DNA of 64,000 nucleotides, taken from NCBI GenBank assembly GCA_009379955.1, contig WHST01000014.1:1-64000 (forward strand), read 5' to 3'. This document shows, piece after piece, positions 1-64,000 of this stretch; position 1 is the first letter of the stretch, and each line of letters begins with the position of its first letter. Both the position numbers and the translations under genes were made by a program. The notes below the pieces were generated by a model that was not told the DNA's origin, did not search any database, and saw only the letters and a list, made by a program, of their open reading frames with translations. Origin of the DNA: Streptosporangiales bacterium. Lineage in GTDB: Bacteria; Actinomycetota; Actinomycetes; Streptosporangiales; WHST01.

Positions 1-38
1 AACCACGTGATCGTCGATCAACACGTACAGTGCGGTCA

Positions 39-85
39 GGAGGGTGTTCAGATCTTTGCTCACACATCGAACATGAACACCCTCC
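39..85. terminator. inverted repeat, probable terminator
   Basis: A perfect 12-bp inverted repeat (GGAGGGTGTTCA at 39-50, its complement at 74-85) with a 23-nt loop. It lies ahead of the first whole gene and probably ends transcription of a gene outside the window. The rest of 1-211 shows no convincing gene. Confidence 0.45.
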
Positions 86-211
86 CCCACATCCACGGCC
101 ACGACGCGCCCAGGCCCTTCAAGGAATCACTCATCTAGGCGCCGTGTCGGTCCTCCTGGGTACTGTGCGGGCACGTTCGAACGACCCGCCCACCCGTACG
201 GAGGCAGCCCC

Positions 212-580
212 ATGGCCGGCGTCGCCCGCTTCCAGCTCGTCGCACTCGACACACCCGATCCCGAGGGACTCGCGCGGTTCTACGCCGACCTGACCGGCTG
301 GGAGATCGAGCCGCACGACGCCGACGACGGCTGGGTGCAGCTGCGCTCCGGGTCCGGGGCGACGATCGCGTTCCAGCGCGCGCCCGACCACGTGCCGCCG
401 CGGTGGCCAGACGCCGGTCACCCGCAGCAGCTCCATCTCGACTTCGAGGTCGACGACCTCGACCGAGGGGAGACGGACGTGCTGGCACTCGGCGCACGCA
501 AGGCCGAGTTCCAGCCGGGCACGTCGTTCCGGGTCTACCTCGACCCTGCCGGGCACCCGTTCTGTCTCGTCATCGACTGA
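212..580 (+). CDS. VOC family (glyoxalase-like) protein
   Basis: A 122-residue single-domain protein of the vicinal-oxygen-chelate superfamily. The N-terminal beta-alpha unit (FQLVALDTPDPEGLARFYA, about 7-25) is followed by the LHLDFEVDDLD strand near 76-86 and the closing YLDPAGHPFCLV strand, which is the usual layout of short actinobacterial VOC proteins. The ATG has a GAGG ribosome-binding site about 8 nt upstream. Family members bind small molecules or metals and act as dioxygenases, isomerases or resistance proteins; nothing here fixes a substrate. It stands alone and converges on the immunity gene downstream. Confidence 0.85.
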   Translation: MAGVARFQLVALDTPDPEGLARFYADLTGWEIEPHDADDGWVQLRSGSGATIAFQRAPDHVPPRWPDAGHPQQLHLDFEVDDLDRGETDVLALGARKAEFQPGTSFRVYLDPAGHPFCLVID

Positions 581-593
581 CGCGAGCGGACGT

Positions 594-986
594 TCAATCG
601 TCGGTGTCCTCGTCCTCGACCATCGGGACGTGCGGTGACAACGACTCGTCCACCTCGAGCCGCACGTCACCGCGGCGCATCACGTACCGCTTCCAATGCT
701 CGTCGTCGTGGTCGAACGTGTAGAGCACGCCGTACGACCCAGGCGCGGCCTGTGCCACGGCTTGGTAGAGCTCGAGCTGTCGGGGACCCTCATGGTTGTG
801 GGCGCCGGCCACCCACAGGTGCAGGTCGCCGTTGGCCCAGCGGAGGTCGACCGTCTCGTTGACGATTCCCTGGGCCCCCTCGACGAGCCGGGCGACGGCC
901 TGCACGGTGTCGCCGGTCGCGGAGTCCTCGAAGTCCACCACCTCGGGCGTCGTGCGGATCGTCGCCCAGCCGTGCCACTCGAACAT
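594..986 (-). CDS. Imm7-family orphan immunity protein
   Basis: A 130-residue acidic protein whose N-terminus (MFEWHGWATIR) and central NGDLHLWVAGAHNH segment match the Imm7 family of polymorphic-toxin immunity proteins. Such proteins normally neutralise a contact-dependent or secreted toxin encoded next door. No toxin, WXG100 or RHS gene is nearby, so this looks like an orphan immunity gene, perhaps kept for protection against kin toxins. The assignment comes from sequence resemblance; the cognate toxin is unknown. Confidence 0.7.
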   Translation of the reverse strand: MFEWHGWATIRTTPEVVDFEDSATGDTVQAVARLVEGAQGIVNETVDLRWANGDLHLWVAGAHNHEGPRQLELYQAVAQAAPGSYGVLYTFDHDDEHWKRYVMRRGDVRLEVDESLSPHVPMVEDEDTDD

Positions 987-1016
987 GCCGCCGAGAATCT
1001 CACGCCGGCGCGTGCG

Positions 1017-1610
1017 TCAGCGCGCGCCTGTCCGGCCGAGTCCGGCCATGAACTCGCTCATGCCGGCCGTCACGACGCCGAGGTTCTCGACGGACTTCAG
1101 CGGATCGTCCGGCGCCTCCAAGCTGTGGTCGGCGCCGGCGACCTCGACGTACGCGTGGCCCAGGGCCCTGGCCACGTCGCCGTGCCAGGTGCCGTCGGCG
1201 GTCCCGCCGACCAGGAGGGTGGGCGCGGTGGCCCGGCCGAGGGCCTCGCGCACCTCGGGCCTGGACAGCAGCGGGGTGAGCCAGATCGCCGGCAGTCCCC
1301 GGTCGGCGGCGACGGACGCGGCGAGTGACCCGAGCGACTTGCCCACCAGCAACGGTCGTGCAGCGGTCTCCGCGTCGAGTGCGCGTTGTGCCTGGCCGGT
1401 CACCCAGGCGATGGTCTCGGTCCAGTCGAGCTCGTGCGGGTGATGCCACCACACCTCCTGCACCGACCAGTCGTGGTGGGCGAGGACGGCTCTGGCGTAG
1501 TGGAGCAGGGGTCGCGCGGCCGTGTACCCGGCGCCGGGAAGGATCACCGCGACCCGGTCGGGATCGGCCTCGTGCCTGGTGGGTCCGCCGAAGAGCGCCT
1601 GCGTAGCCAT
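1017..1610 (-). CDS. small alpha/beta hydrolase
   Basis: A 197-residue compact alpha/beta hydrolase. The nucleophile elbow is GKSLGS (90-95, Ser92), the acid is probably Asp139 in GGTADGTW, and the base His162 in GADHSLE, so the triad is complete. It has no signal peptide or lid insertion, fitting a cytosolic esterase or dienelactone-hydrolase-like protein. It is a single gene with an ATG start. Substrate unknown. Confidence 0.8.
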   Translation of the reverse strand: MATQALFGGPTRHEADPDRVAVILPGAGYTAARPLLHYARAVLAHHDWSVQEVWWHHPHELDWTETIAWVTGQAQRALDAETAARPLLVGKSLGSLAASVAADRGLPAIWLTPLLSRPEVREALGRATAPTLLVGGTADGTWHGDVARALGHAYVEVAGADHSLEAPDDPLKSVENLGVVTAGMSEFMAGLGRTGAR

Positions 1611-1862
1611 GGCGGGGAGTTTACGAGTGCGCCGGACGTGCCGGTGGTCGTCTGCGTAGCAGTGTCACCACCGGCTGGTGGTCTCGTACCGGGAGTGGCA
1701 CACAGCGTGACGAGGACATCGCCGATGGGTGACACGACGCGGGCCGTACAGGCCTGGCTCGACAGGTGGAGCACCGACGAGGCCGTCGCCCACCGCACCG
1801 ACATGCGCGACGGCGGGGGATAGCGTTCGCTCGGACGGGTCGACACGAGGAGGGCGGGTGCC

Positions 1863-2762
1863 GTGAGCGGGAGACCGGCGGGCGGGCACGGACACGGGCA
1901 CGGACACGGCGATCCCTACGAGGACGACTGGGACGAGATGGCCGACCGGCTGGTGGGCGAGGCGGAGCTGTCGATCGCCTCCCTCGAGGAGTCGGCGCGC
2001 TGGCTCGCGCAGCTGACCGGCGACCGGCCCGTCCACCGCGTGCTCGACCTCGGGAGCGGCCCCGGCGTGGAGGCCTGCGTGCTCGCCGCCGCGTTCCCCG
2101 ACGCGGTGACCGAGGCCGTCGACGGCTCGGCACGCCTGCTGGCGCTGGCGGCGGAGCGTGCGACCGGACTCGGGGTCGGCGACCGCTTCGTCACGTCCGA
2201 ACGGCAGCTGCCCGACGGCCTCGACTCGCTCGAACCCGCGGACGTCGTCGTCTCGAGCCGGGTCGTCCATCACCTGGGCGACCAGGCAGCCGCGATACGC
2301 CGCATCGCCGCCCTCGTCCGGCCGGGTGGGCTGCTGGCGATCAGCGAGGGCGGGCTACCGCAGCGCACCCTGCCACGCGACATCGGTGTCGGCCGGCCGG
2401 GACTCGAGGCGCGGATCGACGTCGCGCTGCAGGACTGGTTCGGCGAGATGCGCGCCGCCCAGCCCGATGCCGTCGCGACGGTCGAGCACTGGCCGGGGAT
2501 CCTCGCCGGCGCGGGGCTCGTCCCGTGCGGCAGCCGCTCGTTCCTCACCGACCTGCCCGCGCCGCTCGACGAGCGGGCGCGGGCGGTGGTCACTGCTCGG
2601 TGGGGCGGCGTGCGCGACCGGGTGCAGGAGGTCCTCGCCGCCGACGACCTGGGCACGCTGGACCGCCTCCTCGACCCCGACGACCCCGCGGGCCTGCAGC
2701 GGCGCGACGACCTGTACCTGCTGACCGCCAGCACCGTCCACGTCGCTCGCGTTCGCGGGTGA
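1863..2762 (+). CDS. class I SAM-dependent methyltransferase
   Basis: A 299-residue methyltransferase. Motif I (VLDLGSGPG, about 60-68) and the SRVVHHLGD segment are typical of the Rossmann-like class I fold. The start is a GTG after a GAGGAGGG ribosome-binding site. The N-terminus carries a His-Gly repeat (GHGHGHGHG, about 8-16) that could bind metal or simply be a low-complexity tail. No operon partner reveals the substrate. Confidence 0.8.
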   Translation: MSGRPAGGHGHGHGHGDPYEDDWDEMADRLVGEAELSIASLEESARWLAQLTGDRPVHRVLDLGSGPGVEACVLAAAFPDAVTEAVDGSARLLALAAERATGLGVGDRFVTSERQLPDGLDSLEPADVVVSSRVVHHLGDQAAAIRRIAALVRPGGLLAISEGGLPQRTLPRDIGVGRPGLEARIDVALQDWFGEMRAAQPDAVATVEHWPGILAGAGLVPCGSRSFLTDLPAPLDERARAVVTARWGGVRDRVQEVLAADDLGTLDRLLDPDDPAGLQRRDDLYLLTASTVHVARVRG

Positions 2763-2796
2763 GCTCAGGCGACCACGGCGGTCGCGTCCGACCGGG

Positions 2797-3045
2797 TCAC
2801 GGGACGACGAGTCGGAGGATGACCGTCACGAGACAGAGCACCAGGACGGCGATGCCGCTCACCCGCGTCCAGGTGAGCCCGGCACGGGAGGGCTCGGGCA
2901 GCTTCTCGTACTGCCACAACCGGAACAGGTGACTCAGGTTCCACGCGTGCCGGGGAGCCAGGATCGCGAGTGCGCACCAGCCGAGCGCGACGAACGCCCC
3001 GAGCACCCAGAACAGGTGGCCGAACTCGATCTGTTCGAGGTCCAC
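2797..3045 (-). CDS. small two-TM protein, DUF6199-like
   Basis: An 82-residue protein with two predicted membrane helices (about 9-29 and 62-81). Between them is a segment rich in aromatic and basic residues, with a Glu-Pro-Ser motif ahead of the second helix, a pattern seen in DUF6199 proteins. GTG start. Function unknown; the family name is suggested by resemblance only. Confidence 0.55.
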   Translation of the reverse strand: MDLEQIEFGHLFWVLGAFVALGWCALAILAPRHAWNLSHLFRLWQYEKLPEPSRAGLTWTRVSGIAVLVLCLVTVILRLVVP

Positions 3046-3223
3046 GTCCGGCCGACCCCCTTGTCCGTTGCGGGCCCGTTCGAGTCACGCCGCACGTGCA
3101 CGGTTCCCTCCGGTCTCGTCGGCTACCCGCCGACCCCGGGGACAGCGTGACCGCGACGACGTCGGACACGTAGCGACCGCCCTCGACATCACCCGGGACC
3201 ACGAGCCGCGGCCGAACGCCGGG

Positions 3224-3799
3224 TCAGGACGCCGCGCGGCCGGCGAGGCCGAGGATGCGGTGGAGCAGCGGGGCGTCGGCAGGGACTGGGACCTCGGGGC
3301 CGTAGGCGCCCATCTTGCGCCCCATCTGGGCGGTGTTCTCGAGCTCGCCGTGCACGAATGCGAGGACGTCGTCGTCCCAGACCGGCCGCTGATCGGTGGC
3401 CTGGGCGAGGTCCCACCCGTGCAGGACGAGCTCCCCGACGACCATGCCGCCGATCATGGGCGCCGGCATCGGCGTGGGGCCGACCATGCTCGTCGTGCCC
3501 TCCCACGCCTCGGGCGCACTCCACGCCGCGGCGGTCCGCTCCAGCTGCGCGACGAGATCGCCGGCCCAGTCGTCGGCCTTGGTCAGGTCGACGTCCGACT
3601 CGTTCTCGGCCGGCGGCGGTGTGGGAGCCTTGCGGCCCGCCCCCTCCAGCGACGGTCCGAAGAACAGCAGGTGATTGACGAGCCCGCGCACGTCGTACTC
3701 GGCGCACGGTGTTTGTGCGTCGAGCTTGTCGGGCCCGATGGCGCGGACGATCTCCACGACGGGCGCGCACGCCCGTCCGATCAACTGGTTTCCATGCAT
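3224..3799 (-). CDS. TIGR03086-type DinB/maleylpyruvate isomerase-like protein
   Basis: A 191-residue four-helix protein of the DinB-like, mycothiol-dependent maleylpyruvate isomerase superfamily (TIGR03086 type). Supporting motifs are TPCAEYDVRGLVNHLL (about 28-43) with a metal-ligand His, and the GELVLHGWDLA helix (about 122-132) with a second His. I chose the internal ATG at 3799 because upstream residues are unlike the family. Members are metal-binding and often use mycothiol; the reaction here is unknown. Confidence 0.75.
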   Translation of the reverse strand: MHGNQLIGRACAPVVEIVRAIGPDKLDAQTPCAEYDVRGLVNHLLFFGPSLEGAGRKAPTPPPAENESDVDLTKADDWAGDLVAQLERTAAAWSAPEAWEGTTSMVGPTPMPAPMIGGMVVGELVLHGWDLAQATDQRPVWDDDVLAFVHGELENTAQMGRKMGAYGPEVPVPADAPLLHRILGLAGRAAS

Positions 3800-3995
3800 G
3801 CCGTCACGGTAGACGCGACGGCCTGCCGTCGTATTGGAGAAAGGCGACAAGCTCGGTTGTAGCTGTCGAATCGCACGAGACCATCCACGCTCCCATCGCC
3901 AGGTTGCGGGCGACCGTACGCTTGCCGGCTAAAAGGTTCGGCCAACGCCCGCCATCGGGGGCCGCGGGCGTGACCACGCTCGAGAGGATCCGCTG

Positions 3996-4682
3996 GTGAG
4001 CCGCGAATCGAACCCGGACAACGGTGGAGGATCAGCGGACCGACCCAGGCCGCTGTTCGGCCGCTACTACGCGCGGGTCAGTGAGCGGCTGGAGGCGGAG
4101 GGGCTCACCGAACTGCGCCGGGAGCTGCTCGCGGGCCTGTCGGGCGAGGTCGCAGAGATCGGCGCGGGCAACGGCATGAACTTCCGCCACTACCCGACCT
4201 CGGTCATGGCTGTCGCGGCCGTCGAGCCGGAGCCGTACCTGCGCGGGCTGGCCGTCCGCGCTGCCGGCTCCGCGCCGGTGCCCGTGACCGTCCACGCCGG
4301 CCGGGCCGACCGGCTTCCACTCGCCGACGACTCCGCCGACGCCGCTGTCCTTTGCCTGGTGATGTGCTCCCTGGACGACCGTCCGGCGGCGCTCGCGGAG
4401 CTGCTGCGGGTCCTCCGCCCCGGCGGCGTCCTGCGGTTCTTCGAGCACACCCGCGCGGAGACGCCGGGTCTCCGGATGGTGCAGCGCCTCGCCGACGCCA
4501 CCGTGTGGCCGCTGCTGACCGGTGGGTGCCACACCTCGACCGACCCCGTGGCGGCGCTCACCGACGCGGGCTTCCGTGTCGGTGACTGTCGGCGGCTGCG
4601 GTTCCCCGAGCGCTTCACCCAACCGTCGACCCCGCACGTGCTCGGCGTCGCTCACGCTCCGCCTTGCGTCTTGGATCGATAA
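3996..4682 (+). CDS. class I SAM-dependent methyltransferase beside the ars genes
   Basis: A 228-residue methyltransferase with motif I EIGAGNGMNF (about 54-63), an acidic residue after the second strand (VEPEPYL) and the LRPGGVLRFFEHTR post-motif seen in UbiE/METTL7-like enzymes. GTG start with GAGAGG upstream. It lies 16 bp before arsR. It is not ArsM: the conserved cysteines that bind As(III) in that family are absent. It could belong to the arsenic cluster or be an independent lipid or small-molecule methylase. Confidence 0.75.
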   Translation: MSRESNPDNGGGSADRPRPLFGRYYARVSERLEAEGLTELRRELLAGLSGEVAEIGAGNGMNFRHYPTSVMAVAAVEPEPYLRGLAVRAAGSAPVPVTVHAGRADRLPLADDSADAAVLCLVMCSLDDRPAALAELLRVLRPGGVLRFFEHTRAETPGLRMVQRLADATVWPLLTGGCHTSTDPVAALTDAGFRVGDCRRLRFPERFTQPSTPHVLGVAHAPPCVLDR

Positions 4683-4698
4683 GTGTCAAATTAGATGG

Positions 4699-5061
4699 GT
4701 GACGAATCAAGGTGCGGCTCCCGCTCCGGCCGACGCGTGCGGCGGCACGCTGATGTGCGTACCGCTGGGAGAGGCGGAGGCGAGCGAGCTGGCGCCGCTG
4801 TTGAAGGCGATCGCGGATCCCGTCCGGCTGCGGCTGCTGTCGCTGATCGCGTGCCACGAGGGTGGCGAGGCGTGTGTCTGTGAGCTGACCGGCGCGTTCG
4901 AGCTGACCGCACCGACGATCTCGCATCACCTGAAGGTGCTGCGCGAGGCCGGCCTGATCGCCGCCGAACGTCGGGGCACCTGGATCTACTACCGCGCCGA
5001 CGGCCGGGTTCTCGGCCGGATCTCGGCGCTGCTGGCCGCTCGGGAGCTGGTCGGCGCGTGA
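4699..5061 (+). CDS. arsR: ArsR/SmtB-family arsenic-responsive repressor
   Basis: A 120-residue winged-helix repressor. The helix-turn-helix (LTAPTISHHLKVLREAGLI) is preceded by the thiolate pair in GEACVCELT (Cys59 and Cys61); Cys14, Cys20 and Cys52 are further candidate ligands. As(III) or Sb(III) binding should release DNA. The GTG at 4699 was chosen because upstream sequence in frame belongs to the preceding gene's 3' end. The final TGA overlaps the GTG of the pump gene (GTGA), so the two are translationally coupled. Confidence 0.9.
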   Translation: MTNQGAAPAPADACGGTLMCVPLGEAEASELAPLLKAIADPVRLRLLSLIACHEGGEACVCELTGAFELTAPTISHHLKVLREAGLIAAERRGTWIYYRADGRVLGRISALLAARELVGA

Positions 5062-6179
5062 CCCGCTCCCCTCGGTCCGACGTTCTCCCCTCCACGCCGT
5101 CGGAGAGCGAGCCGCAGGTCACGGCTCGCCTGTCGCGCCTGGACCGGTGGTTGCCGGTGTGGATCGCCGCGGCGATGGCCGTGGGGCTGCTCGCCGGCCG
5201 GACGGTGCCGGGTATGGGTGCGGCGGTGGACGCGGTCAGCGTCGACGGGGTCTCGCTCCCGATCGCGGTCGGGCTGCTGGTGATGATGTACCCGGTGCTG
5301 GCGAAGGTCCGCTATGACCGGCTCGGCGCGGTCACCGGTGACCGCCGGCTGCTCGTCCCGTCGCTGGTGCTGAACTGGCTGGTCGGACCTGCGCTGATGT
5401 TCGCGCTGGCCTGGCTGTTCCTGCCCGACCTGCCCGCCTACCGGACCGGACTGATCATCGTCGGGCTCGCCCGCTGCATCGCGATGGTGATCATCTGGAA
5501 CGACCTGGCCGGCGGTGACCGCGAGGCCGCCGCCGTCCTCGTCGCTCTCAACTCGGTGTTCCAGGTCCTCGCGTTCGCCGCGCTCGGCTGGTTCTACCTG
5601 CGGGTCCTGCCCGGCTGGCTCGGTCTCGACACCGCCGGCCTCGACGTGTCGGCCTGGGCGATCGCCCGCAGCGTGCTGATCTTCCTCGGTGTTCCCCTGG
5701 TCGCCGGTTACCTGACCCGCCGCCTCGGCGAACGTGCGCGCGGCCGCACCTGGTACGAGACCCGGTTCCTGCCGCGGCTGGGGCCGTGGGCGCTGTACGG
5801 GCTGCTGTTCACCATCGTGGTCCTGTTCGCGCTGCAGGGCGACGCGATCACGTCCCGGCCGCTCGACGTGGCCCGGATCGCCGTGCCCCTGCTGGTGTAC
5901 TTCGCGGTGATGTGGATCGGCGCCTACGCGTTCGGTCGCGCGGTGCGGTTGCCGTACGAGCGGGCGACGACCCTGGCGTTCACCGCGGCGGGCAACAACT
6001 TCGAGCTCGCCATCGCGGTCGCGATCGCCACCTTCGGCGTCACCTCTGGCCAGGCCCTGGCCGGCGTCGTCGGCCCGCTGATCGAGGTCCCCGTCCTCGT
6101 CGCCCTGGTCTACCTGTCGCTGGCGCTGCGCCGGCGACTCCGCAGCGCCGCACCGGGAGGGCAGACTGATGACTCGTGA
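5058..6179 (+). CDS. acr3: ACR3-family arsenite efflux permease
   Basis: A 373-residue membrane protein with about ten helices. The diagnostic segment GLARCIAMVIIWNDLAGGD carries the conserved Cys (about 140) needed for arsenite transport in ACR3 proteins, and the late helix AAGNNFELAIAVAIATFG is the family signature. It exports As(III) using the proton gradient, taking the product of the downstream arsenate reductase. The start overlaps arsR by 4 nt and the end overlaps arsC by 11 nt, a tight arsR-acr3-arsC operon. Confidence 0.93.
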   Translation: MTRSPRSDVLPSTPSESEPQVTARLSRLDRWLPVWIAAAMAVGLLAGRTVPGMGAAVDAVSVDGVSLPIAVGLLVMMYPVLAKVRYDRLGAVTGDRRLLVPSLVLNWLVGPALMFALAWLFLPDLPAYRTGLIIVGLARCIAMVIIWNDLAGGDREAAAVLVALNSVFQVLAFAALGWFYLRVLPGWLGLDTAGLDVSAWAIARSVLIFLGVPLVAGYLTRRLGERARGRTWYETRFLPRLGPWALYGLLFTIVVLFALQGDAITSRPLDVARIAVPLLVYFAVMWIGAYAFGRAVRLPYERATTLAFTAAGNNFELAIAVAIATFGVTSGQALAGVVGPLIEVPVLVALVYLSLALRRRLRSAAPGGQTDDS

Positions 6180-6831
6180 CGGATGCGCCGACCTGGAATC
6201 GTGTCACGTACTCGATGCCGGGCCCGTGCTCGACCGTGCTGCCGCGCACCTGGCAGAGCGCTACACCGGCACCTTCGCGTACGAGACCGTCCGCGACCTC
6301 GTCCGCGACTCCTACATCCGGCTGACCGCGACCGCCCGCATCCACACCTACCTACCCGTACTCGCGACCCGGCTGGCCGACGACCGGCTCCGTGCCACCG
6401 CGAAGATCCGAGGAGTCCTGATGCCCACCACGCCCGAGGTCCTGTTCGTCTGCGTGCACAATGCCGGCCGTTCACAGATGGCCGCCGCCCTGCTCGACCA
6501 CCACGCCGCCGGCCGCGTCCTCGTCCGGTCCGCCGGATCCACTCCCGCCTCGCAGATCAACCCCGCGGTCGTCGAGGCGATGGACGAGCTCGGCCTCGAC
6601 CTCTCCAAGGAGTTCCCCAAGCCTCTGACCGACGAGGCCGTCCAGGCCGCCGACGTCGTCGTCACCATGGGCTGCGGCGACGCCTGCCCGGTCTACCCCG
6701 GCAAGCGGTACCTCGACTGGGATCTGCCCGACCCCGCCGGCCAACCCCTCGAGACCGTGCGCGCGATCCGGGACCAGATCGACACCCGCGTCCGCTCCCT
6801 GCTCGCCGACCTCGCACTCGCACCCGGCTGA
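6169..6831 (+). CDS. arsC: arsenate reductase (LMW-PTP type) with N-terminal three-helix domain
   Basis: A 220-residue fusion. Residues about 15-80 form a helical domain often found ahead of actinobacterial arsenate reductases; residues 88-220 are a low-molecular-weight phosphatase-type ArsC with P-loop CVHNAGRSQ (Cys95), further cysteines in MGCGDACP and the general acid in LDWDLPDP. It reduces As(V) to As(III), probably with mycothiol or thioredoxin. An internal ATG at 6421 (Met85), exactly at the domain junction, follows a GAGGAG ribosome-binding site, so a short catalytic form may also be made. Confidence 0.9.
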   Translation: MTRDGCADLESCHVLDAGPVLDRAAAHLAERYTGTFAYETVRDLVRDSYIRLTATARIHTYLPVLATRLADDRLRATAKIRGVLMPTTPEVLFVCVHNAGRSQMAAALLDHHAAGRVLVRSAGSTPASQINPAVVEAMDELGLDLSKEFPKPLTDEAVQAADVVVTMGCGDACPVYPGKRYLDWDLPDPAGQPLETVRAIRDQIDTRVRSLLADLALAPG

Positions 6832-6872
6832 GCTTCCTCGGCCGTGGTGCCGATCACCTCGCGGCCGCAACA

Positions 6873-6922
6873 CGTGAACGGCACCCTCACCGTGCCCCGA
6901 CACGGTGAGGGTGCCGTTCACG
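6873..6922. terminator. 22-bp perfect hairpin, bidirectional terminator
   Basis: Perfect 22-bp arms (6873-6894 and 6901-6922) with a 6-nt loop between convergent genes arsC and the hydrolase. The right arm begins CACGGTGAGGGTGCC, the same core as the terminator at 48639-48698, so it belongs to a repeated palindrome family. Confidence 0.8.
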
Positions 6923-7032
6923 GGTGCGCTCCGATCACGTGGACGTGATCAAACGGTGCGGGCGGCGAGCCTACTGACGACTCAGGCCCATGTGCCCTTG
7001 CTCAGCCGCCTGGTCAGGTACGCCGCGACGCT

Positions 7033-7995
7033 TCAGGTCAGGGACGACGTCGGCTCCTGGTCAAGGCCCAGCCACGGCCGGCTGCGTCCTGCCGTCTCGG
7101 CGGTGTCCGGCACGTGACGCGGTGGGTCAACCGGCCTGGACGGCGAGCCCGGTCGTTGTCGTCTCGTGTCCGCGGCGATGGCGTCGGCGAGTTGCTCTGG
7201 AGCGTCGAGTGCGATGAGCGTCCTGGCGTTCGGTACCTCCACGAACCGGGCGTCACCGAAGGCCTGCTGCAGGCGGCGGCCGAGCGTCGTCTTGAAGGCG
7301 TTGTCGGCGGTGCCCCACAGGATCGTGACCGGTCCGCTGAACCGGCCGAGCCGGGTCGAGACGTCGAGCAGGTCCTTGGGATCGGCGGCCTCGAGGAACG
7401 CGACGGCGTCCTTGCGGATCGCCTTGTTCGTGAGGCTCGGCTCGATCCAGGCCCGTGTCTGCGCGGGGTCGAGATTGTTGGCGAGCAGCCCCAGTCCCAT
7501 CGGCGAGTGCCGGAAGGCGCGCGATCGCATCGGCTGCAGGTTGAGCTTCATCCTGATCTCGCCCTTGAGCAGGGAGAACATGATGGTGAACGGGAACGGG
7601 GGGAACGTGTCGAACGCGTCGCAGTTGGTGAGGACGACCCGGCCGATCCGGCGCGTGTCCGTGTCGAGCAGGAACTGGCACAGCGCGCCGCCGGTGTCGC
7701 CGCCCACGAGCGTGACATCGCGCAGGTCGAGTGCCTCGATGAAGGAGAGGATCTGCTTGGCGACTCCGCGCGGTGACTGGTCGGTTCCCGGCTTCACGGG
7801 GGAGCGGTGCGCGCCTAGTGGCCAGTCGGGGGCGTAGGAGCGGATGCCCTGTGTCGCGAGCAGGTCGGCGACACCTGACCAGAGCGACCCGTCCATCAGG
7901 AACGGGTGGACGAAGAGAACCGGCGGTGCGGCCGAGGTGGTCGGACCGGCGGCGCGGAAGTTCACGATTCCGTGTGGGAGTTCGATCGATGTCAC
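7033..7995 (-). CDS. alpha/beta hydrolase with Asp nucleophile
   Basis: A 320-residue hydrolase. The nucleophile elbow is VGGDTGGAL with Asp100 in place of Ser, as in haloalkane dehalogenase and epoxide hydrolase relatives. The acid is likely in WGTADNAF. The usual late His position reads VPNARTLIALDAPEQ with Thr, so the base is not obvious. The C-terminal 40 residues are low-complexity and may be read-through of a worn end. It is divergent from the TetR gene at 8056, which probably controls it. GTG start. Confidence 0.75.
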   Translation of the reverse strand: MTSIELPHGIVNFRAAGPTTSAAPPVLFVHPFLMDGSLWSGVADLLATQGIRSYAPDWPLGAHRSPVKPGTDQSPRGVAKQILSFIEALDLRDVTLVGGDTGGALCQFLLDTDTRRIGRVVLTNCDAFDTFPPFPFTIMFSLLKGEIRMKLNLQPMRSRAFRHSPMGLGLLANNLDPAQTRAWIEPSLTNKAIRKDAVAFLEAADPKDLLDVSTRLGRFSGPVTILWGTADNAFKTTLGRRLQQAFGDARFVEVPNARTLIALDAPEQLADAIAADTRRQRPGSPSRPVDPPRHVPDTAETAGRSRPWLGLDQEPTSSLT

Positions 7996-8041
7996 GGTGC
8001 GTCCCCTAGTCTGTGCAAGTTACCGACAACCTCCATGTACT

Positions 8042-8056
8042 TACAGGCAGACTGTA
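8042..8056. promoter_or_regulatory. candidate TetR operator
   Basis: The interrupted palindrome TACAG-GCAGA-CTGTA sits in the 60-bp gap between the divergent hydrolase and TetR genes and touches the TetR ATG. It is the best dyad in the gap and fits autoregulation plus control of the hydrolase; binding is inferred. Confidence 0.45.
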
Positions 8057-8682
8057 TGAATAAATCACGCCGTACGCAAGCCGAACGCACGGCCGCCACC
8101 CGGGCCGCGCTCGTCAGTGCTGGGCGCCGGCTCTTCGCCGAGCACGGGTTCGCCGGAGTGGGGACCGAGGCGATCGTCCACGATGCCGCCGTGAGCCGCG
8201 GCGCGCTCTATCACCACTTCGCGGACAAGACCGAGCTGTTCGCGGCGGTCCTCGACGACGTCGAGGGTGAGGTGTCGGGTCACCTCGCTGCCGTCGTGAG
8301 CGCCGATGCCTCCGGCGGCTTCGTCGAGGTCATGATCCGCTGCGTCGAGGCCTGGCTCGACGCCTGTGAGCGACCCGAGGTCCAGCGCATCGTGCTGGTC
8401 GACGGCCCGTCGGTACTGGGCTGGGTGCGGTGGCGCGAGATCTGTCAGCCGCACATCCTCGGGCTCGTCTCGACCGCCCTCGCGCAGGGCATGGCGGACG
8501 GCTCACTCGACCCGCAGCCCGTCACGCCGCTCGCACACCTCCTGCTCGCCGTCGCCGACGAGGCCGCGATGTATGTCGTCAGCAACGCGGACCCGGTCGC
8601 CGCGCGCCGCGAGATCGTGGCGATCGTGCGCCGGCTCCTCGAGTCACTCACCCTCGGTGCCGTGTCACCTCATCGAACCTGA
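8056..8682 (+). CDS. TetR-family regulator
   Basis: A 208-residue repressor. The N-terminal helix-turn-helix spans about 30-52 (VGTEAIVHDAAVSRGALYHHF), followed by the conserved FADKTELFAAV helix; the remaining residues form the ligand-binding and dimerisation domain. ATG at 8056 gives the usual short basic N-terminus (MNKSRRTQAERTAATRAAL). It is divergent from the Asp-type hydrolase, the likely target. Ligand unknown. Confidence 0.9.
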   Translation: MNKSRRTQAERTAATRAALVSAGRRLFAEHGFAGVGTEAIVHDAAVSRGALYHHFADKTELFAAVLDDVEGEVSGHLAAVVSADASGGFVEVMIRCVEAWLDACERPEVQRIVLVDGPSVLGWVRWREICQPHILGLVSTALAQGMADGSLDPQPVTPLAHLLLAVADEAAMYVVSNADPVAARREIVAIVRRLLESLTLGAVSPHRT

Positions 8683-8755
8683 CCGCCAGTCGGCGTCCCT
8701 CGTTCATGCAGGGCACCCCGGGCTGAGTGGACGATGACCGTAGCCGTCACGCCCG

Positions 8756-9271
8756 TCAACAGTCGAAGACCGACCAGCAGATCTCGTTTCGCAACCGCTG
8801 ATCCTCCAGGACGAGTTCGCGAATCGCATCCGGAAGCTGTTCGCGCTGCCAACGGCACTCGAGCCGGCCGGCGCTCTCACCCTCGCATCCGGTGGCCGCC
8901 GCACGCGCGGCCTTGATCGCGTATGCCGCAGCACCGAGCTCGTGTGCGGCGACATGCGCCACCACCGCAGCCTGGCCGGCAGCATATGCGGCGTGCCGAG
9001 CGGCTCCGCTCAACTCTCTTGCCGCGGCCATGGCATGGCCACCCGCCGCGGGGGACTGAGACATCGTGATCTCGCCTCGTGTCCATGCCCGAATCTGCTC
9101 GATCGCCAGACGGGGCTGCGGGGCCGAGGGTTGCACCGACTCGAAGAGGTGCAGAACGTGCTCTGCGCACGCGGCAGCCCACAAAGCCAGGAGCCGATGG
9201 TCGGAGTCCGTGAGCGTCCCCCCGCGGCGGATGGTGATGAAGCGGGGGTCGCGCTCCTTCGGCAGGATCAC
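8756..9271 (-). CDS. Imm5-like putative immunity protein
   Basis: A 171-residue helical, alanine-rich protein with the pattern DPRFITIRRGGTLTDSDHR, then LALWAAACAEHVLHLFE and a late AGQAAVVAHVAAHELGAAAY helix, as in proteins annotated as Imm5-like putative immunity proteins. GTG start. No toxin gene is adjacent; the partner would have to lie elsewhere. It is the second orphan immunity-type gene in the first 10 kb. Confidence 0.65.
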   Translation of the reverse strand: MILPKERDPRFITIRRGGTLTDSDHRLLALWAAACAEHVLHLFESVQPSAPQPRLAIEQIRAWTRGEITMSQSPAAGGHAMAAARELSGAARHAAYAAGQAAVVAHVAAHELGAAAYAIKAARAAATGCEGESAGRLECRWQREQLPDAIRELVLEDQRLRNEICWSVFDC

Positions 9272-9338
9272 GGTTCCACCGTTCCTGGGTGCATCTGCCC
9301 AACCTAGCCAAGGGCCATGTTGGACGTGCCAGACCGCG

Positions 9339-9518
9339 GTGCTCCTTCAGCGAGTCACCCACGACCGCCTCGGCGTCGACCGAACGGTCGTGCTGGTGGG
9401 GCACTCGATCGGCAGTTTCATCGTCCGTGTGCTCGCCTCGCAATGGCCCGATCGGGTGGCGGGCATGGTGTACGTCGATGGCACTGTGCCGGAGGTGTTC
9501 GCGCCCACCAGTACGTGA
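9339..9518 (+). pseudogene. alpha/beta hydrolase fragment
   Basis: About 60 codons encode one core piece of an alpha/beta hydrolase, including the nucleophile elbow VLVGHSIGSF and the following strand GMVYVDGTVPEVF. There is no N-terminal oxyanion region, no cap and no catalytic acid or base. It lies just outside the leftmost attachment-site copy, consistent with truncation during past insertion or deletion. Confidence 0.6.
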
Positions 9519-9570
9519 CCCGGATGCCGCGGTGCGATGGCAACTGCACGAAGGCGATCGGAAGGAGAAG

Positions 9571-9603
9571 GAGGCCCTGTCCAGACAGCCTGGACGGCGC
9601 CTC
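9571..9603. terminator. hairpin with T-run
   Basis: A stem running from GAGGC to GCCTC around a GTCCAG/CTGGAC core is followed on the plus strand by TTT. The hairpin plus the sequence up to 9636 resembles the int-side flank of the intact tRNA copy (hairpin 32996-33024 and following bases), so it may be an old tRNA or integrase terminator. Confidence 0.5.
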
Positions 9604-9635
9604 TTTCTGTTGCTACGTATGGACTTTCGAGCTTA

Positions 9636-9681
9636 GAGCGGGTTACTGGAATCGAACCCGCATTGTCAGCGTGGGAGTCCG
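9636..9681 (+). repeat. att copy 1 (tRNA-Gly 3' end, diverged)
   Basis: About 46 bp matching the tRNA-Gly 3'-end repeat at 23541-23584, with four mismatches, and continuing into the same non-tRNA flank (TCCGAGC) seen at 23585. This is the most decayed of the copies and marks the left end of the stacked elements. Confidence 0.8.
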
Positions 9682-9738
9682 AGCAACGGTGCCTTTCGAG
9701 CGGTCGGTGTGCGTGATGGATCGTCCGTGAGCGCTGTC

Positions 9739-9781
9739 GAGTGACCGTGGCTGACCGTGCGTAACAGCACATCAATAGCAC
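9739..9781 (+). repeat. integrase arm-type sites, element 1
   Basis: Two GAC-type decamers (GAGTGACCG, GGCTGACCG) are followed by AACAGCAC at 9763-9770 and AATAGCAC at 9774-9781, spaced by 11 bp. The same arrangement occurs at 23647-23689 beside att copy 3, so element 1 was related to the AICE. Confidence 0.6.
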
Positions 9782-10683
9782 GGCGGTCGCTGCTGCTCAT
9801 CGTCGGCGAGAACCTCGTTCACGGTGTGTTGGCCGATGTGATCGAGCACGGGGTTGTCGGCCGAGTGAGCTGTCATGAGCAGGCCGAGGAGTAGTGCCCA
9901 GCCACGACCGCGCGCCCATGTCGCGTCGTCGACCGATAGCGCTGTCCGGAATACGTTACGGACGTCGGCGGAGAAGACCGTCCATGCGGCCATGACGTCG
10001 CAGGCGGGATCGCCCACGGCTAGGAGGCCGAAGTCGATGACCGCGGTCAACTGACCGTCTTCGACCAGCAGGTTGGCGGGATGGAGGTCGCCGTGGAACC
10101 ACACCGGCGGACCCTGCCATTGCGGAGCCGCCAGCGCGGCATCCCAGGCTGCGGTCACGGTGGTGACGTCGAATCGGTCACGGACGCTGTTGATGTCGGC
10201 GCGGGTGAACTGGTCGCGCGTCGCCAGGGGAACGCCGCGCAGCTCATTGCGGGGTCCGTTGGTGGTGGCGACTGTTCGAAGCGCCTTGATGAACCGGGCC
10301 AAGTCGAGTGCTGCCTGCCCCGGGTCGGCGAGGGGTGCGGCGGCCGCGATCTCGCCGTGCAGCCATCGGCATACGGTCCAATGCCACGGGTAGCCCTCCG
10401 CTGGTGTCCCCTTTCCGAGCGGTGCGGGAATGGCGAGTGGCAGCACTGGGACGAGCATCGGCAGCCACTGGTGCTCCTTCTCGACTTGTCCAGCGCTCAT
10501 GCCTCGGCGAGGCAGTCGTACGGCGAGGTCCGATCCGAGGCGATAGATGGCGTTGTCCCATCCGCTGGCGTCAACGGGCTGGATCGGGAGGTCTGCCCAC
10601 TGTGGGAACTGCGCATTGAGCAGTCGGCGCACCAGGGGCACGTCGATGTGTACCTCTGCGGCGGGCTTGTGACCTGCACTCAC
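9772..10683 (-). CDS. APH-family phosphotransferase
   Basis: A 303-residue kinase-like protein of the aminoglycoside phosphotransferase (APH)/choline kinase superfamily. The catalytic loop is FHGDLHPAN (196-204), the metal-binding IDFG is at about 216-219 and the GDPACD motif follows. It has the N-lobe ATP-site strand AIYRLGSDLAVRLPRR. Members phosphorylate aminoglycosides, macrolides or other hydroxyl substrates; resistance is possible but not shown. Its 3' end overlaps the arm sites of element 1, and it is likely element cargo. Confidence 0.8.
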   Translation of the reverse strand: MSAGHKPAAEVHIDVPLVRRLLNAQFPQWADLPIQPVDASGWDNAIYRLGSDLAVRLPRRGMSAGQVEKEHQWLPMLVPVLPLAIPAPLGKGTPAEGYPWHWTVCRWLHGEIAAAAPLADPGQAALDLARFIKALRTVATTNGPRNELRGVPLATRDQFTRADINSVRDRFDVTTVTAAWDAALAAPQWQGPPVWFHGDLHPANLLVEDGQLTAVIDFGLLAVGDPACDVMAAWTVFSADVRNVFRTALSVDDATWARGRGWALLLGLLMTAHSADNPVLDHIGQHTVNEVLADDEQQRPPCY

Positions 10684-10758
10684 GCGTATCCTTTCGTCGC
10701 CAGAGCCATTTTCGCGCCGCGAGGACGTGGAGAGTCGTGCCGACCCCTACTCTGCCCC

Positions 10759-10890
10759 GTCCTCCTCATAGGAGCCGCTCGTAGGCCGCAGCGGAGTGGG
10801 TCAAGGGGTCGAGCTTGCTCGATCGCGAAGCGACAAGAAGTGCCGTTGACGCGCGGAGTGAAGGCCGAAGACTGGTCCGGCGAGGAGGGC
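10759..10890 (+). repeat. structured ~130-bp repeat, copy A (four-way junction fold)
   Basis: Closely similar to 23708-23840. Outer stem GTCCTCCTC (10759-10767) pairs with 10882-10890 through one G-T wobble; a CCGCT/AGCGG hairpin spans 10775-10794; an inner stem at 10800-10807/10843-10850 encloses hairpins 10809-10822 (TCGAGC/GCTCGA) and 10823-10833 (TCGC/GCGA) and a shortened third one (10834-10842). It is non-coding on inspection and could be a structured RNA or single-stranded-DNA signal. Confidence 0.65.
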
Positions 10891-11075
10891 GGGACCGTGA
10901 CTCACGAAGCGTGATCTGTAGGAGCGAGCAATGCAAGGTCGGTCCTCTGCGCCAAGCAGGTAGCGGCGGCTTGCAGTGTCGTCTGGGTGAAACTTCGGCG
11001 GGTGCCGTTTGGGTTATGTTGGCGGCAGGTACCACCACCGTGCAGACGCCCAGTCGGTGTCCGGTGGTTGACTCG

Positions 11076-11748
11076 CTAGGGCAGCCGGGCCAGTACCCAG
11101 CCGTATAGGTTGAGCGCGACCTGAACGCGCCGTGGCGTGTCGGCGAGAAAGAGCTGCCGATAGAGGTTCTCCACGTTGGGAGGACCTGACAGGTCCCGCA
11201 GGTGGCGTCGCACTGAGCTGTTCGGGGGCAGTGGCAGGTTGTTGGCTGCCCACAGGCCCTCCATGAGCTGCCAGGAGGCGGTCGCGGTGACGAAGGCGGC
11301 CTTTAGTAAGTCGCCACCGCTCATGGCGACACGAATCTTCTCTGCGGGGGTGGCGAAGACGCTGGGCGAGGTCTGACTTTTGTTGGTCGGTAACCCGGTA
11401 GGTGTCGAAGCCATGCTGAGCGTGCTGTCTCAGCCGAGTGAGGACTCCTCCTGAGTCGTAGAGGATTCGCCCGTCGAGGTAGGCGTAGACATGCATCGGG
11501 TCTGACTCGAGATTCGCTCGCGCAGCTGGCTCATCGGCGTATCCGCGCTCCACCAGGATCCCGTCACGCGGTGCGTCGTGACGCGGCCTGCTCAGGCCGT
11601 CCGCGAGGATGAGCCGTAGGTCTATGTCGGTTCCGGGAAGCGCGTCGCCTCGCGCGAGTGAGCCAGTCAGAAGAAGACCGATCACGTCCTCGTCTCGCTT
11701 CGCTTCATCGACCAGCTCCCCCAACATGACGTCGTACGGCACGGACAT
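11076..11748 (-). pseudogene. frameshifted MNT-type nucleotidyltransferase
   Basis: The 5' part, from the ATG at 11748, encodes a nucleotidyltransferase domain with GSLARGDALPGTDIDLRL, the active-site strand and paired Asp residues. About 125 codons in, near 11350-11385, the sense continues in another frame (VFATPAEKIRVAMSGGDLL to LYGWVLARLP), ending at 11076. Read together the two parts make one protein of about 220 residues, so a single frameshift probably inactivated the gene. Related proteins are nucleotidylyltransferases for antibiotics or MNT-type antitoxins. Confidence 0.7.
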
Positions 11749-11860
11749 AGGTCGCCTCTCGTCGCGGGGACGTCGGTGCACCAAGATAGCCAGCTTGGAA
11801 GATGTGCTTCGCGCTGGTGCGTGCTCGTGCGTGGTGTTTGGTGTGGTGTTCTGTCCGTTG

Positions 11861-11912
11861 TTGACCGTGGCTGATCCCAGGCTGACCGTGACGTGTGGCC
11901 CTGATGTGGCCC
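11861..11912 (+). repeat. arm-site-like repeat cluster inside element 1
   Basis: Two related TGACCGTG-type motifs (around 11862 and 11883) are followed by TGTGGCCC at 11894-11901 and again at 11905-11912, spacing 11 bp. The layout copies the arm-site clusters at 9739 and 23647. A CAGCTTGGAAGATG stretch near 11790 resembles the tRNA core. It may be a further buried element end. Confidence 0.4.
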
Positions 11913-11949
11913 ACATATGCCGAGCGGGGAGTGTCTAGGGTTGGTGGAT

Positions 11950-12384
11950 ATGACGCAGAGTGTGCTCCCCGACCCCAGCACTCCGTTCGGCGAACGGGTC
12001 CTGCGCCGGTTGCGCGAGGAACGGGTCATCTGGATCATCACGATCGACAAGGACGGCACTCCACAGCCGAACCCGGTCGGGTTCCTGCTCCAGGACGACA
12101 ACTCGATCCTGATCTACAACGACGCCAAGGCGAACCGGATCAAGCATGTCATCGATCGGCCCCGGGTGGCCCTGCATTTCGACGGCGACGGCGCCGGCGG
12201 TGACATCGTGGTCTTCACGGGCACCGCGAGCCCGGCGACGGACGTTCCGCCGGCCCACGAGAACCCGGTTCACATCGCCAAGTACGGCGATGAGGCGGCC
12301 CGGGTGTTTGGCAGCGTGGAGAAGTTCAGCGAGAGGTTCCCAACGCCACTGCGGATTGAGATCACGCGGACTCGGGGCTTGTAG
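11950..12384 (+). CDS. PPOX-class F420-dependent protein (TIGR03667-like)
   Basis: A 144-residue split beta-barrel protein of the pyridoxamine-phosphate-oxidase-like class. RVIWIITIDKDGTPQPNPVG (about 23-42) and the NRIKHVIDRPRVALHF segment match the F420-binding TIGR03667 subgroup. Such proteins use F420, a cofactor typical of actinomycetes, for reductions of unknown substrates. ATG 11950 was chosen over earlier in-frame codons because upstream residues are unlike the family. It lies in element 1 as apparent cargo. Confidence 0.8.
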   Translation: MTQSVLPDPSTPFGERVLRRLREERVIWIITIDKDGTPQPNPVGFLLQDDNSILIYNDAKANRIKHVIDRPRVALHFDGDGAGGDIVVFTGTASPATDVPPAHENPVHIAKYGDEAARVFGSVEKFSERFPTPLRIEITRTRGL

Positions 12385-12740
12385 TGGGGTGAGAGCGCTT
12401 GTCTGCCAGGCGATTGCTGCTGACCGTTCCCCTCCCTCACCCGATAGGTGCCGAACCAGCCGAGACGGCGTCGGGGTCCAGGGATCAGCGGGAAGATGTT
12501 TCCGGCCCCGGAGTCCTCGCACGAGCGGTAGCGGTCGATCGACGAGTGAGGCTGTGGCCGGAAAGATCTTGTCGCCCTGGACGCCGAGGACGGCTCGGCG
12601 CACACTCCGGGCGTCGGGCGAGGGGGAACCCACCTGAACGTGTCGTGAGCGGCCGTTGTGCGGGCTCCTGGTGGCGCATGTGGCCGACTGCTTGCTCGGG
12701 TTGCCTTGTCTGGTTCAGGTTGCGTCCGGTGGCTGGCCGC
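12385..12740. other. stretch without a recognised gene
   Basis: About 350 bp after the PPOX gene in which I see no credible start, domain or RNA. Open frames here are GC-driven. It leads into the REP-like hairpins and att copy 2; an integrase for element 1 would be expected here and is absent. Confidence 0.4.
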
Positions 12741-12801
12741 GCCGTCCGTGGACGGCCCCCAGGCGCCCGCGGCGGCGGCGGCCAGCGCGCCGCAGGCGCG
12801 C
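12741..12801. repeat. REP-like multi-hairpin, copy 1
   Basis: GCCGTCC/GGACGGC (12741-12756) is followed by a GGCG-rich middle stem and a GCGCGCC/GGCGCGC hairpin (12785-12801), then CTTGAT. The same three-hairpin order ending in CTTGAT occurs at 24968-25034. Confidence 0.5.
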
Positions 12802-12841
12802 CTTGATGGAGTAGAGCCGGTTTCGGCAACCAAGATCGTTT

Positions 12842-12876
12842 GGAGCGGGTGACGGGAATCGAACCCGCATTGTCAG
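12842..12876 (+). repeat. att copy 2 (tRNA-Gly 3' end)
   Basis: 35 bp identical to the tRNA-Gly 3' end at 33057-33091, then a different flank. It marks the junction between element 1 and element 2. Confidence 0.85.
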
Positions 12877-12972
12877 TGCGGATGAGGTTCGTACGGGCAG
12901 GTTCACCGTAGTACGTCTGTGCAGGTCAGGCCGGATACGTGGACCTCCGCGAACCCGGACGGCACCCCATGA

Positions 12973-12992
12973 ACTGCAACCAGGACTGCAAC
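12973..12992 (+). repeat. integrase arm-type sites, element 2 far end
   Basis: ACTGCAAC at 12973-12980 and 12985-12992, spacing 12 bp. The same pair (ACCGCAAC, ACTGCAAC, spacing 12) occurs at 23459-23478 at the other end of element 2. Confidence 0.6.
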
Positions 12993-13119
12993 TCCCGTCG
13001 ACCACCCGGGAAGGAGGCGCAGGCGCTCCCCAGAGCGCCAAGAGACCAGAGCGGCCCCGGCCGGTGCAGCAACACCGAGCCGAGGCCTCGATCGACACCG
13101 TAGGAAGAAGGCCCCGATC

Positions 13120-13512
13120 GTGAACACGAGTCTGACATCCCATGCCCGCCCCGACTACGCCCGCTGCCGCGACTGCCCCGCCTGGTGCGGCGGACATGCG
13201 GCCGGCGACCCCGACGACGACGGCACCACGCACAGCGCGTTCGTTCCCGAGCTCTCCCTGCTCGAGATCCGCAACCATGTCCGCGGCCAGGTCGAGCGGC
13301 CGGGCGGCGACACGGTCGGGCTGTGCCTCCGGCAGGAGAGCGACCCCGACGGACCGGGGAACCTCAACATCCCGCTGCTCTACGTCGACGTCTCCGGCCG
13401 GGGACGCATCCCCGGCCAGCGACAGTCCGTCGAGGTGCAGATCACCAGCGGGGAAGCGCGGTCGCTGGCCAGCATGCTGGTCGCGCTGGCGGACCGGCTC
13501 GACCTCGCTTAG
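13120..13512 (+). CDS. DUF6907-like protein
   Basis: A 130-residue protein. Two N-terminal cysteine motifs (CRDCPAWCGGH, about 16-26) precede an acidic HSAF segment, a central beta region and a C-terminal helix (ITSGEARSLASMLVALADRL), the pattern of DUF6907 proteins common in actinobacterial mobile and accessory DNA. GTG start with an AGGAAG ribosome-binding site. Role unknown; it is the first gene inside element 2's left end. Confidence 0.65.
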   Translation: MNTSLTSHARPDYARCRDCPAWCGGHAAGDPDDDGTTHSAFVPELSLLEIRNHVRGQVERPGGDTVGLCLRQESDPDGPGNLNIPLLYVDVSGRGRIPGQRQSVEVQITSGEARSLASMLVALADRLDLA

Positions 13513-13521
13513 CACGCCGCA

Positions 13522-13558
13522 CCAACCAGCCGGGTGCTCTGAGCACCCGGCTGGTTGG
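13522..13558. terminator. 18-bp palindromic hairpin
   Basis: Arms 13522-13539 and 13541-13558 are perfect complements around a single base. The hairpin ends 20 bp before the Nudix start and just after the DUF6907 stop. A terminator is most likely. Confidence 0.7.
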
Positions 13559-13578
13559 CGTCCCGGTACGGTCGTCGT

Positions 13579-14124
13579 GTGTCCAGCGACCACGACCCGA
13601 CGCAGTGGACGATCCATGGCGAGCGACTCGTCGACGAGAACCGGCACATCCGGCTGAGCGTGGCGTCGGTGACGCTGCCCGACGGCGTCGAGTTCGACCA
13701 GTACGTCATCAGGATGCCGCGATGCGCGATGACCGCCGTCGTCGACGAGCAGCGCATCCTGCTGATCCGGCGGCACCGGTGGATCATCGACCGGTGGGTG
13801 TGGGAACTGCCCGGCGGCTACGTCGACCACGTCGAGGACGGCGCTCTCGCGGCGGCGCGGGAGGTGGAAGAGGAGACCGGCTGGCGGCCGACCGGGCCGA
13901 TCGATTTCGTGATGACCTACCAGCCCATCATCGGCTCAGGTGACTGCCCGCAGGACCTCTACGTCGCGCACGGCGCCGAGCAGACAGGAGCGGCACCGGA
14001 CATCAACGAGGCCGCCGACGTCGCGTGGTTCCCGGTCGCCGACGTGCCGGCGATGGTCGCCGCTGGGGAGGTCGTCGGCGCGGCCACGATCATCGCCGCG
14101 CTGCACCTGCTCCGTTCACCGTGA
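13579..14124 (+). CDS. Nudix hydrolase (ADP-ribose pyrophosphatase-like)
   Basis: A 181-residue Nudix protein. The Nudix box (GX5EX7REUXEEXGU) is complete in GGYVDHVEDG followed by REVEEETGW, so it should hydrolyse a nucleoside-diphosphate derivative with Mg2+. The N-terminal strands resemble ADP-sugar pyrophosphatases (WELPGGY). I chose the GTG at 13579. Its 3' end overlaps the convergent regulator gene by 35 bp. Confidence 0.85.
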   Translation: MSSDHDPTQWTIHGERLVDENRHIRLSVASVTLPDGVEFDQYVIRMPRCAMTAVVDEQRILLIRRHRWIIDRWVWELPGGYVDHVEDGALAAAREVEEETGWRPTGPIDFVMTYQPIIGSGDCPQDLYVAHGAEQTGAAPDINEAADVAWFPVADVPAMVAAGEVVGAATIIAALHLLRSP

Positions 14125-15475
14125 GCGCGCGCGTCTGCTCGACGAACGCCTGGACTATGGGGACTTCGGCATACGGGCCAAGCGCGGCGTGCAGCTCGGA
14201 GAGCCGGCGGCGGGCGCGCCGCGACTTCACGTCGGCGGCGAGACCGGCGGCCTGACTGCCGACCGAGCAGGCTTGCTCGACCTCGCCCTGCTGAGCGTGG
14301 ATGGTGGCGAGCAGCGTGACGTTGAACGTCTCGCCGCGGGTGTACCCGTCGACCATCCGCAGCGACCGGCGCGCGTGATCCTCGGCGGCGGCGAAGTCGC
14401 CGAGGTCCCGCAGCGCGTGCCCGAGCTGCGCGGCCAGGTAGGCGGCGTCGTAGTAGCCGATCCACGCTGGCGCGGCGCCGGGATCGTGCCGGTCGAGGGC
14501 CCGCTCCGCGGCCGCGGTGGCGCGGACGGCGGCGGTCCGGTCGCCGAGCGCTGCGAGGGCGCGGGCCTCGGTGACCAGGGCCTCGCTGACCAGGGCGGGC
14601 ACGGCGGCCTTGCGTGCGGACACCAGGGCAGCGCGGGCGAGGTCGACGGCGTCGCCAGGTCGGCCGACATACTGCGCCTGCTGACTCATCGCGGCGAGAA
14701 TCTCCCCGCCGAACCCGAAGTCACCCGCCGTGCGGGCGAGCCGCAACGCCTGGATCATGTACCGCTGCGCAAGGCCGTGCTGCTCAAGGTCGTACGCCAT
14801 CCAGGCGGCAAGGTGGGTGAGCTCGGCGACAGCGGCGAACAGGTCACGACCGACCTGCTCGGGGTACTGCCCGGCGAGCAGTGGCGGCACCTCCTCGTGG
14901 AGGTACTTGACCACCATCGACCGGGTGTGTCCGCCGCCCCAGCGGTTGTCCAGGCGTCGGAACAGCGCGGTGACCTCACGCATCGCGGCGACGTCGACCT
15001 GCCCGACACGACGTGACCCGGTGCCGGTCGGCGGCGGGTCGTTCGGCGCGGTCAGCCACCGCACGGCGGGGGCTGCGAACGCGCCGGCCGCGTACGTGGC
15101 GTCGACGAGGAACCCTCGCCGTTGCAGGTCGCCGTGCCAGAGCTGCGACGCCGTACGCAGACCCTCGGGCCACGCGAGCGCGAAGTCCAGGCCGAGATCC
15201 GGCCGGACCGCCGCCGGCCGCATCCCCACATCCGCGGGAGTCACCGCACGGCCAAGTAGCGCGGAGAGAACCTCGGCGATCAGGTCCGGTGTTGGCGGTC
15301 GCGGCAGCTGGCCAGCAAGCCACCGGATCACCGAGCTGTGGTCGTAGGTCATGTCCCGCATGCCGTAGGCGCGCCCGGCATCGTTGACCCGCCGGGCGAA
15401 TCCCTTGTTCGAGCACCCGGCCTCGACGAGCAGCCGATGCAGCTGCCCGTTCGGTTCCCGCGGTCTGCGTGCCAT
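14090..15475 (-). CDS. HTH regulator with TPR-type C-terminal domain
   Basis: A 461-residue regulator. The first ~70 residues form a DNA-binding domain (GCSNKGFARRVNDAG then DHSSVIRWLAG), and from about 170 onward helical repeats of TPR type follow (for example ALVTEARALAALGDRTAAVRA). This layout is common in streptomycete-type regulators that sense peptides or act with adjacent small genes. The ATG at 15475 gives a proper HTH start; the upstream extension is unrelated. Placement in element 2 suggests control of island genes. Confidence 0.75.
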   Translation of the reverse strand: MARRPREPNGQLHRLLVEAGCSNKGFARRVNDAGRAYGMRDMTYDHSSVIRWLAGQLPRPPTPDLIAEVLSALLGRAVTPADVGMRPAAVRPDLGLDFALAWPEGLRTASQLWHGDLQRRGFLVDATYAAGAFAAPAVRWLTAPNDPPPTGTGSRRVGQVDVAAMREVTALFRRLDNRWGGGHTRSMVVKYLHEEVPPLLAGQYPEQVGRDLFAAVAELTHLAAWMAYDLEQHGLAQRYMIQALRLARTAGDFGFGGEILAAMSQQAQYVGRPGDAVDLARAALVSARKAAVPALVSEALVTEARALAALGDRTAAVRATAAAERALDRHDPGAAPAWIGYYDAAYLAAQLGHALRDLGDFAAAEDHARRSLRMVDGYTRGETFNVTLLATIHAQQGEVEQACSVGSQAAGLAADVKSRRARRRLSELHAALGPYAEVPIVQAFVEQTRALTVNGAGAARR

Positions 15476-15659
15476 CGCCCGCCCCTCGACGTGCCTCCCG
15501 AGTCTGGCACACCTACCTGTAGTCCACCTGTCTGCGCGACGCACGCACGCCCCCCGGTGCACACACCCGCCCCCGACGCACGCACTCCCGCTCACGCCGT
15601 CACCGATGCAGGCTCACGACCATGCGCGACTTAGTCTGGGAGTGACTGGGGGCACCGAA

Positions 15660-15785
15660 GTGAGCGAGGACCAGGCGACGCCGACCGAGGGCGACGAGGA
15701 GCGGTGCAAGCCGCACGACAACCGGGAGCCGTGCCCGATGTGCCTCGCCGAGAAGTACCGCGTCCCCGTCTGGAACTCCATCTGA
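15660..15785 (+). CDS. small acidic Cys-containing protein
   Basis: A 41-residue open frame (GTG start, GGGGG upstream) ending EPCPMCLAEKYRVPVWNSI. The CxxC with an upstream Cys-Lys-Pro-His could bind zinc. It is divergent from the HTH-TPR regulator, a position where short companion genes of such regulators are common. Function unknown. Confidence 0.5.
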   Translation: MSEDQATPTEGDEERCKPHDNREPCPMCLAEKYRVPVWNSI

Positions 15786-16022
15786 GCTGGTGGACCGGCC
15801 GTCGCGGCGCCCCGACAGTGCGGCCGGTTCACCGCGAGCGGCGTGGCGGTCGGCACTGCTGTCCCCCAGGACACCCGCCGGCCGTCACGTCCCGGCCCTC
15901 GACGGGACAGGATTGGACCCCTCGGACCCGTCGGGGGCTCGAGATCTTCAGGACGAGCGCGTATCCCCGGACGGTCGTAGGTCGTTGCCTGAACGAACCA
16001 TGTTCGCATCTGCCCACTGAGG

Positions 16023-16373
16023 ATGATGGAGACCCGCGTGATCAAGACCGATGCCGACAACCAGCTCCTTTGTCCCAGTTGTGGCGCGGAGTGGGTGCAC
16101 ACCGACATCGTGTACGTGTCTGCTCGACACGAGGACGGGTCATTCAACGAGATCTCGGTGAACGGCGTCACAGGCCAGGTCGTCACGAACCGGCCAGAGC
16201 CCGGTCCCGTCGGGCCAACCCAGAACGAGGGTCGTCGCCACCGCATGGCCGTCACCGGCTGGTGTGAGCACTGCCCCGGTCGCTTCGCATTGGTGTTCAC
16301 TCAGCACAAGGGCGTGACCTTCGTGGAGACGGTCTCCGCAGGTGACCGCTCGGTTCAGGGCGATCCCGTCTGA
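16023..16373 (+). CDS. hypothetical zinc-ribbon-like protein
   Basis: A 116-residue protein with two CxxC pairs (LCPSCGAEW near 16-24 and GWCEHCPGRF near 79-88) that could form one zinc ribbon around an insertion. The ATG follows GAGGATG. No family recognised. It lies in element 2 cargo. Confidence 0.55.
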   Translation: MMETRVIKTDADNQLLCPSCGAEWVHTDIVYVSARHEDGSFNEISVNGVTGQVVTNRPEPGPVGPTQNEGRRHRMAVTGWCEHCPGRFALVFTQHKGVTFVETVSAGDRSVQGDPV

Positions 16374-16434
16374 CCCTCGGGAGCACGGCCACGGCCGCCT
16401 CACGGGACCGTTCGACACCGCCCGACCGGTACGG

Positions 16435-17148
16435 CTAGCGTGCTGACGCGGGTCGCGGGTCGGTCACGAAGGCAAGGAACGCGTTGCCCATCTCGGTCGT
16501 CCGCTCTGCGGTCAGGCCTTGCCCGGTCATCATCCCGTGCAGGCTGCCCGTGTTGGTGAACCCGGCGGCTGCGATGTCGGCGAACAACCGGTCGTAGAGG
16601 TCGCGTCGGCCCTTGAGCTCCGGGATGCCGCGCTCGATGATGTGGCTCAGGCCTCCCGCGCTGAGGTTCGGCCATGCGAGACCTCGGCTGGCGTACCAGT
16701 CGAGCGGGTTCGCGAGCAGTCTCAGAAGACGGAGGTGCGACGGCGTGAAGTCCCGTACGTACCGCAGGAACATCGCTCTCGTGTCACTGTCGAGGTCGCT
16801 CGGTAGCGCCGAGTTGAGTACCGCGTTGCGGAGTGCGTCGAGCTTGTCCTGCTGGCCCGTCGCGGTCGCTGACGCCGTTGCATGCGCCAGAGCGTCGAGG
16901 AACTCCGTGTTCTGGGCGAGGCTCTCCGCGGTGAGCTCGTCGACCTGGTCGAGCAGATCCTGGACTGCCTCGGTGATGTCCTTCTGCCACTGCTCGCGCC
17001 GCTTCTCGTACGCGGCACCGACCACGGCGGCCCAGATAACGGCGACCGGCCCGCCGACCACCGGCACTGCCGAGAGCCCGGCTTCGATGATGGTGGCGGC
17101 GACGGCCTTGTCTGTCGACCTCTCCGGCGGGTCACTGATGGCGTTCAT
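16435..17148 (-). CDS. hypothetical protein with hydrophobic N-terminal segment
   Basis: A 237-residue protein. After a short polar start there is one hydrophobic stretch (about 17-46, containing SAVPVVGGPVAVIW), then an acidic helical region and a C-terminal globular part with RDFTPSHLRLLRLLANP. The glycine-rich membrane-like segment followed by a soluble domain recalls accessory proteins of phage-defence islands, but I recognise no family. It is on the minus strand at the end of the element 2 operon, 147 bp from the next gene. Confidence 0.55.
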   Translation of the reverse strand: MNAISDPPERSTDKAVAATIIEAGLSAVPVVGGPVAVIWAAVVGAAYEKRREQWQKDITEAVQDLLDQVDELTAESLAQNTEFLDALAHATASATATGQQDKLDALRNAVLNSALPSDLDSDTRAMFLRYVRDFTPSHLRLLRLLANPLDWYASRGLAWPNLSAGGLSHIIERGIPELKGRRDLYDRLFADIAAAGFTNTGSLHGMMTGQGLTAERTTEMGNAFLAFVTDPRPASAR

Positions 17149-17295
17149 GACCGTCTAACGAGCCGGCCCACGGCAGCGATACGCGACGACAGCCACTCGA
17201 CCATCTCGAACCGATGCTCCTCTCCGACGAGGGGGACGGCAGCGGTGGCGACGCCGCGCGTGGTCCCGGACGTCGACTAGACGTCGGGGCGTTCG

Positions 17296-17541
17296 TCACG
17301 GCCGCAGGTACTCCCGAGGGTCTGGGCCGTCGCCCGGCGGGCACGCCGCGCGCCACCTCCGCCAGTCGATCACCTCACCCAGCCGGTCCGGGTCGAGCAG
17401 GCCATGCTCACGGGCGAACGCCTTCCGCGCCGCATGCCACACCCTGAAATCCTCCACCGACCCGTAACCCGGGTGCCGGCGCAGCTCCGCAGGCACCACG
17501 ACCCCGTCAGGCGCCGTGAACACCGACTTCCTACGCCTCAC
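17296..17541 (-). CDS. small hypothetical protein downstream of TerS-like gene
   Basis: An 81-residue basic protein with a Trp-rich second half (DFRVWHAARKAFAREHGLL, VIDWRRWRAACPPGDGPDP). It overlaps the TerS-like gene by 4 bp (ATGA), so the two are co-translated. Its function is unknown; the pairing suggests a phage-derived module. Confidence 0.55.
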   Translation of the reverse strand: MRRRKSVFTAPDGVVVPAELRRHPGYGSVEDFRVWHAARKAFAREHGLLDPDRLGEVIDWRRWRAACPPGDGPDPREYLRP

Positions 17542-17927
17542 GACACCGCGCCCCGGATCCCGTACACGCCACGCGCACCGGCACGGCGCTGCGGCCGCCG
17601 CGCGCCCTGCTGCTCGTCGCCCTCCTCGCCGGCCGGCAACCGAAGCGCGGCCGACAACCTGGCCAGAGTGATACGCGCCTGCCGGCTCTCCACGATCGCC
17701 GGATGCACCCGCGTGACCATGCCGGGGCCCGGCACCATCGTCCCGTCCCGTGCCGCGATCGCGGCGAGCTCGTCACACAGGTCGACCGTCCGGACCATCT
17801 CCCGCAGCAGGACGACTTCGTGCTCCTCGAGCTCGTACTCCTCGAGGATGCTCGACCACAACCGGCGGCCTGACGAGCGCGTGCCGGCCGGCGGCTTAGG
17901 CACCTTCGACTCGGTCATCTCGGACAA
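17538..17927 (-). CDS. phage terminase small-subunit-like protein
   Basis: A 129-residue helical protein whose pattern matches actinophage P27-type small terminases: GRRLWSSILEEYELEEHE (about 20-37), then LREMVRTVDLCDEL, a short variable loop (GTMVPGPGMVTRVHP) and the helix ESRQARITLARLSAALRLP. Small terminases recognise phage DNA for packaging. In an island that has no large terminase or capsid genes, such a gene is typical of phage satellites that redirect a helper's packaging. The match is by pattern, not by database search. Confidence 0.6.
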   Translation of the reverse strand: MSEMTESKVPKPPAGTRSSGRRLWSSILEEYELEEHEVVLLREMVRTVDLCDELAAIAARDGTMVPGPGMVTRVHPAIVESRQARITLARLSAALRLPAGEEGDEQQGARRPQRRAGARGVYGIRGAVS

Positions 17928-18013
17928 CTCCGTTCGTTTCAGGGGTCCCGGCTAGGAAGCGACCTCTCCGGCGGTTCCGCTTACTGGGGGCCGGAACCCC
18001 ACCTGCCCAGGGG

Positions 18014-18071
18014 GTGTGGCGCGCGCGTCGTTTCCCGCGCGGGAGGAGTGCGCTCGACGCGCGCGCCACAC
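18014..18071. repeat. 17-bp perfect inverted repeat upstream of TerS-like gene
   Basis: GTGTGGCGCGCGCGTCG (18014-18030) and its exact complement (18055-18071) enclose a 24-nt loop that itself holds CCCGCGCGGG. It lies between the coiled-coil gene and the TerS-like gene. Terminator is likely; a packaging site is also possible given the neighbour. Confidence 0.55.
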
Positions 18072-18073
18072 GT

Positions 18074-18826
18074 CTACTGCGGGGCGAGATGCTGGTCGAC
18101 CCACTGCGTACGGTCGTGGTCGCGCTGCAGTGCTGCTGCTTGGACGGCGGCATCCTCGACCTCGGCCATGGCCAGGTCGACGGCCTCGGCGTACGACGCG
18201 GTACGTCCGCGGCGGGCGGCTTCGCCCTCCTTGCTGGCGCTGGGTCGGCCGTGCCACTCGACGGGCGGAGCGGGTAGCAGGCGGGCCAGCGCCAGCCGGA
18301 ACCGCTGGAACTCGGTGTCGTTGATCGGCTCGTCGCGGTACGCCTCGGCGTCTGTGCGCCACGCGGCGAGTCTGGTGTTGTACTCCTGCCGGCTGATGTC
18401 TCTGGGTACCTGGAGCATGGATAGGAGGTGGGCTTCTTCGCCTACCCGCTTGAAGTGCTCCCGTCGGGCAGTGACCGCACGCCGGTCGAGCTCGTCGAAG
18501 TGCCGGTCGATGGTCACCCGGTCGTCGGCGACCTCGCGGACGGCGACGCGGTACTCGCGCCACGCGGCTAGGGTGTCGCCGCCGTCGCGCACGGCCACCT
18601 TGAACGCGGCCCACGCGGTGTCGACCCGGCCGCGGTTGCGGTCGCTGAACGTCGAGCGACGCTCCCGCCACCACTGGCCTGCAAGGCGCTCGCGCTGGGC
18701 CTGGCGTTCTGCCTCGACGCGCTGCCGTTCGGCTTCCTCCTCCTCGAGCAGGGCTCGCAGGTTTGCGGCCTGGCGCTCGGCCTCGGCGGTCTGTGCGGCC
18801 AGGTCAGGACTGGTCTTCGTCGCCAT
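18074..18826 (-). CDS. coiled-coil hypothetical protein
   Basis: A 250-residue charged protein. Residues about 10-55 are an almost unbroken Glu/Arg/Ala coiled coil (AEAERQAANLRALLEEEEAE), followed by helical segments rich in Arg and Asp and a Pro-rich break near 195. No signal peptide or membrane helix. A GAGGAG ribosome-binding site precedes the ATG. It belongs to the leftward operon running from xis. Function unknown; scaffold-like or DNA-binding roles are possible. Confidence 0.65.
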   Translation of the reverse strand: MATKTSPDLAAQTAEAERQAANLRALLEEEEAERQRVEAERQAQRERLAGQWWRERRSTFSDRNRGRVDTAWAAFKVAVRDGGDTLAAWREYRVAVREVADDRVTIDRHFDELDRRAVTARREHFKRVGEEAHLLSMLQVPRDISRQEYNTRLAAWRTDAEAYRDEPINDTEFQRFRLALARLLPAPPVEWHGRPSASKEGEAARRGRTASYAEAVDLAMAEVEDAAVQAAALQRDHDRTQWVDQHLAPQ

Positions 18827-19010
18827 GGTCGTTCTCCTCGTGTTCGGTGTCGGGTTGCTCGGCGCTGTCGTCGATGACGGTCATGCCGAACGTCGAGATG
18901 TACGTGCGTCGGGACTTCACGGCGGGTTCGCGGCCTACGTACGGCTTGCCTGGCGGGCACAGGCATCTGCCGCGCGGCAGGCAGTAGGCCGGCGTACGAC
19001 AGCCGCTCAT
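18804..19010 (-). CDS. small Cys-rich hypothetical protein
   Basis: A 68-residue protein with three cysteines near the N-terminus (SGCRTPAYCLPRGRCLCPPG), a basic middle and an acidic tail. It overlaps its neighbours on both sides (23 bp downstream, 4 bp upstream), so it is part of the element 2 operon. No family recognised. Confidence 0.5.
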   Translation of the reverse strand: MSGCRTPAYCLPRGRCLCPPGKPYVGREPAVKSRRTYISTFGMTVIDDSAEQPDTEHEENDHGDEDQS

Positions 19011-19192
19011 GCTGCCGCCGGTGGGGTGTCGTCGGGCAGCACCTCGCCGGCCTGTCGTACGCCGTTGTCCGCGCCGCGGGGCAGCGGCCGGCCATTGTGG
19101 TCGACGCGGGCGCGGTACTCCGCAAGCTGGACGGCCTTCTCGGCGAGGCTGTCGCGGATCGCGCGCAGCCCGCCGAGTCGCTCGTTCTCCAT
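19007..19192 (-). CDS. small helical hypothetical protein
   Basis: A 61-residue protein starting with an amphipathic helix (RLGGLRAIRDSLAEKAVQLAEY) and ending in a Pro-rich tail. A GAGAGGAAG ribosome-binding site lies upstream of the ATG. It overlaps the next gene by 4 bp. Part of the leftward operon; function unknown. Confidence 0.5.
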   Translation of the reverse strand: MENERLGGLRAIRDSLAEKAVQLAEYRARVDHNGRPLPRGADNGVRQAGEVLPDDTPPAAA

Positions 19193-19245
19193 GCGGTGCT
19201 TCCTCTCGTGTCGTACGCCGCGCTGTCCGCGGCGCCGTTGGCGGG

Positions 19246-19461
19246 TCACGTCGGGTATCCGCATCCGGGGTGGGTGGTGTCGCCGAGCTCGGGATCGACG
19301 AGCTTCCGCCGGCCACCGCATGGCGCATCGATGTGTGCCCAATGCCACGTGACGAGCTGCCCGCACTTGGCTCGCACGCTGCTCTCGCAGACTGGGCACT
19401 CGGCTAGCGCTGCGGGCGTCGCCGAGACCCGGACGCCTGCGCCGGTCACCGCGGTGAACAT
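19246..19461 (-). CDS. small zinc-finger protein, CoiA-N-terminus-like
   Basis: A 71-residue protein. The segment ECPVCESSVRAKCGQLVTWH followed by WAH resembles the zinc-binding N-terminal module of CoiA-like proteins, without the nuclease domain. It overlaps the 3' end of the replication ATPase gene by 16 bp. It may be a stand-alone DNA- or RNA-binding finger. Confidence 0.5.
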   Translation of the reverse strand: MFTAVTGAGVRVSATPAALAECPVCESSVRAKCGQLVTWHWAHIDAPCGGRRKLVDPELGDTTHPGCGYPT

Positions 19462-20624
19462 GGGTCCTCCTCGCAGTGCCCATGAGCGTCGACGTCCCCG
19501 AGCGCCGGGTCGAGTGGGAATCCGCAGACGCGGCACCGACGAACTGTGTCCCAACCGTCCCGTTGTCCCAATCGCTCACCGTCGACTTGGGACAACGGGA
19601 CGGTTGGGACAGGGGTGTAGAGGCCCCGGGATGCTCGGCGGAGTCGGCCGGCGTCGACGAGTCGGGCTAGGTAGCGGCGAGCGTCGTCGCCGAGTGCGGC
19701 CTCCACATCGCGGGCGCGGACGCCGTCGGGGTTCTTGCCGACAAAGGCGACGACCTCGGCGGACCGGTCACCGAGTCCTGCGGTCACCCGTGCCTCGCGG
19801 GCGCGCCGTGCCGCGGCGTCGAGGTCTTCGCCGTCGAGCGTCCAGACGGCGTCGTCGAACGTGACGGCGTACTCGCCTTCCGGGGCGTCGCGGCCGGTGA
19901 CCCTCAGGACGCCGGTGGTCTCGCCGCGCGCCCGTGAGACGACGAGGACGGAGTCGGCGGCACCGGCGAGCCCGTTCGTGCCGGAGACTGCGTCGACGAA
20001 GTCCTCGGATGCGGCCTTGCGGTCGTGGTGGTTGACGAGGAGGCAGGCGCCGGGGTGGTCGTCGGCGAGCCGCTTGAGCGTCGATCCGATCCGGTAGTCG
20101 CGGCTGTACGTCGTCTCGCCCTGCAGCGCCGGCGGCATCACCTTGCCGAGGGTGTCGAGGATGACGAGCGGCCGCTCTGCGCCGTGCATCCCCAGCCACG
20201 CGGCGAGCGTCGCGACGACGTTGCCCGGCATCACCTGCGTCATGTAGTCGAGCCGTTCGGGGATCGGCTCGCGGTCGAGGAGCCGCCGGCACCGGTCCTG
20301 CATCCGCCGGTCACCGTCCTCGAGCGCGGCGTAGAACACCGGCCGCGCCTCCCCCGCTGGGAGGCAGCCGAGCGCGTACCCGCCGTGCGCGACGCCGAGG
20401 GCGAAGTCGAGGACCATCCAGCTCTTCCCGATCTTCGGCGCGCCGACGAGCAATGACAGACCCTCGGGCACCACGCCAGGGACGGCGTAGGTGAGCGGTA
20501 GGAACACCTGCCCGTCGAGCCACTTCCCGTTGCGGAGGCCGGCGAGGAGGTCGGGGGCGTTGGTGGTGACCTCCGCGGCGGCGTGGCTGTGCGCGGGCTC
20601 GTCGTCCCAGGAGAAGTCGCTCAC
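19446..20624 (-). CDS. AAA/RecA-like ATPase, putative replication protein
   Basis: A 392-residue P-loop ATPase of the RepA/DnaB-like RecA fold. Walker A is VGAPKIGKSW (about 60-69), Walker B is LVILDTLGKV, and NHHDRKAASEDFVDAVSGT is a sensor-like region. A C-terminal winged-helix part (ARDVEAALGDDARRYLARL) and a Cys cluster (CRVCGFPLDP, CEEDPC) follow. Similar ATPases are the replication helicases of plasmids and integrated islands. GTG start overlaps the previous gene (GTGA). The 3' part contains a perfect inverted repeat that could be the origin. Confidence 0.75.
   Translation of the reverse strand: MSDFSWDDEPAHSHAAAEVTTNAPDLLAGLRNGKWLDGQVFLPLTYAVPGVVPEGLSLLVGAPKIGKSWMVLDFALGVAHGGYALGCLPAGEARPVFYAALEDGDRRMQDRCRRLLDREPIPERLDYMTQVMPGNVVATLAAWLGMHGAERPLVILDTLGKVMPPALQGETTYSRDYRIGSTLKRLADDHPGACLLVNHHDRKAASEDFVDAVSGTNGLAGAADSVLVVSRARGETTGVLRVTGRDAPEGEYAVTFDDAVWTLDGEDLDAAARRAREARVTAGLGDRSAEVVAFVGKNPDGVRARDVEAALGDDARRYLARLVDAGRLRRASRGLYTPVPTVPLSQVDGERLGQRDGWDTVRRCRVCGFPLDPALGDVDAHGHCEEDPCSPR
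19547..19611. repeat. 25-bp perfect inverted repeat inside the ATPase gene
   Basis: Arms 19547-19571 and 19587-19611 are exact complements with a 15-nt spacer; each holds several TGGGACA/CGGGACG-like units. It is translated within the ATPase C-terminal linker. Candidate replication origin or regulator-binding cruciform. Confidence 0.75.
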
Positions 20625-20821
20625 GGCGCCACCTCCGCGCCGAGCTCGCTGCGGAGCAGGTCGAGCACCTCCCGCTCGAGGTCGACGGCTGGCAGGCCGA
20701 GGACGATGCGGGCCCTGTGCTTGGCGCTGGCCGTGGCGTACTCGGATGCGAGGAGCCGCCGGGCCAGCGCACGGACCCGCGCGGCGACGACATCCGCCGC
20801 ACCGATGTCGTCGCGGTTCAT
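20621..20821 (-). CDS. small helical hypothetical protein
   Basis: A 66-residue protein (MNRDDIGAADVVAARV start) made of helices rich in Ala, Arg and Leu. The ATG at 20821 overlaps the previous stop (ATGA) and its own stop overlaps the ATPase GTG, so it is a tightly coupled operon member and perhaps an accessory replication factor. No family recognised. Confidence 0.55.
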   Translation of the reverse strand: MNRDDIGAADVVAARVRALARRLLASEYATASAKHRARIVLGLPAVDLEREVLDLLRSELGAEVAP

Positions 20822-21159
20822 GAGGCCGACCTCGTCTCGTCGAGGTCGGCGGTCGCCCGACGCGCCCACTGCGGACCCAGGTACGGCCACCGCCCGAGCT
20901 CGACGCCGCGGAGAGCGCCAGAGAGCGCCGTCACCACGTCGGCGACACCGCGGGCATCCTCGCCGACGACCTCGATCTCTCGGGCCACCACCGTGGCCGC
21001 GGCGAGCCGGGAACGCGCCTCCACGGTCAGTCGTGCAGCGGCGCCGATGTCGACGAGCACGCGGACGCCCGCCGGGACAACGTCACGCGGCCAACCGGCG
21101 GTCAGCGCGCCGTCGCAGTCGACGTGGCCGGCGAGGTCGAGTCGCAGCACCCCGGACAC
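20818..21159 (-). CDS. hypothetical protein, possibly STAS-like
   Basis: About 113 residues from the GTG at 21159. The pattern LRLDLAGHVDCDGAL, VRVLVDIGAAARLTVEARSR, IEVVGEDARGVADVVTALSG alternates beta strands and helices much like STAS/anti-anti-sigma domains, but the phosphorylatable Ser region is not clear. The start is uncertain because the frame is open further upstream. It lies between xis and the ATPase operon. Confidence 0.45.
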   Translation of the reverse strand: MSGVLRLDLAGHVDCDGALTAGWPRDVVPAGVRVLVDIGAAARLTVEARSRLAAATVVAREIEVVGEDARGVADVVTALSGALRGVELGRWPYLGPQWARRATADLDETRSAS

Positions 21160-21245
21160 CCGGGGCTCGGTTAGGCTGTCAGGAGACCTCGTCGCGGTGG
21201 TCTGTTGGGCGTCCGGCCCCCGGGGCGGGCGCCTTCTCTCTGCCC

Positions 21246-21443
21246 TCACGCGGCGGCGCCGCCGTTCTGCTGGGCGAGAAGCCGCCCGACGTACACCTCT
21301 AGCGCAGCGCGCGGAATGCGTCGTGCCCGCCCGATCTTGACCGACTCCAGCTCGCCGGAGGCGATCAGGGCGAACGTGCGCGTGCGTCCGATACCGAGTT
21401 CCTGCGCGGCCTGTTCGGGGTTGAGAAGCAGTGGCTTCTGCAC
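21246..21443 (-). CDS. xis: excisionase-like helix-turn-helix protein (AlpA/Xis type)
   Basis: A 65-residue protein with the excisionase HTH pattern LLLNPEQAAQELGIGRTRTF then GELESVKIGRARRIPRAALEVYV. Such proteins direct integrase toward excision and can start island transcription (as AlpA/Stl-type activators do). GTG at 21443 just after GGAGGAA. It heads the leftward operon of element 2 and is divergent from the integrase cassette. Confidence 0.8.
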   Translation of the reverse strand: MQKPLLLNPEQAAQELGIGRTRTFALIASGELESVKIGRARRIPRAALEVYVGRLLAQQNGGAAA

Positions 21444-21587
21444 GGTTCCTCCATGACTCCAGCGGACCACATTGATCCTCTGAGATGAGGAGACACTGCA
21501 GCGGGATCGATGTCAAATACCGCTGGGTTCATTGGCGTGTCCAGCGGACGTTGACGAACCGTGGTGAACGCGCGTACTGTCGCCGGC

Positions 21588-22127
21588 ATGGCGCAACGGG
21601 GACCGGATGCAGATGACCTCCACACGCACATGCCGGGCAACCCGGATACACGGACGGTGGAGAAGTGGCTAGACCGTCGACTTGGGCCCAAGTGGAAGGG
21701 CTGGCCCGCAGAGTCGTCGGGCGTGCCGGAGGCAGCGATGTTCGCCCGCTTCGAGCAAGGCTCGACGGGACGGTGGCTCCTGACGGGTGTGCTCCTGCTC
21801 GGGGAGGCGGTGACTGCCGACCGTCTTCGAAAGGTGCCTGTCGCCGCGCTTGAGAACTCGTGGAACCTCACCGTCGATGGCGGAGATTTCCGTGCGGAGG
21901 TCGAGGCCCTACCGCCACTCAAGCGGGAGCCGGGAATGCCACCCGAAGAGTTTTCCGATCTGGTTGCACAGCACTACACCACCTGGGCTCGCTACGTCGC
22001 GCACCCAGCGGATGCGATGGCCGCCGAGCACGGCATCAAGGTGCCGACTGTCCACACCTGGATCCGCGAGGCGCGTCTCCGCGGCTTCCTTCCGCCGGCG
22101 CGACGAGGGAAGGGACGCGGCTTGTGA
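21588..22127 (+). CDS. hypothetical protein upstream of integrase
   Basis: A 179-residue protein. The C-terminal part (AEHGIKVPTVHTWIREARLR) reads as a helix-turn-helix with the RGFLPPARRGKGRG tail that I associate with genes preceding integrases in actinobacterial islands. The middle has no recognised domain. Its TGA overlaps the integrase GTG (GTGA), so it was co-translated with int. It may be a regulator of integration. An alternative GTG at 21561 is in frame. Confidence 0.6.
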   Translation: MAQRGPDADDLHTHMPGNPDTRTVEKWLDRRLGPKWKGWPAESSGVPEAAMFARFEQGSTGRWLLTGVLLLGEAVTADRLRKVPVAALENSWNLTVDGGDFRAEVEALPPLKREPGMPPEEFSDLVAQHYTTWARYVAHPADAMAAEHGIKVPTVHTWIREARLRGFLPPARRGKGRGL

Positions 22128-23488
22128 GCAAGCGGAAGCCGAACCTACGGAGCTCGATCTACCTGAGCGAGACCGACGGGCGCTGGCACGGCTGGGTGAC
22201 GATGGGGATCAAGGATGACGGTTCACCCGACCGTCGTCACCGTACGGGCTCATCCGAGACCGAGGTCACGCGCAAGGTGAACGGCCTTGAGCGTGAGCGG
22301 GACAAGGGCAACGCGGCGAACGCAGGGCGGGCACCCACGGTTGAGCAGTGGATGACGACCTATCTCGACACGATCGCTGTGCGGAAGCTCGCGCCCCGCT
22401 CGTACGACGACTACTGGTCTAAGACGCGGACGTGGATCGTCCCCAGCGTCGGCGCGCACCAGCTCGACCGGCTGCTACCGGAGCACGTCGACCAGATGCA
22501 CGCGCGAATGATCGCGGCCGGACGCTCGTCGAACCACGCGCTGAAGGTGCATCGGGTGCTGTCGCGCGCGCTTGAGATAGCGATGCGCCGCGGCAAGGTC
22601 GCGCGGAACGTGTGCAAGCTCGTTGACCCACCGTCGCCTGGCGAGTCCGAGCTGACGCCGCTCACGGAGGCCGAGGCGCGGAAGGTGCTCGCCGCCGCAG
22701 CCGCGCGGCGCAACGGCGCCCGGTGGTCGGTCGGCCTCGCGCTCGGACTACGGCAGGGTGAGGCGCTCGGCCTGCGCTGGGCGTACGTCGACCTCGCCGC
22801 CGGGGTCGTGCGGGTGTGGTAGCAGATCAGCCGCGCGAACTGGCGGCACGGCTGTGCCGACCCGCACACCTGCGGCAAGCGATTCCACCGCGCCGCGTGC
22901 GCGACTGCGTGCATGCAGCACCGGCATCGCAGGAACTGCGAGTCGGACTGCCGCACGCCGTCGCACCGGTGCCCGAAGCCGTGCCCGCCGCGGTGCACCC
23001 GCCACGCGGCGCAGTGCCCGCAACGACAGGGTGGCGGCCTGACGTTCCGCGAGCCGAAGGCCAAGGGCAAGCGCACCGTGCCGCTGCCCTCCGAGCTCGT
23101 GCCGCTGCTGCGCGCGCACCGTACCGCGCAGCGTCGTGAACGGCTCGTCGCGGGAGAGCTGTGGCAGGACAACGACCTCGTGTTCTGCCGGCCGGACGGT
23201 TGGGCCATCGCCCGCAACGACGACTGGCGCGACTGGAAGGCGCTGCTTCGCGCTGCCGGCGTTCGTGATGTCCGCGTGCACGACGGTCGACATACTGCAG
23301 GCACGTTGCTGATCGAGCACGGTGTGCACCTGCGCACCGTGCAGGAGATCCTCGGTCACTCGCGGATCACCACGACCGAGAGATACACCCACGTAGCCTC
23401 GCCGATGGCGCAGGACGCCGCGGAGCGAATGAACCGCGCACTGTGGGGATCGGCGACAACCGCAACCAGAACTGCAACCGAGGACTAG
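22124..23488 (+). pseudogene. int: tyrosine integrase of element 2, interrupted by one amber codon
   Basis: A 454-codon tyrosine recombinase frame broken only by TAG at 22820-22822 (codon 233), in the sequence VVRVW-stop-QISRANW. Downstream, the same frame keeps the rest: a Cys/His-rich insertion typical of actinobacterial AICE integrases, then HDGRHTAGT, LGHS and the nucleophile Tyr in TTERYTHV. Upstream it keeps LGLRQGEALGLRW with the first Arg. The first part alone lacks four catalytic residues. It is therefore inactive unless the stop is read through. The element may be immobile without help. Confidence 0.85.
23459..23478 (+). repeat. integrase arm-type sites, element 2 int end
   Basis: ACCGCAAC (23459-23466) and ACTGCAAC (23471-23478), spacing 12 bp, within the last codons of int. 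They match the pair at 12973-12992, tying the two ends of element 2 together. Confidence 0.6.
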
Positions 23489-23539
23489 CGGCGATGGCAC
23501 GCTACGAGGGGGAAAACCGCAGGTCAGAGGCCATCTGTC

Positions 23540-23584
23540 TGGGAGCGGGTGACGGGAATCGAACCCGCATTGTCAGCTTGGGAA
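23540..23584 (+). repeat. att copy 3 (tRNA-Gly 3' end)
   Basis: 45 bp identical to 33055-33099 in and beside the intact tRNA-Gly gene. It is the right end of element 2 and the left end of the AICE. Confidence 0.92.
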
Positions 23585-23646
23585 TCCGAGCGAAGGCCGG
23601 GTATAGCGGGTCTTCTGTGCGTGATCGATGGTCCGCCTGGTCGCCC

Positions 23647-23689
23647 GACTGACCGTGACTGACCGGCCGTAACAGCACGCAGACAGCAC
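23647..23689 (+). repeat. integrase arm-type sites, AICE left end
   Basis: GACTGACCG twice (23647 and 23657), then AACAGCAC (23671-23678) and GACAGCAC (23682-23689), spacing 11 bp. The AACAGCAC pair is repeated at 32964-32982 at the other end of the AICE. Confidence 0.65.
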
Positions 23690-23707
23690 GACCCCCACAC
23701 CTCCACC

Positions 23708-23840
23708 GTCCTCCTCATAGGAGCCGCTCGTAGGCCGTAGCGGAGTGGGTCAAGGGTCGAGCTTGCTCGATCGCGTAGCGACGGCGAAGCCGCCCTTGAC
23801 GCACGGAGTGAAGGCCGGAGACTGGTCCGGCGAGGAGGAC
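23708..23840 (+). repeat. structured ~130-bp repeat, copy B (closed four-way junction)
   Basis: Closing stem GTCCTCCTC (23708-23716) with 23832-23840; hairpin CCGCT/AGCGG (23724-23743); inner stem GTCAAGGG (23749-23756) with 23793-23800 enclosing, without a single unpaired base, three hairpins: 23757-23770 (TCGAGC/GCTCGA), 23771-23781 (TCGC/GCGA) and 23782-23792 (CGGC/GCCG). Similar to copy A at 10759. Function unknown; structured RNA or single-strand origin are options. Confidence 0.7.
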
Positions 23841-23852
23841 GGCCTCTGCGAC

Positions 23853-24833
23853 TCAAACGAAGATCGCGAGGGGAAGGATTTGGAGTGCTGGACCTGCAAC
23901 GATGGCCTCGGGTGCGTTGATGTCGAGGTCACCATCGGACGATTCGGTGAGGTCGTTGATGAAGGACCGCGAGAAGTCCGAGCCGGCAGCGCCCAGTGCG
24001 GTGCGACGGAAGAGGTTGATCTCGTCGTTCGTGTCCACGGTACTCGTGATCTTTCCGAGTACGGTGAATTGCCCGCCGAGAAGGTGTGCTTCACCTTCGG
24101 GTGGGAGGTATTCGCGGGCTACTGTAAGTACGGCGCGAAGGCTCGGGTCACCCTGAAGTACTAGATCGATGATCGGCGATTTCTCGACGTCCTTGTGCAT
24201 TGTTCGCAGCATGTAGGCAATCTGCTCAGGGTCCTCACTGTCGTCGTCAGTCGTGGGAGGTTGGGTAGCTCTGGTCTGTTCGCGCTGGGCTCGCCGCCTA
24301 GCTGCGCGGTCCTGGGGTACAGCCTGGGAAGGGGTCTCCTCTTCGGAGAGATCAAGCCCTAAGAATGGTGCGATGGCGTACATGAGATCGAGAACCTTGG
24401 CGAGCGGATTGCCGAGCACGGCACCCGTCAGCTCGACGAGCTGGCCGGGCTTCAGGCTAGGAAGTTCGGTGGGGTCGCTGACGAGGGTGACCCGGCCCTC
24501 CTGCGTGAGTGTGTGGCGAAGATGATTGAAGAGCGACGCTTCTGTGTGTTGGCGGACAACGTGGGTCTCCGTGCGCTGCGCGGCTCCCGAGTGCCGTTTG
24601 TATCGGCCGTCGGCATTGAGGCCAAAGAGACTGAAGATGGTCGGTACGCCCACCTTGGCACCGATCTCACCATCTGTCGCTTTGTCGCTCTGGACCTCCT
24701 GTATGATGTTGTTCTCGAACGAAATGCCGTCCTGCAAAGCGGCAAGAAAGCTAATGAGCATTGGCACGTCGAGGTAGACGGGATGGACGAGTTCCATCAT
24801 CGCTGAGCGGTTACGTGGCATCTGTGACTGCAC
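23853..24833 (-). CDS. DUF6414-like protein
   Basis: A 326-residue protein beginning VHPVYLDVPMLISFLAALQDG, a hallmark I associate with DUF6414, followed by an SDKATDGEIGAKVGVP stretch, a lower-complexity charged linker (about 180-205) and a C-terminal domain (LLGGQFTVLGKITSTVD). The family is scattered in genomic islands and has no settled role; defence or stress functions have been suggested by context only. Lower GC than its neighbours, as expected of recent acquisition. Start uncertain (GTG 24833 or ATG 24821). Confidence 0.6.
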   Translation of the reverse strand: MQSQMPRNRSAMMELVHPVYLDVPMLISFLAALQDGISFENNIIQEVQSDKATDGEIGAKVGVPTIFSLFGLNADGRYKRHSGAAQRTETHVVRQHTEASLFNHLRHTLTQEGRVTLVSDPTELPSLKPGQLVELTGAVLGNPLAKVLDLMYAIAPFLGLDLSEEETPSQAVPQDRAARRRAQREQTRATQPPTTDDDSEDPEQIAYMLRTMHKDVEKSPIIDLVLQGDPSLRAVLTVAREYLPPEGEAHLLGGQFTVLGKITSTVDTNDEINLFRRTALGAAGSDFSRSFINDLTESSDGDLDINAPEAIVAGPALQILPLAIFV

Positions 24834-24967
24834 GACCTTTCCGCATGAGTGAGTATCTGACGAAAACAGGACCGTAGATCGCGCAACAACGACCCTTGTT
24901 CATATTGCGGAAGTGCGGTGCTGAGCTACATCTGACCACGCTGTGTGCTGATTCAACCTTGGTCCGG

Positions 24968-25034
24968 GCCGTCCGCGAGGACGGCGCTCCGCGCCGCCCG
25001 CAGCGACGGTCGCGGGCGCCGCGTCAGCGGCGCC
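24968..25034. repeat. REP-like multi-hairpin, copy 2
   Basis: GCCGTCC/GGACGGC (24968-24985), a GCCCGC/GCGGGC stem, and GGCGCCGC/GCGGCGCC (25015-25034) followed by TTGAT. It parallels 12741-12801. The rest of 24834-25160 shows no gene. Confidence 0.5.
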
Positions 25035-25160
25035 TTGATCTACAAGAGGTCAACTCGGCAAGGTGGACACCCGGACCCGTGTCCTGTGCCGCCTGATGCT
25101 TGACAGTGGCATGCCGGCTGAAGCTTGACATGATCTTTCGCGGGGCATGATCGACGGGCC

Positions 25161-25619
25161 TCACCCCGGTTCCCGTCCGAGCCAGCGTGGGTCGTGCTGG
25201 AAGCCGGCTCGTTGATAGAGGGGTACTGCCTGGTCACTGGAATGGACGGTCACGTGCTCTAGTGCCAGCCTGTCCGCATCCGCCAGCACTGCTTCTAGCA
25301 ACGCCGCACCGATCCCGTGGTCGCGCACCTCGGGCACTACATACATCGATTGGACGTCGCCGCTACGTCGATATCGCCGTTCGGGGCTGGGCACCCGTTC
25401 AGTGAGCACCAGCCACGCCATTCCGACCACGTCATCACCCAGCTCGGCAACGAACGGGAGATGAGTCGGTAGATGGTCGCTGATCCAACTGGCGAACGAG
25501 TCAACGAAGCCGAGGGCGTCTGGTACGGCACGGCTGTCTCCCTCGGTCAACGCCGCCAGGCGAAGGTCCGCCATCGCTACAGCGTCGTCCTCTGTGGCCC
25601 TTCGTACCGTGACCTGCAC
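25161..25619 (-). CDS. GNAT-family N-acetyltransferase
   Basis: A 152-residue GNAT protein. Strand 4 and the acetyl-CoA loop read VQSMYVVPEVRDHGIGAALLEAVL (about 89-112), with RDHGIG as the pyrophosphate-binding loop, and the end DQAVPLYQRAGFQ is motif B. It transfers an acetyl group from acetyl-CoA to an amine; the substrate is unknown. GTG start. It is cargo between the AICE left end and its core genes. Confidence 0.85.
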   Translation of the reverse strand: MQVTVRRATEDDAVAMADLRLAALTEGDSRAVPDALGFVDSFASWISDHLPTHLPFVAELGDDVVGMAWLVLTERVPSPERRYRRSGDVQSMYVVPEVRDHGIGAALLEAVLADADRLALEHVTVHSSDQAVPLYQRAGFQHDPRWLGREPG

Positions 25620-25658
25620 CCTGGGCTCCCTCTATGCACGCGTCTCGACTGCGAGGGC

Positions 25659-26087
25659 TTAGGCGACTAGTAGTACGCCGTCGTGGTTGCGGATCGCGGG
25701 TGTGCCGTTGTAGCGGATCGCGTCGCGGGCGCGGACGACATAGGCGGGGTCCATGAGGTCGTCCAGCTCGTCGTCGGTAGCCCAGCGGAAGTCGGAGACC
25801 TCGTCGTTGACCCTGAGGTCTTCGGTGGTCGGGCGGCAGCGGAAGACGAGGGAGACGATGCCTCGGGTCATGTTCTTGTAGACACCGGAGAGCGTGTCGA
25901 CCTCGACGGACATGCCGGTCTCCTCGGCGATCTCGCGGGCGAGGCCGTGCTCGATGGTCTCGTCGAGTTCGAGGACGCCGCCTGGTGGTTCCCAGTGGCC
26001 GTTGTCGGCCCGTTGGACGAGGAGAACGCGGTTGTCGTCGCGGACGATGGCGGCGGCAACGCTGACGGAGTGGCGCTCGTTTGACAC
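25659..26087 (-). CDS. Nudix protein, Pif-like immunity factor of the AICE
   Basis: A 142-residue Nudix hydrolase with the box GGVLELDETIEHG then REIAEETGM complete. In pSAM2 the Pif protein, also a Nudix protein, blocks transfer between cells that already hold the element; this gene has the same position, divergent from the KorSA-like regulator. It also could be a general nucleotide hydrolase. Its promoter shares the intergenic region with one KorSA-type operator. Confidence 0.7.
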   Translation of the reverse strand: MSNERHSVSVAAAIVRDDNRVLLVQRADNGHWEPPGGVLELDETIEHGLAREIAEETGMSVEVDTLSGVYKNMTRGIVSLVFRCRPTTEDLRVNDEVSDFRWATDDELDDLMDPAYVVRARDAIRYNGTPAIRNHDGVLLVA

Positions 26088-26124
26088 GTTCGCCTCCCTT
26101 GCTGGCCCGTATGGCTACTCTGTC

Positions 26125-26136
26125 GTCTAGAGGAGT
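26125..26136. promoter_or_regulatory. KorSA-type operator, divergent promoter region
   Basis: GTCTAGAGGAGT lies 36 bp before the GntR start. It is the exact reverse complement of ACTCCTCTAGAC at 27009-27020, so the regulator probably binds here for autoregulation and for control of the Nudix gene. Confidence 0.6.
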
Positions 26137-26171
26137 GAAAGTACCAGGAACTTTCGACTAGGGGAGCGTCA

Positions 26172-26948
26172 GTGGCTCTTGGCAGCGTGGACACGGCGAG
26201 CGACCGCTCCGTGTTCCAGCAGATCGCGGATCAACTTCGCGAGGAGATCACGCGCGGGCGCCTTGGCGCGGGGGAACGGCTGCCCTCTGAGGCTGCGCTA
26301 ATCGATCACTACGGCGTGGCGCGGATGACGATCCGGCAGGCGTTGGGAGTGCTCAAGAGTGAGGGCCTGGTCGTTGCCGAGCATGGGCGCGGGGTGTTCG
26401 TGCGGCCTCGGCCGGTGGCTCGGCGGCTGGGTAGTGACCGGTTCGCGCGGCGGCACCGGGAGGCCGGTCATGCGGCGTTCGTGGCGGACGCGAAGGCCGC
26501 GGGGCAGCAGCACTCGGTGGACAACGTGCGCATCGATCGAGAGAAGGCTCCCACTGATGTCGCCGAGCTGCTCGGCGTGGACGGCCGCAAGAAGGTCGTG
26601 GTCCGGCGCCGGCGGTACCTGCTCGACGGGCATCCGGTCGAGGTCGCGGCCTCGTACATCCCGCTGGACGTCGCAGGAGGGACGAAGATCGAGGAACCCG
26701 ACACTGGTCCGGGTGGGATCTACGCCCGGATGGAGGAGCAGGGCTACACCTTCGGCCCGTTCCACGAGGACATCAGGGCGCGGATGCCGACGCCGGAGGA
26801 GATCACCGCGCTACAGCTCGCGCCCGGTGTCCCGGTCCTTGATCTCGTCAGAGTCGCCCGCGACGCGAGCGGGCGGGCTCTGGAGGTCTGCGAGACGGTC
26901 ATGGCTGCCGACTCGTTCGTGCTGAGCTACGACCTGCCCGCTAAGTAG
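26172..26948 (+). CDS. GntR/UTRA-family regulator, KorSA-like
   Basis: A 258-residue regulator. The winged helix (LREEITRGRLGAGERLPSEA then GVARMTIRQALGVLKSEGL, about 22-64) is followed by a UTRA ligand-binding domain. In pSAM2-type AICEs, KorSA is a GntR repressor of replication, transfer and its own gene; the matching operators here are at 26125, 26989 and 27009. GTG start after GGGGAGC. It faces the Pif-like gene and precedes the transfer operon. Confidence 0.85.
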   Translation: MALGSVDTASDRSVFQQIADQLREEITRGRLGAGERLPSEAALIDHYGVARMTIRQALGVLKSEGLVVAEHGRGVFVRPRPVARRLGSDRFARRHREAGHAAFVADAKAAGQQHSVDNVRIDREKAPTDVAELLGVDGRKKVVVRRRRYLLDGHPVEVAASYIPLDVAGGTKIEEPDTGPGGIYARMEEQGYTFGPFHEDIRARMPTPEEITALQLAPGVPVLDLVRVARDASGRALEVCETVMAADSFVLSYDLPAK

Positions 26949-26971
26949 GCTGCCTCCGTTCCGTGTGTCGC

Positions 26972-27020
26972 TTGACACCGCTTCGCCAACTCCTCTATAC
27001 ATGTGGTAACTCCTCTAGAC
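26972..27020 (+). promoter_or_regulatory. transfer/replication operon promoter with two KorSA-type operators
   Basis: TTGACA (26972-26977), 18-bp spacer, TATACA (26996-27001). Two operators, ACTCCTCTATAC (26989-27000) and ACTCCTCTAGAC (27009-27020), lie exactly 20 bp apart over the -10 and start region, so two dimers could bind on one face and block RNA polymerase. Confidence 0.65.
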
Positions 27021-27054
27021 GTGCAGAGGAGACGACAAGCGGAGGTAGTGACTG

Positions 27055-27513
27055 ATGGCGATTCAACGTGGTGAGCGGTTCCCGGTGGCGTTCGAGCACG
27101 CGTTTCCGAAGGGCCTTGTCCTGATCGGGGATGTGGAGGCTTCGACGGAGTACCAGTCGCAGGAGGACCGCAACCGTGGCCGTGAGGCCAAGCAGCGCGT
27201 GGACGAGCGGTCGGGCAAGCGGATCTGGAAGGCCGTGGCGACCGACCCGGACGAGGGACGGGCCAAGCGGGCGTCGTTCGAGATCCAGTTCATCGCCGAC
27301 GTGCAGCCGGTCCCGCCCGGTGACGAGGTGCTGCCGGGCATGCGCCCGATCGCCCTCGACGGCCTGCATGTCGAGCCGCACGTGACCGGTCAGGGCGAGT
27401 ACAAGTCCCTAGCGTTCCGGGTCTGGGCGACCGGCTTCGCCGACCCCAAGGCCGCGTCTCGCTCGCGGTCGCAGTCCGGGCAGGGCTCGCAGGGTAAGGA
27501 GCAGGCGGCATGA
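27055..27513 (+). CDS. conserved AICE protein, first gene of transfer operon
   Basis: A 152-residue protein with an N-terminal beta-rich part and a Ser/Gln/Arg-rich tail. It contains DEGRAKRASFEIQFIADVQ. The position just after the KorSA-type promoter and before the small genes and traB matches the first operon gene of other AICEs, but I cannot assign it to a described activator such as Pra. GGAGG ribosome-binding site. It overlaps the next gene (ATGA). Confidence 0.6.
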   Translation: MAIQRGERFPVAFEHAFPKGLVLIGDVEASTEYQSQEDRNRGREAKQRVDERSGKRIWKAVATDPDEGRAKRASFEIQFIADVQPVPPGDEVLPGMRPIALDGLHVEPHVTGQGEYKSLAFRVWATGFADPKAASRSRSQSGQGSQGKEQAA

Positions 27514-27788
27514 CGGCCCGGAGGCGTGAGCTGGCGGTGACCACGAACGTGCACCTGCGCGCGGGTATGCCGTTCGGTGTGACGGCCTTCGACGCCAACG
27601 ACCGGCGCGGGCCGTTCGTCAGTGTCGACCTCGGTGACGGCTTGACCACGGTGTCGCTGTTCATCGAGGACGAGGACACCGCCAACCGGCTCATCGCGGT
27701 CGCGGGGGAGGCGCGGGCGAAGCTCGTCGGCGCGATGACTCGCGCGAGGCAGGCTGAGTCCGGTCAGCCGGAGCTGATTGCTTCCTAG
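27510..27788 (+). CDS. small AICE protein
   Basis: A 92-residue protein. The strand pattern VSVDLGDGLTTVSLFIEDEDTANRL is followed by a C-terminal helix. It overlaps the previous gene by 4 bp. It is a small accessory gene of the AICE operon; function unknown. Confidence 0.6.
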   Translation: MTARRRELAVTTNVHLRAGMPFGVTAFDANDRRGPFVSVDLGDGLTTVSLFIEDEDTANRLIAVAGEARAKLVGAMTRARQAESGQPELIAS

Positions 27789-27870
27789 AGCGGCGCGGCA
27801 GCGGTGAAGGATTCCAGGCCCGCCGCTGCCGCGCCTTCCACACCACACCCCCAGAGAGGGCGTAGCAGGC

Positions 27871-28212
27871 ATGTCCCAGCGTAGAAGCAGCAACCACGTG
27901 CCGCCGGAGCCGGAGCAGCCGGCGATGTTCACCTACCGCGTCGACCAGGTCGCCAAGAATCTCGCCCTGGGCGACAAGCCGAAGTGGCGGTACCCGTGCG
28001 GGCTGTGCAACGGCTCCCTGGTGTCCGAGCCGGGCGGGCTGTGCTCGACGTGTGCACCGACCCCGCCTCGGTCGCGGCGCAAGACCGCGAAGCCTCGTAC
28101 CGCGAAAAAGACCACCACCGCCAAGACGACGAAGACGAGTGAGTCGAGTGGTCGGCCTCGGGCGAAGCGGGTCCCGCCGTGGGACCGGGTCGCGGACGGT
28201 GGTGCGTCATGA
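27871..28212 (+). CDS. AICE zinc-ribbon protein with basic tail
   Basis: A 113-residue protein. A CGLC...CSTC pair (about 48-66) can bind zinc, and the C-terminal third is a Lys/Thr/Arg-rich tail (KPRTAKKTTTAKTTK) likely to bind DNA. Stop overlaps the traB start (ATGA). It may help the translocase or the initiator act on DNA. Confidence 0.6.
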   Translation: MSQRRSSNHVPPEPEQPAMFTYRVDQVAKNLALGDKPKWRYPCGLCNGSLVSEPGGLCSTCAPTPPRSRRKTAKPRTAKKTTTAKTTKTSESSGRPRAKRVPPWDRVADGGAS

Positions 28213-29747
28213 GAGGCGTCGCCTACAAGAAGCCCTCCCCGACGGTGCGGGCGGAGTCGTTCCGGATCGGGTTCTGGACCGTCCTCGGCGGCACGATCGC
28301 CGCTGGGATCGGGCGTGTCGTGTGGTGGCTGGTCCGGCAGTGGCCGGTCTGGCTTGTCGTCGGGCTCGGCTACGCCGCCTGGCGGGTGCACGCCCGGTTC
28401 GACACCCACGGCCTGTCACTGGCCGCTCTCGCCCTGGTGACGGTGCTGGTGGCCTGGCGTGTACTGCACGCCCGGTCGTTCAAGCTCGTCGTGTCCTGGC
28501 CGCTGCGGTCATGGTGGCGCCGCGTCGCCCGGTATGGACGGGGCTGGGACGAGCTGGTGGCCGTCACCGGCCTGGTCAAGCCGTTCCGTGGCCGCGAGCT
28601 CGCCCCGGTGCTGGGGCGGTGCAGGTCGACCGACACCGTGGACCGGCTCCGCGTCCGCACCCTGCGGGGTCAGGTGCTGGCGGACTACGCGGGCAACGCG
28701 GAGCGGTTCGCCGCGTCCAACGGTGCGATTGACTGCCGCGTCCGGTCGGTCCGCACCCCGGTCATCCGGTTCCGAGGGAAGACCCTGGTCCGGTCGCGGG
28801 TCGTGCCGCGCCTGCTGGAGCTGTGGTTCCTGGTCACCGACCCGCTACGGGACCCAGTCGCACTGTTCCCGATCCCGGACAAGCCGAACCTCCACCGCCT
28901 CCGCGTCGCTCACCGCGAAGACGGCCTCCCGTGGCATCTGCGACTCCGGGGCACCCACGTCCTGGTGGCTGGTCGCACGGGGGCGGGGAAGGGCTCGGTG
29001 TTGTGGTCGATCGTCCGTGCGCTCGCCTCGGCGGTGCGGGACCGGTGGGTCGAGCTGTGGGTCGTCGACCCCAAGGGCGGCATGGAACTCGCCGCCGGAC
29101 AAGGCCTGTTCGCCCGGTACTGCTACGGCGACAACAACACCGACGACGAAGGCCGCAAGCGCGCGTATCAACTCGACTTCGCTGAGTTCCTGGAAACCCT
29201 TGTCGACCGGATGCAGGAACGGCAACGGGACCTGCGGGGCGTGTCCCGAACGCACAAGCCGCGGCCGGGTGACCCGCACATCGTCGTGCTGATCGACGAG
29301 CTGGCGTGCCTGACCGCGTATGTGACGGATCGGGAGGCGAAGAAGCGGATCGAAGCCGCCCTCGGACTCCTCCTCAGTCAGGGCCGCGCGGTCGGCATCA
29401 CCGTCGTCGCCGCGCTGCAAGACGCCCGGAAGGAGGTGCTGCCGGATCGGGGGCTGTTCCCGACCCGGATCGGGCTGGCGGTGAACGAGCCGGAGGAGAC
29501 CGACCTGGTCCTCGGCTCGACGGCGCGGAAGAACGGTGCCCGCTGTGACGAGATCTCCGAGGACACCCCTGGTGTGGCGTTCGTCGCGGTGGAGACCGAG
29601 AAGGAACCCGTCCGGGTCCGGTTCGGCTACGTCGACGACGAGGAGATCACCCGCCTCGCCGTCACCTACCCACCCGGCGCCGCCCCGGTCGACCCGTATC
29701 CCAGCGATCCCACGCACACCGAGACCCGGCAGGAGGACCAGTCATGA
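28209..29747 (+). CDS. TraB/TraSA-type FtsK/SpoIIIE DNA translocase
   Basis: A 512-residue protein. Two to three hydrophobic segments occupy about 22-88; Walker A AGRTGAGKGS (254-263) and Walker B VVLIDELACL follow in an FtsK/SpoIIIE ATPase domain. In AICEs this single hexameric protein moves double-stranded DNA between mycelial compartments. The ATG overlaps the upstream stop (ATGA), and the end overlaps the next gene, so it lies in the transfer operon. Only one tra gene is expected in such elements. Confidence 0.88.
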   Translation: MRGVAYKKPSPTVRAESFRIGFWTVLGGTIAAGIGRVVWWLVRQWPVWLVVGLGYAAWRVHARFDTHGLSLAALALVTVLVAWRVLHARSFKLVVSWPLRSWWRRVARYGRGWDELVAVTGLVKPFRGRELAPVLGRCRSTDTVDRLRVRTLRGQVLADYAGNAERFAASNGAIDCRVRSVRTPVIRFRGKTLVRSRVVPRLLELWFLVTDPLRDPVALFPIPDKPNLHRLRVAHREDGLPWHLRLRGTHVLVAGRTGAGKGSVLWSIVRALASAVRDRWVELWVVDPKGGMELAAGQGLFARYCYGDNNTDDEGRKRAYQLDFAEFLETLVDRMQERQRDLRGVSRTHKPRPGDPHIVVLIDELACLTAYVTDREAKKRIEAALGLLLSQGRAVGITVVAALQDARKEVLPDRGLFPTRIGLAVNEPEETDLVLGSTARKNGARCDEISEDTPGVAFVAVETEKEPVRVRFGYVDDEEITRLAVTYPPGAAPVDPYPSDPTHTETRQEDQS

Positions 29748-29995
29748 CCCCCACCGACACGATCACCCTGGACGGGTCGTGGATCGAGGAGACCCGCGAG
29801 ACGGTCATGGACGGGTTCGACTGCGGGGTGTGCCTGGACTTCGGGTACCTCGACGGCCTGGGGCCGTGCCCGCACTGCGATCCCGACGGCTACGCCGAAC
29901 ACGTCCACTGCGCCACCCAGGCCAGACCACAGTTCGGGCTCGACGGTGCCGACCCGTGGGCCGACTCGCCCGATCTGGTATGGGTGCGGTCATGA
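29744..29995 (+). CDS. small AICE zinc-finger-like protein
   Basis: An 83-residue protein with two CxxC pairs (CGVC and CPHC, about 27-45). It overlaps traB (ATGA) and the rep gene (ATGA). Similar short Cys proteins lie between tra and rep in other AICEs, with unknown role. Confidence 0.6.
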   Translation: MTPTDTITLDGSWIEETRETVMDGFDCGVCLDFGYLDGLGPCPHCDPDGYAEHVHCATQARPQFGLDGADPWADSPDLVWVRS

Positions 29996-31518
29996 CGGCG
30001 ATCACCCTCGACGTCATCCGCGCCGCCGCCGAGATCGAGGGCGTGTGCGTCCGGCCGATCGTGTCCCACCTACATGACGTGGAGACGGGCAAGAAGCGGC
30101 TGGTGCCGATCCCGTGCGGCTCGACTCGGGAGGCGCAGTGCCCGCCGTGTGCGGACAAGGCCCGGAAGTTGCGGATGCAGCAGTGCCGGGAGGGCTGGCA
30201 CCTCGACACCGAACCCGACCCTCCCGAGCACGACGAGGACGACGGTTACGGCGAGGACGCCGAGGACCAGGCCGACGACGCCGACGGGGGGTCGGAGCGG
30301 CGGGTCCGGTCGACTCGGCGTCGCCAGGACGCACCCGACCTGCCGTCGTACGAAGTCGAGGCCCGCACGGTCGGGCAGGTGTTCACCACCGACGGCGGCA
30401 AGACGTACCGGCCGTCGATGTTCGCCACGATGACGCTCCCGTCCTATGGGCGGGTTCGGTCGGACGGGACTCCGGTAGATCCGGGCTCGTACGACTACCG
30501 GCAGGCTGCCTTGGACGCGATGCACTTCCCGAAGCTGGTGGACCGGTTCTGGCAGAACCTGCGCCGTGCGGTCGGGTACCGGGTGCAGTACTTCGCTGCC
30601 GTCGAACCCCAGCGGCGTCTCGCGCCGCACCTGCATGCGGCGATCCGGGGTGCGATCCCTCGCGTGGTGATGCGGCAGGTCATTGCCGGGACCTATCACC
30701 AGGTGTGGTGGCCCGCGTTCGACGAGCCCGTCTATGACGATGAGGAGCTACCCGGCTGGGATCACTCCGCCGGCGGCTATGTCGACCCCGATACCGGGGA
30801 GTTGCTGCCGACCTGGGAGCAGGCCCTCGATCGGCTCGACACCGACCCCGACGCCCGACCTGGGCACGTGGTCCGGTTCGGGGAGCAGACCGACCTGCAA
30901 GGCATCCTCGCCGGGACCTCGCAGGCCGATCGGCGGGTGGGGTACCTGTGCAAGTACCTGAACAAGTCGATCGCCGACACCCATCCCGACGAGGAGCCCT
31001 CGGCACGGCGTTCCGCGCATGTCGATCGGCTGTGGGAGCAGGCCCGGTGGCTGCCGTGCTCGCCTCGGTGCGGGAACTGGTTGCGCTACGGCGTGCAGCC
31101 CAAGGACGCACGGCCCACGTTGGAGCCGGGCAGGTGTCGGGGGAAGGCGCATCGGCGGGACACGCTCGGGTGTGGTGGTCGTCGGGTGTTGGTGTCGCGG
31201 CAGTGGACCGGCAAGACCCTCACCCAGCACAGGGCCGACCGGGCTGCTGTCGTCCGGGCCGTGCTCGAGGAAGCCGGGATCGAGGCTCCCGACGTCGACC
31301 GGTACTCGACCAAGGTCACCACGGCTGACGGGCGGCCTCGGTTCGTATGGACCGCCGTTCGCGCCCACGAGGTACCTGCCTACCGGGAGCTGCTGCTCGA
31401 CCTGCTCAAAGAGCGCCAACGCTGGCGCGGGCAGTACGAGGACGCCAAGCAACGCGCCGGGCCACCGGGTCGGGATCTTTCGGCAACCGAGGAAGCCGCC
31501 GAGGAGGTGGCGGCATGA
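29992..31518 (+). CDS. RepSA-like rolling-circle replication initiator
   Basis: A 508-residue initiator. Motif 1 is MFATMTLP (about 143-150), the metal-binding HUH-like motif is APHLHAAIRG (211-220), and the catalytic tyrosine region is RVGYLCKYLNKS (315-326, Tyr318/Tyr322). An acidic linker (about 77-100) separates a Cys-containing N-terminal part. It nicks the element's origin and primes rolling-circle replication after excision. Tightly coupled to neighbours by overlaps; no origin was identified by eye. Confidence 0.85.
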   Translation: MTAITLDVIRAAAEIEGVCVRPIVSHLHDVETGKKRLVPIPCGSTREAQCPPCADKARKLRMQQCREGWHLDTEPDPPEHDEDDGYGEDAEDQADDADGGSERRVRSTRRRQDAPDLPSYEVEARTVGQVFTTDGGKTYRPSMFATMTLPSYGRVRSDGTPVDPGSYDYRQAALDAMHFPKLVDRFWQNLRRAVGYRVQYFAAVEPQRRLAPHLHAAIRGAIPRVVMRQVIAGTYHQVWWPAFDEPVYDDEELPGWDHSAGGYVDPDTGELLPTWEQALDRLDTDPDARPGHVVRFGEQTDLQGILAGTSQADRRVGYLCKYLNKSIADTHPDEEPSARRSAHVDRLWEQARWLPCSPRCGNWLRYGVQPKDARPTLEPGRCRGKAHRRDTLGCGGRRVLVSRQWTGKTLTQHRADRAAVVRAVLEEAGIEAPDVDRYSTKVTTADGRPRFVWTAVRAHEVPAYRELLLDLLKERQRWRGQYEDAKQRAGPPGRDLSATEEAAEEVAA

Positions 31519-31745
31519 CGACGGAGAGGCACGACACGGAACGGCTGTTGACGGTGGAGCAGGCAGGCGAGCTGCTCGGCACGAACGGGCCCCGGTTCCC
31601 TCGGCGGCTGATCGCGGAGCGGCGTATCCGGTTCGTGCGGGTCGGACGGCATGTGCGGATCCCGGAGTCGGCGGTGCGGGAGTTCGTCGACGCCAACACG
31701 GTCGAGCCCATCGTGCGGGACCGCTACGGACGGGCGGTGGCCTGA
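31515..31745 (+). CDS. xis: excisionase (AlpA/Xis-type) of the AICE
   Basis: A 76-residue HTH protein: LLTVEQAGELLGTNG then RRLIAERRIRFVRVGRHVRI and an Ile-Pro-Glu-Ser segment, the standard excisionase pattern. It overlaps rep by 4 bp and touches int by one base (TGATG). The rep-xis-int order is that of pSAM2-like AICEs. Confidence 0.85.
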   Translation: MTTERHDTERLLTVEQAGELLGTNGPRFPRRLIAERRIRFVRVGRHVRIPESAVREFVDANTVEPIVRDRYGRAVA

Positions 31746-32965
31746 TGGCGAAGCGGAAGGGACGTCGTCGGTTCGGCTGGGTGCGGAAGCTGCCCTCGGG
31801 TCGCTACCAGGCGAGCTATCTCGGTGCGGACGGTCTCCGGCAGAACGCGCCGCACACCTTCGCCAGCAAGGACGAGGCGGGGGACTGGCTCACCCTGCGC
31901 GAGGCCGATCGGGTGCGTGGCGATGCACCACCGGCGAGGCGGGGAGCTATGCCCTTCGGGCCCTACGGCCGTGAGTGGGTCGACGAGCGTTCGGGACTGC
32001 GGCCGCGCACGGCTGACCTCTACCGCTGGCTGCTGGTCAAGTACCTGGACTCGTTCGAGTCGGTGCACCTGGTGGACATCGACCCCGCAGCCGTACGGCG
32101 GTGGCGGGCGAAGCTCCTACGCGGCGGTGTTTCGGCAACGATGGTGGCGAAGGCGTACCGGCTGTTCCGCGCGATCATGATGACGGCCGCCGAGGATGAC
32201 GAGCTGATCGTGCGCAACCCGTGCCGGATCCGTGGTGCGGGCACCGAGACACCGACCGAGCGACCCGTGCTGACTGTCGCGCAGGTCTACGCCCTCGCCG
32301 ACCGGATGCCCGCGCGGCTCCGAGTGCTGGTCCTGCTGGCGACGTTCGGGAGCCTGCGCTTCGGTGAGGTCACCGCGTTGCGGCGTCGAGACGTCGACCT
32401 CGACGAGCGGAAGGTGCAGGTTCGTCGGGCGTTCACGGAGGTTCGGGGGCAGGGCCTGGTCGCCGGTCCGCCGAAGTCGCGCGCAGGCGTCCGGACGGTC
32501 TCGCTCCCGGCGGCGGTGATCACGGACCTGCGCCGCCACCTGGCCGAGCACACCAAGGCGGGCAACGATGCCCTGGTCTTCACCGTCCCGAACGGGTCAC
32601 CGGTACGACGGGGAAACTTCAACAAGGTGGTCGGCTGGCGGGACGCGGTCGCCGCGATCGGGGCAACCGGCCTGCACTTCCACGACCTGCGGCACACGGG
32701 CAACACCCTCGCTGCCGACGCCGGGGTGAGCACGCGGAACCTCATGGCTCGGATGGGACACGACAACGAGCGGGCGGCGCTGATCTACCAGCACGCGACC
32801 GCGAAGGCCGATCGGCTGATCGCGGACGTCCTGGACGCCCAGGTCCGTGCGGAGCGTACGAACAAGACCACAAAGCGCGGTCGGAAGCAGTCGACCCGAT
32901 CGAACTCGGACGAGGACGACGAACCGGACGAGGGGGCAGCGGGTGTGCTCGTGCCGACCGGCTAA
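31745..32965 (+). CDS. int: tyrosine integrase of the AICE
   Basis: A 406-residue tyrosine recombinase with all catalytic residues: Arg in GSLRFGEVTALR, Lys in PPKSRAGVRTVSLP, the His-x-x-Arg box HDLRHTGNT, MGHDN and Tyr in ALIYQHAT. It carries an N-terminal SAM-like core-binding domain and a Lys/Asp/Glu-rich tail. The intact frame contrasts with the amber-broken integrase of element 2. It ends 94 bp before the tRNA, which is its attachment site. ATG start overlaps xis by one base. Confidence 0.92.
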   Translation: MAKRKGRRRFGWVRKLPSGRYQASYLGADGLRQNAPHTFASKDEAGDWLTLREADRVRGDAPPARRGAMPFGPYGREWVDERSGLRPRTADLYRWLLVKYLDSFESVHLVDIDPAAVRRWRAKLLRGGVSATMVAKAYRLFRAIMMTAAEDDELIVRNPCRIRGAGTETPTERPVLTVAQVYALADRMPARLRVLVLLATFGSLRFGEVTALRRRDVDLDERKVQVRRAFTEVRGQGLVAGPPKSRAGVRTVSLPAAVITDLRRHLAEHTKAGNDALVFTVPNGSPVRRGNFNKVVGWRDAVAAIGATGLHFHDLRHTGNTLAADAGVSTRNLMARMGHDNERAALIYQHATAKADRLIADVLDAQVRAERTNKTTKRGRKQSTRSNSDEDDEPDEGAAGVLVPTG

Positions 32966-32982
32966 CAGCACGCGAACAGCAC
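32964..32982 (+). repeat. integrase arm-type sites, AICE right end
   Basis: AACAGCAC at 32964-32971 and 32975-32982, spacing 11 bp, starting in the int stop codon. It matches the pair 23671-23689 at the left end. Confidence 0.65.
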
Positions 32983-32995
32983 GAGGGACGACGAA

Positions 32996-33024
32996 GGCGC
33001 CTACCGCCGAACCGGGTAGGCGCC
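32996..33024. terminator. hairpin between int and tRNA-Gly
   Basis: GGCGCCTAC (32996-33004) pairs with 33016-33024 across a short loop. On the minus strand the stem is followed by TTCGTCGT, so it would end tRNA transcription; it also lies after int. Confidence 0.65.
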
Positions 33025-33058
33025 GGCTCTCGTTGCTGCGTAAGGGTTTCGAGTTGGG

Positions 33059-33129
33059 AGCGGGTGACGGGAATCGAACCCGCATTGTCAGCTTGGGAAG
33101 CTGATGTTCTACCACTGAACTACACCCGC
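33059..33129 (-). tRNA. tRNA-Gly(CCC), attachment site of the stacked elements
   Basis: A 71-nt tRNA on the minus strand, 5' end at 33129. The acceptor stem is GCGGGTG/CACCCGC, the D arm GTTC/GAAC, the anticodon stem TCAGC/GCTGA around loop TTCCCAA (anticodon CCC, reading GGG), and the T arm GCGGG/CCCGT with loop TTCGATT. The terminal CCA is not encoded. Its 3' half (33055-33099 in window order) is repeated at 23540, 12842 and 9636, and the AICE integrase lies next to the 3' end. Confidence 0.95.
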
Positions 33130-33384
33130 GCGGCGCCGTCCGGCACGTCCGCGTCAGTGTACCGGGCGGGTCACCGAGGACGGTGTCGGTGGCCGGCTGC
33201 GCGGTCACCCGAGCGCCTGTCCCGGCCACGCCGTCGACTTCACATGGCACTGCCTGGTCGTATGCCTGGGTTGTGCTGGTTCGGAACCGGTAGTGCCATG
33301 TCAGGTCGCGCTCCGGGCACCGTGACGGCGCGCGGTCGGTGTCGGGATCGCCCTCTCGGCGCTCGAGCTGCGCACGGAGGGTGG

Positions 33385-33585
33385 GTGTGGCTCGTCATCG
33401 TCGCCGCTGCTGCGTTCGTCGCCAGGTCCGTGGTCGAGCTGTGGATGCCCGAACGGGCACGCCGGGCGGACGGGGCGGTGCGGACGTGGTGGAAGCGGCT
33501 CGCGGTCGTGTGGGCCGTCCTCGTCGTCGTCGCAGTCGCGGCGGCGATGACCCTCGTCGTCCCGGCGGCACCGAGGTCGGCGTAA
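33385..33585 (+). CDS. small membrane protein
   Basis: About 66 residues from a GTG at 33385, with two hydrophobic helices (VWLVIVAAAAFVARSVV, LAVVWAVLVVVAVAAAMTLV). GGAGG is 4 nt upstream. Earlier in-frame starts (ATG 33298 or 33244) would add a polar N-terminus. No family recognised. It is the first gene of the chromosome on the right of the element stack. Confidence 0.45.
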   Translation: MWLVIVAAAAFVARSVVELWMPERARRADGAVRTWWKRLAVVWAVLVVVAVAAAMTLVVPAAPRSA

Positions 33586-33625
33586 ACCTGGTGCCCTGGT
33601 AGGAGCGCGTGTCTAGGGTGGGGGC

Positions 33626-34264
33626 GTGATCGCCCCCGCGCGCCTCGCCGCCTTCGCCCTCGCGTCCCTGGTGCTCATCGTCATCCCGGGTCCCAGCGTG
33701 GCCTTCGTCGTGAGTCGCGCGCTTGCGCTGGGGCGGCGTGCGGCACTGGCCACGGTGGCCGGCAACGCGGTCGGCGAGTACGTGCAGGTCGTCGCGGTGG
33801 GGTTCGGGATAGGCGCGATCATCGAACGGTCGATCGTGGCGTTCACGGTGCTGAAGTTCGTTGGTGCCGGCTACCTCGTCTACCTCGGTGTACGCGCGTT
33901 CCGCAGCCGCGGGAGCCTCGCCGCGATGATGAACGAGGTCGAGGCGCCGCGCGGCGGCTGGCGCACCTGGCGGGAGGCGTTCGTCGTCGGCGTCACCAAC
34001 CCCAAGTCGCTCGTGTTCTTCGGCGCCGTCCTGCCGCAGTTCGTGGACGGGTCGGCCGGGCACGCGTCGGTGCAGCTGCTCGTCCTCGGCTTGGTGTTCG
34101 TCGCGATCGCGCTGGTGTCTGACTCCGTGTGGGGCCTCGCCGCCGGTGCGGCCCGGGCCTGGTTCGCGCGGTCGCCGCGCCGGCTCAGCGTGGTCGGTGG
34201 GGCCAGCGGCCTCACCATGATCGGCCTGGGCGTCGGGGTCGCGCTCACAGGGCGCAGGGACTGA
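33626..34264 (+). CDS. LysE/RhtB-family amino-acid exporter
   Basis: A 212-residue membrane protein with about six helices. The N-terminal signature is IVIPGPSVAFVVSRAL (about 18-33), with the conserved GKFVGAGYLVYLG-like stretch (KFVGAGYLVYLGVRAF) and the TNPKSLVFFGAVLPQF segment. Such proteins export amino acids or their derivatives. GTG start after a weak ribosome-binding site. Single gene; convergent with the phosphatase downstream. Confidence 0.85.
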   Translation: MIAPARLAAFALASLVLIVIPGPSVAFVVSRALALGRRAALATVAGNAVGEYVQVVAVGFGIGAIIERSIVAFTVLKFVGAGYLVYLGVRAFRSRGSLAAMMNEVEAPRGGWRTWREAFVVGVTNPKSLVFFGAVLPQFVDGSAGHASVQLLVLGLVFVAIALVSDSVWGLAAGAARAWFARSPRRLSVVGGASGLTMIGLGVGVALTGRRD

Positions 34265-34267
34265 CGG

Positions 34268-34969
34268 TCACCCAAGGAGTCGACGCCGGACGGCCTCGAC
34301 GTTGGCGTCGGTGAACCCGCCCGCGCGCAGGTAGCCCTCCGCACCGCCGTAGCGCCGGTCCAGGTGGTCCAGTGCCGCGGCGATCGTCTCCGGCCGGGCG
34401 GCCCACAGGTGGCGCAAGCGCTGTCGCTCGGCAGGGTCGGCGATACCGGTGTAGATCGCCTCGTTCACCTCGCGCAGCCCGACATCGGAGTACACGTAGT
34501 CCTCGGTGATGACGTCCCGGTCCACGCCGGCGAGGGTCAGCGCGAGCGCGACGACGAGACCGGTGCGGTCCTTGCCCGCATGGCAGTGCACCACGACGGC
34601 ACCATCCGGAGCGTCCGCGATCGCGGCGAGGGCCGCGGCGAACCACTCCGGTCGCCGGTCGAGCATCGCCAGGTAGAGGTCGGCGAGCGTGCCTTCGCCG
34701 GTGTAGCGGACGGCCGGATCCTGCACCGGCAGGTTGCGATAGAACGCCTCTGCGGCGAACGGCGTCGGCTGGTTGGTGCACTCGGCCTCGCTGCGCAGGT
34801 CGAGCACGAGCGACAGGCCACAGGCGCGGGCGGTCGCCAGTCCGGCCTCGGTGAGCTGGCCGAGGCGGTCGGACCTGATGAGGACGCCGGGCCGGATGCG
34901 CCGGCCGTCACCGGACGGCAGGTCACCCAGGTCGCGCGCGTTGGCGCACGCGGGCCAGTCGAGCCTCAT
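34268..34969 (-). CDS. tyrosine-protein phosphatase (PTP-like, IphP type)
   Basis: A 233-residue phosphatase with the P-loop HCHAGKDRTG (Cys and Arg intact) and an LVLDLRSEAE segment of the dual-specificity fold (Y-phosphatase-3/IphP). It removes phosphate from Tyr or phosphoinositide-like substrates. The ATG overlaps the Nudix stop (ATGA), so it is the second gene of a two-gene operon. Confidence 0.85.
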   Translation of the reverse strand: MRLDWPACANARDLGDLPSGDGRRIRPGVLIRSDRLGQLTEAGLATARACGLSLVLDLRSEAECTNQPTPFAAEAFYRNLPVQDPAVRYTGEGTLADLYLAMLDRRPEWFAAALAAIADAPDGAVVVHCHAGKDRTGLVVALALTLAGVDRDVITEDYVYSDVGLREVNEAIYTGIADPAERQRLRHLWAARPETIAAALDHLDRRYGGAEGYLRAGGFTDANVEAVRRRLLG

Positions 34970-35424
34970 GCGGTCAGTGCGGTGCCGAGCCGCGCCGGCA
35001 GGTCCTCGGGGAAGTAGCGCTCGCCGGTCGCACGCAGCTCGTCGAGACTCCACCAGCGGTGCCCGTCGACGCAGCCGCGCTCGACCTCGTCGTGCCCGGC
35101 GAACGTGACCTCGAACGGCGCGACGCGCGCCACGTAGAAGTCCATCGTCTGGTGGATCGGGCGGCCGTCGAAGCTGAACCTGGTGGCCGACGACCAAGCG
35201 GCCTCGCCCAGCTGGTCCGCCGAGACGACCAGCCCGGTCTCCTCGTACGCCTCGCGGGCCGCGGCCTGCGCCGTGCTCTCGCCCGGGTCGACGGCGCCGC
35301 CGACGGTGAACCAGAAGGGCTCGTCCGGGCGTGCGGGGTCGAAGCCGTGGAGCAGCAGGACCCGATCGTCGTGGTCGACCGGAAGGAGGCGTCCGGTCAC
35401 GCGGTGCATGGTGTCGGTCGTCAT
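34966..35424 (-). CDS. Nudix hydrolase
   Basis: A 152-residue Nudix hydrolase; the box GGAVDPGESTAQAA then REAYEETGL is complete. Translation starts at the ATG 35424. It is probably a house-cleaning hydrolase for nucleotide derivatives. It lies upstream of the phosphatase in an overlapping pair. Confidence 0.85.
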   Translation of the reverse strand: MTTDTMHRVTGRLLPVDHDDRVLLLHGFDPARPDEPFWFTVGGAVDPGESTAQAAAREAYEETGLVVSADQLGEAAWSSATRFSFDGRPIHQTMDFYVARVAPFEVTFAGHDEVERGCVDGHRWWSLDELRATGERYFPEDLPARLGTALTA

Positions 35425-35468
35425 CGGGCTCGACGTTACGCGATCGTCCTGCTCAGTAGGGTGAACGG

Positions 35469-36137
35469 GTGACGACCACCCGACCCGACCTCGTGATCTT
35501 CGACTGCGACGGCGTGCTCGTCGACACCGAGCGGATCGCCGTACGCGTCGACGCCGAGGTGCTCGCCGAGCTCGGCTGGCCACTCGGCGACGAGGAGATC
35601 ATCCAGCGGTTCCTCGGTCGCACGCAGCGGCACATGTACGACGAGATCAGCGCCCACCTCGGCAACCGGCTGCCGGACGGCTGGGAGGCGGACTTCGAGC
35701 GCCGCTACCTCGCCGCGCTCGACGTCGAGCTGAAGCCGGTCGAGGGCGTCGTCGACGTGCTCGACGTGCTCGACGTGCTCGACCTGCCGATGTGCGTCGC
35801 GTCGAGTGGCAGCCACGAGAAGATGCGGCACACGCTCGGGCACACCGGCCTGTACGAACGCTTCGAGGGCCGTATCTTCAGCGCCACCGAGGTCGCCCAC
35901 GGCAAGCCGGAGCCCGACCTGTTCCTGCACGCGGCGGCACGCATGGGCGTCGAGCCGTCCGGCTGCGTCGTCGTCGAGGACAGCCACTACGGCGTGCAGG
36001 CCGCGCGTGCCGCGGGCATGCGGTCCTTCGGTTACGCGGGCGGGATCACGCCCGCCGACTGGCTCGCGGGACCGGACACCGTCGTGTTCGACGACATGCG
36101 CGAGCTGCCCCGCCTGCTGGCCGTGACGGCGGACTAG
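35469..36137 (+). CDS. HAD-family hydrolase (beta-phosphoglucomutase-like)
   Basis: A 222-residue HAD protein. Motif I is [11 protein letters not shown] (nucleophile Asp and acid Asp), motif II SSGSHE, motif III KPEPDLF and motif [10 protein letters not shown]. The cap is the small helical type of phosphoglucomutase/phosphatase relatives. A triple 9-bp repeat (GACGTGCTC, 35755-35781) gives VLDVLDVLD in the linker. GTG start. Convergent with the L,D-transpeptidase by 4 bp. Confidence 0.88.
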
Positions 36138-36592
36138 GCACGCACGGCGACGAGGTCGCCCTTGTGCAGCTCGCGGTAGAACCGCTTCGCTGCCTTGTGT
36201 CCCAGGTGGACGCAGCCGTGCGACTTCTCGCCGAGGCTGCCCTCGTGGAACGCCTCACCGCCGTTGTAGAAGACCGAGTACGGCATGGGCGCGTCGTAGA
36301 TCGAGCTCACGTGGTCGATGTCCTTGTAGTCCACGGTGAACCTGCCGCGGTCGGTCTCGTAGCCGGCGCGGCCGGACGTGATCTTCACCGGGCCGTACGT
36401 GACCTCGCCGTCCTGCATCAGCCACGCCCGTTTCGCGGAGAGGTCGACACAGGCGCTGACCGTGTCGTTGGTGCACGGTGGCGTGGCGGCCGACGCCGAT
36501 CCGGCGGTCACCACGGCCATAGGTACGGCGAGCGCGGTCGCCGCGGCGGCGGAGACGATCAGGTGTCTGACGTACCTCGTGGGTGTCTTCAC
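36134..36592 (-). CDS. secreted L,D-transpeptidase (YkuD fold)
   Basis: A 152-residue protein. The first ~35 residues form a signal peptide (hydrophobic [18 protein letters not shown] ending ASA). The catalytic motif is [15 protein letters not shown] with the conserved His, Ser, Gly and Cys. L,D-transpeptidases make 3-3 crosslinks in peptidoglycan, outside the membrane. This is a minimal form lacking extra Ig or LysM domains. Gene stands alone. Confidence 0.88.
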
Positions 36593-36727
36593 TGGTGCTC
36601 CCAGGTCGTGGGCTCCTTACTATGTGCACGCACGGGAGACCGTGCGCCGTTGGCCACCCCGCGGCACTCACACGGTGCGCGACCTTGCTCACCCAACGTG
36701 TCCGGGCCGACCAGGTACGCTTCCCGC

Positions 36728-37303
36728 GTGTTGCTCTCTGACCGCGATATCAGGGCCCAAGTCGACAAGGGACGGATCGGGCTCGAGCCGTACGACGCGT
36801 CCCTGGTCCAGCCGTCGAGCATCGACGTGCGGCTGGACAGGTACTTCCGGGTGTTCGAGAACCACAAGTACCCGCACATCGACCCCGCGCTCGAGCAGGA
36901 CGACCTCACCCGCATGGTCGAGCCGAAGGGTCAGGAGCCGTTCATCCTGCACCCCGGCGAGTTCGTCCTCGGGTCCACCTACGAGATCGTTAGCCTGCCC
37001 GACGACGTGTCGGCGAGGTTGGAGGGGAAGTCGAGCCTCGGCCGTCTCGGCCTGCTCACGCACTCCACGGCCGGCTTCATCGACGCCGGCTTCAACGGGC
37101 ACGTCACGCTGGAGCTGTCCAACGTCGCGACGTTGCCGATCAAGCTGTGGCCCGGCATGAAGATCGGCCAGCTGTGCTTCTTCCGGCTCACCTCGCCGGC
37201 CGAGCAGCCGTACGGCACGGGCGCGTCAGGGTCGCGGTACCAGGGTCAGCGGGGTCCGACGCCGTCGCGTTCGTACCTGAACTTCCACCGCTCGACGATC
37301 TGA
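36728..37303 (+). CDS. dcd: dCTP deaminase
   Basis: A 191-residue enzyme that makes dUTP from dCTP for thymidylate synthesis. It opens [20 protein letters not shown], has the signature [11 protein letters not shown] (about 99-109) with catalytic Glu in [17 protein letters not shown], and ends in the family's [15 protein letters not shown] tail. In actinomycetes Dcd may also hydrolyse dUTP. GTG start. Confidence 0.95.
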
Positions 37304-37309
37304 CGGGCC

Positions 37310-37696
37310 TTACGTCCGCCAGTAGCGCGACTCCTTCACCCAGCGCGTGACGCGGCGCTCGCAGAAGAACGCGACGGTGGGCACGACGCCGGCGAGGAAC
37401 ATCGCGACCATGCGCGTGAAGCTCAGTCGCACCCGCCGCGCGAGGTCGGCGGCCGCGACCAGGTAGACCATGTAGAGGTAGCCGTGGACCTGGCCGATCA
37501 CCGCGACCGGCTCGGGGATGTGCCAGATGCGGTCGAGCGGCATCGCGACGAACACCAGCGTGATCAGCAGGACGCCGGTGACGTACGCCATCACCCGGTA
37601 GCGGACGAGCGCGCCGCGTACGCTCTTGCGCCGCCCGTCCGTGGACGCCTGCGTGTCGGCGTCGACCCTGTCGCCCTCTCGTGCCTGGCTGCTCAT
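37310..37696 (-). CDS. DUF3817-family membrane protein
   Basis: A 128-residue protein with three hydrophobic segments after a charged N-terminus; the LITLVFVAMPLDR and IGQVHGYLYMVYLVAAADLA segments fit DUF3817, a small actinobacterial membrane family of unknown role. ATG at 37696 lies one base after the upstream gene's stop, so the two form an operon. Confidence 0.75.
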   Translation of the reverse strand: MSSQAREGDRVDADTQASTDGRRKSVRGALVRYRVMAYVTGVLLITLVFVAMPLDRIWHIPEPVAVIGQVHGYLYMVYLVAAADLARRVRLSFTRMVAMFLAGVVPTVAFFCERRVTRWVKESRYWRT

Positions 37697-37697
37697 G

Positions 37698-38087
37698 TCA
37701 CCGTCCCACTCGCTCCGACCGGCGGTTGAGCTCGGTGAGCCACCGGTTGTACTCCGCCAGCTCGGCGTCGGCCTCGGGGTCGGCATCGTCGTCCTCGTAC
37801 GGCTCCACTTCCGCGGACGCCGCGCCGGGCAGCGGGTCGCCTGCGGCTCGTTCGGCGGAGTGCGGCGGGTCGAGCTGCGGGTTCAGCTCCTCGCGGAGCA
37901 TACGGATCCACATGTAGACCACGAAGATCGCGAACGCGGGCCACTGGAAGGCGTAACCCCAGCTGCGCGCGTTGCCGGCCTCACCGCGCTGCAGCTGCCA
38001 GTACGCGAGCCCGATGAACGCCGCGATCAGCAGCAGGGCCAGGGCGGTCATACCCAGCCACTTGGGGGTCAGCAGCAGCTTTCGCAC
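37698..38087 (-). CDS. SURF1-N-terminus-like small membrane protein
   Basis: A 129-residue protein. TPKWLGMTALALLLIAAFIG (first helix) followed by YWQLQRGEA resembles the start of SURF1, but only a second helix and an acidic tail follow. It is paired with the DUF3817 gene, as in other actinobacteria. GTG start at 38087. Function unknown. Confidence 0.6.
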   Translation of the reverse strand: MRKLLLTPKWLGMTALALLLIAAFIGLAYWQLQRGEAGNARSWGYAFQWPAFAIFVVYMWIRMLREELNPQLDPPHSAERAAGDPLPGAASAEVEPYEDDDADPEADAELAEYNRWLTELNRRSERVGR

Positions 38088-38130
38088 ACCCCGAGGATAC
38101 GTCGCCGCGATTCGGGCGTCCGCGACGGCG

Positions 38131-39189
38131 TCAGGCGGACGCGACGCAGGCGGCCACGAGCATCGTGACCACCAGTGCGACGCCGATGAGCGCGGCGATC
38201 GCGCCGAGGTAGCCGACCAGCGCACCCGCGAAACCGCGCCCGACCGACACGTCGAACGAGTGCGCGTACAGCTGCGACAGGACGGCCAGGGTCACGACCA
38301 GGACGACCGCCGAGATGAGGTTCGCGACCGTGCCGTCGCCGAAGACGAGCGTCGCGACTCCCTGCGGGATGCTGAACATGCCGAAGACGACGTTGGTCTG
38401 GCTCGCCGCCGCCGACGGCTCGCCGTGCCCGCCCCCGGACGCCGCGAGGGAGAGCGCCAGGCGTCCGACGATCGTGCCGATCAGGAGCGCGATCCCGGCC
38501 GCGACCGGTGCGAACACCAGCCAGGCGGGCGAGCCGCCGTTTCGCAGGGGCTCCGCCAGGCACAGCAGGATCGCGTCGACGAGCAGCAGCAGGTACGCGG
38601 TGCCCCACATCGTGGCGCCGCGGGCCTCCCTGGCCGTACGCCGCGGATGCGTGAGCATGCCGACGACGAAGTCCAGGCCGTTGCCGAGCCACGGCTCGGC
38701 CTCCGGTGTCCGCGTGACCGGCGGGCGGGACAGCACCGCGCGGGCCTGCTCGCGCCTGGCCTCGGTGACGGGTGCACCGTGTCTGGCCAGCGCCTGGTCG
38801 ATGAGGTCGAGGTCGACCTGGTCCTTCGGCCGGCCGAGAGCGACCTTGAAGACGCGCAGCTCGTCGAGCCGGAGGAACGGCACGCCGTCGATACGCTCGG
38901 CCTTCGCGATGAGCGCGCGCGCGTCGCGGCGGTAGCCGGGGAAATCGAGGCGGCACATGACGTCGAGGTCGCCGCGGCTCAGTGTCTCGCCGCCGTCGGG
39001 TCGCGTACGGGCCTCCCAGCCGTCGGCGCGCAGGCGCTCGTACAGCTCGGGGGTGACGACGAGGTCGATGTCCGCACCCTCGCGAAGCCCGCGCACGACG
39101 AGCGGTCCGCTGCCGAAGACGACGTACTCGCCGTCCGGCAGTCCGAGGGAACGTACGGAGTCGAGCAGCTGTGCGCGATCGATGGCCAC
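38131..39189 (-). CDS. nucleotidyltransferase-like domain fused to a membrane domain
   Basis: A 352-residue protein. Residues ~15-100 look like a minimal nucleotidyltransferase (VFGSGPLVVRGLREGADIDL, with GSG then DID). Residues ~175-350 hold five hydrophobic segments in a Yip1-like arrangement (GTAYLLLLVDAILLCLAEPL, ISAVVLVVTLAVLSQLYAHS). A cytosolic NTase tethered to a polytopic membrane domain is unusual. ATG start; single gene on the minus strand. Confidence 0.6.
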   Translation of the reverse strand: MAIDRAQLLDSVRSLGLPDGEYVVFGSGPLVVRGLREGADIDLVVTPELYERLRADGWEARTRPDGGETLSRGDLDVMCRLDFPGYRRDARALIAKAERIDGVPFLRLDELRVFKVALGRPKDQVDLDLIDQALARHGAPVTEARREQARAVLSRPPVTRTPEAEPWLGNGLDFVVGMLTHPRRTAREARGATMWGTAYLLLLVDAILLCLAEPLRNGGSPAWLVFAPVAAGIALLIGTIVGRLALSLAASGGGHGEPSAAASQTNVVFGMFSIPQGVATLVFGDGTVANLISAVVLVVTLAVLSQLYAHSFDVSVGRGFAGALVGYLGAIAALIGVALVVTMLVAACVASA

Positions 39190-39238
39190 GGCCGAAGCGT
39201 AGTGGGCCGTGGCGCTCCGCGGTGCCCGTGACGCGTTC

Positions 39239-41362
39239 TCAGTCGGTCGACGCGGCGGCGGGCGTGTCGGTCTTCATCGACCTCAGCAGCAGATGCGAGA
39301 CGTCGACCACCTCGACGCCGTCGCGGGCCGCGCCCTCGCTCTGTTTCGCCTTGATCGCGTCGCCGAGCATGACCAGGCAGTACGGGCATGCGGTCGACAC
39401 GGTGTCGGGGTCGAGGGCGAGCGCCTCCTCGACACGCTCGGTGTTGACCCGCTTGCCGATGGTCTCCTCCATCCACATCCGCGCGCCACCCGCGCCGCAG
39501 CAGAAGCCGCGGTCCTTGCACCGGTGCATCTCCTGGGAGGTGAGCCCGGGCACGCTGCCGAGCAGCTCGCGAGGCGGGGTGTAGACCTTGTTGTGCCGGC
39601 CGAGGAAGCAGGGATCGTGGTAGGTGACCTTCTCCTCGACCGCCGTGACGGGCTTGAGTCGGCTCTCGTCGACGAGCCGGGCGAGCAGCTGGGTGTGGTG
39701 GATCGTCTCGTAGTTCCCGCCGATCTGCGGGTACTCCCTGGCGATGGTGTTGAAGCAGTGCGGGCAGGTGGCGACGATCTTCTTCGCGCCGAGCTCGTTG
39801 AGGGTCTCGACGTTCTGCTGCGCGAGCATCTGGTAGACGAACTCGTTGCCCAGCCGCCGCGCCGGGTCGCCGGTGCAGCTCTCCGTCGGGCCGAGGACGG
39901 CGAACTCGACGCCGGCCATGTGCAGTAGCTCCGCCACCGCGCGGGTCGTCTTCTTCGCACGGTCCTCCAGTGCGCCCGCGCAGCCGACCCAGAACAGGTA
40001 CTCCACGTCGTCGGGGATGGAGTCCTCGACGACGCGGACCTCGAACGGCAGACCCTTGGTCCAGTCGAGCCGCGCCGAGGCGTTCATGCCCCAGGGGTTG
40101 CCCTTGTTCTCGAGGTTCTTCAGCATCGTGCCGGCCTCGGAGGGGAAGTTCGACTCGATGAGCACCTGGTAGCGGCGCATGTCGGCGATGTGGTCGATGT
40201 GCTCGATGTCGACGGGGCACTGCTCGACACAGGCGCCGCAGTTGGTGCACGACCACAGCACGTCGGGGTCGATCACGCCGTTCACGTCCGTGCCGCCGAC
40301 GAGCGGCCGCGCGGCCTCGGCCTTGAGGGCGTCGGGCAGCGCGTCGCGTTGGTCCTCGGGCGTCAGCAGGTACGGCGCCTTCGCATACAGGTGGTCGCGC
40401 AGGTCGGTGATGAGCATCTTCGGCGACAGCGGCTTGTCGGTGTTCCACGCCGGGCACTGTGACTGACAGCGGCCGCACTCGGTGCAGGTGGCGAAGTCGA
40501 GGAGGCCCTTCCACGTGAAGTCCTCGATCTTGCCGCGCCCGAAGACATCGGTGTCGGGGTCGGCCTCCTCGAAGTCGAGCGGCTTGCCGTTGCTCGTCAT
40601 CGGCAGCAGCGGGCCGAGGGCGTCGGGACGGCGGGACGTGAGGACGTTCGGAGGCGCCAGGACGATGTGCATGTGCTTGCTGTGCACGACGATGATCAGG
40701 AAGCTCAGCATCACCGCGAGGTGGGCGAGGATCATCACGGTGGCCAGCACCTCACCGGCCGGCTGGCCGATCGGCGCCAGCGCCGTCGCCACCAGCTCAG
40801 ACATCCACGCGCCGCTCTCGTACGGGAACTCGCCGGCGACGATCGCGGCGGCGCGCAGCACGAACAGCGTCCAGATGACGTTGAAGATCATGAAGAGGAT
40901 GAGCCAGGCGCCGCCGAGGTGCGAGCCCTTGAAGCGCGACCTGCGGTCGAGGCGCTTCGGCGAGTTACGCACCCGGATGACCGCGAACACGACCAGCGAG
41001 AGCAGACACAACACGGCGATGGTGTCCTGCAGGAAGCCGAGCGCCGGCCAGGTGCCGATCAGCGGGATGTGGAAGTGCGGGTCGAACAGCGCACCATACG
41101 CCTCGATGTAGACGGTGAGCAGGACGAGGAACGCCCAGAACGTGAACGCGTGCGCGAGACCAGGCACCGACCACTTCAGCAGCTTGCGCTGGCCGAGCAC
41201 CTCGGTGACCTGCGTGCCGAGCCGGCGGCCGATGCCCTCGGTGCGGTCCGGCGCGGGCTGGCCGGTGCGCACCACCCGATAGAACCACCACAGCCGGCGG
41301 CCGGCCACCACGGCCGCCACCACCGTCAGACCGAGACCGACAACGATCCGTACCCACATCAC
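39239..41362 (-). CDS. membrane-bound Fe-S oxidoreductase (CCG-domain, heterodisulfide-reductase-like)
   Basis: A 707-residue protein. About five membrane helices in the first 240 residues are followed by two [4Fe-4S] clusters ([12 protein letters not shown] and [12 protein letters not shown]) and two CCG domains with late cysteines (CPHCFN, CCGAGG, CPYCLV). It resembles the conserved actinobacterial Fe-S reductase type of Rv0338c and GlpC/HdrD proteins, passing electrons between a quinone and an unknown partner. It is divergent from dnaK. Confidence 0.85.
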
Positions 41363-41507
41363 GACACGATCACCTCGGGGGCCTCCTCGGGGCCGGCGCG
41401 GGCCAGGGACGCGTACAGACTAGATGTTACCCGTCGGTAACCAAGGGACCCGCTCACCCCTCGGGATGCGGGGTTTCCGCACCCACGACCCGCGCTCGCG
41501 TAGTAAA

Positions 41508-41528
41508 GTTGAGTCCAATGGACTCAAG
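41508..41528. promoter_or_regulatory. HAIR element 1 (HspR operator)
   Basis: GTTGAGT-N7-ACTCAAG, one base from the CTTGAGT-N7-ACTCAAG consensus of the HspR-associated inverted repeat. It lies upstream of the dnaK promoter. Confidence 0.85.
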
Positions 41529-41532
41529 GAGC

Positions 41533-41561
41533 TTGACGATCGGAATCGACCTGTCTAGCTT
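41533..41561 (+). promoter_or_regulatory. dnaK promoter
   Basis: TTGACG (41533-41538), 17-bp spacer, TAGCTT (41556-41561), placed between the two HAIR elements and about 55 bp before the dnaK ATG. Confidence 0.6.
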
Positions 41562-41580
41562 TGAGCCCGTAGCACTCAAT
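41560..41580. promoter_or_regulatory. HAIR element 2 (HspR operator)
   Basis: TTTGAGC-N7-ACTCAAT, a weaker HAIR copy overlapping the -10 box and start point. Binding here would shut off dnaK when HspR and DnaK are in excess. Confidence 0.7.
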
Positions 41581-41613
41581 CTTCTTTCCAAGCTGGTCAA
41601 CGGAGGCAACCTG

Positions 41614-43530
41614 ATGGGACGAGCGGTCGGGATCGACCTGGGGACGACGAATTCGGTGGTGTCGGTCCTTGAAGGCGGTGAGGGCACTGTCATCGCGAAT
41701 GCCGAGGGAGCGCGTATCACGCCGTCGGTCGTGGCGTTCGCGAAGAACGGCGAGGTGCTCGTTGGTGAGGTCGCTAAGCGGCAGGCGGTGACGAATGCTG
41801 ACCGTACGATCCGTTCGGTTAAGCGGCACATGGGCACTGGTTGGTCTACTGAGGCCGATGGTAAGACCTACAAGCCGCAGCAGATCTCCGCGTTCATCTT
41901 GCAGAAGCTCAAGCGCGATGCGGAGGGTTACCTCGGTGAGGACGTCACTGATGCGGTCGTGACTGTGCCGGCGTATTTCGACGACGCGCAGCGGCAGGCG
42001 ACGAAGGAGGCCGGGGAGATCGCGGGGCTGAACGTGCTGCGGATCATCAATGAGCCGACGGCTGCCGCGCTGGCGTACGGGCTCGACAAGCAGGAGGATC
42101 AGACGATCCTCGTCTTCGACCTTGGTGGCGGTACGTTCGACGTGTCGCTGCTCGACGTGGCGAAGGACGACGATGGTTTCTCCACGATCGAGGTGAAGGC
42201 CACCAATGGCGACAACCACCTTGGTGGTGACGACTGGGACCAGCGGGTCGTCGACTGGTTGGTCGACCGGTTCAAGGCCGCCAACGGTATCGATCTGTCG
42301 AAGGACAAGATGGCGATGCAGCGGATCCGTGAGCAGGCGGAGAAGGCGAAGATCGAGCTGTCGACCACGCAGCAGACCTCGATCAACCTGCCGTATATCA
42401 CTGTCGACGGTGACAAGAACCCGCTGTTCATCGACGAGTCGCTGAGCCGTGCGCAGTTCCAGCAGATGACGTCTGATCTGACTGACCGGTGTAAGGCGCC
42501 GTTCCACCAGGTCATCAAGGACGCCCGTGTCGACGTCTCGAAGATCGACCAGGTCGTGCTGGTCGGCGGATCGACCCGGATGCCCGCGGTGCAGGAGCTC
42601 GTGCGTGAGCTGACCGGTGGCAAGGAGCCGAACAAGGGCGTGAACCCGGACGAGGTCGTCGCTGTCGGTGCCACGCTGCAGTCCGGTGTGCTGAAGGGCG
42701 AGGTCAAGGACGTCCTGCTCCTCGACGTCACACCGCTGTCGCTCGGCATCGAGACCAAGGGCGGCATCTTCACCCGGCTGATCGAGCGCAACACCACGAT
42801 CCCGACGCGGAAGTCGGAGATCTTCACCACGGCGGACGACAACCAGCCGACGGTGGGCATCCAAGTCTACCAGGGTGAGCGTGACATCGCGGCGTACAAC
42901 AAGAAGCTCGGCACGTTCGAGCTCGATGGGCTGCCGCCCGCGCCGCGGGGTGTGCCGCAGGTCGAGGTCGCGTTCGACATCGACGCCAACGGCATCGTCA
43001 ATGTCTCGGCGAAGGACCTCGCGACCGGTAAGAACCAGTCGATGACCATCTCCGGCGGCTCGGCGCTGCCGAAGGAGGACATCGCGAAGATGGTCCGCGA
43101 CGCCGAGGAGTACGCCGAGGCCGACCGCAAGGAGCGGGAGAAGGCCGAGATCCGTAACCAGGGCGAGACGCTCGTCTACTCGACCGAGAAGCTGCTCAAG
43201 GAGAACGCCGACAAGATCCCGGCCGACCGCAAGTCCGAGGTCGACGACGCGCTCGCCGAGGCGAAGAAGGCGCTCGAGGGCAACGACCTCGACACCATCA
43301 AGAACAGCGTCGAGAAGCTCGGCAACGCGAGCCAGCAGCTCGGTGCGGCGATGTACGCGCAGGCGCAGCAGGAGCAGCAGGCGGCCCAGCAGGGCGGCCC
43401 GCAGGCCGACGCCGGTGACGCCGGTGATGCCGGCGGCTCCGACTCGCAGCAGTCGGCGACCGACGACGACGTCGTCGACGCCGAGATCGTCGACGAGGAC
43501 AACACCAAGCGCGAGGGCGGCGGCGCATGA
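41614..43530 (+). CDS. dnaK: chaperone DnaK (Hsp70)
   Basis: A 638-residue Hsp70. The ATPase domain starts [15 protein letters not shown]; the phosphate-binding [12 protein letters not shown] and the GGSTRMPAV loop are present; the substrate domain follows near 375 and the lid region ends in an acidic tail. GGAGG is 8 nt upstream of the ATG; the region before it is regulatory. Codon choice is plainer (more GGT, GAG-like codons), fitting high expression. It folds proteins with GrpE and DnaJ and serves as HspR co-repressor. Confidence 0.97.
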
Positions 43531-44228
43531 CTCCAGCGACAGGTCCTGAGGGTCCGTCGCCGGAGGAACAGGGTGGCTTCGTCTTCCGAGACAGGCGCAG
43601 GATCGACCCCGAGACGGGCGAGGTCCGCACCCCCGAGCAGGAGCCGGCCGGCGAGTCGGCTCCTGCCGCGGGCGGCGCCGCGACCGGTGAGCCTCCCGCC
43701 GACGGCGACGAGGTGGCGGACCTGCGCATGGCACTCGCCGAGCGCACCGCCGACGTCCAACGCGTCCAGGCCGAGTACGTCAACTACCGCAGGCGCGTCG
43801 ACCGCGACCGTGAGGCGCTGAAGGCCGAGACCACCGGCAAGGTGCTCGGCGCCCTCCTCCCGGTGCTCGACGACCTCGACCGGGCCAGGGAGCACGGCGA
43901 GCTCGAGGGCGGCTTCAAGGCCGTCGCCGAGGCGTTGGAGCGGATCACCAGCGGGCTGGGTCTGGAGCGGTACGGCGCGGAGGGCGAGCCCTTCGATCCG
44001 ACCGTCCACGAGGCGCTGACCCACGAGTACTCCGCCGACGTCGACGGCATCGTGGCCACCCGCATCTACCAGCCCGGCTACCGGGTGGGCACGCGCATCC
44101 TGCGTGCGGCCCGCGTCGCGGTGACCGAGGCCGAGGGCGGCGCGGTGCCGGCGTCGGTCGAGGGTGCGCTCACCCTCGACGACACGCCGGGCGACGAGGC
44201 CACCGGCGGCGACAGCACGACGTCCTGA
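43527..44228 (+). CDS. grpE: nucleotide exchange factor GrpE
   Basis: A 233-residue GrpE. A long disordered N-terminus (about 1-65) precedes the coiled coil and the dimer/beta domain; the typical [20 protein letters not shown] and [14 protein letters not shown] segments are clear. It releases ADP from DnaK. ATG overlaps the dnaK stop (ATGA). Confidence 0.95.
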
Positions 44229-44357
44229 GAGGGCGACATTGAGTACTTCTAAGCGCAGGAGCTCGACGAGCGCGGTGGAGGTAGGGGTTGCGTCACTGCC
44301 CATACCACGTGCAGCCAGCTCGCGGCCCCTGCCGGAGGCGCGGGAGGAGGCGGGCGC

Positions 44358-45515
44358 GTGAGTACCAGGGATTACGTGGAGAAGGACTACTACAAGGTCC
44401 TGGGCGTCACCAAGGACGCCGGCACCGCGGAGATCAAGAAGGCGTACCGCAAGCTCGCGCGCCAGTATCACCCGGACTCGAACAAGAACGACGCGGACGC
44501 CGAGGAGCGGTTCAAGGCGATCTCCGAGGCGTACGACGTCCTCGCCGACGAGAAACGGCGCAAGGAGTACGACGAGGCGCGCACCCTGTTCGGCGGGGGC
44601 GGTGGGTTCCGCTTCCCCGGCAGCTCCGGGGGCGGCCAGACGTTCGACTTCGGCGACCTCTTCGGCGGGAGCGGCACGTCGACCAACCAGGGCGGCGGCC
44701 TCGGTGACCTGCTCGGTGGCCTGTTCGGTCAGCGCGGCAGGCCGGGGCCCACGACGGGCACGTCCGCGCGGCGGGCCCGGCGGGGTGCCGACATCGAGAC
44801 CGAGGCGACGCTGTCGTTCGACGACGCCATCGCCGGCACGACCGTGCCGATCAAGATGACGAGCCCGCGTCCGTGCCCGAAGTGCTCGGGCACGGGGGCC
44901 AAGGCCGGCAGCCTGCCTCGGGTCTGCCCGACCTGTGAGGGCACGGGCGTGACGGCGAAGGGGCAGGGCGGTTTCGCGCTGTCCGAGCCGTGCCGCGACT
45001 GCCGTGGCCGCGGTCTCGTCGTCGACGACCCGTGCGACATGTGCGCCGGCAGCGGGCGCGCGACGAGCGAGCACACCGTCCGGGCACGCATCCCCGCCGG
45101 TGTCGCCGACGGTCAGCGCATCCGGCTGCGGGGCAAGGGCGCGCCGGGGGAGAACGGCGGCAACGCCGGCGATCTCTACATCCTGGTGCGGGTCACACCG
45201 CACGACACGTTCGGCCGCAGCGCGGACAACCTCACCGTCCAGGTGCCGGTGTCGTTCCCCGACGCCGTGCTGGGCGGCGAGGTACGCGTGCCCACGCTGG
45301 AGGGCTCGCGGGTCACGCTGCGGGTGCCGGCCGGCACGCCCAACGGGCGCGTCTTCCGGGTCCGCGGGCGAGGCGTGCTCCGCAAGGACGGCACCAGGGG
45401 CGATCTGCTGGCGACCGTGCAGGTCGAGGTGCCCGACCAGGTCGACGACGAGGCACGCGGCCTGCTCGAGAAGTACCGGGCGGCGACGTCAGGCGACGAG
45501 GGCACGTCGACGTAG
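44358..45515 (+). CDS. dnaJ: chaperone DnaJ
   Basis: A 385-residue type I DnaJ. J-domain with HPD ([10 protein letters not shown], near 40), Gly/Phe-rich linker (about 75-130), four zinc motifs of which [24 protein letters not shown] and CDMCAGSG are visible, then the C-terminal substrate domains. GTG start; 130 bp after grpE with no clear terminator between. It presents substrates to DnaK and stimulates ATP hydrolysis. Confidence 0.95.
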
Positions 45516-45531
45516 GGAGGGGTGTGACGGC

Positions 45532-45975
45532 GTGAGCGATCACTTCGAGTTGACTGACGAGACGCCGGTCTACGTGATCTCGGTGGCGTCGCAGCTCGCC
45601 GGCATGCATCCGCAGACGCTCCGGCAGTACGACCGTCTCGGCCTCGTGTCGCCCGACCGTACGCCGGGGCGCGGTCGCCGCTACTCGTTGCGCGACATCG
45701 AGCTGCTCCGCGAGGTGCAGCGCCTCTCCCAGGAGGGCGTCAACCTCGCGGGCATCAAGCGGCTGCTCGCCCTGCAGCAGCAGGTGACGCGGCTCGCGGT
45801 GCGCGTCGTCCAGCTCGAGCAGGAGCTCGCCGTCGCGCACACCACGCTCAGGCGCGCGCAGTCGTCACCGCCGCAGTCGGGGCCACGGACCGCGAGCCCC
45901 CGTGGACAGGCCCGTGACGTGCGGCGCGTCGACGAGACAGCCATCCTCCCGTGGCAGGCGCCGCGGGACCTCTGA
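45532..45975 (+). CDS. hspR: HspR heat-shock repressor (MerR family)
   Basis: A 147-residue MerR-type regulator. PVYVISVASQLAGMHPQTLR (about 12-31) is the winged-helix part; RTPGRGRRYSLRDIELLREV is the wing and the coiled coil follows. With DnaK it binds HAIR sites and represses the operon. GTG start 16 bp after dnaJ. The HAIR sites at 41508 and 41560 are its expected targets. Confidence 0.95.
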   Translation: MSDHFELTDETPVYVISVASQLAGMHPQTLRQYDRLGLVSPDRTPGRGRRYSLRDIELLREVQRLSQEGVNLAGIKRLLALQQQVTRLAVRVVQLEQELAVAHTTLRRAQSSPPQSGPRTASPRGQARDVRRVDETAILPWQAPRDL

Positions 45976-45993
45976 CGGGGGGACGACACAGCC

Positions 45994-48609
<2,616 letters not shown>

Positions 48610-48638
48610 GCCGTAGCACGCCGGGGGCGGGCGAGTCC

Positions 48639-48698
48639 GAACTCGTGAGGGGCACCCCCACCGCGTCATGGCACGGTGAGGGTGCCCCTCACGAGTTC
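48639..48698. terminator. 19-bp perfect hairpin, bidirectional terminator
   Basis: Arms 48639-48657 and 48680-48698 are exact complements, extended inward by CACCG/CGGTG pairs. It lies between convergent clpB and TetR genes; the right arm starts CACGGTGAGGGTGCC like the terminator at 6873-6922. Confidence 0.8.
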
Positions 48699-49341
48699 AG
48701 GTGGTCGAGGGGCGCGTGCCGAGGCCGGACTCCAGGGTCGCGAGGGCGCGTTCGCCCTGGGTGCGCACGGCGCGGGCCAGCTCCGGGCCCGGAGTGCCGG
48801 CGAGCAGCATGCGACGCACCGACGTGACGAGGGCGCGCTGCACGCCGACGAGGGCGTTGGCGACGACCCACGCCTCCACGTCGTCGTCGGGGCCGTCGAC
48901 CTCCGCGGCGAGGACCTCGGCCAGCGAGGCGATGCACTCGTCGAACGTCTGCCGCTCGCGCGCCCGCAGGGCCGGGCTGCCGGCGATCATCCGCGCGCCC
49001 GCGACGAGATCCTCCAGGGCGTCGGGATCGTGGTCGGCGAGCAGGCCCTGCGGGTACTCGAACACGAACCCGCGGAACGCGGCGGAAACAGGGACGCCGG
49101 GACCGCGGTTCCCGATGGCCTCGACGAGGGCGGTCTGGAACGCTTCCATCTGGCTGTAGACGAGATCTTCCTTCGTCGGGAAGTAGTTGAAGACGGTGGC
49201 CACGGAGACGTCCGCCCGCCTCGCCACCTCGGCCACGGTCACGGCGTCGAAGCCGCGCTCGACGAACAGTGCGTGCGCCGTCGTGGCGATCAGCTGCCTG
49301 GTCCGCTGCTTCTTGCGCTCCCGCAGTCCCTGCTCCGCCAT
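48697..49341 (-). CDS. TetR-family regulator
   Basis: A 214-residue TetR protein. HTH at about 32-52 (VTVAEVARRADVSVATVFNYF), followed by the PTKEDLVY segment. ATG at 49341 gives the usual N-terminus (MAEQGLRERKKQRTRQLI); the frame runs open further upstream. It is divergent from the membrane gene at 49425, its probable target with the LLM enzyme. Ligand unknown. Confidence 0.88.
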   Translation of the reverse strand: MAEQGLRERKKQRTRQLIATTAHALFVERGFDAVTVAEVARRADVSVATVFNYFPTKEDLVYSQMEAFQTALVEAIGNRGPGVPVSAAFRGFVFEYPQGLLADHDPDALEDLVAGARMIAGSPALRARERQTFDECIASLAEVLAAEVDGPDDDVEAWVVANALVGVQRALVTSVRRMLLAGTPGPELARAVRTQGERALATLESGLGTRPSTT

Positions 49342-49357
49342 GCCGGGAGCGTACCAC

Positions 49358-49386
49358 TTGACGTAGAGTCGATCGACGTTTAGAGT
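49358..49386 (+). promoter_or_regulatory. divergent promoter with TetR-type operator
   Basis: TTGACG (49358-49363), 17-bp spacer, TAGAGT (49381-49386). The palindrome GTCGATCGAC (49368-49377) sits in the spacer, well placed for repression of the plus-strand genes by TetR. Confidence 0.5.
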
Positions 49387-49424
49387 CACACTAACTTTAG
49401 ATCCGCCCGAGAACGGAGTCCCCC

Positions 49425-50375
49425 GTGTTCGACAGCCTCCGCCGACCCGGCTGGCCGCGGGTGCTCCTCGCCGCCGGTACGGTCCTGCTGGCCGCGATGG
49501 TGTTCCACCTCGTCGCGCTGGTCATCACCGGCGGACCGGTGACCGGGCCGGTGTCGCTGCGCAAGCCGGCGACGTTCGCCGAGACCGGGTGGCTCGTCGC
49601 GTGGTCGGTGGCGCTCGTGCTGCCGCTCCTGCGCACCCGCGCCTGGCAGCGCCATGTCATCGGCACCACCGTGCTCCTCTTCGGCTTCGTCGAGACCGCC
49701 GTGATCGGTTTCCAGGCGTGGCGGGGCGTGCCGAGCCACTACAACTTCACGACCCCGCTCGATGCGGCGCTCATGCGCGGCGGCGCTGCAGGCACCGCCG
49801 GGGTCTTCCTGGTCGGCGTCATCGTGCTGCTGGTCGTGGCGCTGCGCTCGCGCGCCACCGCCGCGAGCGTCCGCCTCGGCGTGACCGCGGGGATCGGCGT
49901 CCTGCTCGTCGGCTGCGTGATCGGGCTGGTGATGGTCTTCAACAACAGCGGTGTCTTCCAGGGCAGCGTCGGGGAGAACTTCACCCGCGAGATCGGACGC
50001 TACCTCGGTCCCGACGCGGCGACCGTCGGTCCGCAGTACCTGATGGTGCGCCCGTCGACCGACGGCGGTGACCTCGTCCTCGTCCACGCGATCGGCGTGC
50101 ACGGTCTGCTCCTGCTCGCGGTGCCGGCCGTGCTGCTCACCGGTACGGCGATGCGCCTGCGCCGCCAGCTGCGGACGGTCGCCGTCATGGTGGCGAGCGT
50201 CGGCACGGCGATGGTCCTGCTGCTCGTCCACGCGTTCCGGCAGTTGCCACTCGACCAGTTGCACCCGGTCACGCTCGCAGTCCTCGCGGGCTGCGCCGTG
50301 GCTCTCGGCGCCGCGTACCTCAGCGTCGCGGCCGCCCTGCTCAGACGACGCACCACCACACCCCAGGAGGTCTGA
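49425..50375 (+). CDS. multi-pass membrane protein
   Basis: A 316-residue protein with about eight hydrophobic segments (for example VLLAAGTVLLAAMVFHLVAL, VFLVGVIVLLVVAL, VHGLLLLAVPAVLL). No transporter motif is recognised. It starts with GTG after ACGGAG and ends 2 bp before the LLM-class enzyme gene, so the two form an operon controlled by the divergent TetR. Confidence 0.7.
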   Translation: MFDSLRRPGWPRVLLAAGTVLLAAMVFHLVALVITGGPVTGPVSLRKPATFAETGWLVAWSVALVLPLLRTRAWQRHVIGTTVLLFGFVETAVIGFQAWRGVPSHYNFTTPLDAALMRGGAAGTAGVFLVGVIVLLVVALRSRATAASVRLGVTAGIGVLLVGCVIGLVMVFNNSGVFQGSVGENFTREIGRYLGPDAATVGPQYLMVRPSTDGGDLVLVHAIGVHGLLLLAVPAVLLTGTAMRLRRQLRTVAVMVASVGTAMVLLLVHAFRQLPLDQLHPVTLAVLAGCAVALGAAYLSVAAALLRRRTTTPQEV

Positions 50376-50377
50376 CC

Positions 50378-51256
50378 ATGCGACTCAGTATCAGCGTCAC
50401 CAACTTCTCGTGGCGAGACGGTGACCTCGGCACGCGCCTCGCGCAGATCGCCCAGGCCGCCGACAGAGGCGGGATCGACGCCGTCTGGGTCGCCGACCAC
50501 CTGCTCCAGGCCGACCCGTACGGCGCGCGGCCGGGAGAGACCGAGATGCTTGAGGCGTACACCGCCCTCGGGTTCCTCGCCGGGGTCACCGAGCGGGTGC
50601 AGCTCGGCACGATGGTGACCGGCGTGACGTTCCGGCCGCCGGCGCTGCTGGTCAAGGCCGTCACCACGCTCGACGTACTGTCGAAGGGCCGCGCGGTGCT
50701 CGGCATCGGCGCCGGCTACGAGGCCGACGAGGCGGCCGCGATGGGGCTGCACATGCCGCCGATCCCGGAGCGGTTCGACCGGCTGGAGGAGACGCTGCGG
50801 ATCGCCAAGCAGATGTGGGCGGGCGACGAGTCTCCGTTCGAGGGCACGCACTACACGCTCACCGCCCCGGTCGGCAGCCCGGCGCCGGTCTCCCGCCCGC
50901 ACCCGCCGATCCTCGTCGGCGGCACGGGGGAGCGCCGCACGCTGCCGCTGGTCGCGAGGTACGCGGACGCGTGCCACGTGTTCGACATCCCTGACGGCGG
51001 CGCGACCGTGCGGCACAAGCTCGGCGTGCTCGCCAAGCTCTGCGACGAGATCGGGCGGCCGTACGACGAGATCGAGAAGACGATCGCCACCCGCCTCGCG
51101 GAAGGCGAGTCCGCCGAGGCGTTCGTCGCCCGGTGCGAGAGCTTCGTCGACCTCGGCATCGACCACGTGTCCCTCGTCACCACGGGCCCGTGGACCGACG
51201 AGAGCGTGGCCACCCTCGTCGCCGCGGCCCCGGGAATCGCCCGCCTGGGGAGGTGA
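50378..51256 (+). CDS. LLM-class F420-dependent oxidoreductase (TIGR03560-like)
   Basis: A 292-residue TIM-barrel enzyme of the luciferase-like monooxygenase class. VWVADHLLQADPYG, LGTMVTGVTFRPPALL, GRAVLGIGAGYEADEAAAMG and RPHPPILVGGTGERR are the signature stretches; the TIGR03560 subgroup uses F420. It probably oxidises or reduces an alcohol or aldehyde. It follows the membrane protein by 2 bp. Confidence 0.85.
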   Translation: MRLSISVTNFSWRDGDLGTRLAQIAQAADRGGIDAVWVADHLLQADPYGARPGETEMLEAYTALGFLAGVTERVQLGTMVTGVTFRPPALLVKAVTTLDVLSKGRAVLGIGAGYEADEAAAMGLHMPPIPERFDRLEETLRIAKQMWAGDESPFEGTHYTLTAPVGSPAPVSRPHPPILVGGTGERRTLPLVARYADACHVFDIPDGGATVRHKLGVLAKLCDEIGRPYDEIEKTIATRLAEGESAEAFVARCESFVDLGIDHVSLVTTGPWTDESVATLVAAAPGIARLGR

Positions 51257-51360
51257 CCGGCGCGGCCCCACGGCGCCTGTGGACAACGAACGACGCCTGC
51301 GGCGCTCCGCGATTAACGTGTGCCGGACCTCGCCGACCACACGACGTCAGGGGGCCGACC

Positions 51361-51948
51361 GTGACCTACAGCACGCACCAGCAGAACCCGTGGCAGCAGG
51401 GTGTAGTCGCGCCGGGGCGCCCGGCTCCGCCGTGGCTGCGACCGCAGGGCGGACCGTGGGGGCAACCGCCTCCGCCCGCCTTCCCGGCTGCCGGCGCGTA
51501 CGGCGGTCACCAGGAGGTGCGGCGTCCGGGCACGATCCTCGCCGCGACGATCATGGCCTACGTGGGGGCGGGTCCCCTGATGCTGTTCGGGGCCGTCATC
51601 CTTATCGGCTCGCTGAACGAGTCGTTCGTGGAGGGGTTCGCGGGAGCGGCGGGCCTCGGCGCCTCGCCGCTCGCGGACCAACGCATGCTGCTCCTCGGCA
51701 TGGGTGGCGGCTCGCTGCTGCTCGGACTCGCGGTGACCGTCCTGGCGTTGTTCGCGCAGCAGGGGCGCCAGTGGGCGCACATCACTCTCACCGTCGTCGG
51801 CGGGCTCTACACCGTGGTGAGTCTGGCGAGCGTGGGCAACGGGTCGCCGCAGAGCATCCTGGGAGCCACCTATGTCGGCGTCGCGGTCATGCTGCTGTGG
51901 ATCGGCGGCGCCGGGGCCCGGTACCGCAGTCGGAGGGCGCGTCGGTGA
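51361..51948 (+). CDS. membrane protein with Pro-rich N-terminus
   Basis: A 195-residue protein. The first ~55 residues are Pro/Gly/Gln-rich (disordered), followed by four hydrophobic helices. GTG start. No conserved family recognised; such proteins are common in actinobacteria as small integral proteins. It is single and convergent with the IMPase. Confidence 0.6.
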   Translation: MTYSTHQQNPWQQGVVAPGRPAPPWLRPQGGPWGQPPPPAFPAAGAYGGHQEVRRPGTILAATIMAYVGAGPLMLFGAVILIGSLNESFVEGFAGAAGLGASPLADQRMLLLGMGGGSLLLGLAVTVLALFAQQGRQWAHITLTVVGGLYTVVSLASVGNGSPQSILGATYVGVAVMLLWIGGAGARYRSRRARR

Positions 51949-51967
51949 CCACGCCTCGCCGCCGCAA

Positions 51968-52780
51968 TCAGGTCAGCAGGCTGCCCGTGAAGCCGAGCGC
52001 CGCGGCGATCGCGGGGTACAGCGACGGTCCCGCGACCAGCACCGCGACCGACGGTGGGCCGCCCCGGCCGACGTCGAGCCCGACGGTGGCGCCTGCCTCG
52101 GCGGCCACGAGGCCGGCGCCGGCGACGTCCCAGTGGTTCACCTCGTCCTCGTAGAACGCGTCTGCCCGGCCGGCGGCGAGGTCGGCGAGGTCGACCGCAC
52201 AGGCGCCGGCGCGGCGGATGTCCCTGACCCGGGGGAGCACGGCGGCGACGAGGTTGCCCTGCTCGCCGCGGTGCGCGGCGTCGTACGAGAAGCCGGTGGC
52301 CAGGAGGGCCTGACCGATCTCGACCGGGTCGTTGACGGTGAGCCGGGTGCCGTTACGGTACGCCCCGCCGCCCCGCGTCGCGTGGTACATCTCGTCGCGT
52401 ACCGGAACGTACACGGCGCTTGCGAGGGTGTGCTCGGCGTCCTCGACGGCCACGGACACCGCCCAGTCGTCGCGCCCGTACAGGTAGTTCACCGTGCCGT
52501 CGAGCGGGTCGATCACCCAGCGCAGCCCGCTCTCCCCAGGACGGGTGCCCGACTCCTCGGCGAGCACCGCGTCGTGCGGCCTTGCCGCCGCGATCGTGGT
52601 CGTCGCGACGTCCTCCGCGGCGCGGTCGGCGTCCGACACCACGTCGGTGGCCGACGACTTCGTCTCGACGGCCAGCGGCCCCTTGCGTCGTTCGAGCAGC
52701 ACCCTGCCCGCGGCCCGCGCGGCCTCGACCGCCAGCTCGACGAGCTCACTGCTGTCCAGTGCCTCCGCTTGGCTGCTCAT
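51968..52780 (-). CDS. inositol-monophosphatase-family phosphatase
   Basis: A 270-residue IMPase-fold enzyme. The metal motifs are EESG (about 75-78), WVIDPLDGTVNY (about 88-99) and WDVAGAGLVAAEAG near 220. It hydrolyses a sugar or inositol monophosphate with Mg2+. It is the last gene of the carbohydrate operon (4-bp overlap with the ABC ATPase), so its substrate may be an intermediate of that pathway. Confidence 0.88.
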   Translation of the reverse strand: MSSQAEALDSSELVELAVEAARAAGRVLLERRKGPLAVETKSSATDVVSDADRAAEDVATTTIAAARPHDAVLAEESGTRPGESGLRWVIDPLDGTVNYLYGRDDWAVSVAVEDAEHTLASAVYVPVRDEMYHATRGGGAYRNGTRLTVNDPVEIGQALLATGFSYDAAHRGEQGNLVAAVLPRVRDIRRAGACAVDLADLAAGRADAFYEDEVNHWDVAGAGLVAAEAGATVGLDVGRGGPPSVAVLVAGPSLYPAIAAALGFTGSLLT

Positions 52781-53838
52781 GAGTCCTCCAGACGTCTGTC
52801 GTCGGGACCGAACAGGTGCAGGTCGTCCCTGCTCAACGTCACCGGCACGGTCACGCCCTCGTGCACGCCGTCGAGGTGACGCGCCTCCACCACCGCCGTC
52901 AACGTCATGCCGTCCGCGTCGAGGGTGACGATCGCGCGGGGGCCGAGCAGCTCGACGAGCTCGACCCTGGCCCGCAGGTCGGGCGCGGACGCCGCCGCCC
53001 CGACCAGCACGTCCTCGGGACGCACGCCGACGGTCACGGGTCCCGACGGGACGCCGGCCCGTTCGATCCGCGCGGCGCCGACGTGGACGGTGCCGTCGCC
53101 GGCGTCGGCCTTGACGAGGTTCATCCGCGGGCTGCCGACGAACCCGGCGACGAAGACGTCGACCGGACGCGCGTAGAGGTCGGCGGGTGCGCCGCGCTGG
53201 GCGACCTCGCCGTCGCGCAGCACGACCATCTCGTCCGAGAGCGTCATGGCCTCCTCCTGGTCGTGCGTGACGTAGAGGGCGGTGGTGCCCAGCTCGCGCT
53301 GCAGGCGCGCGAGCTCGGTCCGCATCTCGACTCGCAGTTTGGCGTCGAGGTTCGACAGCGGTTCGTCGAACAGGAAGACGTGAGGTTGCCGGACGATGGC
53401 GCGTCCGATCGCCACCCGCTGCTGCTGACCGCCGGACAGTGCCCTGGGCTTGCGCCCGAGCAGCGCCTCGATGCCCAGGCTGCGCGCGGCGTCACCGACC
53501 CGGCGGTCGACCTCGGTGCGGCTCAGCGCGCGGGCACGCAGCGGGAAGGCGATGTTCTCGCGGACGGTGAGGTGCGGGTAGAGCGCGTAGTTCTGGAACA
53601 CCATCGCGACGTCGCGGTCCTTCGGCTCCAGCCTCGTCACGTCGGTGGGCCCGATCCAGACGCGACCCGAGGTCACGGGCTCCAGGCCGGCGACCATGCG
53701 CAGCGTCGACGTCTTGCCGCAGCCGGACGGCCCGACGAGCACGGTGAACCGCCCGTCGTCGATGTCGAGGTCGAGATCGCGGACGGCCTCGACGTCGCCG
53801 TAGCGCTTGGTCACCTTCTCCAGGGTCACGGTCGCCAT
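52777..53838 (-). CDS. carbohydrate ABC transporter ATP-binding protein (MalK/UgpC type)
   Basis: A 353-residue ATPase. Walker A GPSGCGKTST (about 36-45), Q-loop near QNYALYPHL, signature LSGGQQQRVAIGRAI, Walker B VFLFDEPLSNLDAK and the C-terminal OB-fold regulatory domain of MalK/UgpC proteins. It powers the two permeases upstream in the operon. ATG 53838 follows AGGAGG. It overlaps the IMPase. Confidence 0.92.
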   Translation of the reverse strand: MATVTLEKVTKRYGDVEAVRDLDLDIDDGRFTVLVGPSGCGKTSTLRMVAGLEPVTSGRVWIGPTDVTRLEPKDRDVAMVFQNYALYPHLTVRENIAFPLRARALSRTEVDRRVGDAARSLGIEALLGRKPRALSGGQQQRVAIGRAIVRQPHVFLFDEPLSNLDAKLRVEMRTELARLQRELGTTALYVTHDQEEAMTLSDEMVVLRDGEVAQRGAPADLYARPVDVFVAGFVGSPRMNLVKADAGDGTVHVGAARIERAGVPSGPVTVGVRPEDVLVGAAASAPDLRARVELVELLGPRAIVTLDADGMTLTAVVEARHLDGVHEGVTVPVTLSRDDLHLFGPDDRRLEDS

Positions 53839-53849
53839 GCCTGCCTCCT

Positions 53850-54668
53850 TCAGTACTTGACCGCGCCGCCGCTGATGCCGCGGACCAGCCGGCGCTGGAC
53901 GAGCGCGCTCACGACGAGGACCGGCACGACCGACACGATGATCGCCCCGCACATGGCGCCGAGCTCGACGCCGCGGAACGTGTTGAACCCCGCGATGCTG
54001 ACCGGCAGCGTCGCCGCGTTGCCCGGCGCGAGGATGAGGGCGTAGAAGAGGTCGTTCCAGCTCAGCACGAAGCCGAAGATGCCGGCCGCGCCGACGCCGG
54101 GCAGCACCTGCGGCAGCACGACCTTGCGGAACGCGGCGAACCTGCCGTACCCGTCGACGAGCGCCTGCTCCTCCAGCTCCTTCGGCACCGCGTCGAAGAA
54201 GCCGATGAGGAACCACGTGACGACCGGCAGCACGAAGCTCAGGTGTGCCGCCATGACCGCGACCAGCGTGTCATTGAGCCGCAGCGTGTAGGCGAACGCG
54301 AGGAACGGGAACGCGAGCACCGCGGGCGGCAGCACCTGCGCGGCGAGGATGCCGAACCGTGACAGCCGGCCGCCCGCCTTGTAGCGCGAGATCGCGTACG
54401 CGCCCATCGTGCCGACGAGTAGCGACAGCGCAACCGTGACGAGCCCGACCTCGAGGCTGCGAAGCGCCGCGCCAAGCACGCCCTGCGAGAGCACGGCGCG
54501 CCAGTTGTCGAGCGTCGGCGCGAACGTCACGGCCGTCGGGTCGTTGAGAGCGTCGGACGTCTTGAGGCTGCCGAGCGCGAGCCAGGCGAACGGCAGCGCC
54601 ACCACGAGCACGGCGAGGACGAGGAACGCCACCCGCACGATGCTGCCGGCCGGCGATCGACGGGTCAT
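53850..54668 (-). CDS. carbohydrate ABC transporter permease (MalG type)
   Basis: A 272-residue permease with six hydrophobic segments and the EAA-type loop (EEQALVDGYGRFAAFRKVVLP, here about 165-185) that docks on the ATPase. ATG overlaps the first permease stop by 4 bp. It forms the channel with the partner permease. Confidence 0.92.
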   Translation of the reverse strand: MTRRSPAGSIVRVAFLVLAVLVVALPFAWLALGSLKTSDALNDPTAVTFAPTLDNWRAVLSQGVLGAALRSLEVGLVTVALSLLVGTMGAYAISRYKAGGRLSRFGILAAQVLPPAVLAFPFLAFAYTLRLNDTLVAVMAAHLSFVLPVVTWFLIGFFDAVPKELEEQALVDGYGRFAAFRKVVLPQVLPGVGAAGIFGFVLSWNDLFYALILAPGNAATLPVSIAGFNTFRGVELGAMCGAIIVSVVPVLVVSALVQRRLVRGISGGAVKY

Positions 54669-55522
54669 GCGGCACGCTGCCGGTCGATGCGCAGGAACAG
54701 GACGATCACTGCGACGAGCACGACGGCGAGGACGAGGTAGCCCATCGCCGACGCCTCGCCCATCCGGAAGAACTGGATGCCGGTCTGGTACACGTAGTAC
54801 TGGAGCGTCTGCGTCTCCGTGCCCGGCCCGCCGCGCGTCGTCGCGTATACGTACTCGAACACCTTCAGCGCGTCGAGTCCGCGGATCAGCACGGCGACCG
54901 CGACAACCGGACGCAGCATCGGCAGCGTGACCCGGCGGAACGTGTACCAGGCGGACGCCCCGTCGACGCGCGCCGCCTCGAACGGCGCGCTCGGCAGGCT
55001 CTCCAGACCCGCGAGCAGCAGCAGGACCATGAACGGCGTCCACTGCCAGGCGTCGATGAGCGCGATGGTGAGCAGCGCCTTGCCCGAGCCGAAGAAGTCG
55101 TACGAGACGCCGAGCGAGCCGAGTACCGCGGGAACCACGCCGAGCTGCGAGTTGAGCAGGAAGCGGAAGAGCAGCCCGACGGCGATCGGCGTCACGAACA
55201 TCGGTGCGAGCAGCAGCCCGCGGGTGAGGTTCCGCAGCCGGCGCTGCCGCTGGAGCGCGAGCGCGAGGGCGAGACCGACGACGAGCTCGACCGTCACGGC
55301 GACGAGCACGAACACCGCCGTGTTGCCGAACGCGCCCCAGAACCCTTGGTCGGTAAGGGCGTCGACGTACTGGCGACCGCCGACGACCGAGAGGTTCGCG
55401 CGGTCGGTGATCTTGTAGTCGGTCAGGCTCAGGTAGAAGCTGTTGACCAGCGGATAGCCGACGACGGCGAGGAAGAGCGCGACCAGCGGCAGCAACATCC
55501 GGTACCGGAAACTCACTGCCAC
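54665..55522 (-). CDS. carbohydrate ABC transporter permease (MalF type)
   Basis: A 285-residue permease. Six to seven hydrophobic segments; the EAA loop reads FEAARVDGASAWYTFRRVTL (about 180-199). It pairs with the MalG-type permease. It is 97 bp downstream of the binding-protein gene. Confidence 0.92.
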   Translation of the reverse strand: MAVSFRYRMLLPLVALFLAVVGYPLVNSFYLSLTDYKITDRANLSVVGGRQYVDALTDQGFWGAFGNTAVFVLVAVTVELVVGLALALALQRQRRLRNLTRGLLLAPMFVTPIAVGLLFRFLLNSQLGVVPAVLGSLGVSYDFFGSGKALLTIALIDAWQWTPFMVLLLLAGLESLPSAPFEAARVDGASAWYTFRRVTLPMLRPVVAVAVLIRGLDALKVFEYVYATTRGGPGTETQTLQYYVYQTGIQFFRMGEASAMGYLVLAVVLVAVIVLFLRIDRQRAA

Positions 55523-55619
55523 GCCTCCGTGGCAGAGTAGGGACAGTCGCCGGTCCGGACTGTGCGCCGGGGGGTCGCTAGCTCGGACCGGCGGCCCTTT
55601 CTCTCGTCGGCTGCCCAGG

Positions 55620-56933
55620 TCATTCGTCCCGGATCTTCTTCGCCTCGTCGTCGGCGGCCTTCAGCGCCGCGGCCGGGCTCTTCTTGCCGGCGACGGCCGA
55701 GTTGAGCTCGGTGCCGACCGCCTGGATCATCTCCTCGCCGTTGGCGCCCTCGGACAGCGGCGACGAGTTCTCGAGCAGCTCGCGCACCGTGTCGTAGTAC
55801 TCCGCGCCGCCCTGCTCGCGCACCTCGGCGTCGGACAGGACGCTGGTACGGACCGGTGCGCCACCGGCGAGCACGCGCTGCTTCTCGCCCTGCTTCGACG
55901 TCAGCCACGACACGAACGCCCACGATGCGTCCGACGTGGCGGAGTTCGCCGGGATCGACCACGACCAGGAGCCGAGCACCTGGTGCCCGCCGGGGAACGG
56001 CGCGAGACCGAACTCGCCCGCGAACTTCCCGCTGCCCTTCTTGTTCAGCGCGGGCAGCATCCAGTTGTACGACACCATCATCGCGGCCTTGTCGGACGAG
56101 ACCGCGCGCTGTGCCTCGTCGAACGCCCAGTTGAGGCTGTTCTTCGGCGCGCTCTTCTCGTACATCGCGATGTACGCCGAGAGCGCCTTGCGTCCCTCCG
56201 GGGTGTCGAGGGTGACGTTGCCGCTGTTGTCGTGGATGCGCCCGCCCTCGGCGAACAGGAAGTTGCCCCACTCCTCGAAGACCTTGTAGCCGCGCTGTGG
56301 CTGCATGGCGATGCCGGCGCGCTTCGCCGTGGTGAGCTTCGCGGCCGCGGCCTGCAGCTCGGTCAGCGTCTTCGGCGGCTCGATCCCCTCGGCCGCGAAC
56401 AGGTCCTTGCGGTAGACGAGACCGAGCGCGTAGTTGTAGAACGGCACGCCGTACGTGTGGCCGTCGACCTCGTTGATCGACCGCAGCGGCTCGGCGAAGT
56501 CGTCGTACGCGTAGCCGTCGGTGTTGTCGACGCGGCCCTCGAGCGGTTCGAGGAACCCGGCCTTCGCGAAGTCGTACATCCAGGGGTTGTCGACGACCAC
56601 GAGGTCGTACGTGGGCTTCGGCGCCTGGAACGACGCGACGAGCTTGTCCCTGATCTGGTCGTACGTCAGCGTCTGGATCTCGACCTTGATGCCCGGGTAC
56701 TCCTTGGTGAACTCGGGCACGAGCTCCTTGACGATGTCGCTGTCGGGCACGCCCTCCATGAGCAGCCGCACCGTGCCCTTGGTGTCCTTCGACACCGCGC
56801 CCTTGGTGCTCGTCTCCTCGGGTGCCTGCCCACCGCCGCCGACGCAGCCGGCGCCCAGCGCCACCGTGGCGGCCAGCGCGGTCACGACGGTCGCGACGCG
56901 ACGCGTCCCGCTTCTCGGTGTGGTTGCCTTCAT
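55620..56933 (-). CDS. carbohydrate-binding lipoprotein
   Basis: A 437-residue extracellular solute-binding protein of family 1. The signal has a lipobox LGAGC (Cys30) followed by a Gly-rich linker; PTYDLVVVDNPWMYDF and AMMVSYNWMLPALNKKG are typical hinge and pocket segments. It delivers a sugar or polyol to the two permeases. The sugar cannot be told from sequence. Confidence 0.9.
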   Translation of the reverse strand: MKATTPRSGTRRVATVVTALAATVALGAGCVGGGGQAPEETSTKGAVSKDTKGTVRLLMEGVPDSDIVKELVPEFTKEYPGIKVEIQTLTYDQIRDKLVASFQAPKPTYDLVVVDNPWMYDFAKAGFLEPLEGRVDNTDGYAYDDFAEPLRSINEVDGHTYGVPFYNYALGLVYRKDLFAAEGIEPPKTLTELQAAAAKLTTAKRAGIAMQPQRGYKVFEEWGNFLFAEGGRIHDNSGNVTLDTPEGRKALSAYIAMYEKSAPKNSLNWAFDEAQRAVSSDKAAMMVSYNWMLPALNKKGSGKFAGEFGLAPFPGGHQVLGSWSWSIPANSATSDASWAFVSWLTSKQGEKQRVLAGGAPVRTSVLSDAEVREQGGAEYYDTVRELLENSSPLSEGANGEEMIQAVGTELNSAVAGKKSPAAALKAADDEAKKIRDE

Positions 56934-56977
56934 GCCCCACTCCTGTCCTCGTGCGTACCGGCGCCCGCGGGTGCCGG

Positions 56978-57742
56978 TCAGTCCATGTAGGCGCCCCCGT
57001 TGACCGCCACGGCCTCACCCGTGACGAAACCCGCGTCGTCACCGGCGAGGAACGCGACGACGCGCGCGACGTCCTCGGGTTCCTCGAGGCGGCGCAGCGG
57101 CGTGTCGTCGAGCATCATGCGGCGGACGTCGCCCTCGCCCACGCCGCGCAGCGCTGCCTCCCAGCCGAGCTCCCGCTCCTGCATCGAGGTGCTGACGTAG
57201 CCGGGGCACACGCTGTTGACGCGGATGCCGTACTCGGCGAGCTCGTACGCCATCGCCTGGGTGAGCCCGACGACGCCGAACTTGCTGGCGACGTAGTCGG
57301 CGAGGAACGGCACCCTGCCCTGCTTGCCGGCCATCGACGCGACGTTGACGATCGCGCCGGGACGCCCGAGCGCGACCATCGCGCGGGCGGCGGCCTGTCC
57401 GGCGAAGAAGACACCGCGCAGGTTGACCGCCAGCGTGCGGTCGTACGCCTCCTCGCCGGCGTCGAGGAAGCGCTGCATCGTCGAGACACCGGCGTTGGAG
57501 ACCCAGACGTCGAGTGCGCCGTGCTCGGCGGCGACGGCGTCGGCCAGCGCCCGCGCGGCGGCCGCGTCCGTGACGTCGAGGGAACGCGCGCTCGCGTCGG
57601 CGCAGGTGTCGGCCGTGCGCTGTGCGGCGATCTCGTCGAGGTCGGTCGCGACGACGTGGGCGCCACGCTCGCTCAGCGTCCGCGCGATCGCCGCGCCGAT
57701 GCCGGAGCCTGCGCCGGTCACCACCGCGATCGGTGTACTCAT
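56978..57742 (-). CDS. SDR-family oxidoreductase
   Basis: A 254-residue classical short-chain dehydrogenase. Cofactor motif TGAGSGIG (9-16), NNAG-type NAGVS, catalytic Ser in NVASMAGKQG, YVASK, and the C-terminal substrate loop. It overlaps the FGGY kinase gene by 4 bp. It is likely the polyol or sugar dehydrogenase of the operon. Confidence 0.9.
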   Translation of the reverse strand: MSTPIAVVTGAGSGIGAAIARTLSERGAHVVATDLDEIAAQRTADTCADASARSLDVTDAAAARALADAVAAEHGALDVWVSNAGVSTMQRFLDAGEEAYDRTLAVNLRGVFFAGQAAARAMVALGRPGAIVNVASMAGKQGRVPFLADYVASKFGVVGLTQAMAYELAEYGIRVNSVCPGYVSTSMQERELGWEAALRGVGEGDVRRMMLDDTPLRRLEEPEDVARVVAFLAGDDAGFVTGEAVAVNGGAYMD

Positions 57743-59217
57743 TCCCTGCTCCTCGCCGCCAGTCGGTGGGACGTGTCACGCAGCCGGTCCTGGAGATCGA
57801 GGTACATCTGGTACCCCTCCTCGTACGCGGTCTCGCCCGTCGGCTCGACGGGGGAGCCGAGCCGCACGACGCCTGCGCCCTCGGCCCAGTCGGAGAACAC
57901 GCCGGTGCCCACGCCGGCCGCCGCCGCCGCACCCAGCGCGGCACCGGGGTGGTCGGTCACCGGGTAGAGCGGCCGGCCGAGCACGTCGGCGAGGATGCGC
58001 TTCCACAGCATCGACCTGCTGCCGCCGTTGGTCACGCGGCCGAGGCCGAGCCGCACCCCGCGCTCGGCGAAGATCTCGGTGTGCTGGCGGAAGCCGTACG
58101 CGATGGCCTCCAGGCACGACCGGTAGACGTCGGCGCGGTCGTGGCCGAGGTGCAGCCCGACGAACGAGCCGCGCAGGTCGGGGTCGTGCAGCGGCGACTT
58201 CTCGCCGAGGAAGTACGGCTGGCAGACGAGCGAGGCGGCCGCGCGCTTCTCCGCCTCCTTGTCGAGCAGCTCGAGCGAGACGTCGCCGACGAGCCGCTGC
58301 ACCCAGCGCAGCATGCTGCCGCTGGTGGCCATGCAGCCGTTGGGCAGCCAGCGTCCGGGCACGGGGTGTTCGTCGAGGTACAGCCGTGGGTCGAGGAGAC
58401 GGTCGACGGTCACCGCGAGGATGTCTCCGGCGCCGCCGAGCTTCACCAGCCAGTCGCCGGGATCGGTGAGGCCGGCGGCGTACGCGGACAGCACGTGGTC
58501 GGCGCCGCCGACGACGATGGGAGTGCCCGCCGCGAGGCCGGTGGCCTCCGCGGCGGCCGCGCCGACGGCGCCGACCACGCTGCCTGGTCGTGCCGGAGAC
58601 GGCAGCTTCTCGGCGGAGACGAGGGCGGCGTCGACGACCACGCCGGCCAACTCACCTTCCAGCGTGTAGAGCCCGCTCTCCAACGCCCAGTTGGACTCGA
58701 CGTGCACGTCGGCGCCGAGCGCGCGGGCCAGCCAGTCGTACGACCCGAGCACGGCTGTGGTGCGCCGCCAGATGTCGGGCTCGTGCGTTGCGAGCCACAC
58801 GAGCGTGGGCGCGACGGACTGCTGGGTGAGCGCGGAGCCGGTCAGCGCCAGCAGGTCGGTGTCGGCGAGCCGGGCGGCCAGCTGGTCGATCTCGTCGACG
58901 GCACGCGCGTCGTTCTGCAGGATCGCGCGGCGGAGCGCCCGCCCCTCCGCGTCGACGGGCACGACCGCGGGCACCATGCCGGAGGCCGCGACCGCGCCGA
59001 TGTCGGACGCGGGGATGCCCGCCTGCTTCGCCACTCGGGGGACGAGCGCGCAGACGTTGCTCCACCACTCCCGCGTGTCGGCCTCCGCCCAGCCCGCACG
59101 CGGGGAGTGCAGCTCGACGGGGAGGCTGTCGGCGGCGAGCACGCCGCGGCCCGGCTCGACTACGACGAGCTTCGTCGAGGTCGTGCCGAGATCGACACCG
59201 AGCAGCAGGTCACGCAC
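57739..59217 (-). CDS. FGGY-family carbohydrate kinase
   Basis: A 492-residue kinase of the xylulokinase/FGGY family: GVDLGTTSTKLVVV at the N-terminus, GGADHVLSAYAAG and TNGGSRSMLWKRILADVLGR in the C-terminal half. It phosphorylates a pentulose, erythrulose or similar sugar produced by the SDR. It overlaps BtpA by 8 bp and SDR by 4 bp. Confidence 0.9.
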   Translation of the reverse strand: MRDLLLGVDLGTTSTKLVVVEPGRGVLAADSLPVELHSPRAGWAEADTREWWSNVCALVPRVAKQAGIPASDIGAVAASGMVPAVVPVDAEGRALRRAILQNDARAVDEIDQLAARLADTDLLALTGSALTQQSVAPTLVWLATHEPDIWRRTTAVLGSYDWLARALGADVHVESNWALESGLYTLEGELAGVVVDAALVSAEKLPSPARPGSVVGAVGAAAAEATGLAAGTPIVVGGADHVLSAYAAGLTDPGDWLVKLGGAGDILAVTVDRLLDPRLYLDEHPVPGRWLPNGCMATSGSMLRWVQRLVGDVSLELLDKEAEKRAAASLVCQPYFLGEKSPLHDPDLRGSFVGLHLGHDRADVYRSCLEAIAYGFRQHTEIFAERGVRLGLGRVTNGGSRSMLWKRILADVLGRPLYPVTDHPGAALGAAAAAGVGTGVFSDWAEGAGVVRLGSPVEPTGETAYEEGYQMYLDLQDRLRDTSHRLAARSRE

Positions 59218-60016
59218 CGCGGGCTGCCTCCAGGAAGCGGACCGCGCGGTCGCGGTCGACCGGGTTCCACGTGTAGCCGTCGACCTTGAGGTCGCTGCCG
59301 ACGATCGCGCCGTCCGCGTGCCGCAGGAACTGCGCGATGGTCGCCGACTTGGCGCCGGTGTTGAGCAGGACGGGGACGTCGGCGGGGACGGCCTCGCGTA
59401 CCTCCGCGACCGTCGCGACGTCAGGCCCCGCGCCCGCCATCGGGCCGGAGACGAGGATCGTGTCGGCGAGGCTCGACACCACGGCCGAGCGTGCGGCCGC
59501 CGGCGCCTCGCGCCGGCCGATGGGCGACGCGAACTCCGGCGTGACGTTCATGAACACGGCGATCCGTTCGGCGTCGAGGCGGCGACGCTCGCGCAGCAGC
59601 TCGGCGGGGTTGGTGTTCCACAGGCCCATGTCGGACTCGTAGACGCCGGTGGCGACCTCGCGGATGAAGCTCGCGCCGGTGGCGACCGCGACGGCGAGCG
59701 CGCACTGGGCGTCCCAGAGGAAGTCGACGCCGAACGGCCGGTCGCCGGGGGCGCACTCGGTGACGACCTTCGCCATGACCGCGGCGCTCGGCAGGCCGGC
59801 ACGCAGCTCGTACGGCCGGTCGCCCTCGTTGCAGAACATGACGGCGTCGAAGCCCACGTCGAGGAGGATGTCGAGGTCGCGGCGCAGGCTGTCGACGAGG
59901 CCCTGGACGCCGGCCGCGGCGTCGTACAGCGGCGTGCCGGGCAGCGGCGGCACGTGCGCCATCGCGATCATCGGCTTGGCGATGCCAGGGAAGATCTCCG
60001 CGAAACGCGAGCTCAT
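59210..60016 (-). CDS. BtpA/SgcQ-family protein
   Basis: A 268-residue TIM-barrel protein. PMIAMAHVPPLPGTPLYDA and FMNVTPEFASPIG are family segments; the ends GSDLKVDGYTWNPVD also match. SgcQ-like proteins occur in sugar operons, with unknown reaction; BtpA affects photosystem I in cyanobacteria. It overlaps the FGGY kinase by 8 bp, which makes a role in this pathway likely. Confidence 0.85.
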   Translation of the reverse strand: MSSRFAEIFPGIAKPMIAMAHVPPLPGTPLYDAAAGVQGLVDSLRRDLDILLDVGFDAVMFCNEGDRPYELRAGLPSAAVMAKVVTECAPGDRPFGVDFLWDAQCALAVAVATGASFIREVATGVYESDMGLWNTNPAELLRERRRLDAERIAVFMNVTPEFASPIGRREAPAAARSAVVSSLADTILVSGPMAGAGPDVATVAEVREAVPADVPVLLNTGAKSATIAQFLRHADGAIVGSDLKVDGYTWNPVDRDRAVRFLEAARGA

Positions 60017-60128
60017 TGGTCCACGCGCCCGCTTCCTCTCTCGCCTCCGGCAGGTGTCGCGGCGACGCCCTGGCGGGCACTGCAGGTGTCGCGACCCCTA
60101 CCTGCGGCTCGCTCGTCAGCTCCTGCGC

Positions 60129-60920
60129 TCACTGGGGCTTGTCCTCCACCTTCTCCATCGGCACGCGGACGACCTCCGCGCCCTGGTCGGTCAGGGCGCG
60201 GGTGACCGGCTCGTCGTCCGCCGCGTCGGTGACGAGCACGTCGACGTCCGCCAGCGGCGCGACGGTCGCGAACGCGACCCGCCCGCACTTGGTGGCGTCC
60301 GCCAGAACGACGCTGCGCCTGGCCGACGCCATGGCCGCGCGCTTCACCCTGGTGTCGTCGAGGTTGTACTCGGTGATGCCCTTGGTCACATCGATGCCCG
60401 CGACGCCGATGAACGCGACGTCGCAGTTCACCGCGGCGAACACCTCCTCGGCGGCCGTGCCGACGAGGCTCATCTCGCCCGGGCGGAGCCAGCCGCCGGT
60501 GAGCAGCACCCGCATGTCCGGCTCGTGGCCGAGCTCCGCCGCCACGAGCAGGCTGGGGGTGACGATCGTGACGCCGCGGCGACCGCGCAGCGCACGGGCC
60601 AGCTCGAGGGTGGTGGTGCCGACGTCGATGACCGCCGTCTCGCCGTCGGCGATGAGCGCGGCCGCGGCACGGCCGATGGCCTGCTTCGCGGGCGCCGCCT
60701 CGGTCGAGCGGAGCGCCAGCGGCGGCTCGTACGCCCGGCTGACGGCGGTGATCGCGCCGCCGCGCACCCGGCGTACCGTGCCCTGCCCCTCGAGTGCCTC
60801 GAGGTCGCGGCGCACTGTCATCTCCGACACGGTGAACCGCCTGGCGAGGTCGGTGACGGTGACCTCGCCGTCCCTGGCCAGCGTCGCGACGACCTCGCGA
60901 CGGCGGCGCTCGGCGTTCAT
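60129..60920 (-). CDS. DeoR/GlpR-family regulator
   Basis: A 263-residue repressor. HTH RREVVATLARDGEVTVTDLA then RFTVSEMTVRRDLEALEGQG, followed by the sugar-phosphate-sensing domain (DVGTTTLELA). It probably reads a phosphorylated intermediate of the operon and controls it. ATG 60920 lies only 7 nt after the -10 box. A 112-bp gap separates it from BtpA; a second promoter could lie there. Confidence 0.9.
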   Translation of the reverse strand: MNAERRRREVVATLARDGEVTVTDLARRFTVSEMTVRRDLEALEGQGTVRRVRGGAITAVSRAYEPPLALRSTEAAPAKQAIGRAAAALIADGETAVIDVGTTTLELARALRGRRGVTIVTPSLLVAAELGHEPDMRVLLTGGWLRPGEMSLVGTAAEEVFAAVNCDVAFIGVAGIDVTKGITEYNLDDTRVKRAAMASARRSVVLADATKCGRVAFATVAPLADVDVLVTDAADDEPVTRALTDQGAEVVRVPMEKVEDKPQ

Positions 60921-60927
60921 GAGTGAC

Positions 60928-60969
60928 AATCTAGAACGCACCTACGCGCATTGGCAACACATTCGTGTG
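60928..60969 (-). promoter_or_regulatory. deoR operon promoter and dyad
   Basis: Read on the minus strand: TTGCCA (60957-60952), 18-bp spacer, TAGATT (60933-60928), with the start codon about 7 nt further, implying a leaderless transcript. The dyad CACATTCGTGTG (60958-60969) just upstream is a candidate operator. Confidence 0.4.
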
Positions 60970-61038
60970 AAGTCATGTGTCAAACGCACACGGTGGGGTT
61001 CGCACACCACTGCGCGCCGGGCATGCGAGTCTTAGCCC

Positions 61039-61797
61039 ATGGCACGTGCACTGGTGACCGGAGCCACCGCGGGGCTCGGCCGCGCGTTCGCCCAGCGGCT
61101 CGCCGAGGCGGGGTGGAACCTCGTCCTGGTCGCCCGTGACGCCCAGCGGCTCGAGGAGGCCGCCGGCGAGCTGCGGCGGTACGCCGTCGACGTCGACGTC
61201 CTGACGGCCGACCTCAACGAGGACAAGGGTCTCACCACGGTCGAGCGCAGGCTCGCCACCGACGACGAACCGGTCGACATGCTCGTCAACAACGCCGGCT
61301 TCGCGGTCAAGCGCAGCTTCTTGCGCACGACCGTCGAGGACGAGGACCGCATGCTGCGGGTGCTCGTCCGCGCGGTGCTCCGGCTGACCCACGTCGGGGT
61401 GCAGGCGATGGTGCGGCGTGGCCGCGGTGTCGTGATCAACGTGTCGAGCGTGGCGGGTTTCGTGCCGCAGAGCACGTACAACGCGGCCAAGGCGTACGTC
61501 ACCGCGCTCACCGAGAGCGTCGCCACCGAGCTGTCCGGCACCGGGGTGCACGTCCTCGTGGTCTGCCCCGGCTACACGCACACGGAGTTCCACCAGCGGG
61601 CCGGCATCGACAAGGCGACGATCCCCGCGCCGCTCTGGCTCGACGTCGACCAGGTCGTCGACGGCGCGTTCGAGGACCTCCGCCGCGGCGTGGTCATCAG
61701 CGTCCCTTCGCTGCGCTACAAGATCATCAGCATGCTCTCCCGCAAGGGCCCGCGTGGCATCGTGACGGCGTTCAGCAGCCGCCTCGGTCGCGGCTGA
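61039..61797 (+). CDS. SDR-family dehydrogenase
   Basis: A 252-residue short-chain dehydrogenase. Cofactor loop TGATAGLG (7-14), NNAG, catalytic Ser-Ser-Val, YNAAKAY, and a C-terminal extension (ISMLSRKGPRGIVTAF). This short-chain subgroup is common in actinobacteria with unknown substrates. ATG 61039. It precedes pyrE by 34 bp, so the two may be co-transcribed. Confidence 0.85.
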   Translation: MARALVTGATAGLGRAFAQRLAEAGWNLVLVARDAQRLEEAAGELRRYAVDVDVLTADLNEDKGLTTVERRLATDDEPVDMLVNNAGFAVKRSFLRTTVEDEDRMLRVLVRAVLRLTHVGVQAMVRRGRGVVINVSSVAGFVPQSTYNAAKAYVTALTESVATELSGTGVHVLVVCPGYTHTEFHQRAGIDKATIPAPLWLDVDQVVDGAFEDLRRGVVISVPSLRYKIISMLSRKGPRGIVTAFSSRLGRG

Positions 61798-61831
61798 CGC
61801 CCGCGACACTCGGGACACTAGGGTCGGGAGC

Positions 61832-62365
61832 ATGTCCGACCGCGACCATCTCCGCGCCCTGATCAAGGACCGTGCGATCGTGCACGGCACGGTGACCCTC
61901 AGTTCCGGCATGGTCGCCGACCATTACGTCGACCTGCGTCGGATCACCCTCGACGGCGAGGCGGCCCCCGTGGTCGGGCAGGTCATGCGCGAGCTCACCG
62001 CCGACCTCGGCTACGACGCGGTCGGCGGGCTGACGATCGGCGCCGACCCGGTCGCCACGGCCATGCTGCACGCGGCCGCCGCCGCGGGCGAACGGCTCGA
62101 CGCGTTCGTCGTCCGCAAGGAGGGCAAGGCCCACGGCCTGCAGCGCCGCATCGAGGGCCCCGACGTCACCGGCCGCCGGGTGCTGGCGCTGGAGGACACC
62201 TCGACCACCGGCGGCTCCGTGCTCGCCGCGGTCGACGCGCTGCGCGAGGCGGGCGCGGAGGTCGTCGGCGTCGCCGTCATCGTCGAGCGCGGCGCCCGCG
62301 GCACCGTCGAGGCGCGCGGCCTGACCTACCGCTACGCCTACGACCTCGCCGACATCGGCCTGTAG
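61832..62365 (+). CDS. pyrE: orotate phosphoribosyltransferase
   Basis: A 177-residue OPRTase making OMP from orotate and PRPP. VTLSSGMVADHYVDLRRIT, the PRPP loop VLALEDTSTTGGSVL and the KEGKAHGLQRRIEG segment are diagnostic. Linkage to fba nearby matches other actinobacteria. Confidence 0.93.
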   Translation: MSDRDHLRALIKDRAIVHGTVTLSSGMVADHYVDLRRITLDGEAAPVVGQVMRELTADLGYDAVGGLTIGADPVATAMLHAAAAAGERLDAFVVRKEGKAHGLQRRIEGPDVTGRRVLALEDTSTTGGSVLAAVDALREAGAEVVGVAVIVERGARGTVEARGLTYRYAYDLADIGL

Positions 62366-62385
62366 CCGGCTCAGTCGCGGCCGTG

Positions 62386-62622
62386 TCAGGCCGAGTCGCG
62401 TAGCCCGTGTTCGACGGCGCGGCGGATCCACGACGACAGCGATCGATCATCGGCCTCCGCGCGGCGGCGAACCTCCTCCAGCAGCTCGGGCGGGAAGCGC
62501 ACCGGCACCATCGCCGAGAGCCGGGAGCCGCGCCGGCGACGTGCCGGCCCTTGAGGTTGCTGATTCTCGGGCCGGGCGTAGAACTCGTGCTCCTGCTCGG
62601 GGGTCATGGGTGTGTCGCTCAT
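62386..62622 (-). CDS. RHH-type antitoxin-like protein
   Basis: A 78-residue protein. The C-terminal ribbon-helix-helix reads VPVRFPPELLEEVRRRAEAD then SLSSWIRRAVEHGL; the N-terminus is acidic with MTPEQEHEFYARPENQQPQG. Antitoxins of this shape bind their own promoter and cover the toxin. Start ATG 62622 overlaps the toxin-like stop. Confidence 0.7.
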   Translation of the reverse strand: MSDTPMTPEQEHEFYARPENQQPQGPARRRRGSRLSAMVPVRFPPELLEEVRRRAEADDRSLSSWIRRAVEHGLRDSA

Positions 62623-62813
62623 CGATCCCTCCGGTATTGACTCGCGAGGCCCGGAGCGGCCTCGTAGCAGCCGATCGGACGGCAACGGCGTGGATCGCGG
62701 CTGCGCGCGGGTGCCAGCGGCACCACCAACTTGAACAAGTGCGCAGCCTGTGAGTCGATCTCGAACGGATCCTCGTCATCGAGTAGATCCGGGTCGAACC
62801 GCTCACTCTCCAC
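62619..62813 (-). pseudogene. toxin-like partner, probably internally deleted
   Basis: About 64 residues from a GTG at 62813: RFDPDLLDDEDPFEIDSQAA at the start and PLAPARSRDPRRCRPIGCYE near the end. The two ends match what I recall of a ~110-residue toxin family paired with this antitoxin, but the middle ~50 residues are missing, in frame. If so, the toxin is dead and the antitoxin is an orphan. The AT-rich stretch 62814-62840 is the likely promoter. Confidence 0.45.
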
Positions 62814-62995
62814 ACGAATGCAGTGTATTACAAACGAATACTGAGGTCGAGTCTGAGAGGCCCGCGGGCCGGGGCGGCGGTCGTCAACCCGTAACCCGGC
62901 GGCGGCCCGCCGGGTGCCGGTGCCCTTCACAGCGAATGGGTCGTTGCTGCGAGGATGGTGCCGTCCTTACCGGTCGGTGGCAGGAGTGAGTGAAG

Positions 62996-64000
<1,005 letters not shown>

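Follow-up and report, generated by a model that had tools for sequence, protein, structure and literature searches.

The window, a 64,000-nucleotide stretch of contig WHST01000014.1 from a Streptosporangiales bacterium, carries a tRNA-Gly gene with anticodon CCC on the reverse strand at 33057-33129 (ARAGORN; Rfam RF00005, 74.5 bits). Searching the window with this tRNA by blastn revealed three more strong matches (E-values 5e-13 to 4e-9), all copies of its 3' half that point the same way as the gene. The copy at 23540/23542 is identical to the tRNA over 45 bp, the copy at 12842 is identical over 35 bp and diverges after that, and the copy at 9635/9636 has about 4 mismatches over 41-46 bp. These partial copies, at 9635, 12842 and 23542, delimit three units, here called E1, E2 and E3 from the tRNA outwards; elements, cores, arms and region B are given on the forward strand. 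A preliminary description had already noted the recurrences at 23540, 12842 and 9636 and read them as tandem accretion at a tRNA 3' end, which was right and of a known kind, the accretion of AICEs. Its stack of three elements is borne out as well, except that it overlooked the right end of a fourth to the left of 9635. In the rest of the 6.6-Mb assembly, other notable matches to the tRNA lie on contigs C136 and C175 only, at other tRNA-Gly-like sites. Apart from the tRNA, Rfam yielded one sub-threshold chance match in 8600-33500, and a near-DNA search against phage and plasmid records returned nothing useful.

By its predicted genes, E1 (23542-33056) is an AICE, intact in gene content. Its forward strand encodes a GntR/UTRA regulator (26172-26948), an FtsK/TraB-type transfer protein (28209-29747; Pfam FtsK_SpoIIIE, 2e-9), a RepSA-type replication initiator (29980-31518; Pfam RepSA, 4e-96), a Xis-like HTH_17 protein (31515-31745) and a tyrosine integrase (Int; 31745-32965; Pfam Phage_integrase, 4e-15). 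The integrase has its full 406 aa, in agreement with the earlier reading of an intact Int. The initiator scores below the cut-off of the NCBIfam RepSA equivalog model, and NCBIfam TraB matches the transfer protein at 8e-6, under that model's cut-off. E1 thus combines the hallmarks of an AICE: a tyrosine integrase and Xis next to att, a RepSA-type initiator, single-protein transfer of the FtsK/TraB type, and att direct repeats at the 3' end of a restored tRNA. Relatives carry the same gene set at the same tRNA. The outer att core of E1, identical to the tRNA over its 45 bp, spans 23540-23584. The left arm carries a pair of CAGCACG repeats spaced 11 bp apart (23673-23690), candidate arm-type sites that recur at the right end (32966-32983). 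The adjoining region B (23689-23863) is a conserved, strongly folding block with three copies in the genome. Folded as DNA, 23705-23845 reaches -45.4 kcal/mol (z = -5.1), which makes region B a candidate single-strand origin or structured RNA.

E2 (12842-23541) is an integrative element unrelated to E1, with an integrase, a Xis-like HTH_17 protein, an AAA_25 protein, a NUDIX protein and a regulator. The E2 proteins scanned gave no FtsK/TraB or RepSA match in Pfam, and tblastn with the Rep and FtsK of E1 gave none in E2; we therefore name it an integrative element only, not an AICE. Of six relatives of the AAA protein that were examined, five have an integrase at a distance of 0.6-2.6 kb, once beside tRNA-Pro. 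The E2 integrase gene itself (22124-23488, forward) is interrupted by a single TAG at 22820-22822, both halves being otherwise open, with the Phage_integrase match on the C-terminal half. This amber codon had been taken to mark E2 as older. The interruption is real, but one amber in an otherwise open frame suggests that E2 was inactivated recently or that the read is in error, and does not point to great age. The outer core of E2, identical to the tRNA over 35 bp (12842-12876), was likewise rejected as a sign of age, since its length may instead reflect the different integrase.

E3 (9635-12841) is a composite Int-less cargo unit with a left end of the E1 family and a right end of another type. 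Its outer core (9635-9676, about 4 mismatches) and left arm (9678-9784) are together ~76% identical to the left end of E1 (E = 7e-26), and its right end has no match to that of E1. Between the left arm and a second copy of region B (10741-10909; 86% to 23689-23863) lies an APH-type phosphotransferase gene on the reverse strand (9772-10641; Pfam APH, 3e-39), to which an APH cassette in genome G015 is 31% identical. Further cargo comprises a nucleotidyltransferase-like gene, frameshifted near 11330 (11017-11916, reverse; Pfam NTP_transf_2, 5e-6), and a PNPOx-type gene (11950-12384, forward). To its left, the 9635 core is flanked by sequence resembling the right end of E1, and to its right by sequence resembling the left end: an E1-type right-end arm occupies 9609-9634, and 9609-9676, core included, is 85% identical to an E1-type right end. 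A second comparison gave a 118-bp alignment with E = 1e-17. With E1-type arms on both sides of the core, a fourth element, E4, once ended there. The trace of E4 extends ~26 bp beyond the core. Both E3 and E4 are best explained as cargo-bearing Int-less relatives of E1.

Host-flank synteny gave no empty-site comparison, because the genes right of the window's tRNA do not adjoin tRNA-Gly(CCC) in G001. This congener's contig stops inside an E1-type AICE, and a second congener, G002, is incomplete. In the order Streptosporangiales, the exact non-tRNA core pattern lies behind tRNA-Gly(CCC) in 103 of 250 genomes and 23 of 57 genera, with as many as 8 extra cores; none of the arrays scanned had a core on the opposite strand. 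A fragmented assembly such as the window's (225 contigs) could in principle produce artefacts, and repeats can arise by chance. We consider such an origin of the arrays practically negligible and reject chance repeats, given E-values down to 5e-13, arrays in the single-contig genomes G015 and G049, and a backwards-pattern control that found 0 of 250 genomes. Nor does every tRNA show such stacks, at least in the complete genome G015: other tRNAs in that genome often carry a single insertion, yet each of 20 other tRNA neighbourhoods has at most one extra 3' copy, against five at tRNA-Gly(CCC).

From these arrays we collected 179 core-to-core units, of which 28 have a full Int, 38 a partial Int and 113 no Int match, the last being termed Int-less; unit and array counts are descriptive. 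The Int-less units have a median length of 1.2 kb, and 85 of the 113 are under 2 kb. By sequence they are small units of one or two genes each, rich in toxin-antitoxin genes. Among 111 unit proteins, the families include HTH_3 (11), Gp49/HigB-type (10), PIN (6), DUF5615 (3) and DUF433 (3); the families listed for 111 host-flank proteins include none of these. PADLOC matches were not used as evidence of defence, those of cassette proteins being mainly to generic HTH models. In 90 of 112 Int-less units, the left end is shared, in the same register, with an Int-bearing element from a different genome, against 2 of 109 and 1 of 104 in interior controls. A TGASCTGSG motif occurs at 104 of 170 left ends, 69 of 170 right ends and 5 of 170 midpoints. 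Core and left end together offer ~160 bp of homology on one side, through which homologous recombination might spread cassettes, integrases having only made the repeats. However, only 24 of the 113 units have a right end that matches Int-bearing elements, leaving little beyond the 43-bp core for homology on that side, and we regard this route as improbable.

Several Int-less units are shared between hosts over their full length: L201/L212 (98.7% identical), L204/L206 (98.5%), L200/L208 (97.1%), L087/L105 (94.9%) and L050/L064 (95.3%; genera g11 and g15, rank 3 versus rank 1). The host flanks of shared-unit pairs, where measurable, are 86.0, 89.3, 84.6 and 78.8% identical. Both neighbours are unrelated in 3 of 11 pairs (L050/L064, L050/L210 and L041/L211), and in L201/L212 and L050/L053 they share at most an 8% scrap. 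Neighbours are related in L200/L208 (outer, 72%) and in L204/L206 and L208/L211 (inner, ~30%), so movement may also involve blocks of more than one unit. L041/L211, at 82% against a host flank of 81%, is no closer than its flank. Some Int-less units thus appear to have moved between species as whole blocks, one clearly between genera with unrelated neighbours. It is unlikely that all units entered as full AICEs, shrank in place and never moved alone. Such decay would suit the 38 units with partial Int, the concentration of full-Int elements beside the tRNA and the traB-less remnant known from Streptomyces (PMC9513070), but identity of 95-99% core to core between hosts whose flanks are 79-89% identical makes independent shrinkage to the same endpoints very unlikely. 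Travel in cis only, as composites of AICE and cassette in which the cassette stays in place when the AICE subsequently excises, is a possibility we take seriously but hold somewhat doubtful. In its favour, there are documented cases of other ICEs mobilising neighbours in cis once accretion has occurred (PMC5704250), AICEs adjoin cassettes in many arrays, and in a few of the shared pairs the neighbours are related too. Against it, the clearest cases of cassette sharing have no neighbours in common, and Int-less units often lie immediately beside the tRNA, as in 22 arrays, although both observations are still compatible with cis travel.

The preliminary description held that elements are youngest nearest the tRNA. 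As a tendency across related arrays this stands: the ranked units next to the tRNA include 20 of the 25 with a full Int but 22 of the 79 that are Int-less (Fisher P = 5e-6), and cores show more mismatches the higher their rank, counted from the tRNA (Spearman rho 0.34, n = 133, P = 6e-5; the cores are not independent of one another). Single arrays show the mismatch trend only weakly: of 21, it rises in 11 and falls in 5. Because older units are uncovered again when an AICE excises, position indicates age only in a statistical sense. The equation of Int loss with greatest age fails, since units without Int are found at all ranks, in 22 arrays at rank 1, and hosts share some of them intact. For E3, called oldest on these grounds, the missing Int and the frameshift are confirmed, but the former is no mark of age; the notion that E3 is simply the most decayed AICE was also rejected. 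E1 is best explained as the most recently placed element in the window.

We consider it probable that the window holds an accretion array at tRNA-Gly(CCC) and that, in relatives, the same process yields arrays of non-autonomous cassettes built by AICE integrases. An AICE tyrosine integrase would recombine the tRNA with the att core of the element, which comprises the final ~43 bp of the tRNA, back to the anticodon loop; insertion would restore the gene and displace earlier insertions outward in one orientation. In relatives, small units would keep AICE-type cores and ends around one or two cargo genes, in many cases a toxin-antitoxin pair. They would spread as whole blocks, presumably through the Int and transfer functions of AICEs, working either in trans or on composites of AICE and cassette. 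Excision, mobilisation in trans and insertion order are what we infer from these sequence patterns. More tentatively, tRNA-Gly(CCC) could anchor an integron-like gene capture in which single-gene, AICE-ended cassettes are moved in trans by AICE integrases and shuffled between genera, with toxin-antitoxin genes as typical passengers. If so, actinobacterial conjugative elements would sustain tiny passenger cassettes, as transposons sustain miniature derivatives, and one tRNA would record gene flow roughly in order of time. With the arrays in relatives, the order of insertion, the exchange of cassettes and the spread of toxin-antitoxin genes can be tested by genome comparison.

Integrons build arrays from small units of one or two genes, with many toxin-antitoxin modules, by addition at an anchored end. 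The arrays described here share the small units, the toxin-antitoxin modules and the anchored end. In contrast to integrons, they use half of a tRNA as their site and an integrase encoded by a conjugative element; the Int of E1 scores 28 bits against a cut-off of 265 for the NCBIfam integron integrase, and cargo genes lie in both directions (100 versus 72) instead of one. The Dehalococcoides ssrA islands, in the part of the account available, offer another parallel, with over a dozen direct repeats of an RNA-gene 3' end and islands in tandem, 15 of which have no integration module (PMC3146451). Like the arrays here, they combine RNA-gene 3' repeats with tandem units, many of which lack integration genes. 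They differ in using ssrA instead of tRNA-Gly, Ccr-like recombinases and rdhA cargo, and the same part of that account does not report single-gene blocks shared between genera (PMC3146451).

CIMEs, cis-mobilizable elements described as decayed ICEs (PMC5704250, citing Pavlovic 2004), also have att sites, lack integration and transfer genes, and lie beside an ICE. The Int-less cassettes of relatives are likewise att-flanked, and no integration or transfer genes were found in them, transfer genes having been sought with E1 Rep and FtsK only, in the first set of loci. As far as that description goes, these cassettes, likened to CIMEs by sequence only, are set apart by being very small, numerous and intact in several hosts. 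The ends of E3 do not derive from one element family, as those of a CIME would. The window itself fits known tandem AICE accretion directly, as seen at a Streptomyces tRNA-Arg (PMC9513070) and in the tandem AICEs Fean5518/Fean5534 of Frankia and Sav3708/Sav3728 of S. avermitilis (PMC3218068). Shared features are different AICEs at one tRNA between direct repeats, unlike integrases acting on one site, and a remnant unit. Whereas the published stacks hold up to three elements and a remnant (PMC9513070, PMC3218068), relatives here reach 8 extra cores, and their units are mostly Int-less, carry one or two genes and are in some cases shared between hosts.

The sole tRNA gene that ARAGORN finds in the window is a tRNA-Gly(CCC) at 33057-33129 on the minus strand. 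Comparing it with the window recovered three partial copies of its 3′ half (E-values 5e-13 to 4e-9), all on its 3′ side and in its own orientation, which confirms the core coordinates and counts of the preliminary description. The outer core of unit E1 (23540-23584) retains 45 identical bp, that of E2 (12842-12876) 35 identical bp, and that of E3 (9635-9676) has about four mismatches. Right of the tRNA, the nearest genes found are of LysE and tyrosine-phosphatase type; many order-mates have dcd (dCTP deaminase) and a PhoU-like gene near this tRNA (loci right of the tRNA, alignment A2).

E1 (23542-33056) is a typical AICE, with a GntR/UTRA regulator, an FtsK-type transfer protein, RepSA, an HTH_17 Xis and a 406 aa integrase (Int) that adjoins the tRNA. 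The gene set recurs at the same tRNA in relatives from the order (probably Streptosporangiales), with identities of 42-71% for full-length Int and 46-73% for Rep. A DUF6414 protein at the left end (23853-24833, minus strand) is a cargo candidate. E2 (12842-23541) is an integrative element of another kind: it encodes a Xis-like and an AAA_25 protein, its Int shares about 30% identity with that of E1 in the C-terminal part, and neither RepSA nor FtsK was found in it. Among six examined relatives of its AAA protein, five have an Int 0.6-2.6 kb away; one Int-bearing case lies beside tRNA-Pro. The E2 Int frame is open except for one TAG at 22820-22822, which probably marks either a recent break or a read error.

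E3 (9635-12841) carries genes of APH-type phosphotransferase, nucleotidyltransferase-like (frameshifted near 11330) and PNPOx type, and no Int was found in it. Over the core and some 105 bp beyond it, its left end repeats that of E1 at about 76% identity (E = 7e-26). Region B, a strongly folding conserved block of E1 (23689-23863), recurs in E3 at 10741-10909 with 86% identity. It follows the left end in E1, the APH gene lies between left arm and region B in E3, and about 700 bp separate the parts of a third pair on contig C136. The differing spacing in these three copies suggests that cargo can be accommodated between the left arm and region B of E1-type elements, a slot that seems to be vacant in E1 and occupied in E3. 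On C136 (genome G000), locus L028 (3725-4698) presents core, arm, the 700 bp interval and region B at a different tRNA-Gly-like core of the same genome. Region B folds much more stably than shuffled sequence (z = -5.1), its ends are complementary (CCGTCCTCCTC...GAGGAGGACGG), and its three copies in the genome all lie within E1-type elements; our guess is that it is a single-strand origin.

The right end of E3 does not match that of E1, which points to E3 as a composite. To the left of the 9635 core lies sequence similar to the E1 right end, suggesting that a fourth element, whose left limit was not found, once ended there. Directly left of this core, 8756-9634 holds an Imm5-like ORF and an apparent alpha/beta-hydrolase fragment, possible cargo of that element.

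A core pattern that excludes the intact tRNA was present in 103 of the 250 order genomes, representing 23 of 57 genera; its backwards control was present in none. A class-wide draw took in 346 genomes, 34 of them from the order; of the 312 others, one had the pattern. This low count does not bound the phenomenon, as the pattern was fitted to the sequence of this one tRNA; an exact-core scan also returned Micromonospora, Actinoplanes and others. An array can have as many as eight extra cores, which share one orientation. In the complete genome G015, 7 of 20 other tRNA neighbourhoods (L228, L229, L230, L234, L239, L243 and L244) include a single additional 3′ copy at a distance of 0.8 to 14 kb, in some cases enclosing small units without full Int; a stack is present only at tRNA-Gly(CCC).

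The 179 core-to-core units comprise 28 with full Int (median 10.6 kb), 38 with partial Int and 113 with none (median 1.2 kb), where 'Int-less' means no tblastn match to 11 query sequences and a dissimilar recombinase may be present in the larger units of this class. At below 1.5 kb, 71 Int-less units are too short for full Int plus cargo. In 90 of 112 cases, an Int-less unit has 60 bp or more of its left end, aligned in register, in common with an Int-bearing element of another genome; interior control windows matched Int-bearing elements in 2/109 (300 bp inside) and 1/104 (450 bp inside). The motif TGASCTGSG, chosen from a k-mer table of the same data in which it was counted, is found at 104 left ends, 69 right ends and 5 midpoints (each of 170), which we infer to be the distribution expected for integrase arm sites.

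With genes called by a simple codon-bias script, Pfam assignments for 111 small-unit proteins include Gp49/HigB-type (10), HTH_3 (11), PIN (6), DUF5615 (3), DUF433 (3) and APH (2); gene orientation is mixed (100 vs 72). In a same-size sample from host DNA beyond the tRNA, the families are housekeeping ones such as dcd and PhoU_div; the 25 listed there include none of the cargo families above, a rough contrast rather than an enrichment test, as the control repeats orthologues of few genes.

Core mismatches against the host's own tRNA increase with rank, counted from the tRNA (rho 0.34, n = 133, cores within an array not being independent); within arrays, 11 of 21 rise and 5 fall. Of the 25 full-Int elements ranked, 20 adjoin the tRNA (rank 1), compared with 22 of the 79 Int-less units (P = 5e-6). 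The earlier proposal that the youngest element lies nearest the tRNA thus stands as a tendency in related arrays, the window itself offering only three points. When a young AICE excises, older units can come to lie next to the tRNA again, which blurs rank as age. The companion proposal, that a unit without Int is the oldest, falls: with Int-less units so often at rank 1, Int absence is no age mark. Unit statistics are post hoc, and the numbers of units, their ranks and the cargo proportions serve as description. The core threshold was not constant (blastn E of 1e-4 in some passes and 1e-3 in others; a limit of 8 mismatches, later 10), many arrays were chosen for already showing extra cores and others came from the exact-core scan, the Int panel came from the same loci as the units, and duplicates among the loci were weeded out manually; the 103/250 prevalence is unaffected by these choices.

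Eleven pairs of Int-less units that match nearly full-length between genomes were compared with their neighbours. The clearest shared-unit case is L050/L064 (918 bp), from two genomes of different genera, G021 (where it has rank 3) and G040 (rank 1): the units are 95.3% identical (host flank 84.6%), similarity ends near the cores and neither neighbour is homologous. L201/L212 (98.7%, flank 86.0%) has an 8% scrap in the outer neighbour and nothing in the inner, and L204/L206 (98.5%, flank 89.3%) nothing in the outer and 30% in the inner. Outside the order, L087/L105 (Paractinoplanes/Actinoplanes; 94.9%, flank 78.8%) has no related outer neighbour, and both units abut the tRNA, with host DNA on the inner side. 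In L200/L208 (97.1%) the inner neighbours are unrelated and the outer 72% related, so that here two units may have travelled together. Recent exchange is not evident in every pair, as L041/L211 illustrates (82% vs flank 81%). Overall, both neighbours are unrelated in 3 pairs, share at most 8% scrap in 2, are clean on the only measurable side in 2, are partly related on one side in 3 (one being the 72% case) and are host DNA on one side in 1. Because of this comparison, the claim that units may move singly rests mainly on L050/L064 and L201/L212.

Tandem AICEs at a single tRNA are already known (PMC3218068; PMC9513070), and the window belongs to that system. CIMEs (cis-mobilizable elements) have been defined (PMC5704250), and for Dehalococcoides PMC3146451 describes tandem islands without integration modules behind ssrA. 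Searches of an open-access library yielded no account of such tRNA arrays of cassettes (small Int-less units) in this order. The arrays of the relatives look like a new form of tandem AICE accretion.

Follow-up and report, generated by a model that had tools for sequence, protein, structure and literature searches.

A covarying four-way-junction element on actinobacterial rolling-circle replicons, probably a new type of single-strand origin with a putative function

The window, that is, the entire 64,000-nucleotide stretch of Streptosporangiales DNA that was analysed, contains a tRNA-Gly(CCC) gene and a tandem array of att copies of its 3' end (33055-33099, 23540-23584, 12838-12876 and 9609-9676). 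The first two of these, which are identical in 45/45 positions, delimit a pSAM2-type AICE with a GntR regulator, an FtsK-type transfer gene, RepSA (E 7e-96) and an integrase, all on the forward strand (Table 1). The whole region 9609-33129, with four att-like copies and two integrases, consists of integrative elements that have accumulated in tandem at a single tRNA-Gly. The subject of this analysis is an element of ~135 bp that is present in two copies. Copy B is located 122 bp inside the tRNA-distal att of the AICE, on the rep-sense strand, and the more decayed copy A is in the remnant further away, next to a gene for an APH-family phosphotransferase (9772-10683) and a gene for an Imm-5-like immunity protein (8756-9271). 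The original prediction placed both copies on the tRNA-distal side of att arms, and the last three att copies listed above bear this out.

Table 1. The two element copies, the parts of copy B and the associated integrative element
Feature	Coordinates	Strand	Basis
Copy A, partly decayed (H3 shortened, P1 mismatched), in the remnant between att 9609-9676 and 12838-12876	10757..10892	+	
tRNA-distal att, matching the tRNA-Gly 3' end region at 45/45 positions	23540..23584	.	
Copy B, complete; candidate sso for the AICE spanning 23540-33099	23706..23842	+	
Outer stem 5' arm of copy B, 11 bp with 23832-23842	23706..23716	+	sequence; outer-stem pairing across copies
Inner stem P1 5' arm of copy B, GTCAAGGG	23749..23756	+	
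Hairpin H1 of copy B, TCGAG-CTTG-CTCGA	23757..23770	+	
Hairpin H2 of copy B, TCGC-GTA-GCGA, GNA triloop	23771..23781	+	
Hairpin H3 of copy B, CGGC-GAA-GCCG, GNA triloop	23782..23792	+	
Inner stem P1 3' arm of copy B, CCCTTGAC	23793..23800	+	
-35-like hexamer TTGACG, within the P1 3' arm of copy B	23796..23801	+	
-10-like hexamer GAGACT of copy B, spacer 16	23818..23823	+	
Outer stem 3' arm of copy B	23832..23842	+	sequence
GntR/UTRA regulator of the AICE	26172..26948	+	mechanical ORF
FtsK/SpoIIIE transfer protein of the AICE	28179..29747	+	mechanical ORF
RepSA, PF20199, pSAM2-type rolling-circle initiator; domain ~30007-31299	29536..31518	+	
Tyrosine integrase of the AICE, domain in the C-terminal third	31019..32965	+	mechanical ORF
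tRNA-Gly(CCC), integration site	33057..33129	-	

Copies A and B are 89-91% alike over ~135 bp and their flanks differ outside the element; a third copy (88%) is found elsewhere in the same genome, so that the similarity, which had been described as a duplication, is not due to chance. The junction of copy B is as originally drawn, with the inner stem P1 enclosing H1, H2 and H3 without a single unpaired base between them, and the outer stem closes the fold as proposed, except that it is 2 bp longer than the 9 bp reported. Copy A likewise retains the outer stem, with one G-T pair, and has a shortened H3. When folded with DNA parameters, copy B yields z-scores of -5.97 on the forward and -5.95 on the reverse strand; among the six copies folded on the + strand, five have z-scores from -4.05 to -8.80, and the sixth, copy A, folds weakly (-1.53, with 16 of the 200 shuffles as good). 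For copy B taken alone, the four-way junction (-17.1 kcal/mol) is 0.6 kcal/mol above the predicted optimum (-17.7 kcal/mol).

The covariance model, denoted R1, that was run over actinobacterial genomes as had been proposed reveals a large family, and the additional homologues do covary. The core of the aligned copies consists of GTCAAGGG, three abutting hairpins and CCCTTGAC. In the alignment of 32 copies (30 distinct), 93.8% of the paired cells are actually paired, compared with a mean of 85.4% after shuffling, the covariation score is 0.270 vs 0.119 for shuffled alignments and at most 0.054 for slid structures, and changes on both sides are detected in 12 of the 26 pairs. Among the copies with three recognisable GNA hairpins, H1 has 11 different 5' arms, some of them read shorter, each perfectly partnered. 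The outer stem co-varies as well: helices of at least 7 bp are formed by the two flanks of the same copy in 69/86 cases vs 112/506 for flanks taken from different copies. The suspected structural constraint is thus borne out for both the core and the outer stem.

The family is broadly represented in the order, with relatives detected in 65 of the 345 genomes by a DNA search in which at most two candidates per genome were scored, and R1 matches in 133 of the 345 genomes and 39 of the 70 genera (at most 15 candidates scored per genome). In a wider sample of the phylum, 17 of the 396 genomes have a match at E ≤1e-6; R1 matches also occur on plasmids of Streptomyces, Kocuria and Pseudonocardia, and the exact pattern is present in Microbispora, Sphaerisporangium, Microtetraspora, Planotetraspora, Actinomadura, Amycolatopsis and other named genomes. 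A search of plasmids with one of the relatives (L027) retrieved 19 records and the same search with copy B none; 15 of the 19 matches have no listed gene beneath them, three lie under one annotated gene, and one record is unannotated. The element is, then, non-coding, with a stable single-strand fold. No Rfam family matches it, in agreement with the original remark that no known family fits, and no matches were found in phage records or, with the exact pattern, in viral contigs; other clusters of GNA hairpins, sought in rolling-circle plasmids as possible divergent relatives, were not found either. In Amycolatopsis bartoniae, ~15 dispersed copies reside within a ~450-bp repeat (L179-L218).

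The two strands of the structure are not equivalent. On the + strand, GNA loops are found in 68 (H1), 73 (H2) and 68 (H3) of the 87 copies, 209 of the 261 loops altogether, whereas TNC loops are absent (0/261). C-GNA-G loops form unusually stable mini-hairpins in DNA and not in RNA. Folding energy does not discriminate between the strands (with DNA parameters, the mean difference is -0.14 kcal/mol, and the + strand is not favoured), so that the strand reading of the GNA loops rests on this stability rule. The pairing is almost strictly canonical, with 1118 Watson-Crick, 13 G-T and 2 A-C pairs among the 1148 stem pairs.

TTGAC forms the end of the inner-stem 3' arm, and at 15-18 nt past TTGACN, a -10-like hexamer (A2, T6) is present in a cluster-weighted 10.7 of the 14 clusters that were obtained by single linkage of the 87 distinct copies by their right flanks; one of these clusters includes 71 copies, so there are effectively few independent flanks. 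Shuffled flanks give a mean of 1.7 clusters, with 0/2000 reaching 10.7, and the control windows give 0.07-2.03 for other 4-nt spacings and 0.58 for the mirror side. Examples of the hexamer include TACAAT, GACAAT, GACACT, CATAAT and TATCCT; 24 of the 87 copies lack an A2/T6 hexamer at this distance, among them the DUF222-type ends discussed below, with TACGCC in its place. In folds predicted with DNA parameters, 401 of the 435 bases at the five -35 positions are paired, compared with 148 of the 378 bases of the -10, that is, the modelled structure would present a double-stranded -35 together with a mostly open -10 in an internal loop.

Could the element be an ordinary structured RNA, or else a double-stranded promoter with an upstream cruciform? 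The covariation is of the kind seen in RNA families, and the closed stem with three hairpins, which is the optimum of the core in 59 of the 87 copies with DNA parameters, is also the optimum in 46 of the 87 with RNA parameters. The structured RNA, one of the four options of the original prediction, is nevertheless disfavoured because of the prevalence of GNA loops, the complete lack of TNC loops and the rarity of G-T pairs, to which the negative Rfam search can be added. Both versions of this explanation are further at odds with the finding that no conserved gene lies downstream of the copies and with the preservation of the -10 in an internal loop, and together they appear highly improbable.

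In the elements in which the two could be compared, the strand with the GNA loops and the promoter-like signals is, with few exceptions, also the rep-sense one. A motif-blind scan for RepSA covered 61 genomes, 12 of which hold 21 R1 copies. Nine of these copies, which correspond to eight elements (G000, G001, three in G039, G067, G080 and G229), lie within 15 kb of RepSA, compared with ~0.35 expected by chance given the 49 RepSA matches in the ~88 Mb of the 12 genomes; the G075 copy, for which no position is given, was counted as not near RepSA. In 8/8 of these elements, the structure and RepSA are on the same strand, with RepSA 3' of the structure. Searches with RepSA and Rep_1 using tblastn, with at least 100 aa matched, give the same strand agreement at 8/8 further loci (L153, L158 and L162 for RepSA; L131, L166, L170, L176 and L220 for Rep_1), three of which, L166, L170 and L176, were picked by Rep and not by the motif. 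The agreement is therefore 16/16 for elements that combine a strong R1 match with a Rep match spanning 100 aa or more, a count that leaves out shorter Rep matches (L149, L189, L071) and weak structure matches (pSNA1, pXT107). The short Rep fragments are on the same strand in L149 and L189, and at L071 (the same place as L043 and L193), a 56-aa RepSA fragment is on the opposite strand. In the 8-kb plasmid pPA43082, a copy occupies the gap before the Rep_1 gene, on the same strand.

When replicons are chosen by Rep rather than by the motif, the structure is found in a minority. In a sample of 13 plasmids (12 actinobacterial rolling-circle plasmids selected by Rep homology, and pIJ101), three have matches at E <1e-6, those of Streptomyces NBC_00138, P. 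broussonetiae and R. erythropolis (pRE8424), all in the rep-sense orientation. The match in pRE8424, a plasmid with a reported SSO, is located 86 bp after rep (36.3 bits). The match in pXT107 is weak (21.8 bits on the + and 20.7 on the - strand), with the same plan recognisable by eye, that in pSNA1 is weak and on the opposite strand (24.4 bits, E 7e-4), and pIJ101, the sso of which is known, has no R1 match. Furthermore, none of the 20 motif-blind RepSA regions contains R1 at E <0.05, so most AICEs either lack this structure or use another type, and many copies have no Rep nearby. Where a strong R1 match and a Rep match of 100 aa or more do co-occur, the element is found on the correct strand of rolling-circle replicons.

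On several plasmids, a Rep, mobF or transfer gene is close by, which could also be taken to indicate a nick site, that is, a double-strand origin, an oriT or a clt-like transfer site, the last of which was among the options initially considered. This is the least credible of the explanations considered here: the same element occurs on a TrwC plasmid and on replicons whose Rep proteins belong to the unrelated families PF01446 and PF20199, its distance from Rep varies from 86 bp to more than 11 kb, and it is present where neither Rep nor a relaxase is in reach. Contig 1 of G333 (62,024 bases; L111, L112) resembles a 22.2-kb TrwC-relaxase plasmid assembled ~2.8 times over, with one structure per 22.2-kb unit, adjoining an integrase.

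Among the options in the original prediction, a single-strand origin is favoured: judging from sequence and predicted folding, the element is probably a candidate origin of this kind, in which a promoter would be presented by the folded rep-sense single-stranded DNA. In the available part of the relevant account, known sso's are orientation-specific, in F and many Gram-positive plasmids the fold is a promoter for RNA polymerase, and ICEBs1 carries an sso, sso1 (PMC4595007). In the present case, rolling-circle replication or transfer would expose the rep-sense strand as single-stranded DNA, on which the element would fold into three adjacent mini-hairpins, mostly with GNA loops, on a stem with the 3' arm CCCTTGAC, so that the -35 (TTGAC) would be double-stranded; the -10-like hexamer would lie 15-18 nt onward in an internal loop, and the outer stem would close the fold. 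The host RNA polymerase could then read the folded element as a promoter; since there is just one strand at this stage, the RNA would be copied from the DNA on the 5' side of the structure and would serve as primer for complementary-strand synthesis. What the computation itself shows is the fold with its covariation, the spacing typical of a promoter, the pairing of the -35 next to a largely unpaired -10, the strand bias of the loops and the agreement in strand with Rep; polymerase binding, priming and a cellular function are extrapolated from these. The dispersed and paired chromosomal copies would be instances of this module that other mobile elements carry or have recruited.

Like the sso's of Gram-positive rolling-circle replicons and sso1 of ICEBs1, as far as these are described in the part of the text available (PMC4595007), the element is non-coding, multi-hairpin and strand-specific, and resides in rolling-circle replicons; it appears to differ from them in sequence, the comparison having covered pIJ101 and pRE8424, and differs in the closed four-way junction, the GNA triloops and the -35 within the junction stem, and in that its function is putative. 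The sso of pIJ101, which is sti according to the portion of PMC4170104 that is accessible, belongs likewise to an actinobacterial rolling-circle plasmid but has no R1 match. The structure thus probably represents a new sso type, and, given that the 20 blind RepSA regions hold no match, it is one type among others.

Another precedent is Frpo which, in the available part of its description, is a folded single-stranded DNA promoter that serves early genes; the Frpo/ssi elements of F and related plasmids have a -35 and a -10 presented by folded single-stranded DNA, the same logic as that proposed here, but differ in sequence (PMC11541004). If the element were of this type, its main job would be early gene expression on the entering strand rather than priming, which appears very unlikely, since the 5' neighbour gene is in the required direction in 8 and in the opposite direction in 6 of the 14 annotated plasmids; there is no consistent gene on the required side and strand and hence no general bias toward expression of 5' genes. 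A Frpo-like role on single plasmids is possible: Kocuria indica pCE7 has ArdC, of an anti-restriction family, located 5' of the element and oriented as such an RNA would run, and mobF is found in Streptomyces subrutilus.

Apart from single copies on plasmids and AICEs, the element occurs in outward-facing pairs. In the genus g56, a DUF222 gene lies between two outward-facing copies at 15/15 paired loci (L090, at a contig edge with one copy, is not included). These DUF222 proteins are typically 420-430 aa long (two were tested, with Pfam E values of 3e-27 and 6e-21), with an HNH-like C-terminus by eye. Average similarity is 98.3% between the two ends of one g56 element (15 elements) and 96.4% between ends of different elements in the same genome (68 comparisons). 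A universal partnership with DUF222 was rejected because the gene is absent at 25 other loci (L071, L083-L085, L090, L111-L130). In G696, the cargo between the pairs varies and includes, as judged by eye, a GntR regulator, HAD-like genes and HTH genes, in addition to small ORFs; the ~0.85 kb enclosed by the pairs of G678 has no clear gene. An empty site is available for one G678 copy: 824 bp are absent from the corresponding locus of G850, where the flanks are 9 bp apart. Paired inverted ends around cargo are found for the g56, G696 and G678 copies only. The DUF222 element L072 has no clean empty site, its flanks lying apart in relatives. In G316, the structure is contained within a 1.6-kb repeat, IS3-like by eye. 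Since copies bound or lie inside such elements, the module is part of mobile elements beyond rolling-circle plasmids, and the original suggestion of a passenger repeat is partly true, given that copies are scattered and mark the boundaries of small mobile elements.

Several further observations concern these loci. In the genome from which the window comes, a long palindrome adjoins most DUF222 genes (L091, L092, L093, L095, L101, L102, L105, L106, L107), with the outer arms GCTGCCTCACCCC / GGGGTGAGGCAGC (L102, L105) and GTCAAGA / TCTTGAC within the inner stem; in L011, a relative found in G001, an R1 core is enclosed by these same outer arms, which possibly links the palindromes to the R1 structure. 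Outside the DUF222 elements at L072-L089, the outward strand is C/A-rich on both sides, with decayed CGAACACCC repeats. Two of the 0.85-kb paired elements of G678 (L221, L224) are situated past the ends of similar genes, presumably DUF397-like, which suggests a preferred target. G316 contains ~10 near-identical 1.6-kb IS (L114-L118, L130), with the structure ~130 bp past the transposase stop, by eye.

These pairs raise the alternative that what is seen is simply a terminus of some transposable element (MITE-like, or one of two paired ends), recognised by a transposase or HNH nuclease, with the promoter-like spacing and the plasmid locations being incidental. The outward inverted pairs around DUF222 in all 15 g56 loci and around variable cargo in G696 and G678, the G850 locus without the 824 bp, and the close similarity of copies A and B within different flanks all fit this explanation. 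It is nonetheless judged unlikely, given that small plasmids and AICEs carry single copies with no partner, almost all of them in the rep-sense orientation, and that the -10 peak is confined to one side. A target-site duplication was not definable, the flanks being too divergent. MITEs and the repetitive REP13E12 / DUF222 (13E12 repeat) genes are comparable in their structured inverted ends and repetitive DUF222 genes, respectively; in the accessible parts of the REP13E12/DUF222 literature, no description of structured mobile ends was found. Streptomyces telomere palindromes form single-stranded DNA hairpins with C-GNA-G loops, whereas the copies described here are internal rather than at chromosome ends. 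A telomere connection was dropped; it had rested on weak copies in G222, a genome in one contig, where they lie 2-3 kb from the end.

A single-strand origin and mobile ends might be reconciled if a priming structure had been recruited as the paired outward ends of a new kind of mobile element that moves via single-stranded DNA, namely the DUF222-HNH elements of one genus and the elements with short cargo in another. This is a tentative and rather doubtful proposal. Because both ends face outward, whichever strand became single would have the structure at its 3' end, allowing self-priming of the second strand; each strand of a paired element would thereby end in a priming structure on its 3' side, with a logic, if true, like that of parvovirus terminal repeats.

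Second-strand synthesis in AICEs appears to be little studied; the terms 'sso' and 'second strand' do not occur in the available text of the AICE survey (PMC3218068). The candidate described here is defined, widespread and strand-specific, has what may be a built-in promoter and can be cloned directly. It also offers a handle on the neglected DUF222-HNH repeats, some copies of which are flanked by matching structured ends and act as mobile units.
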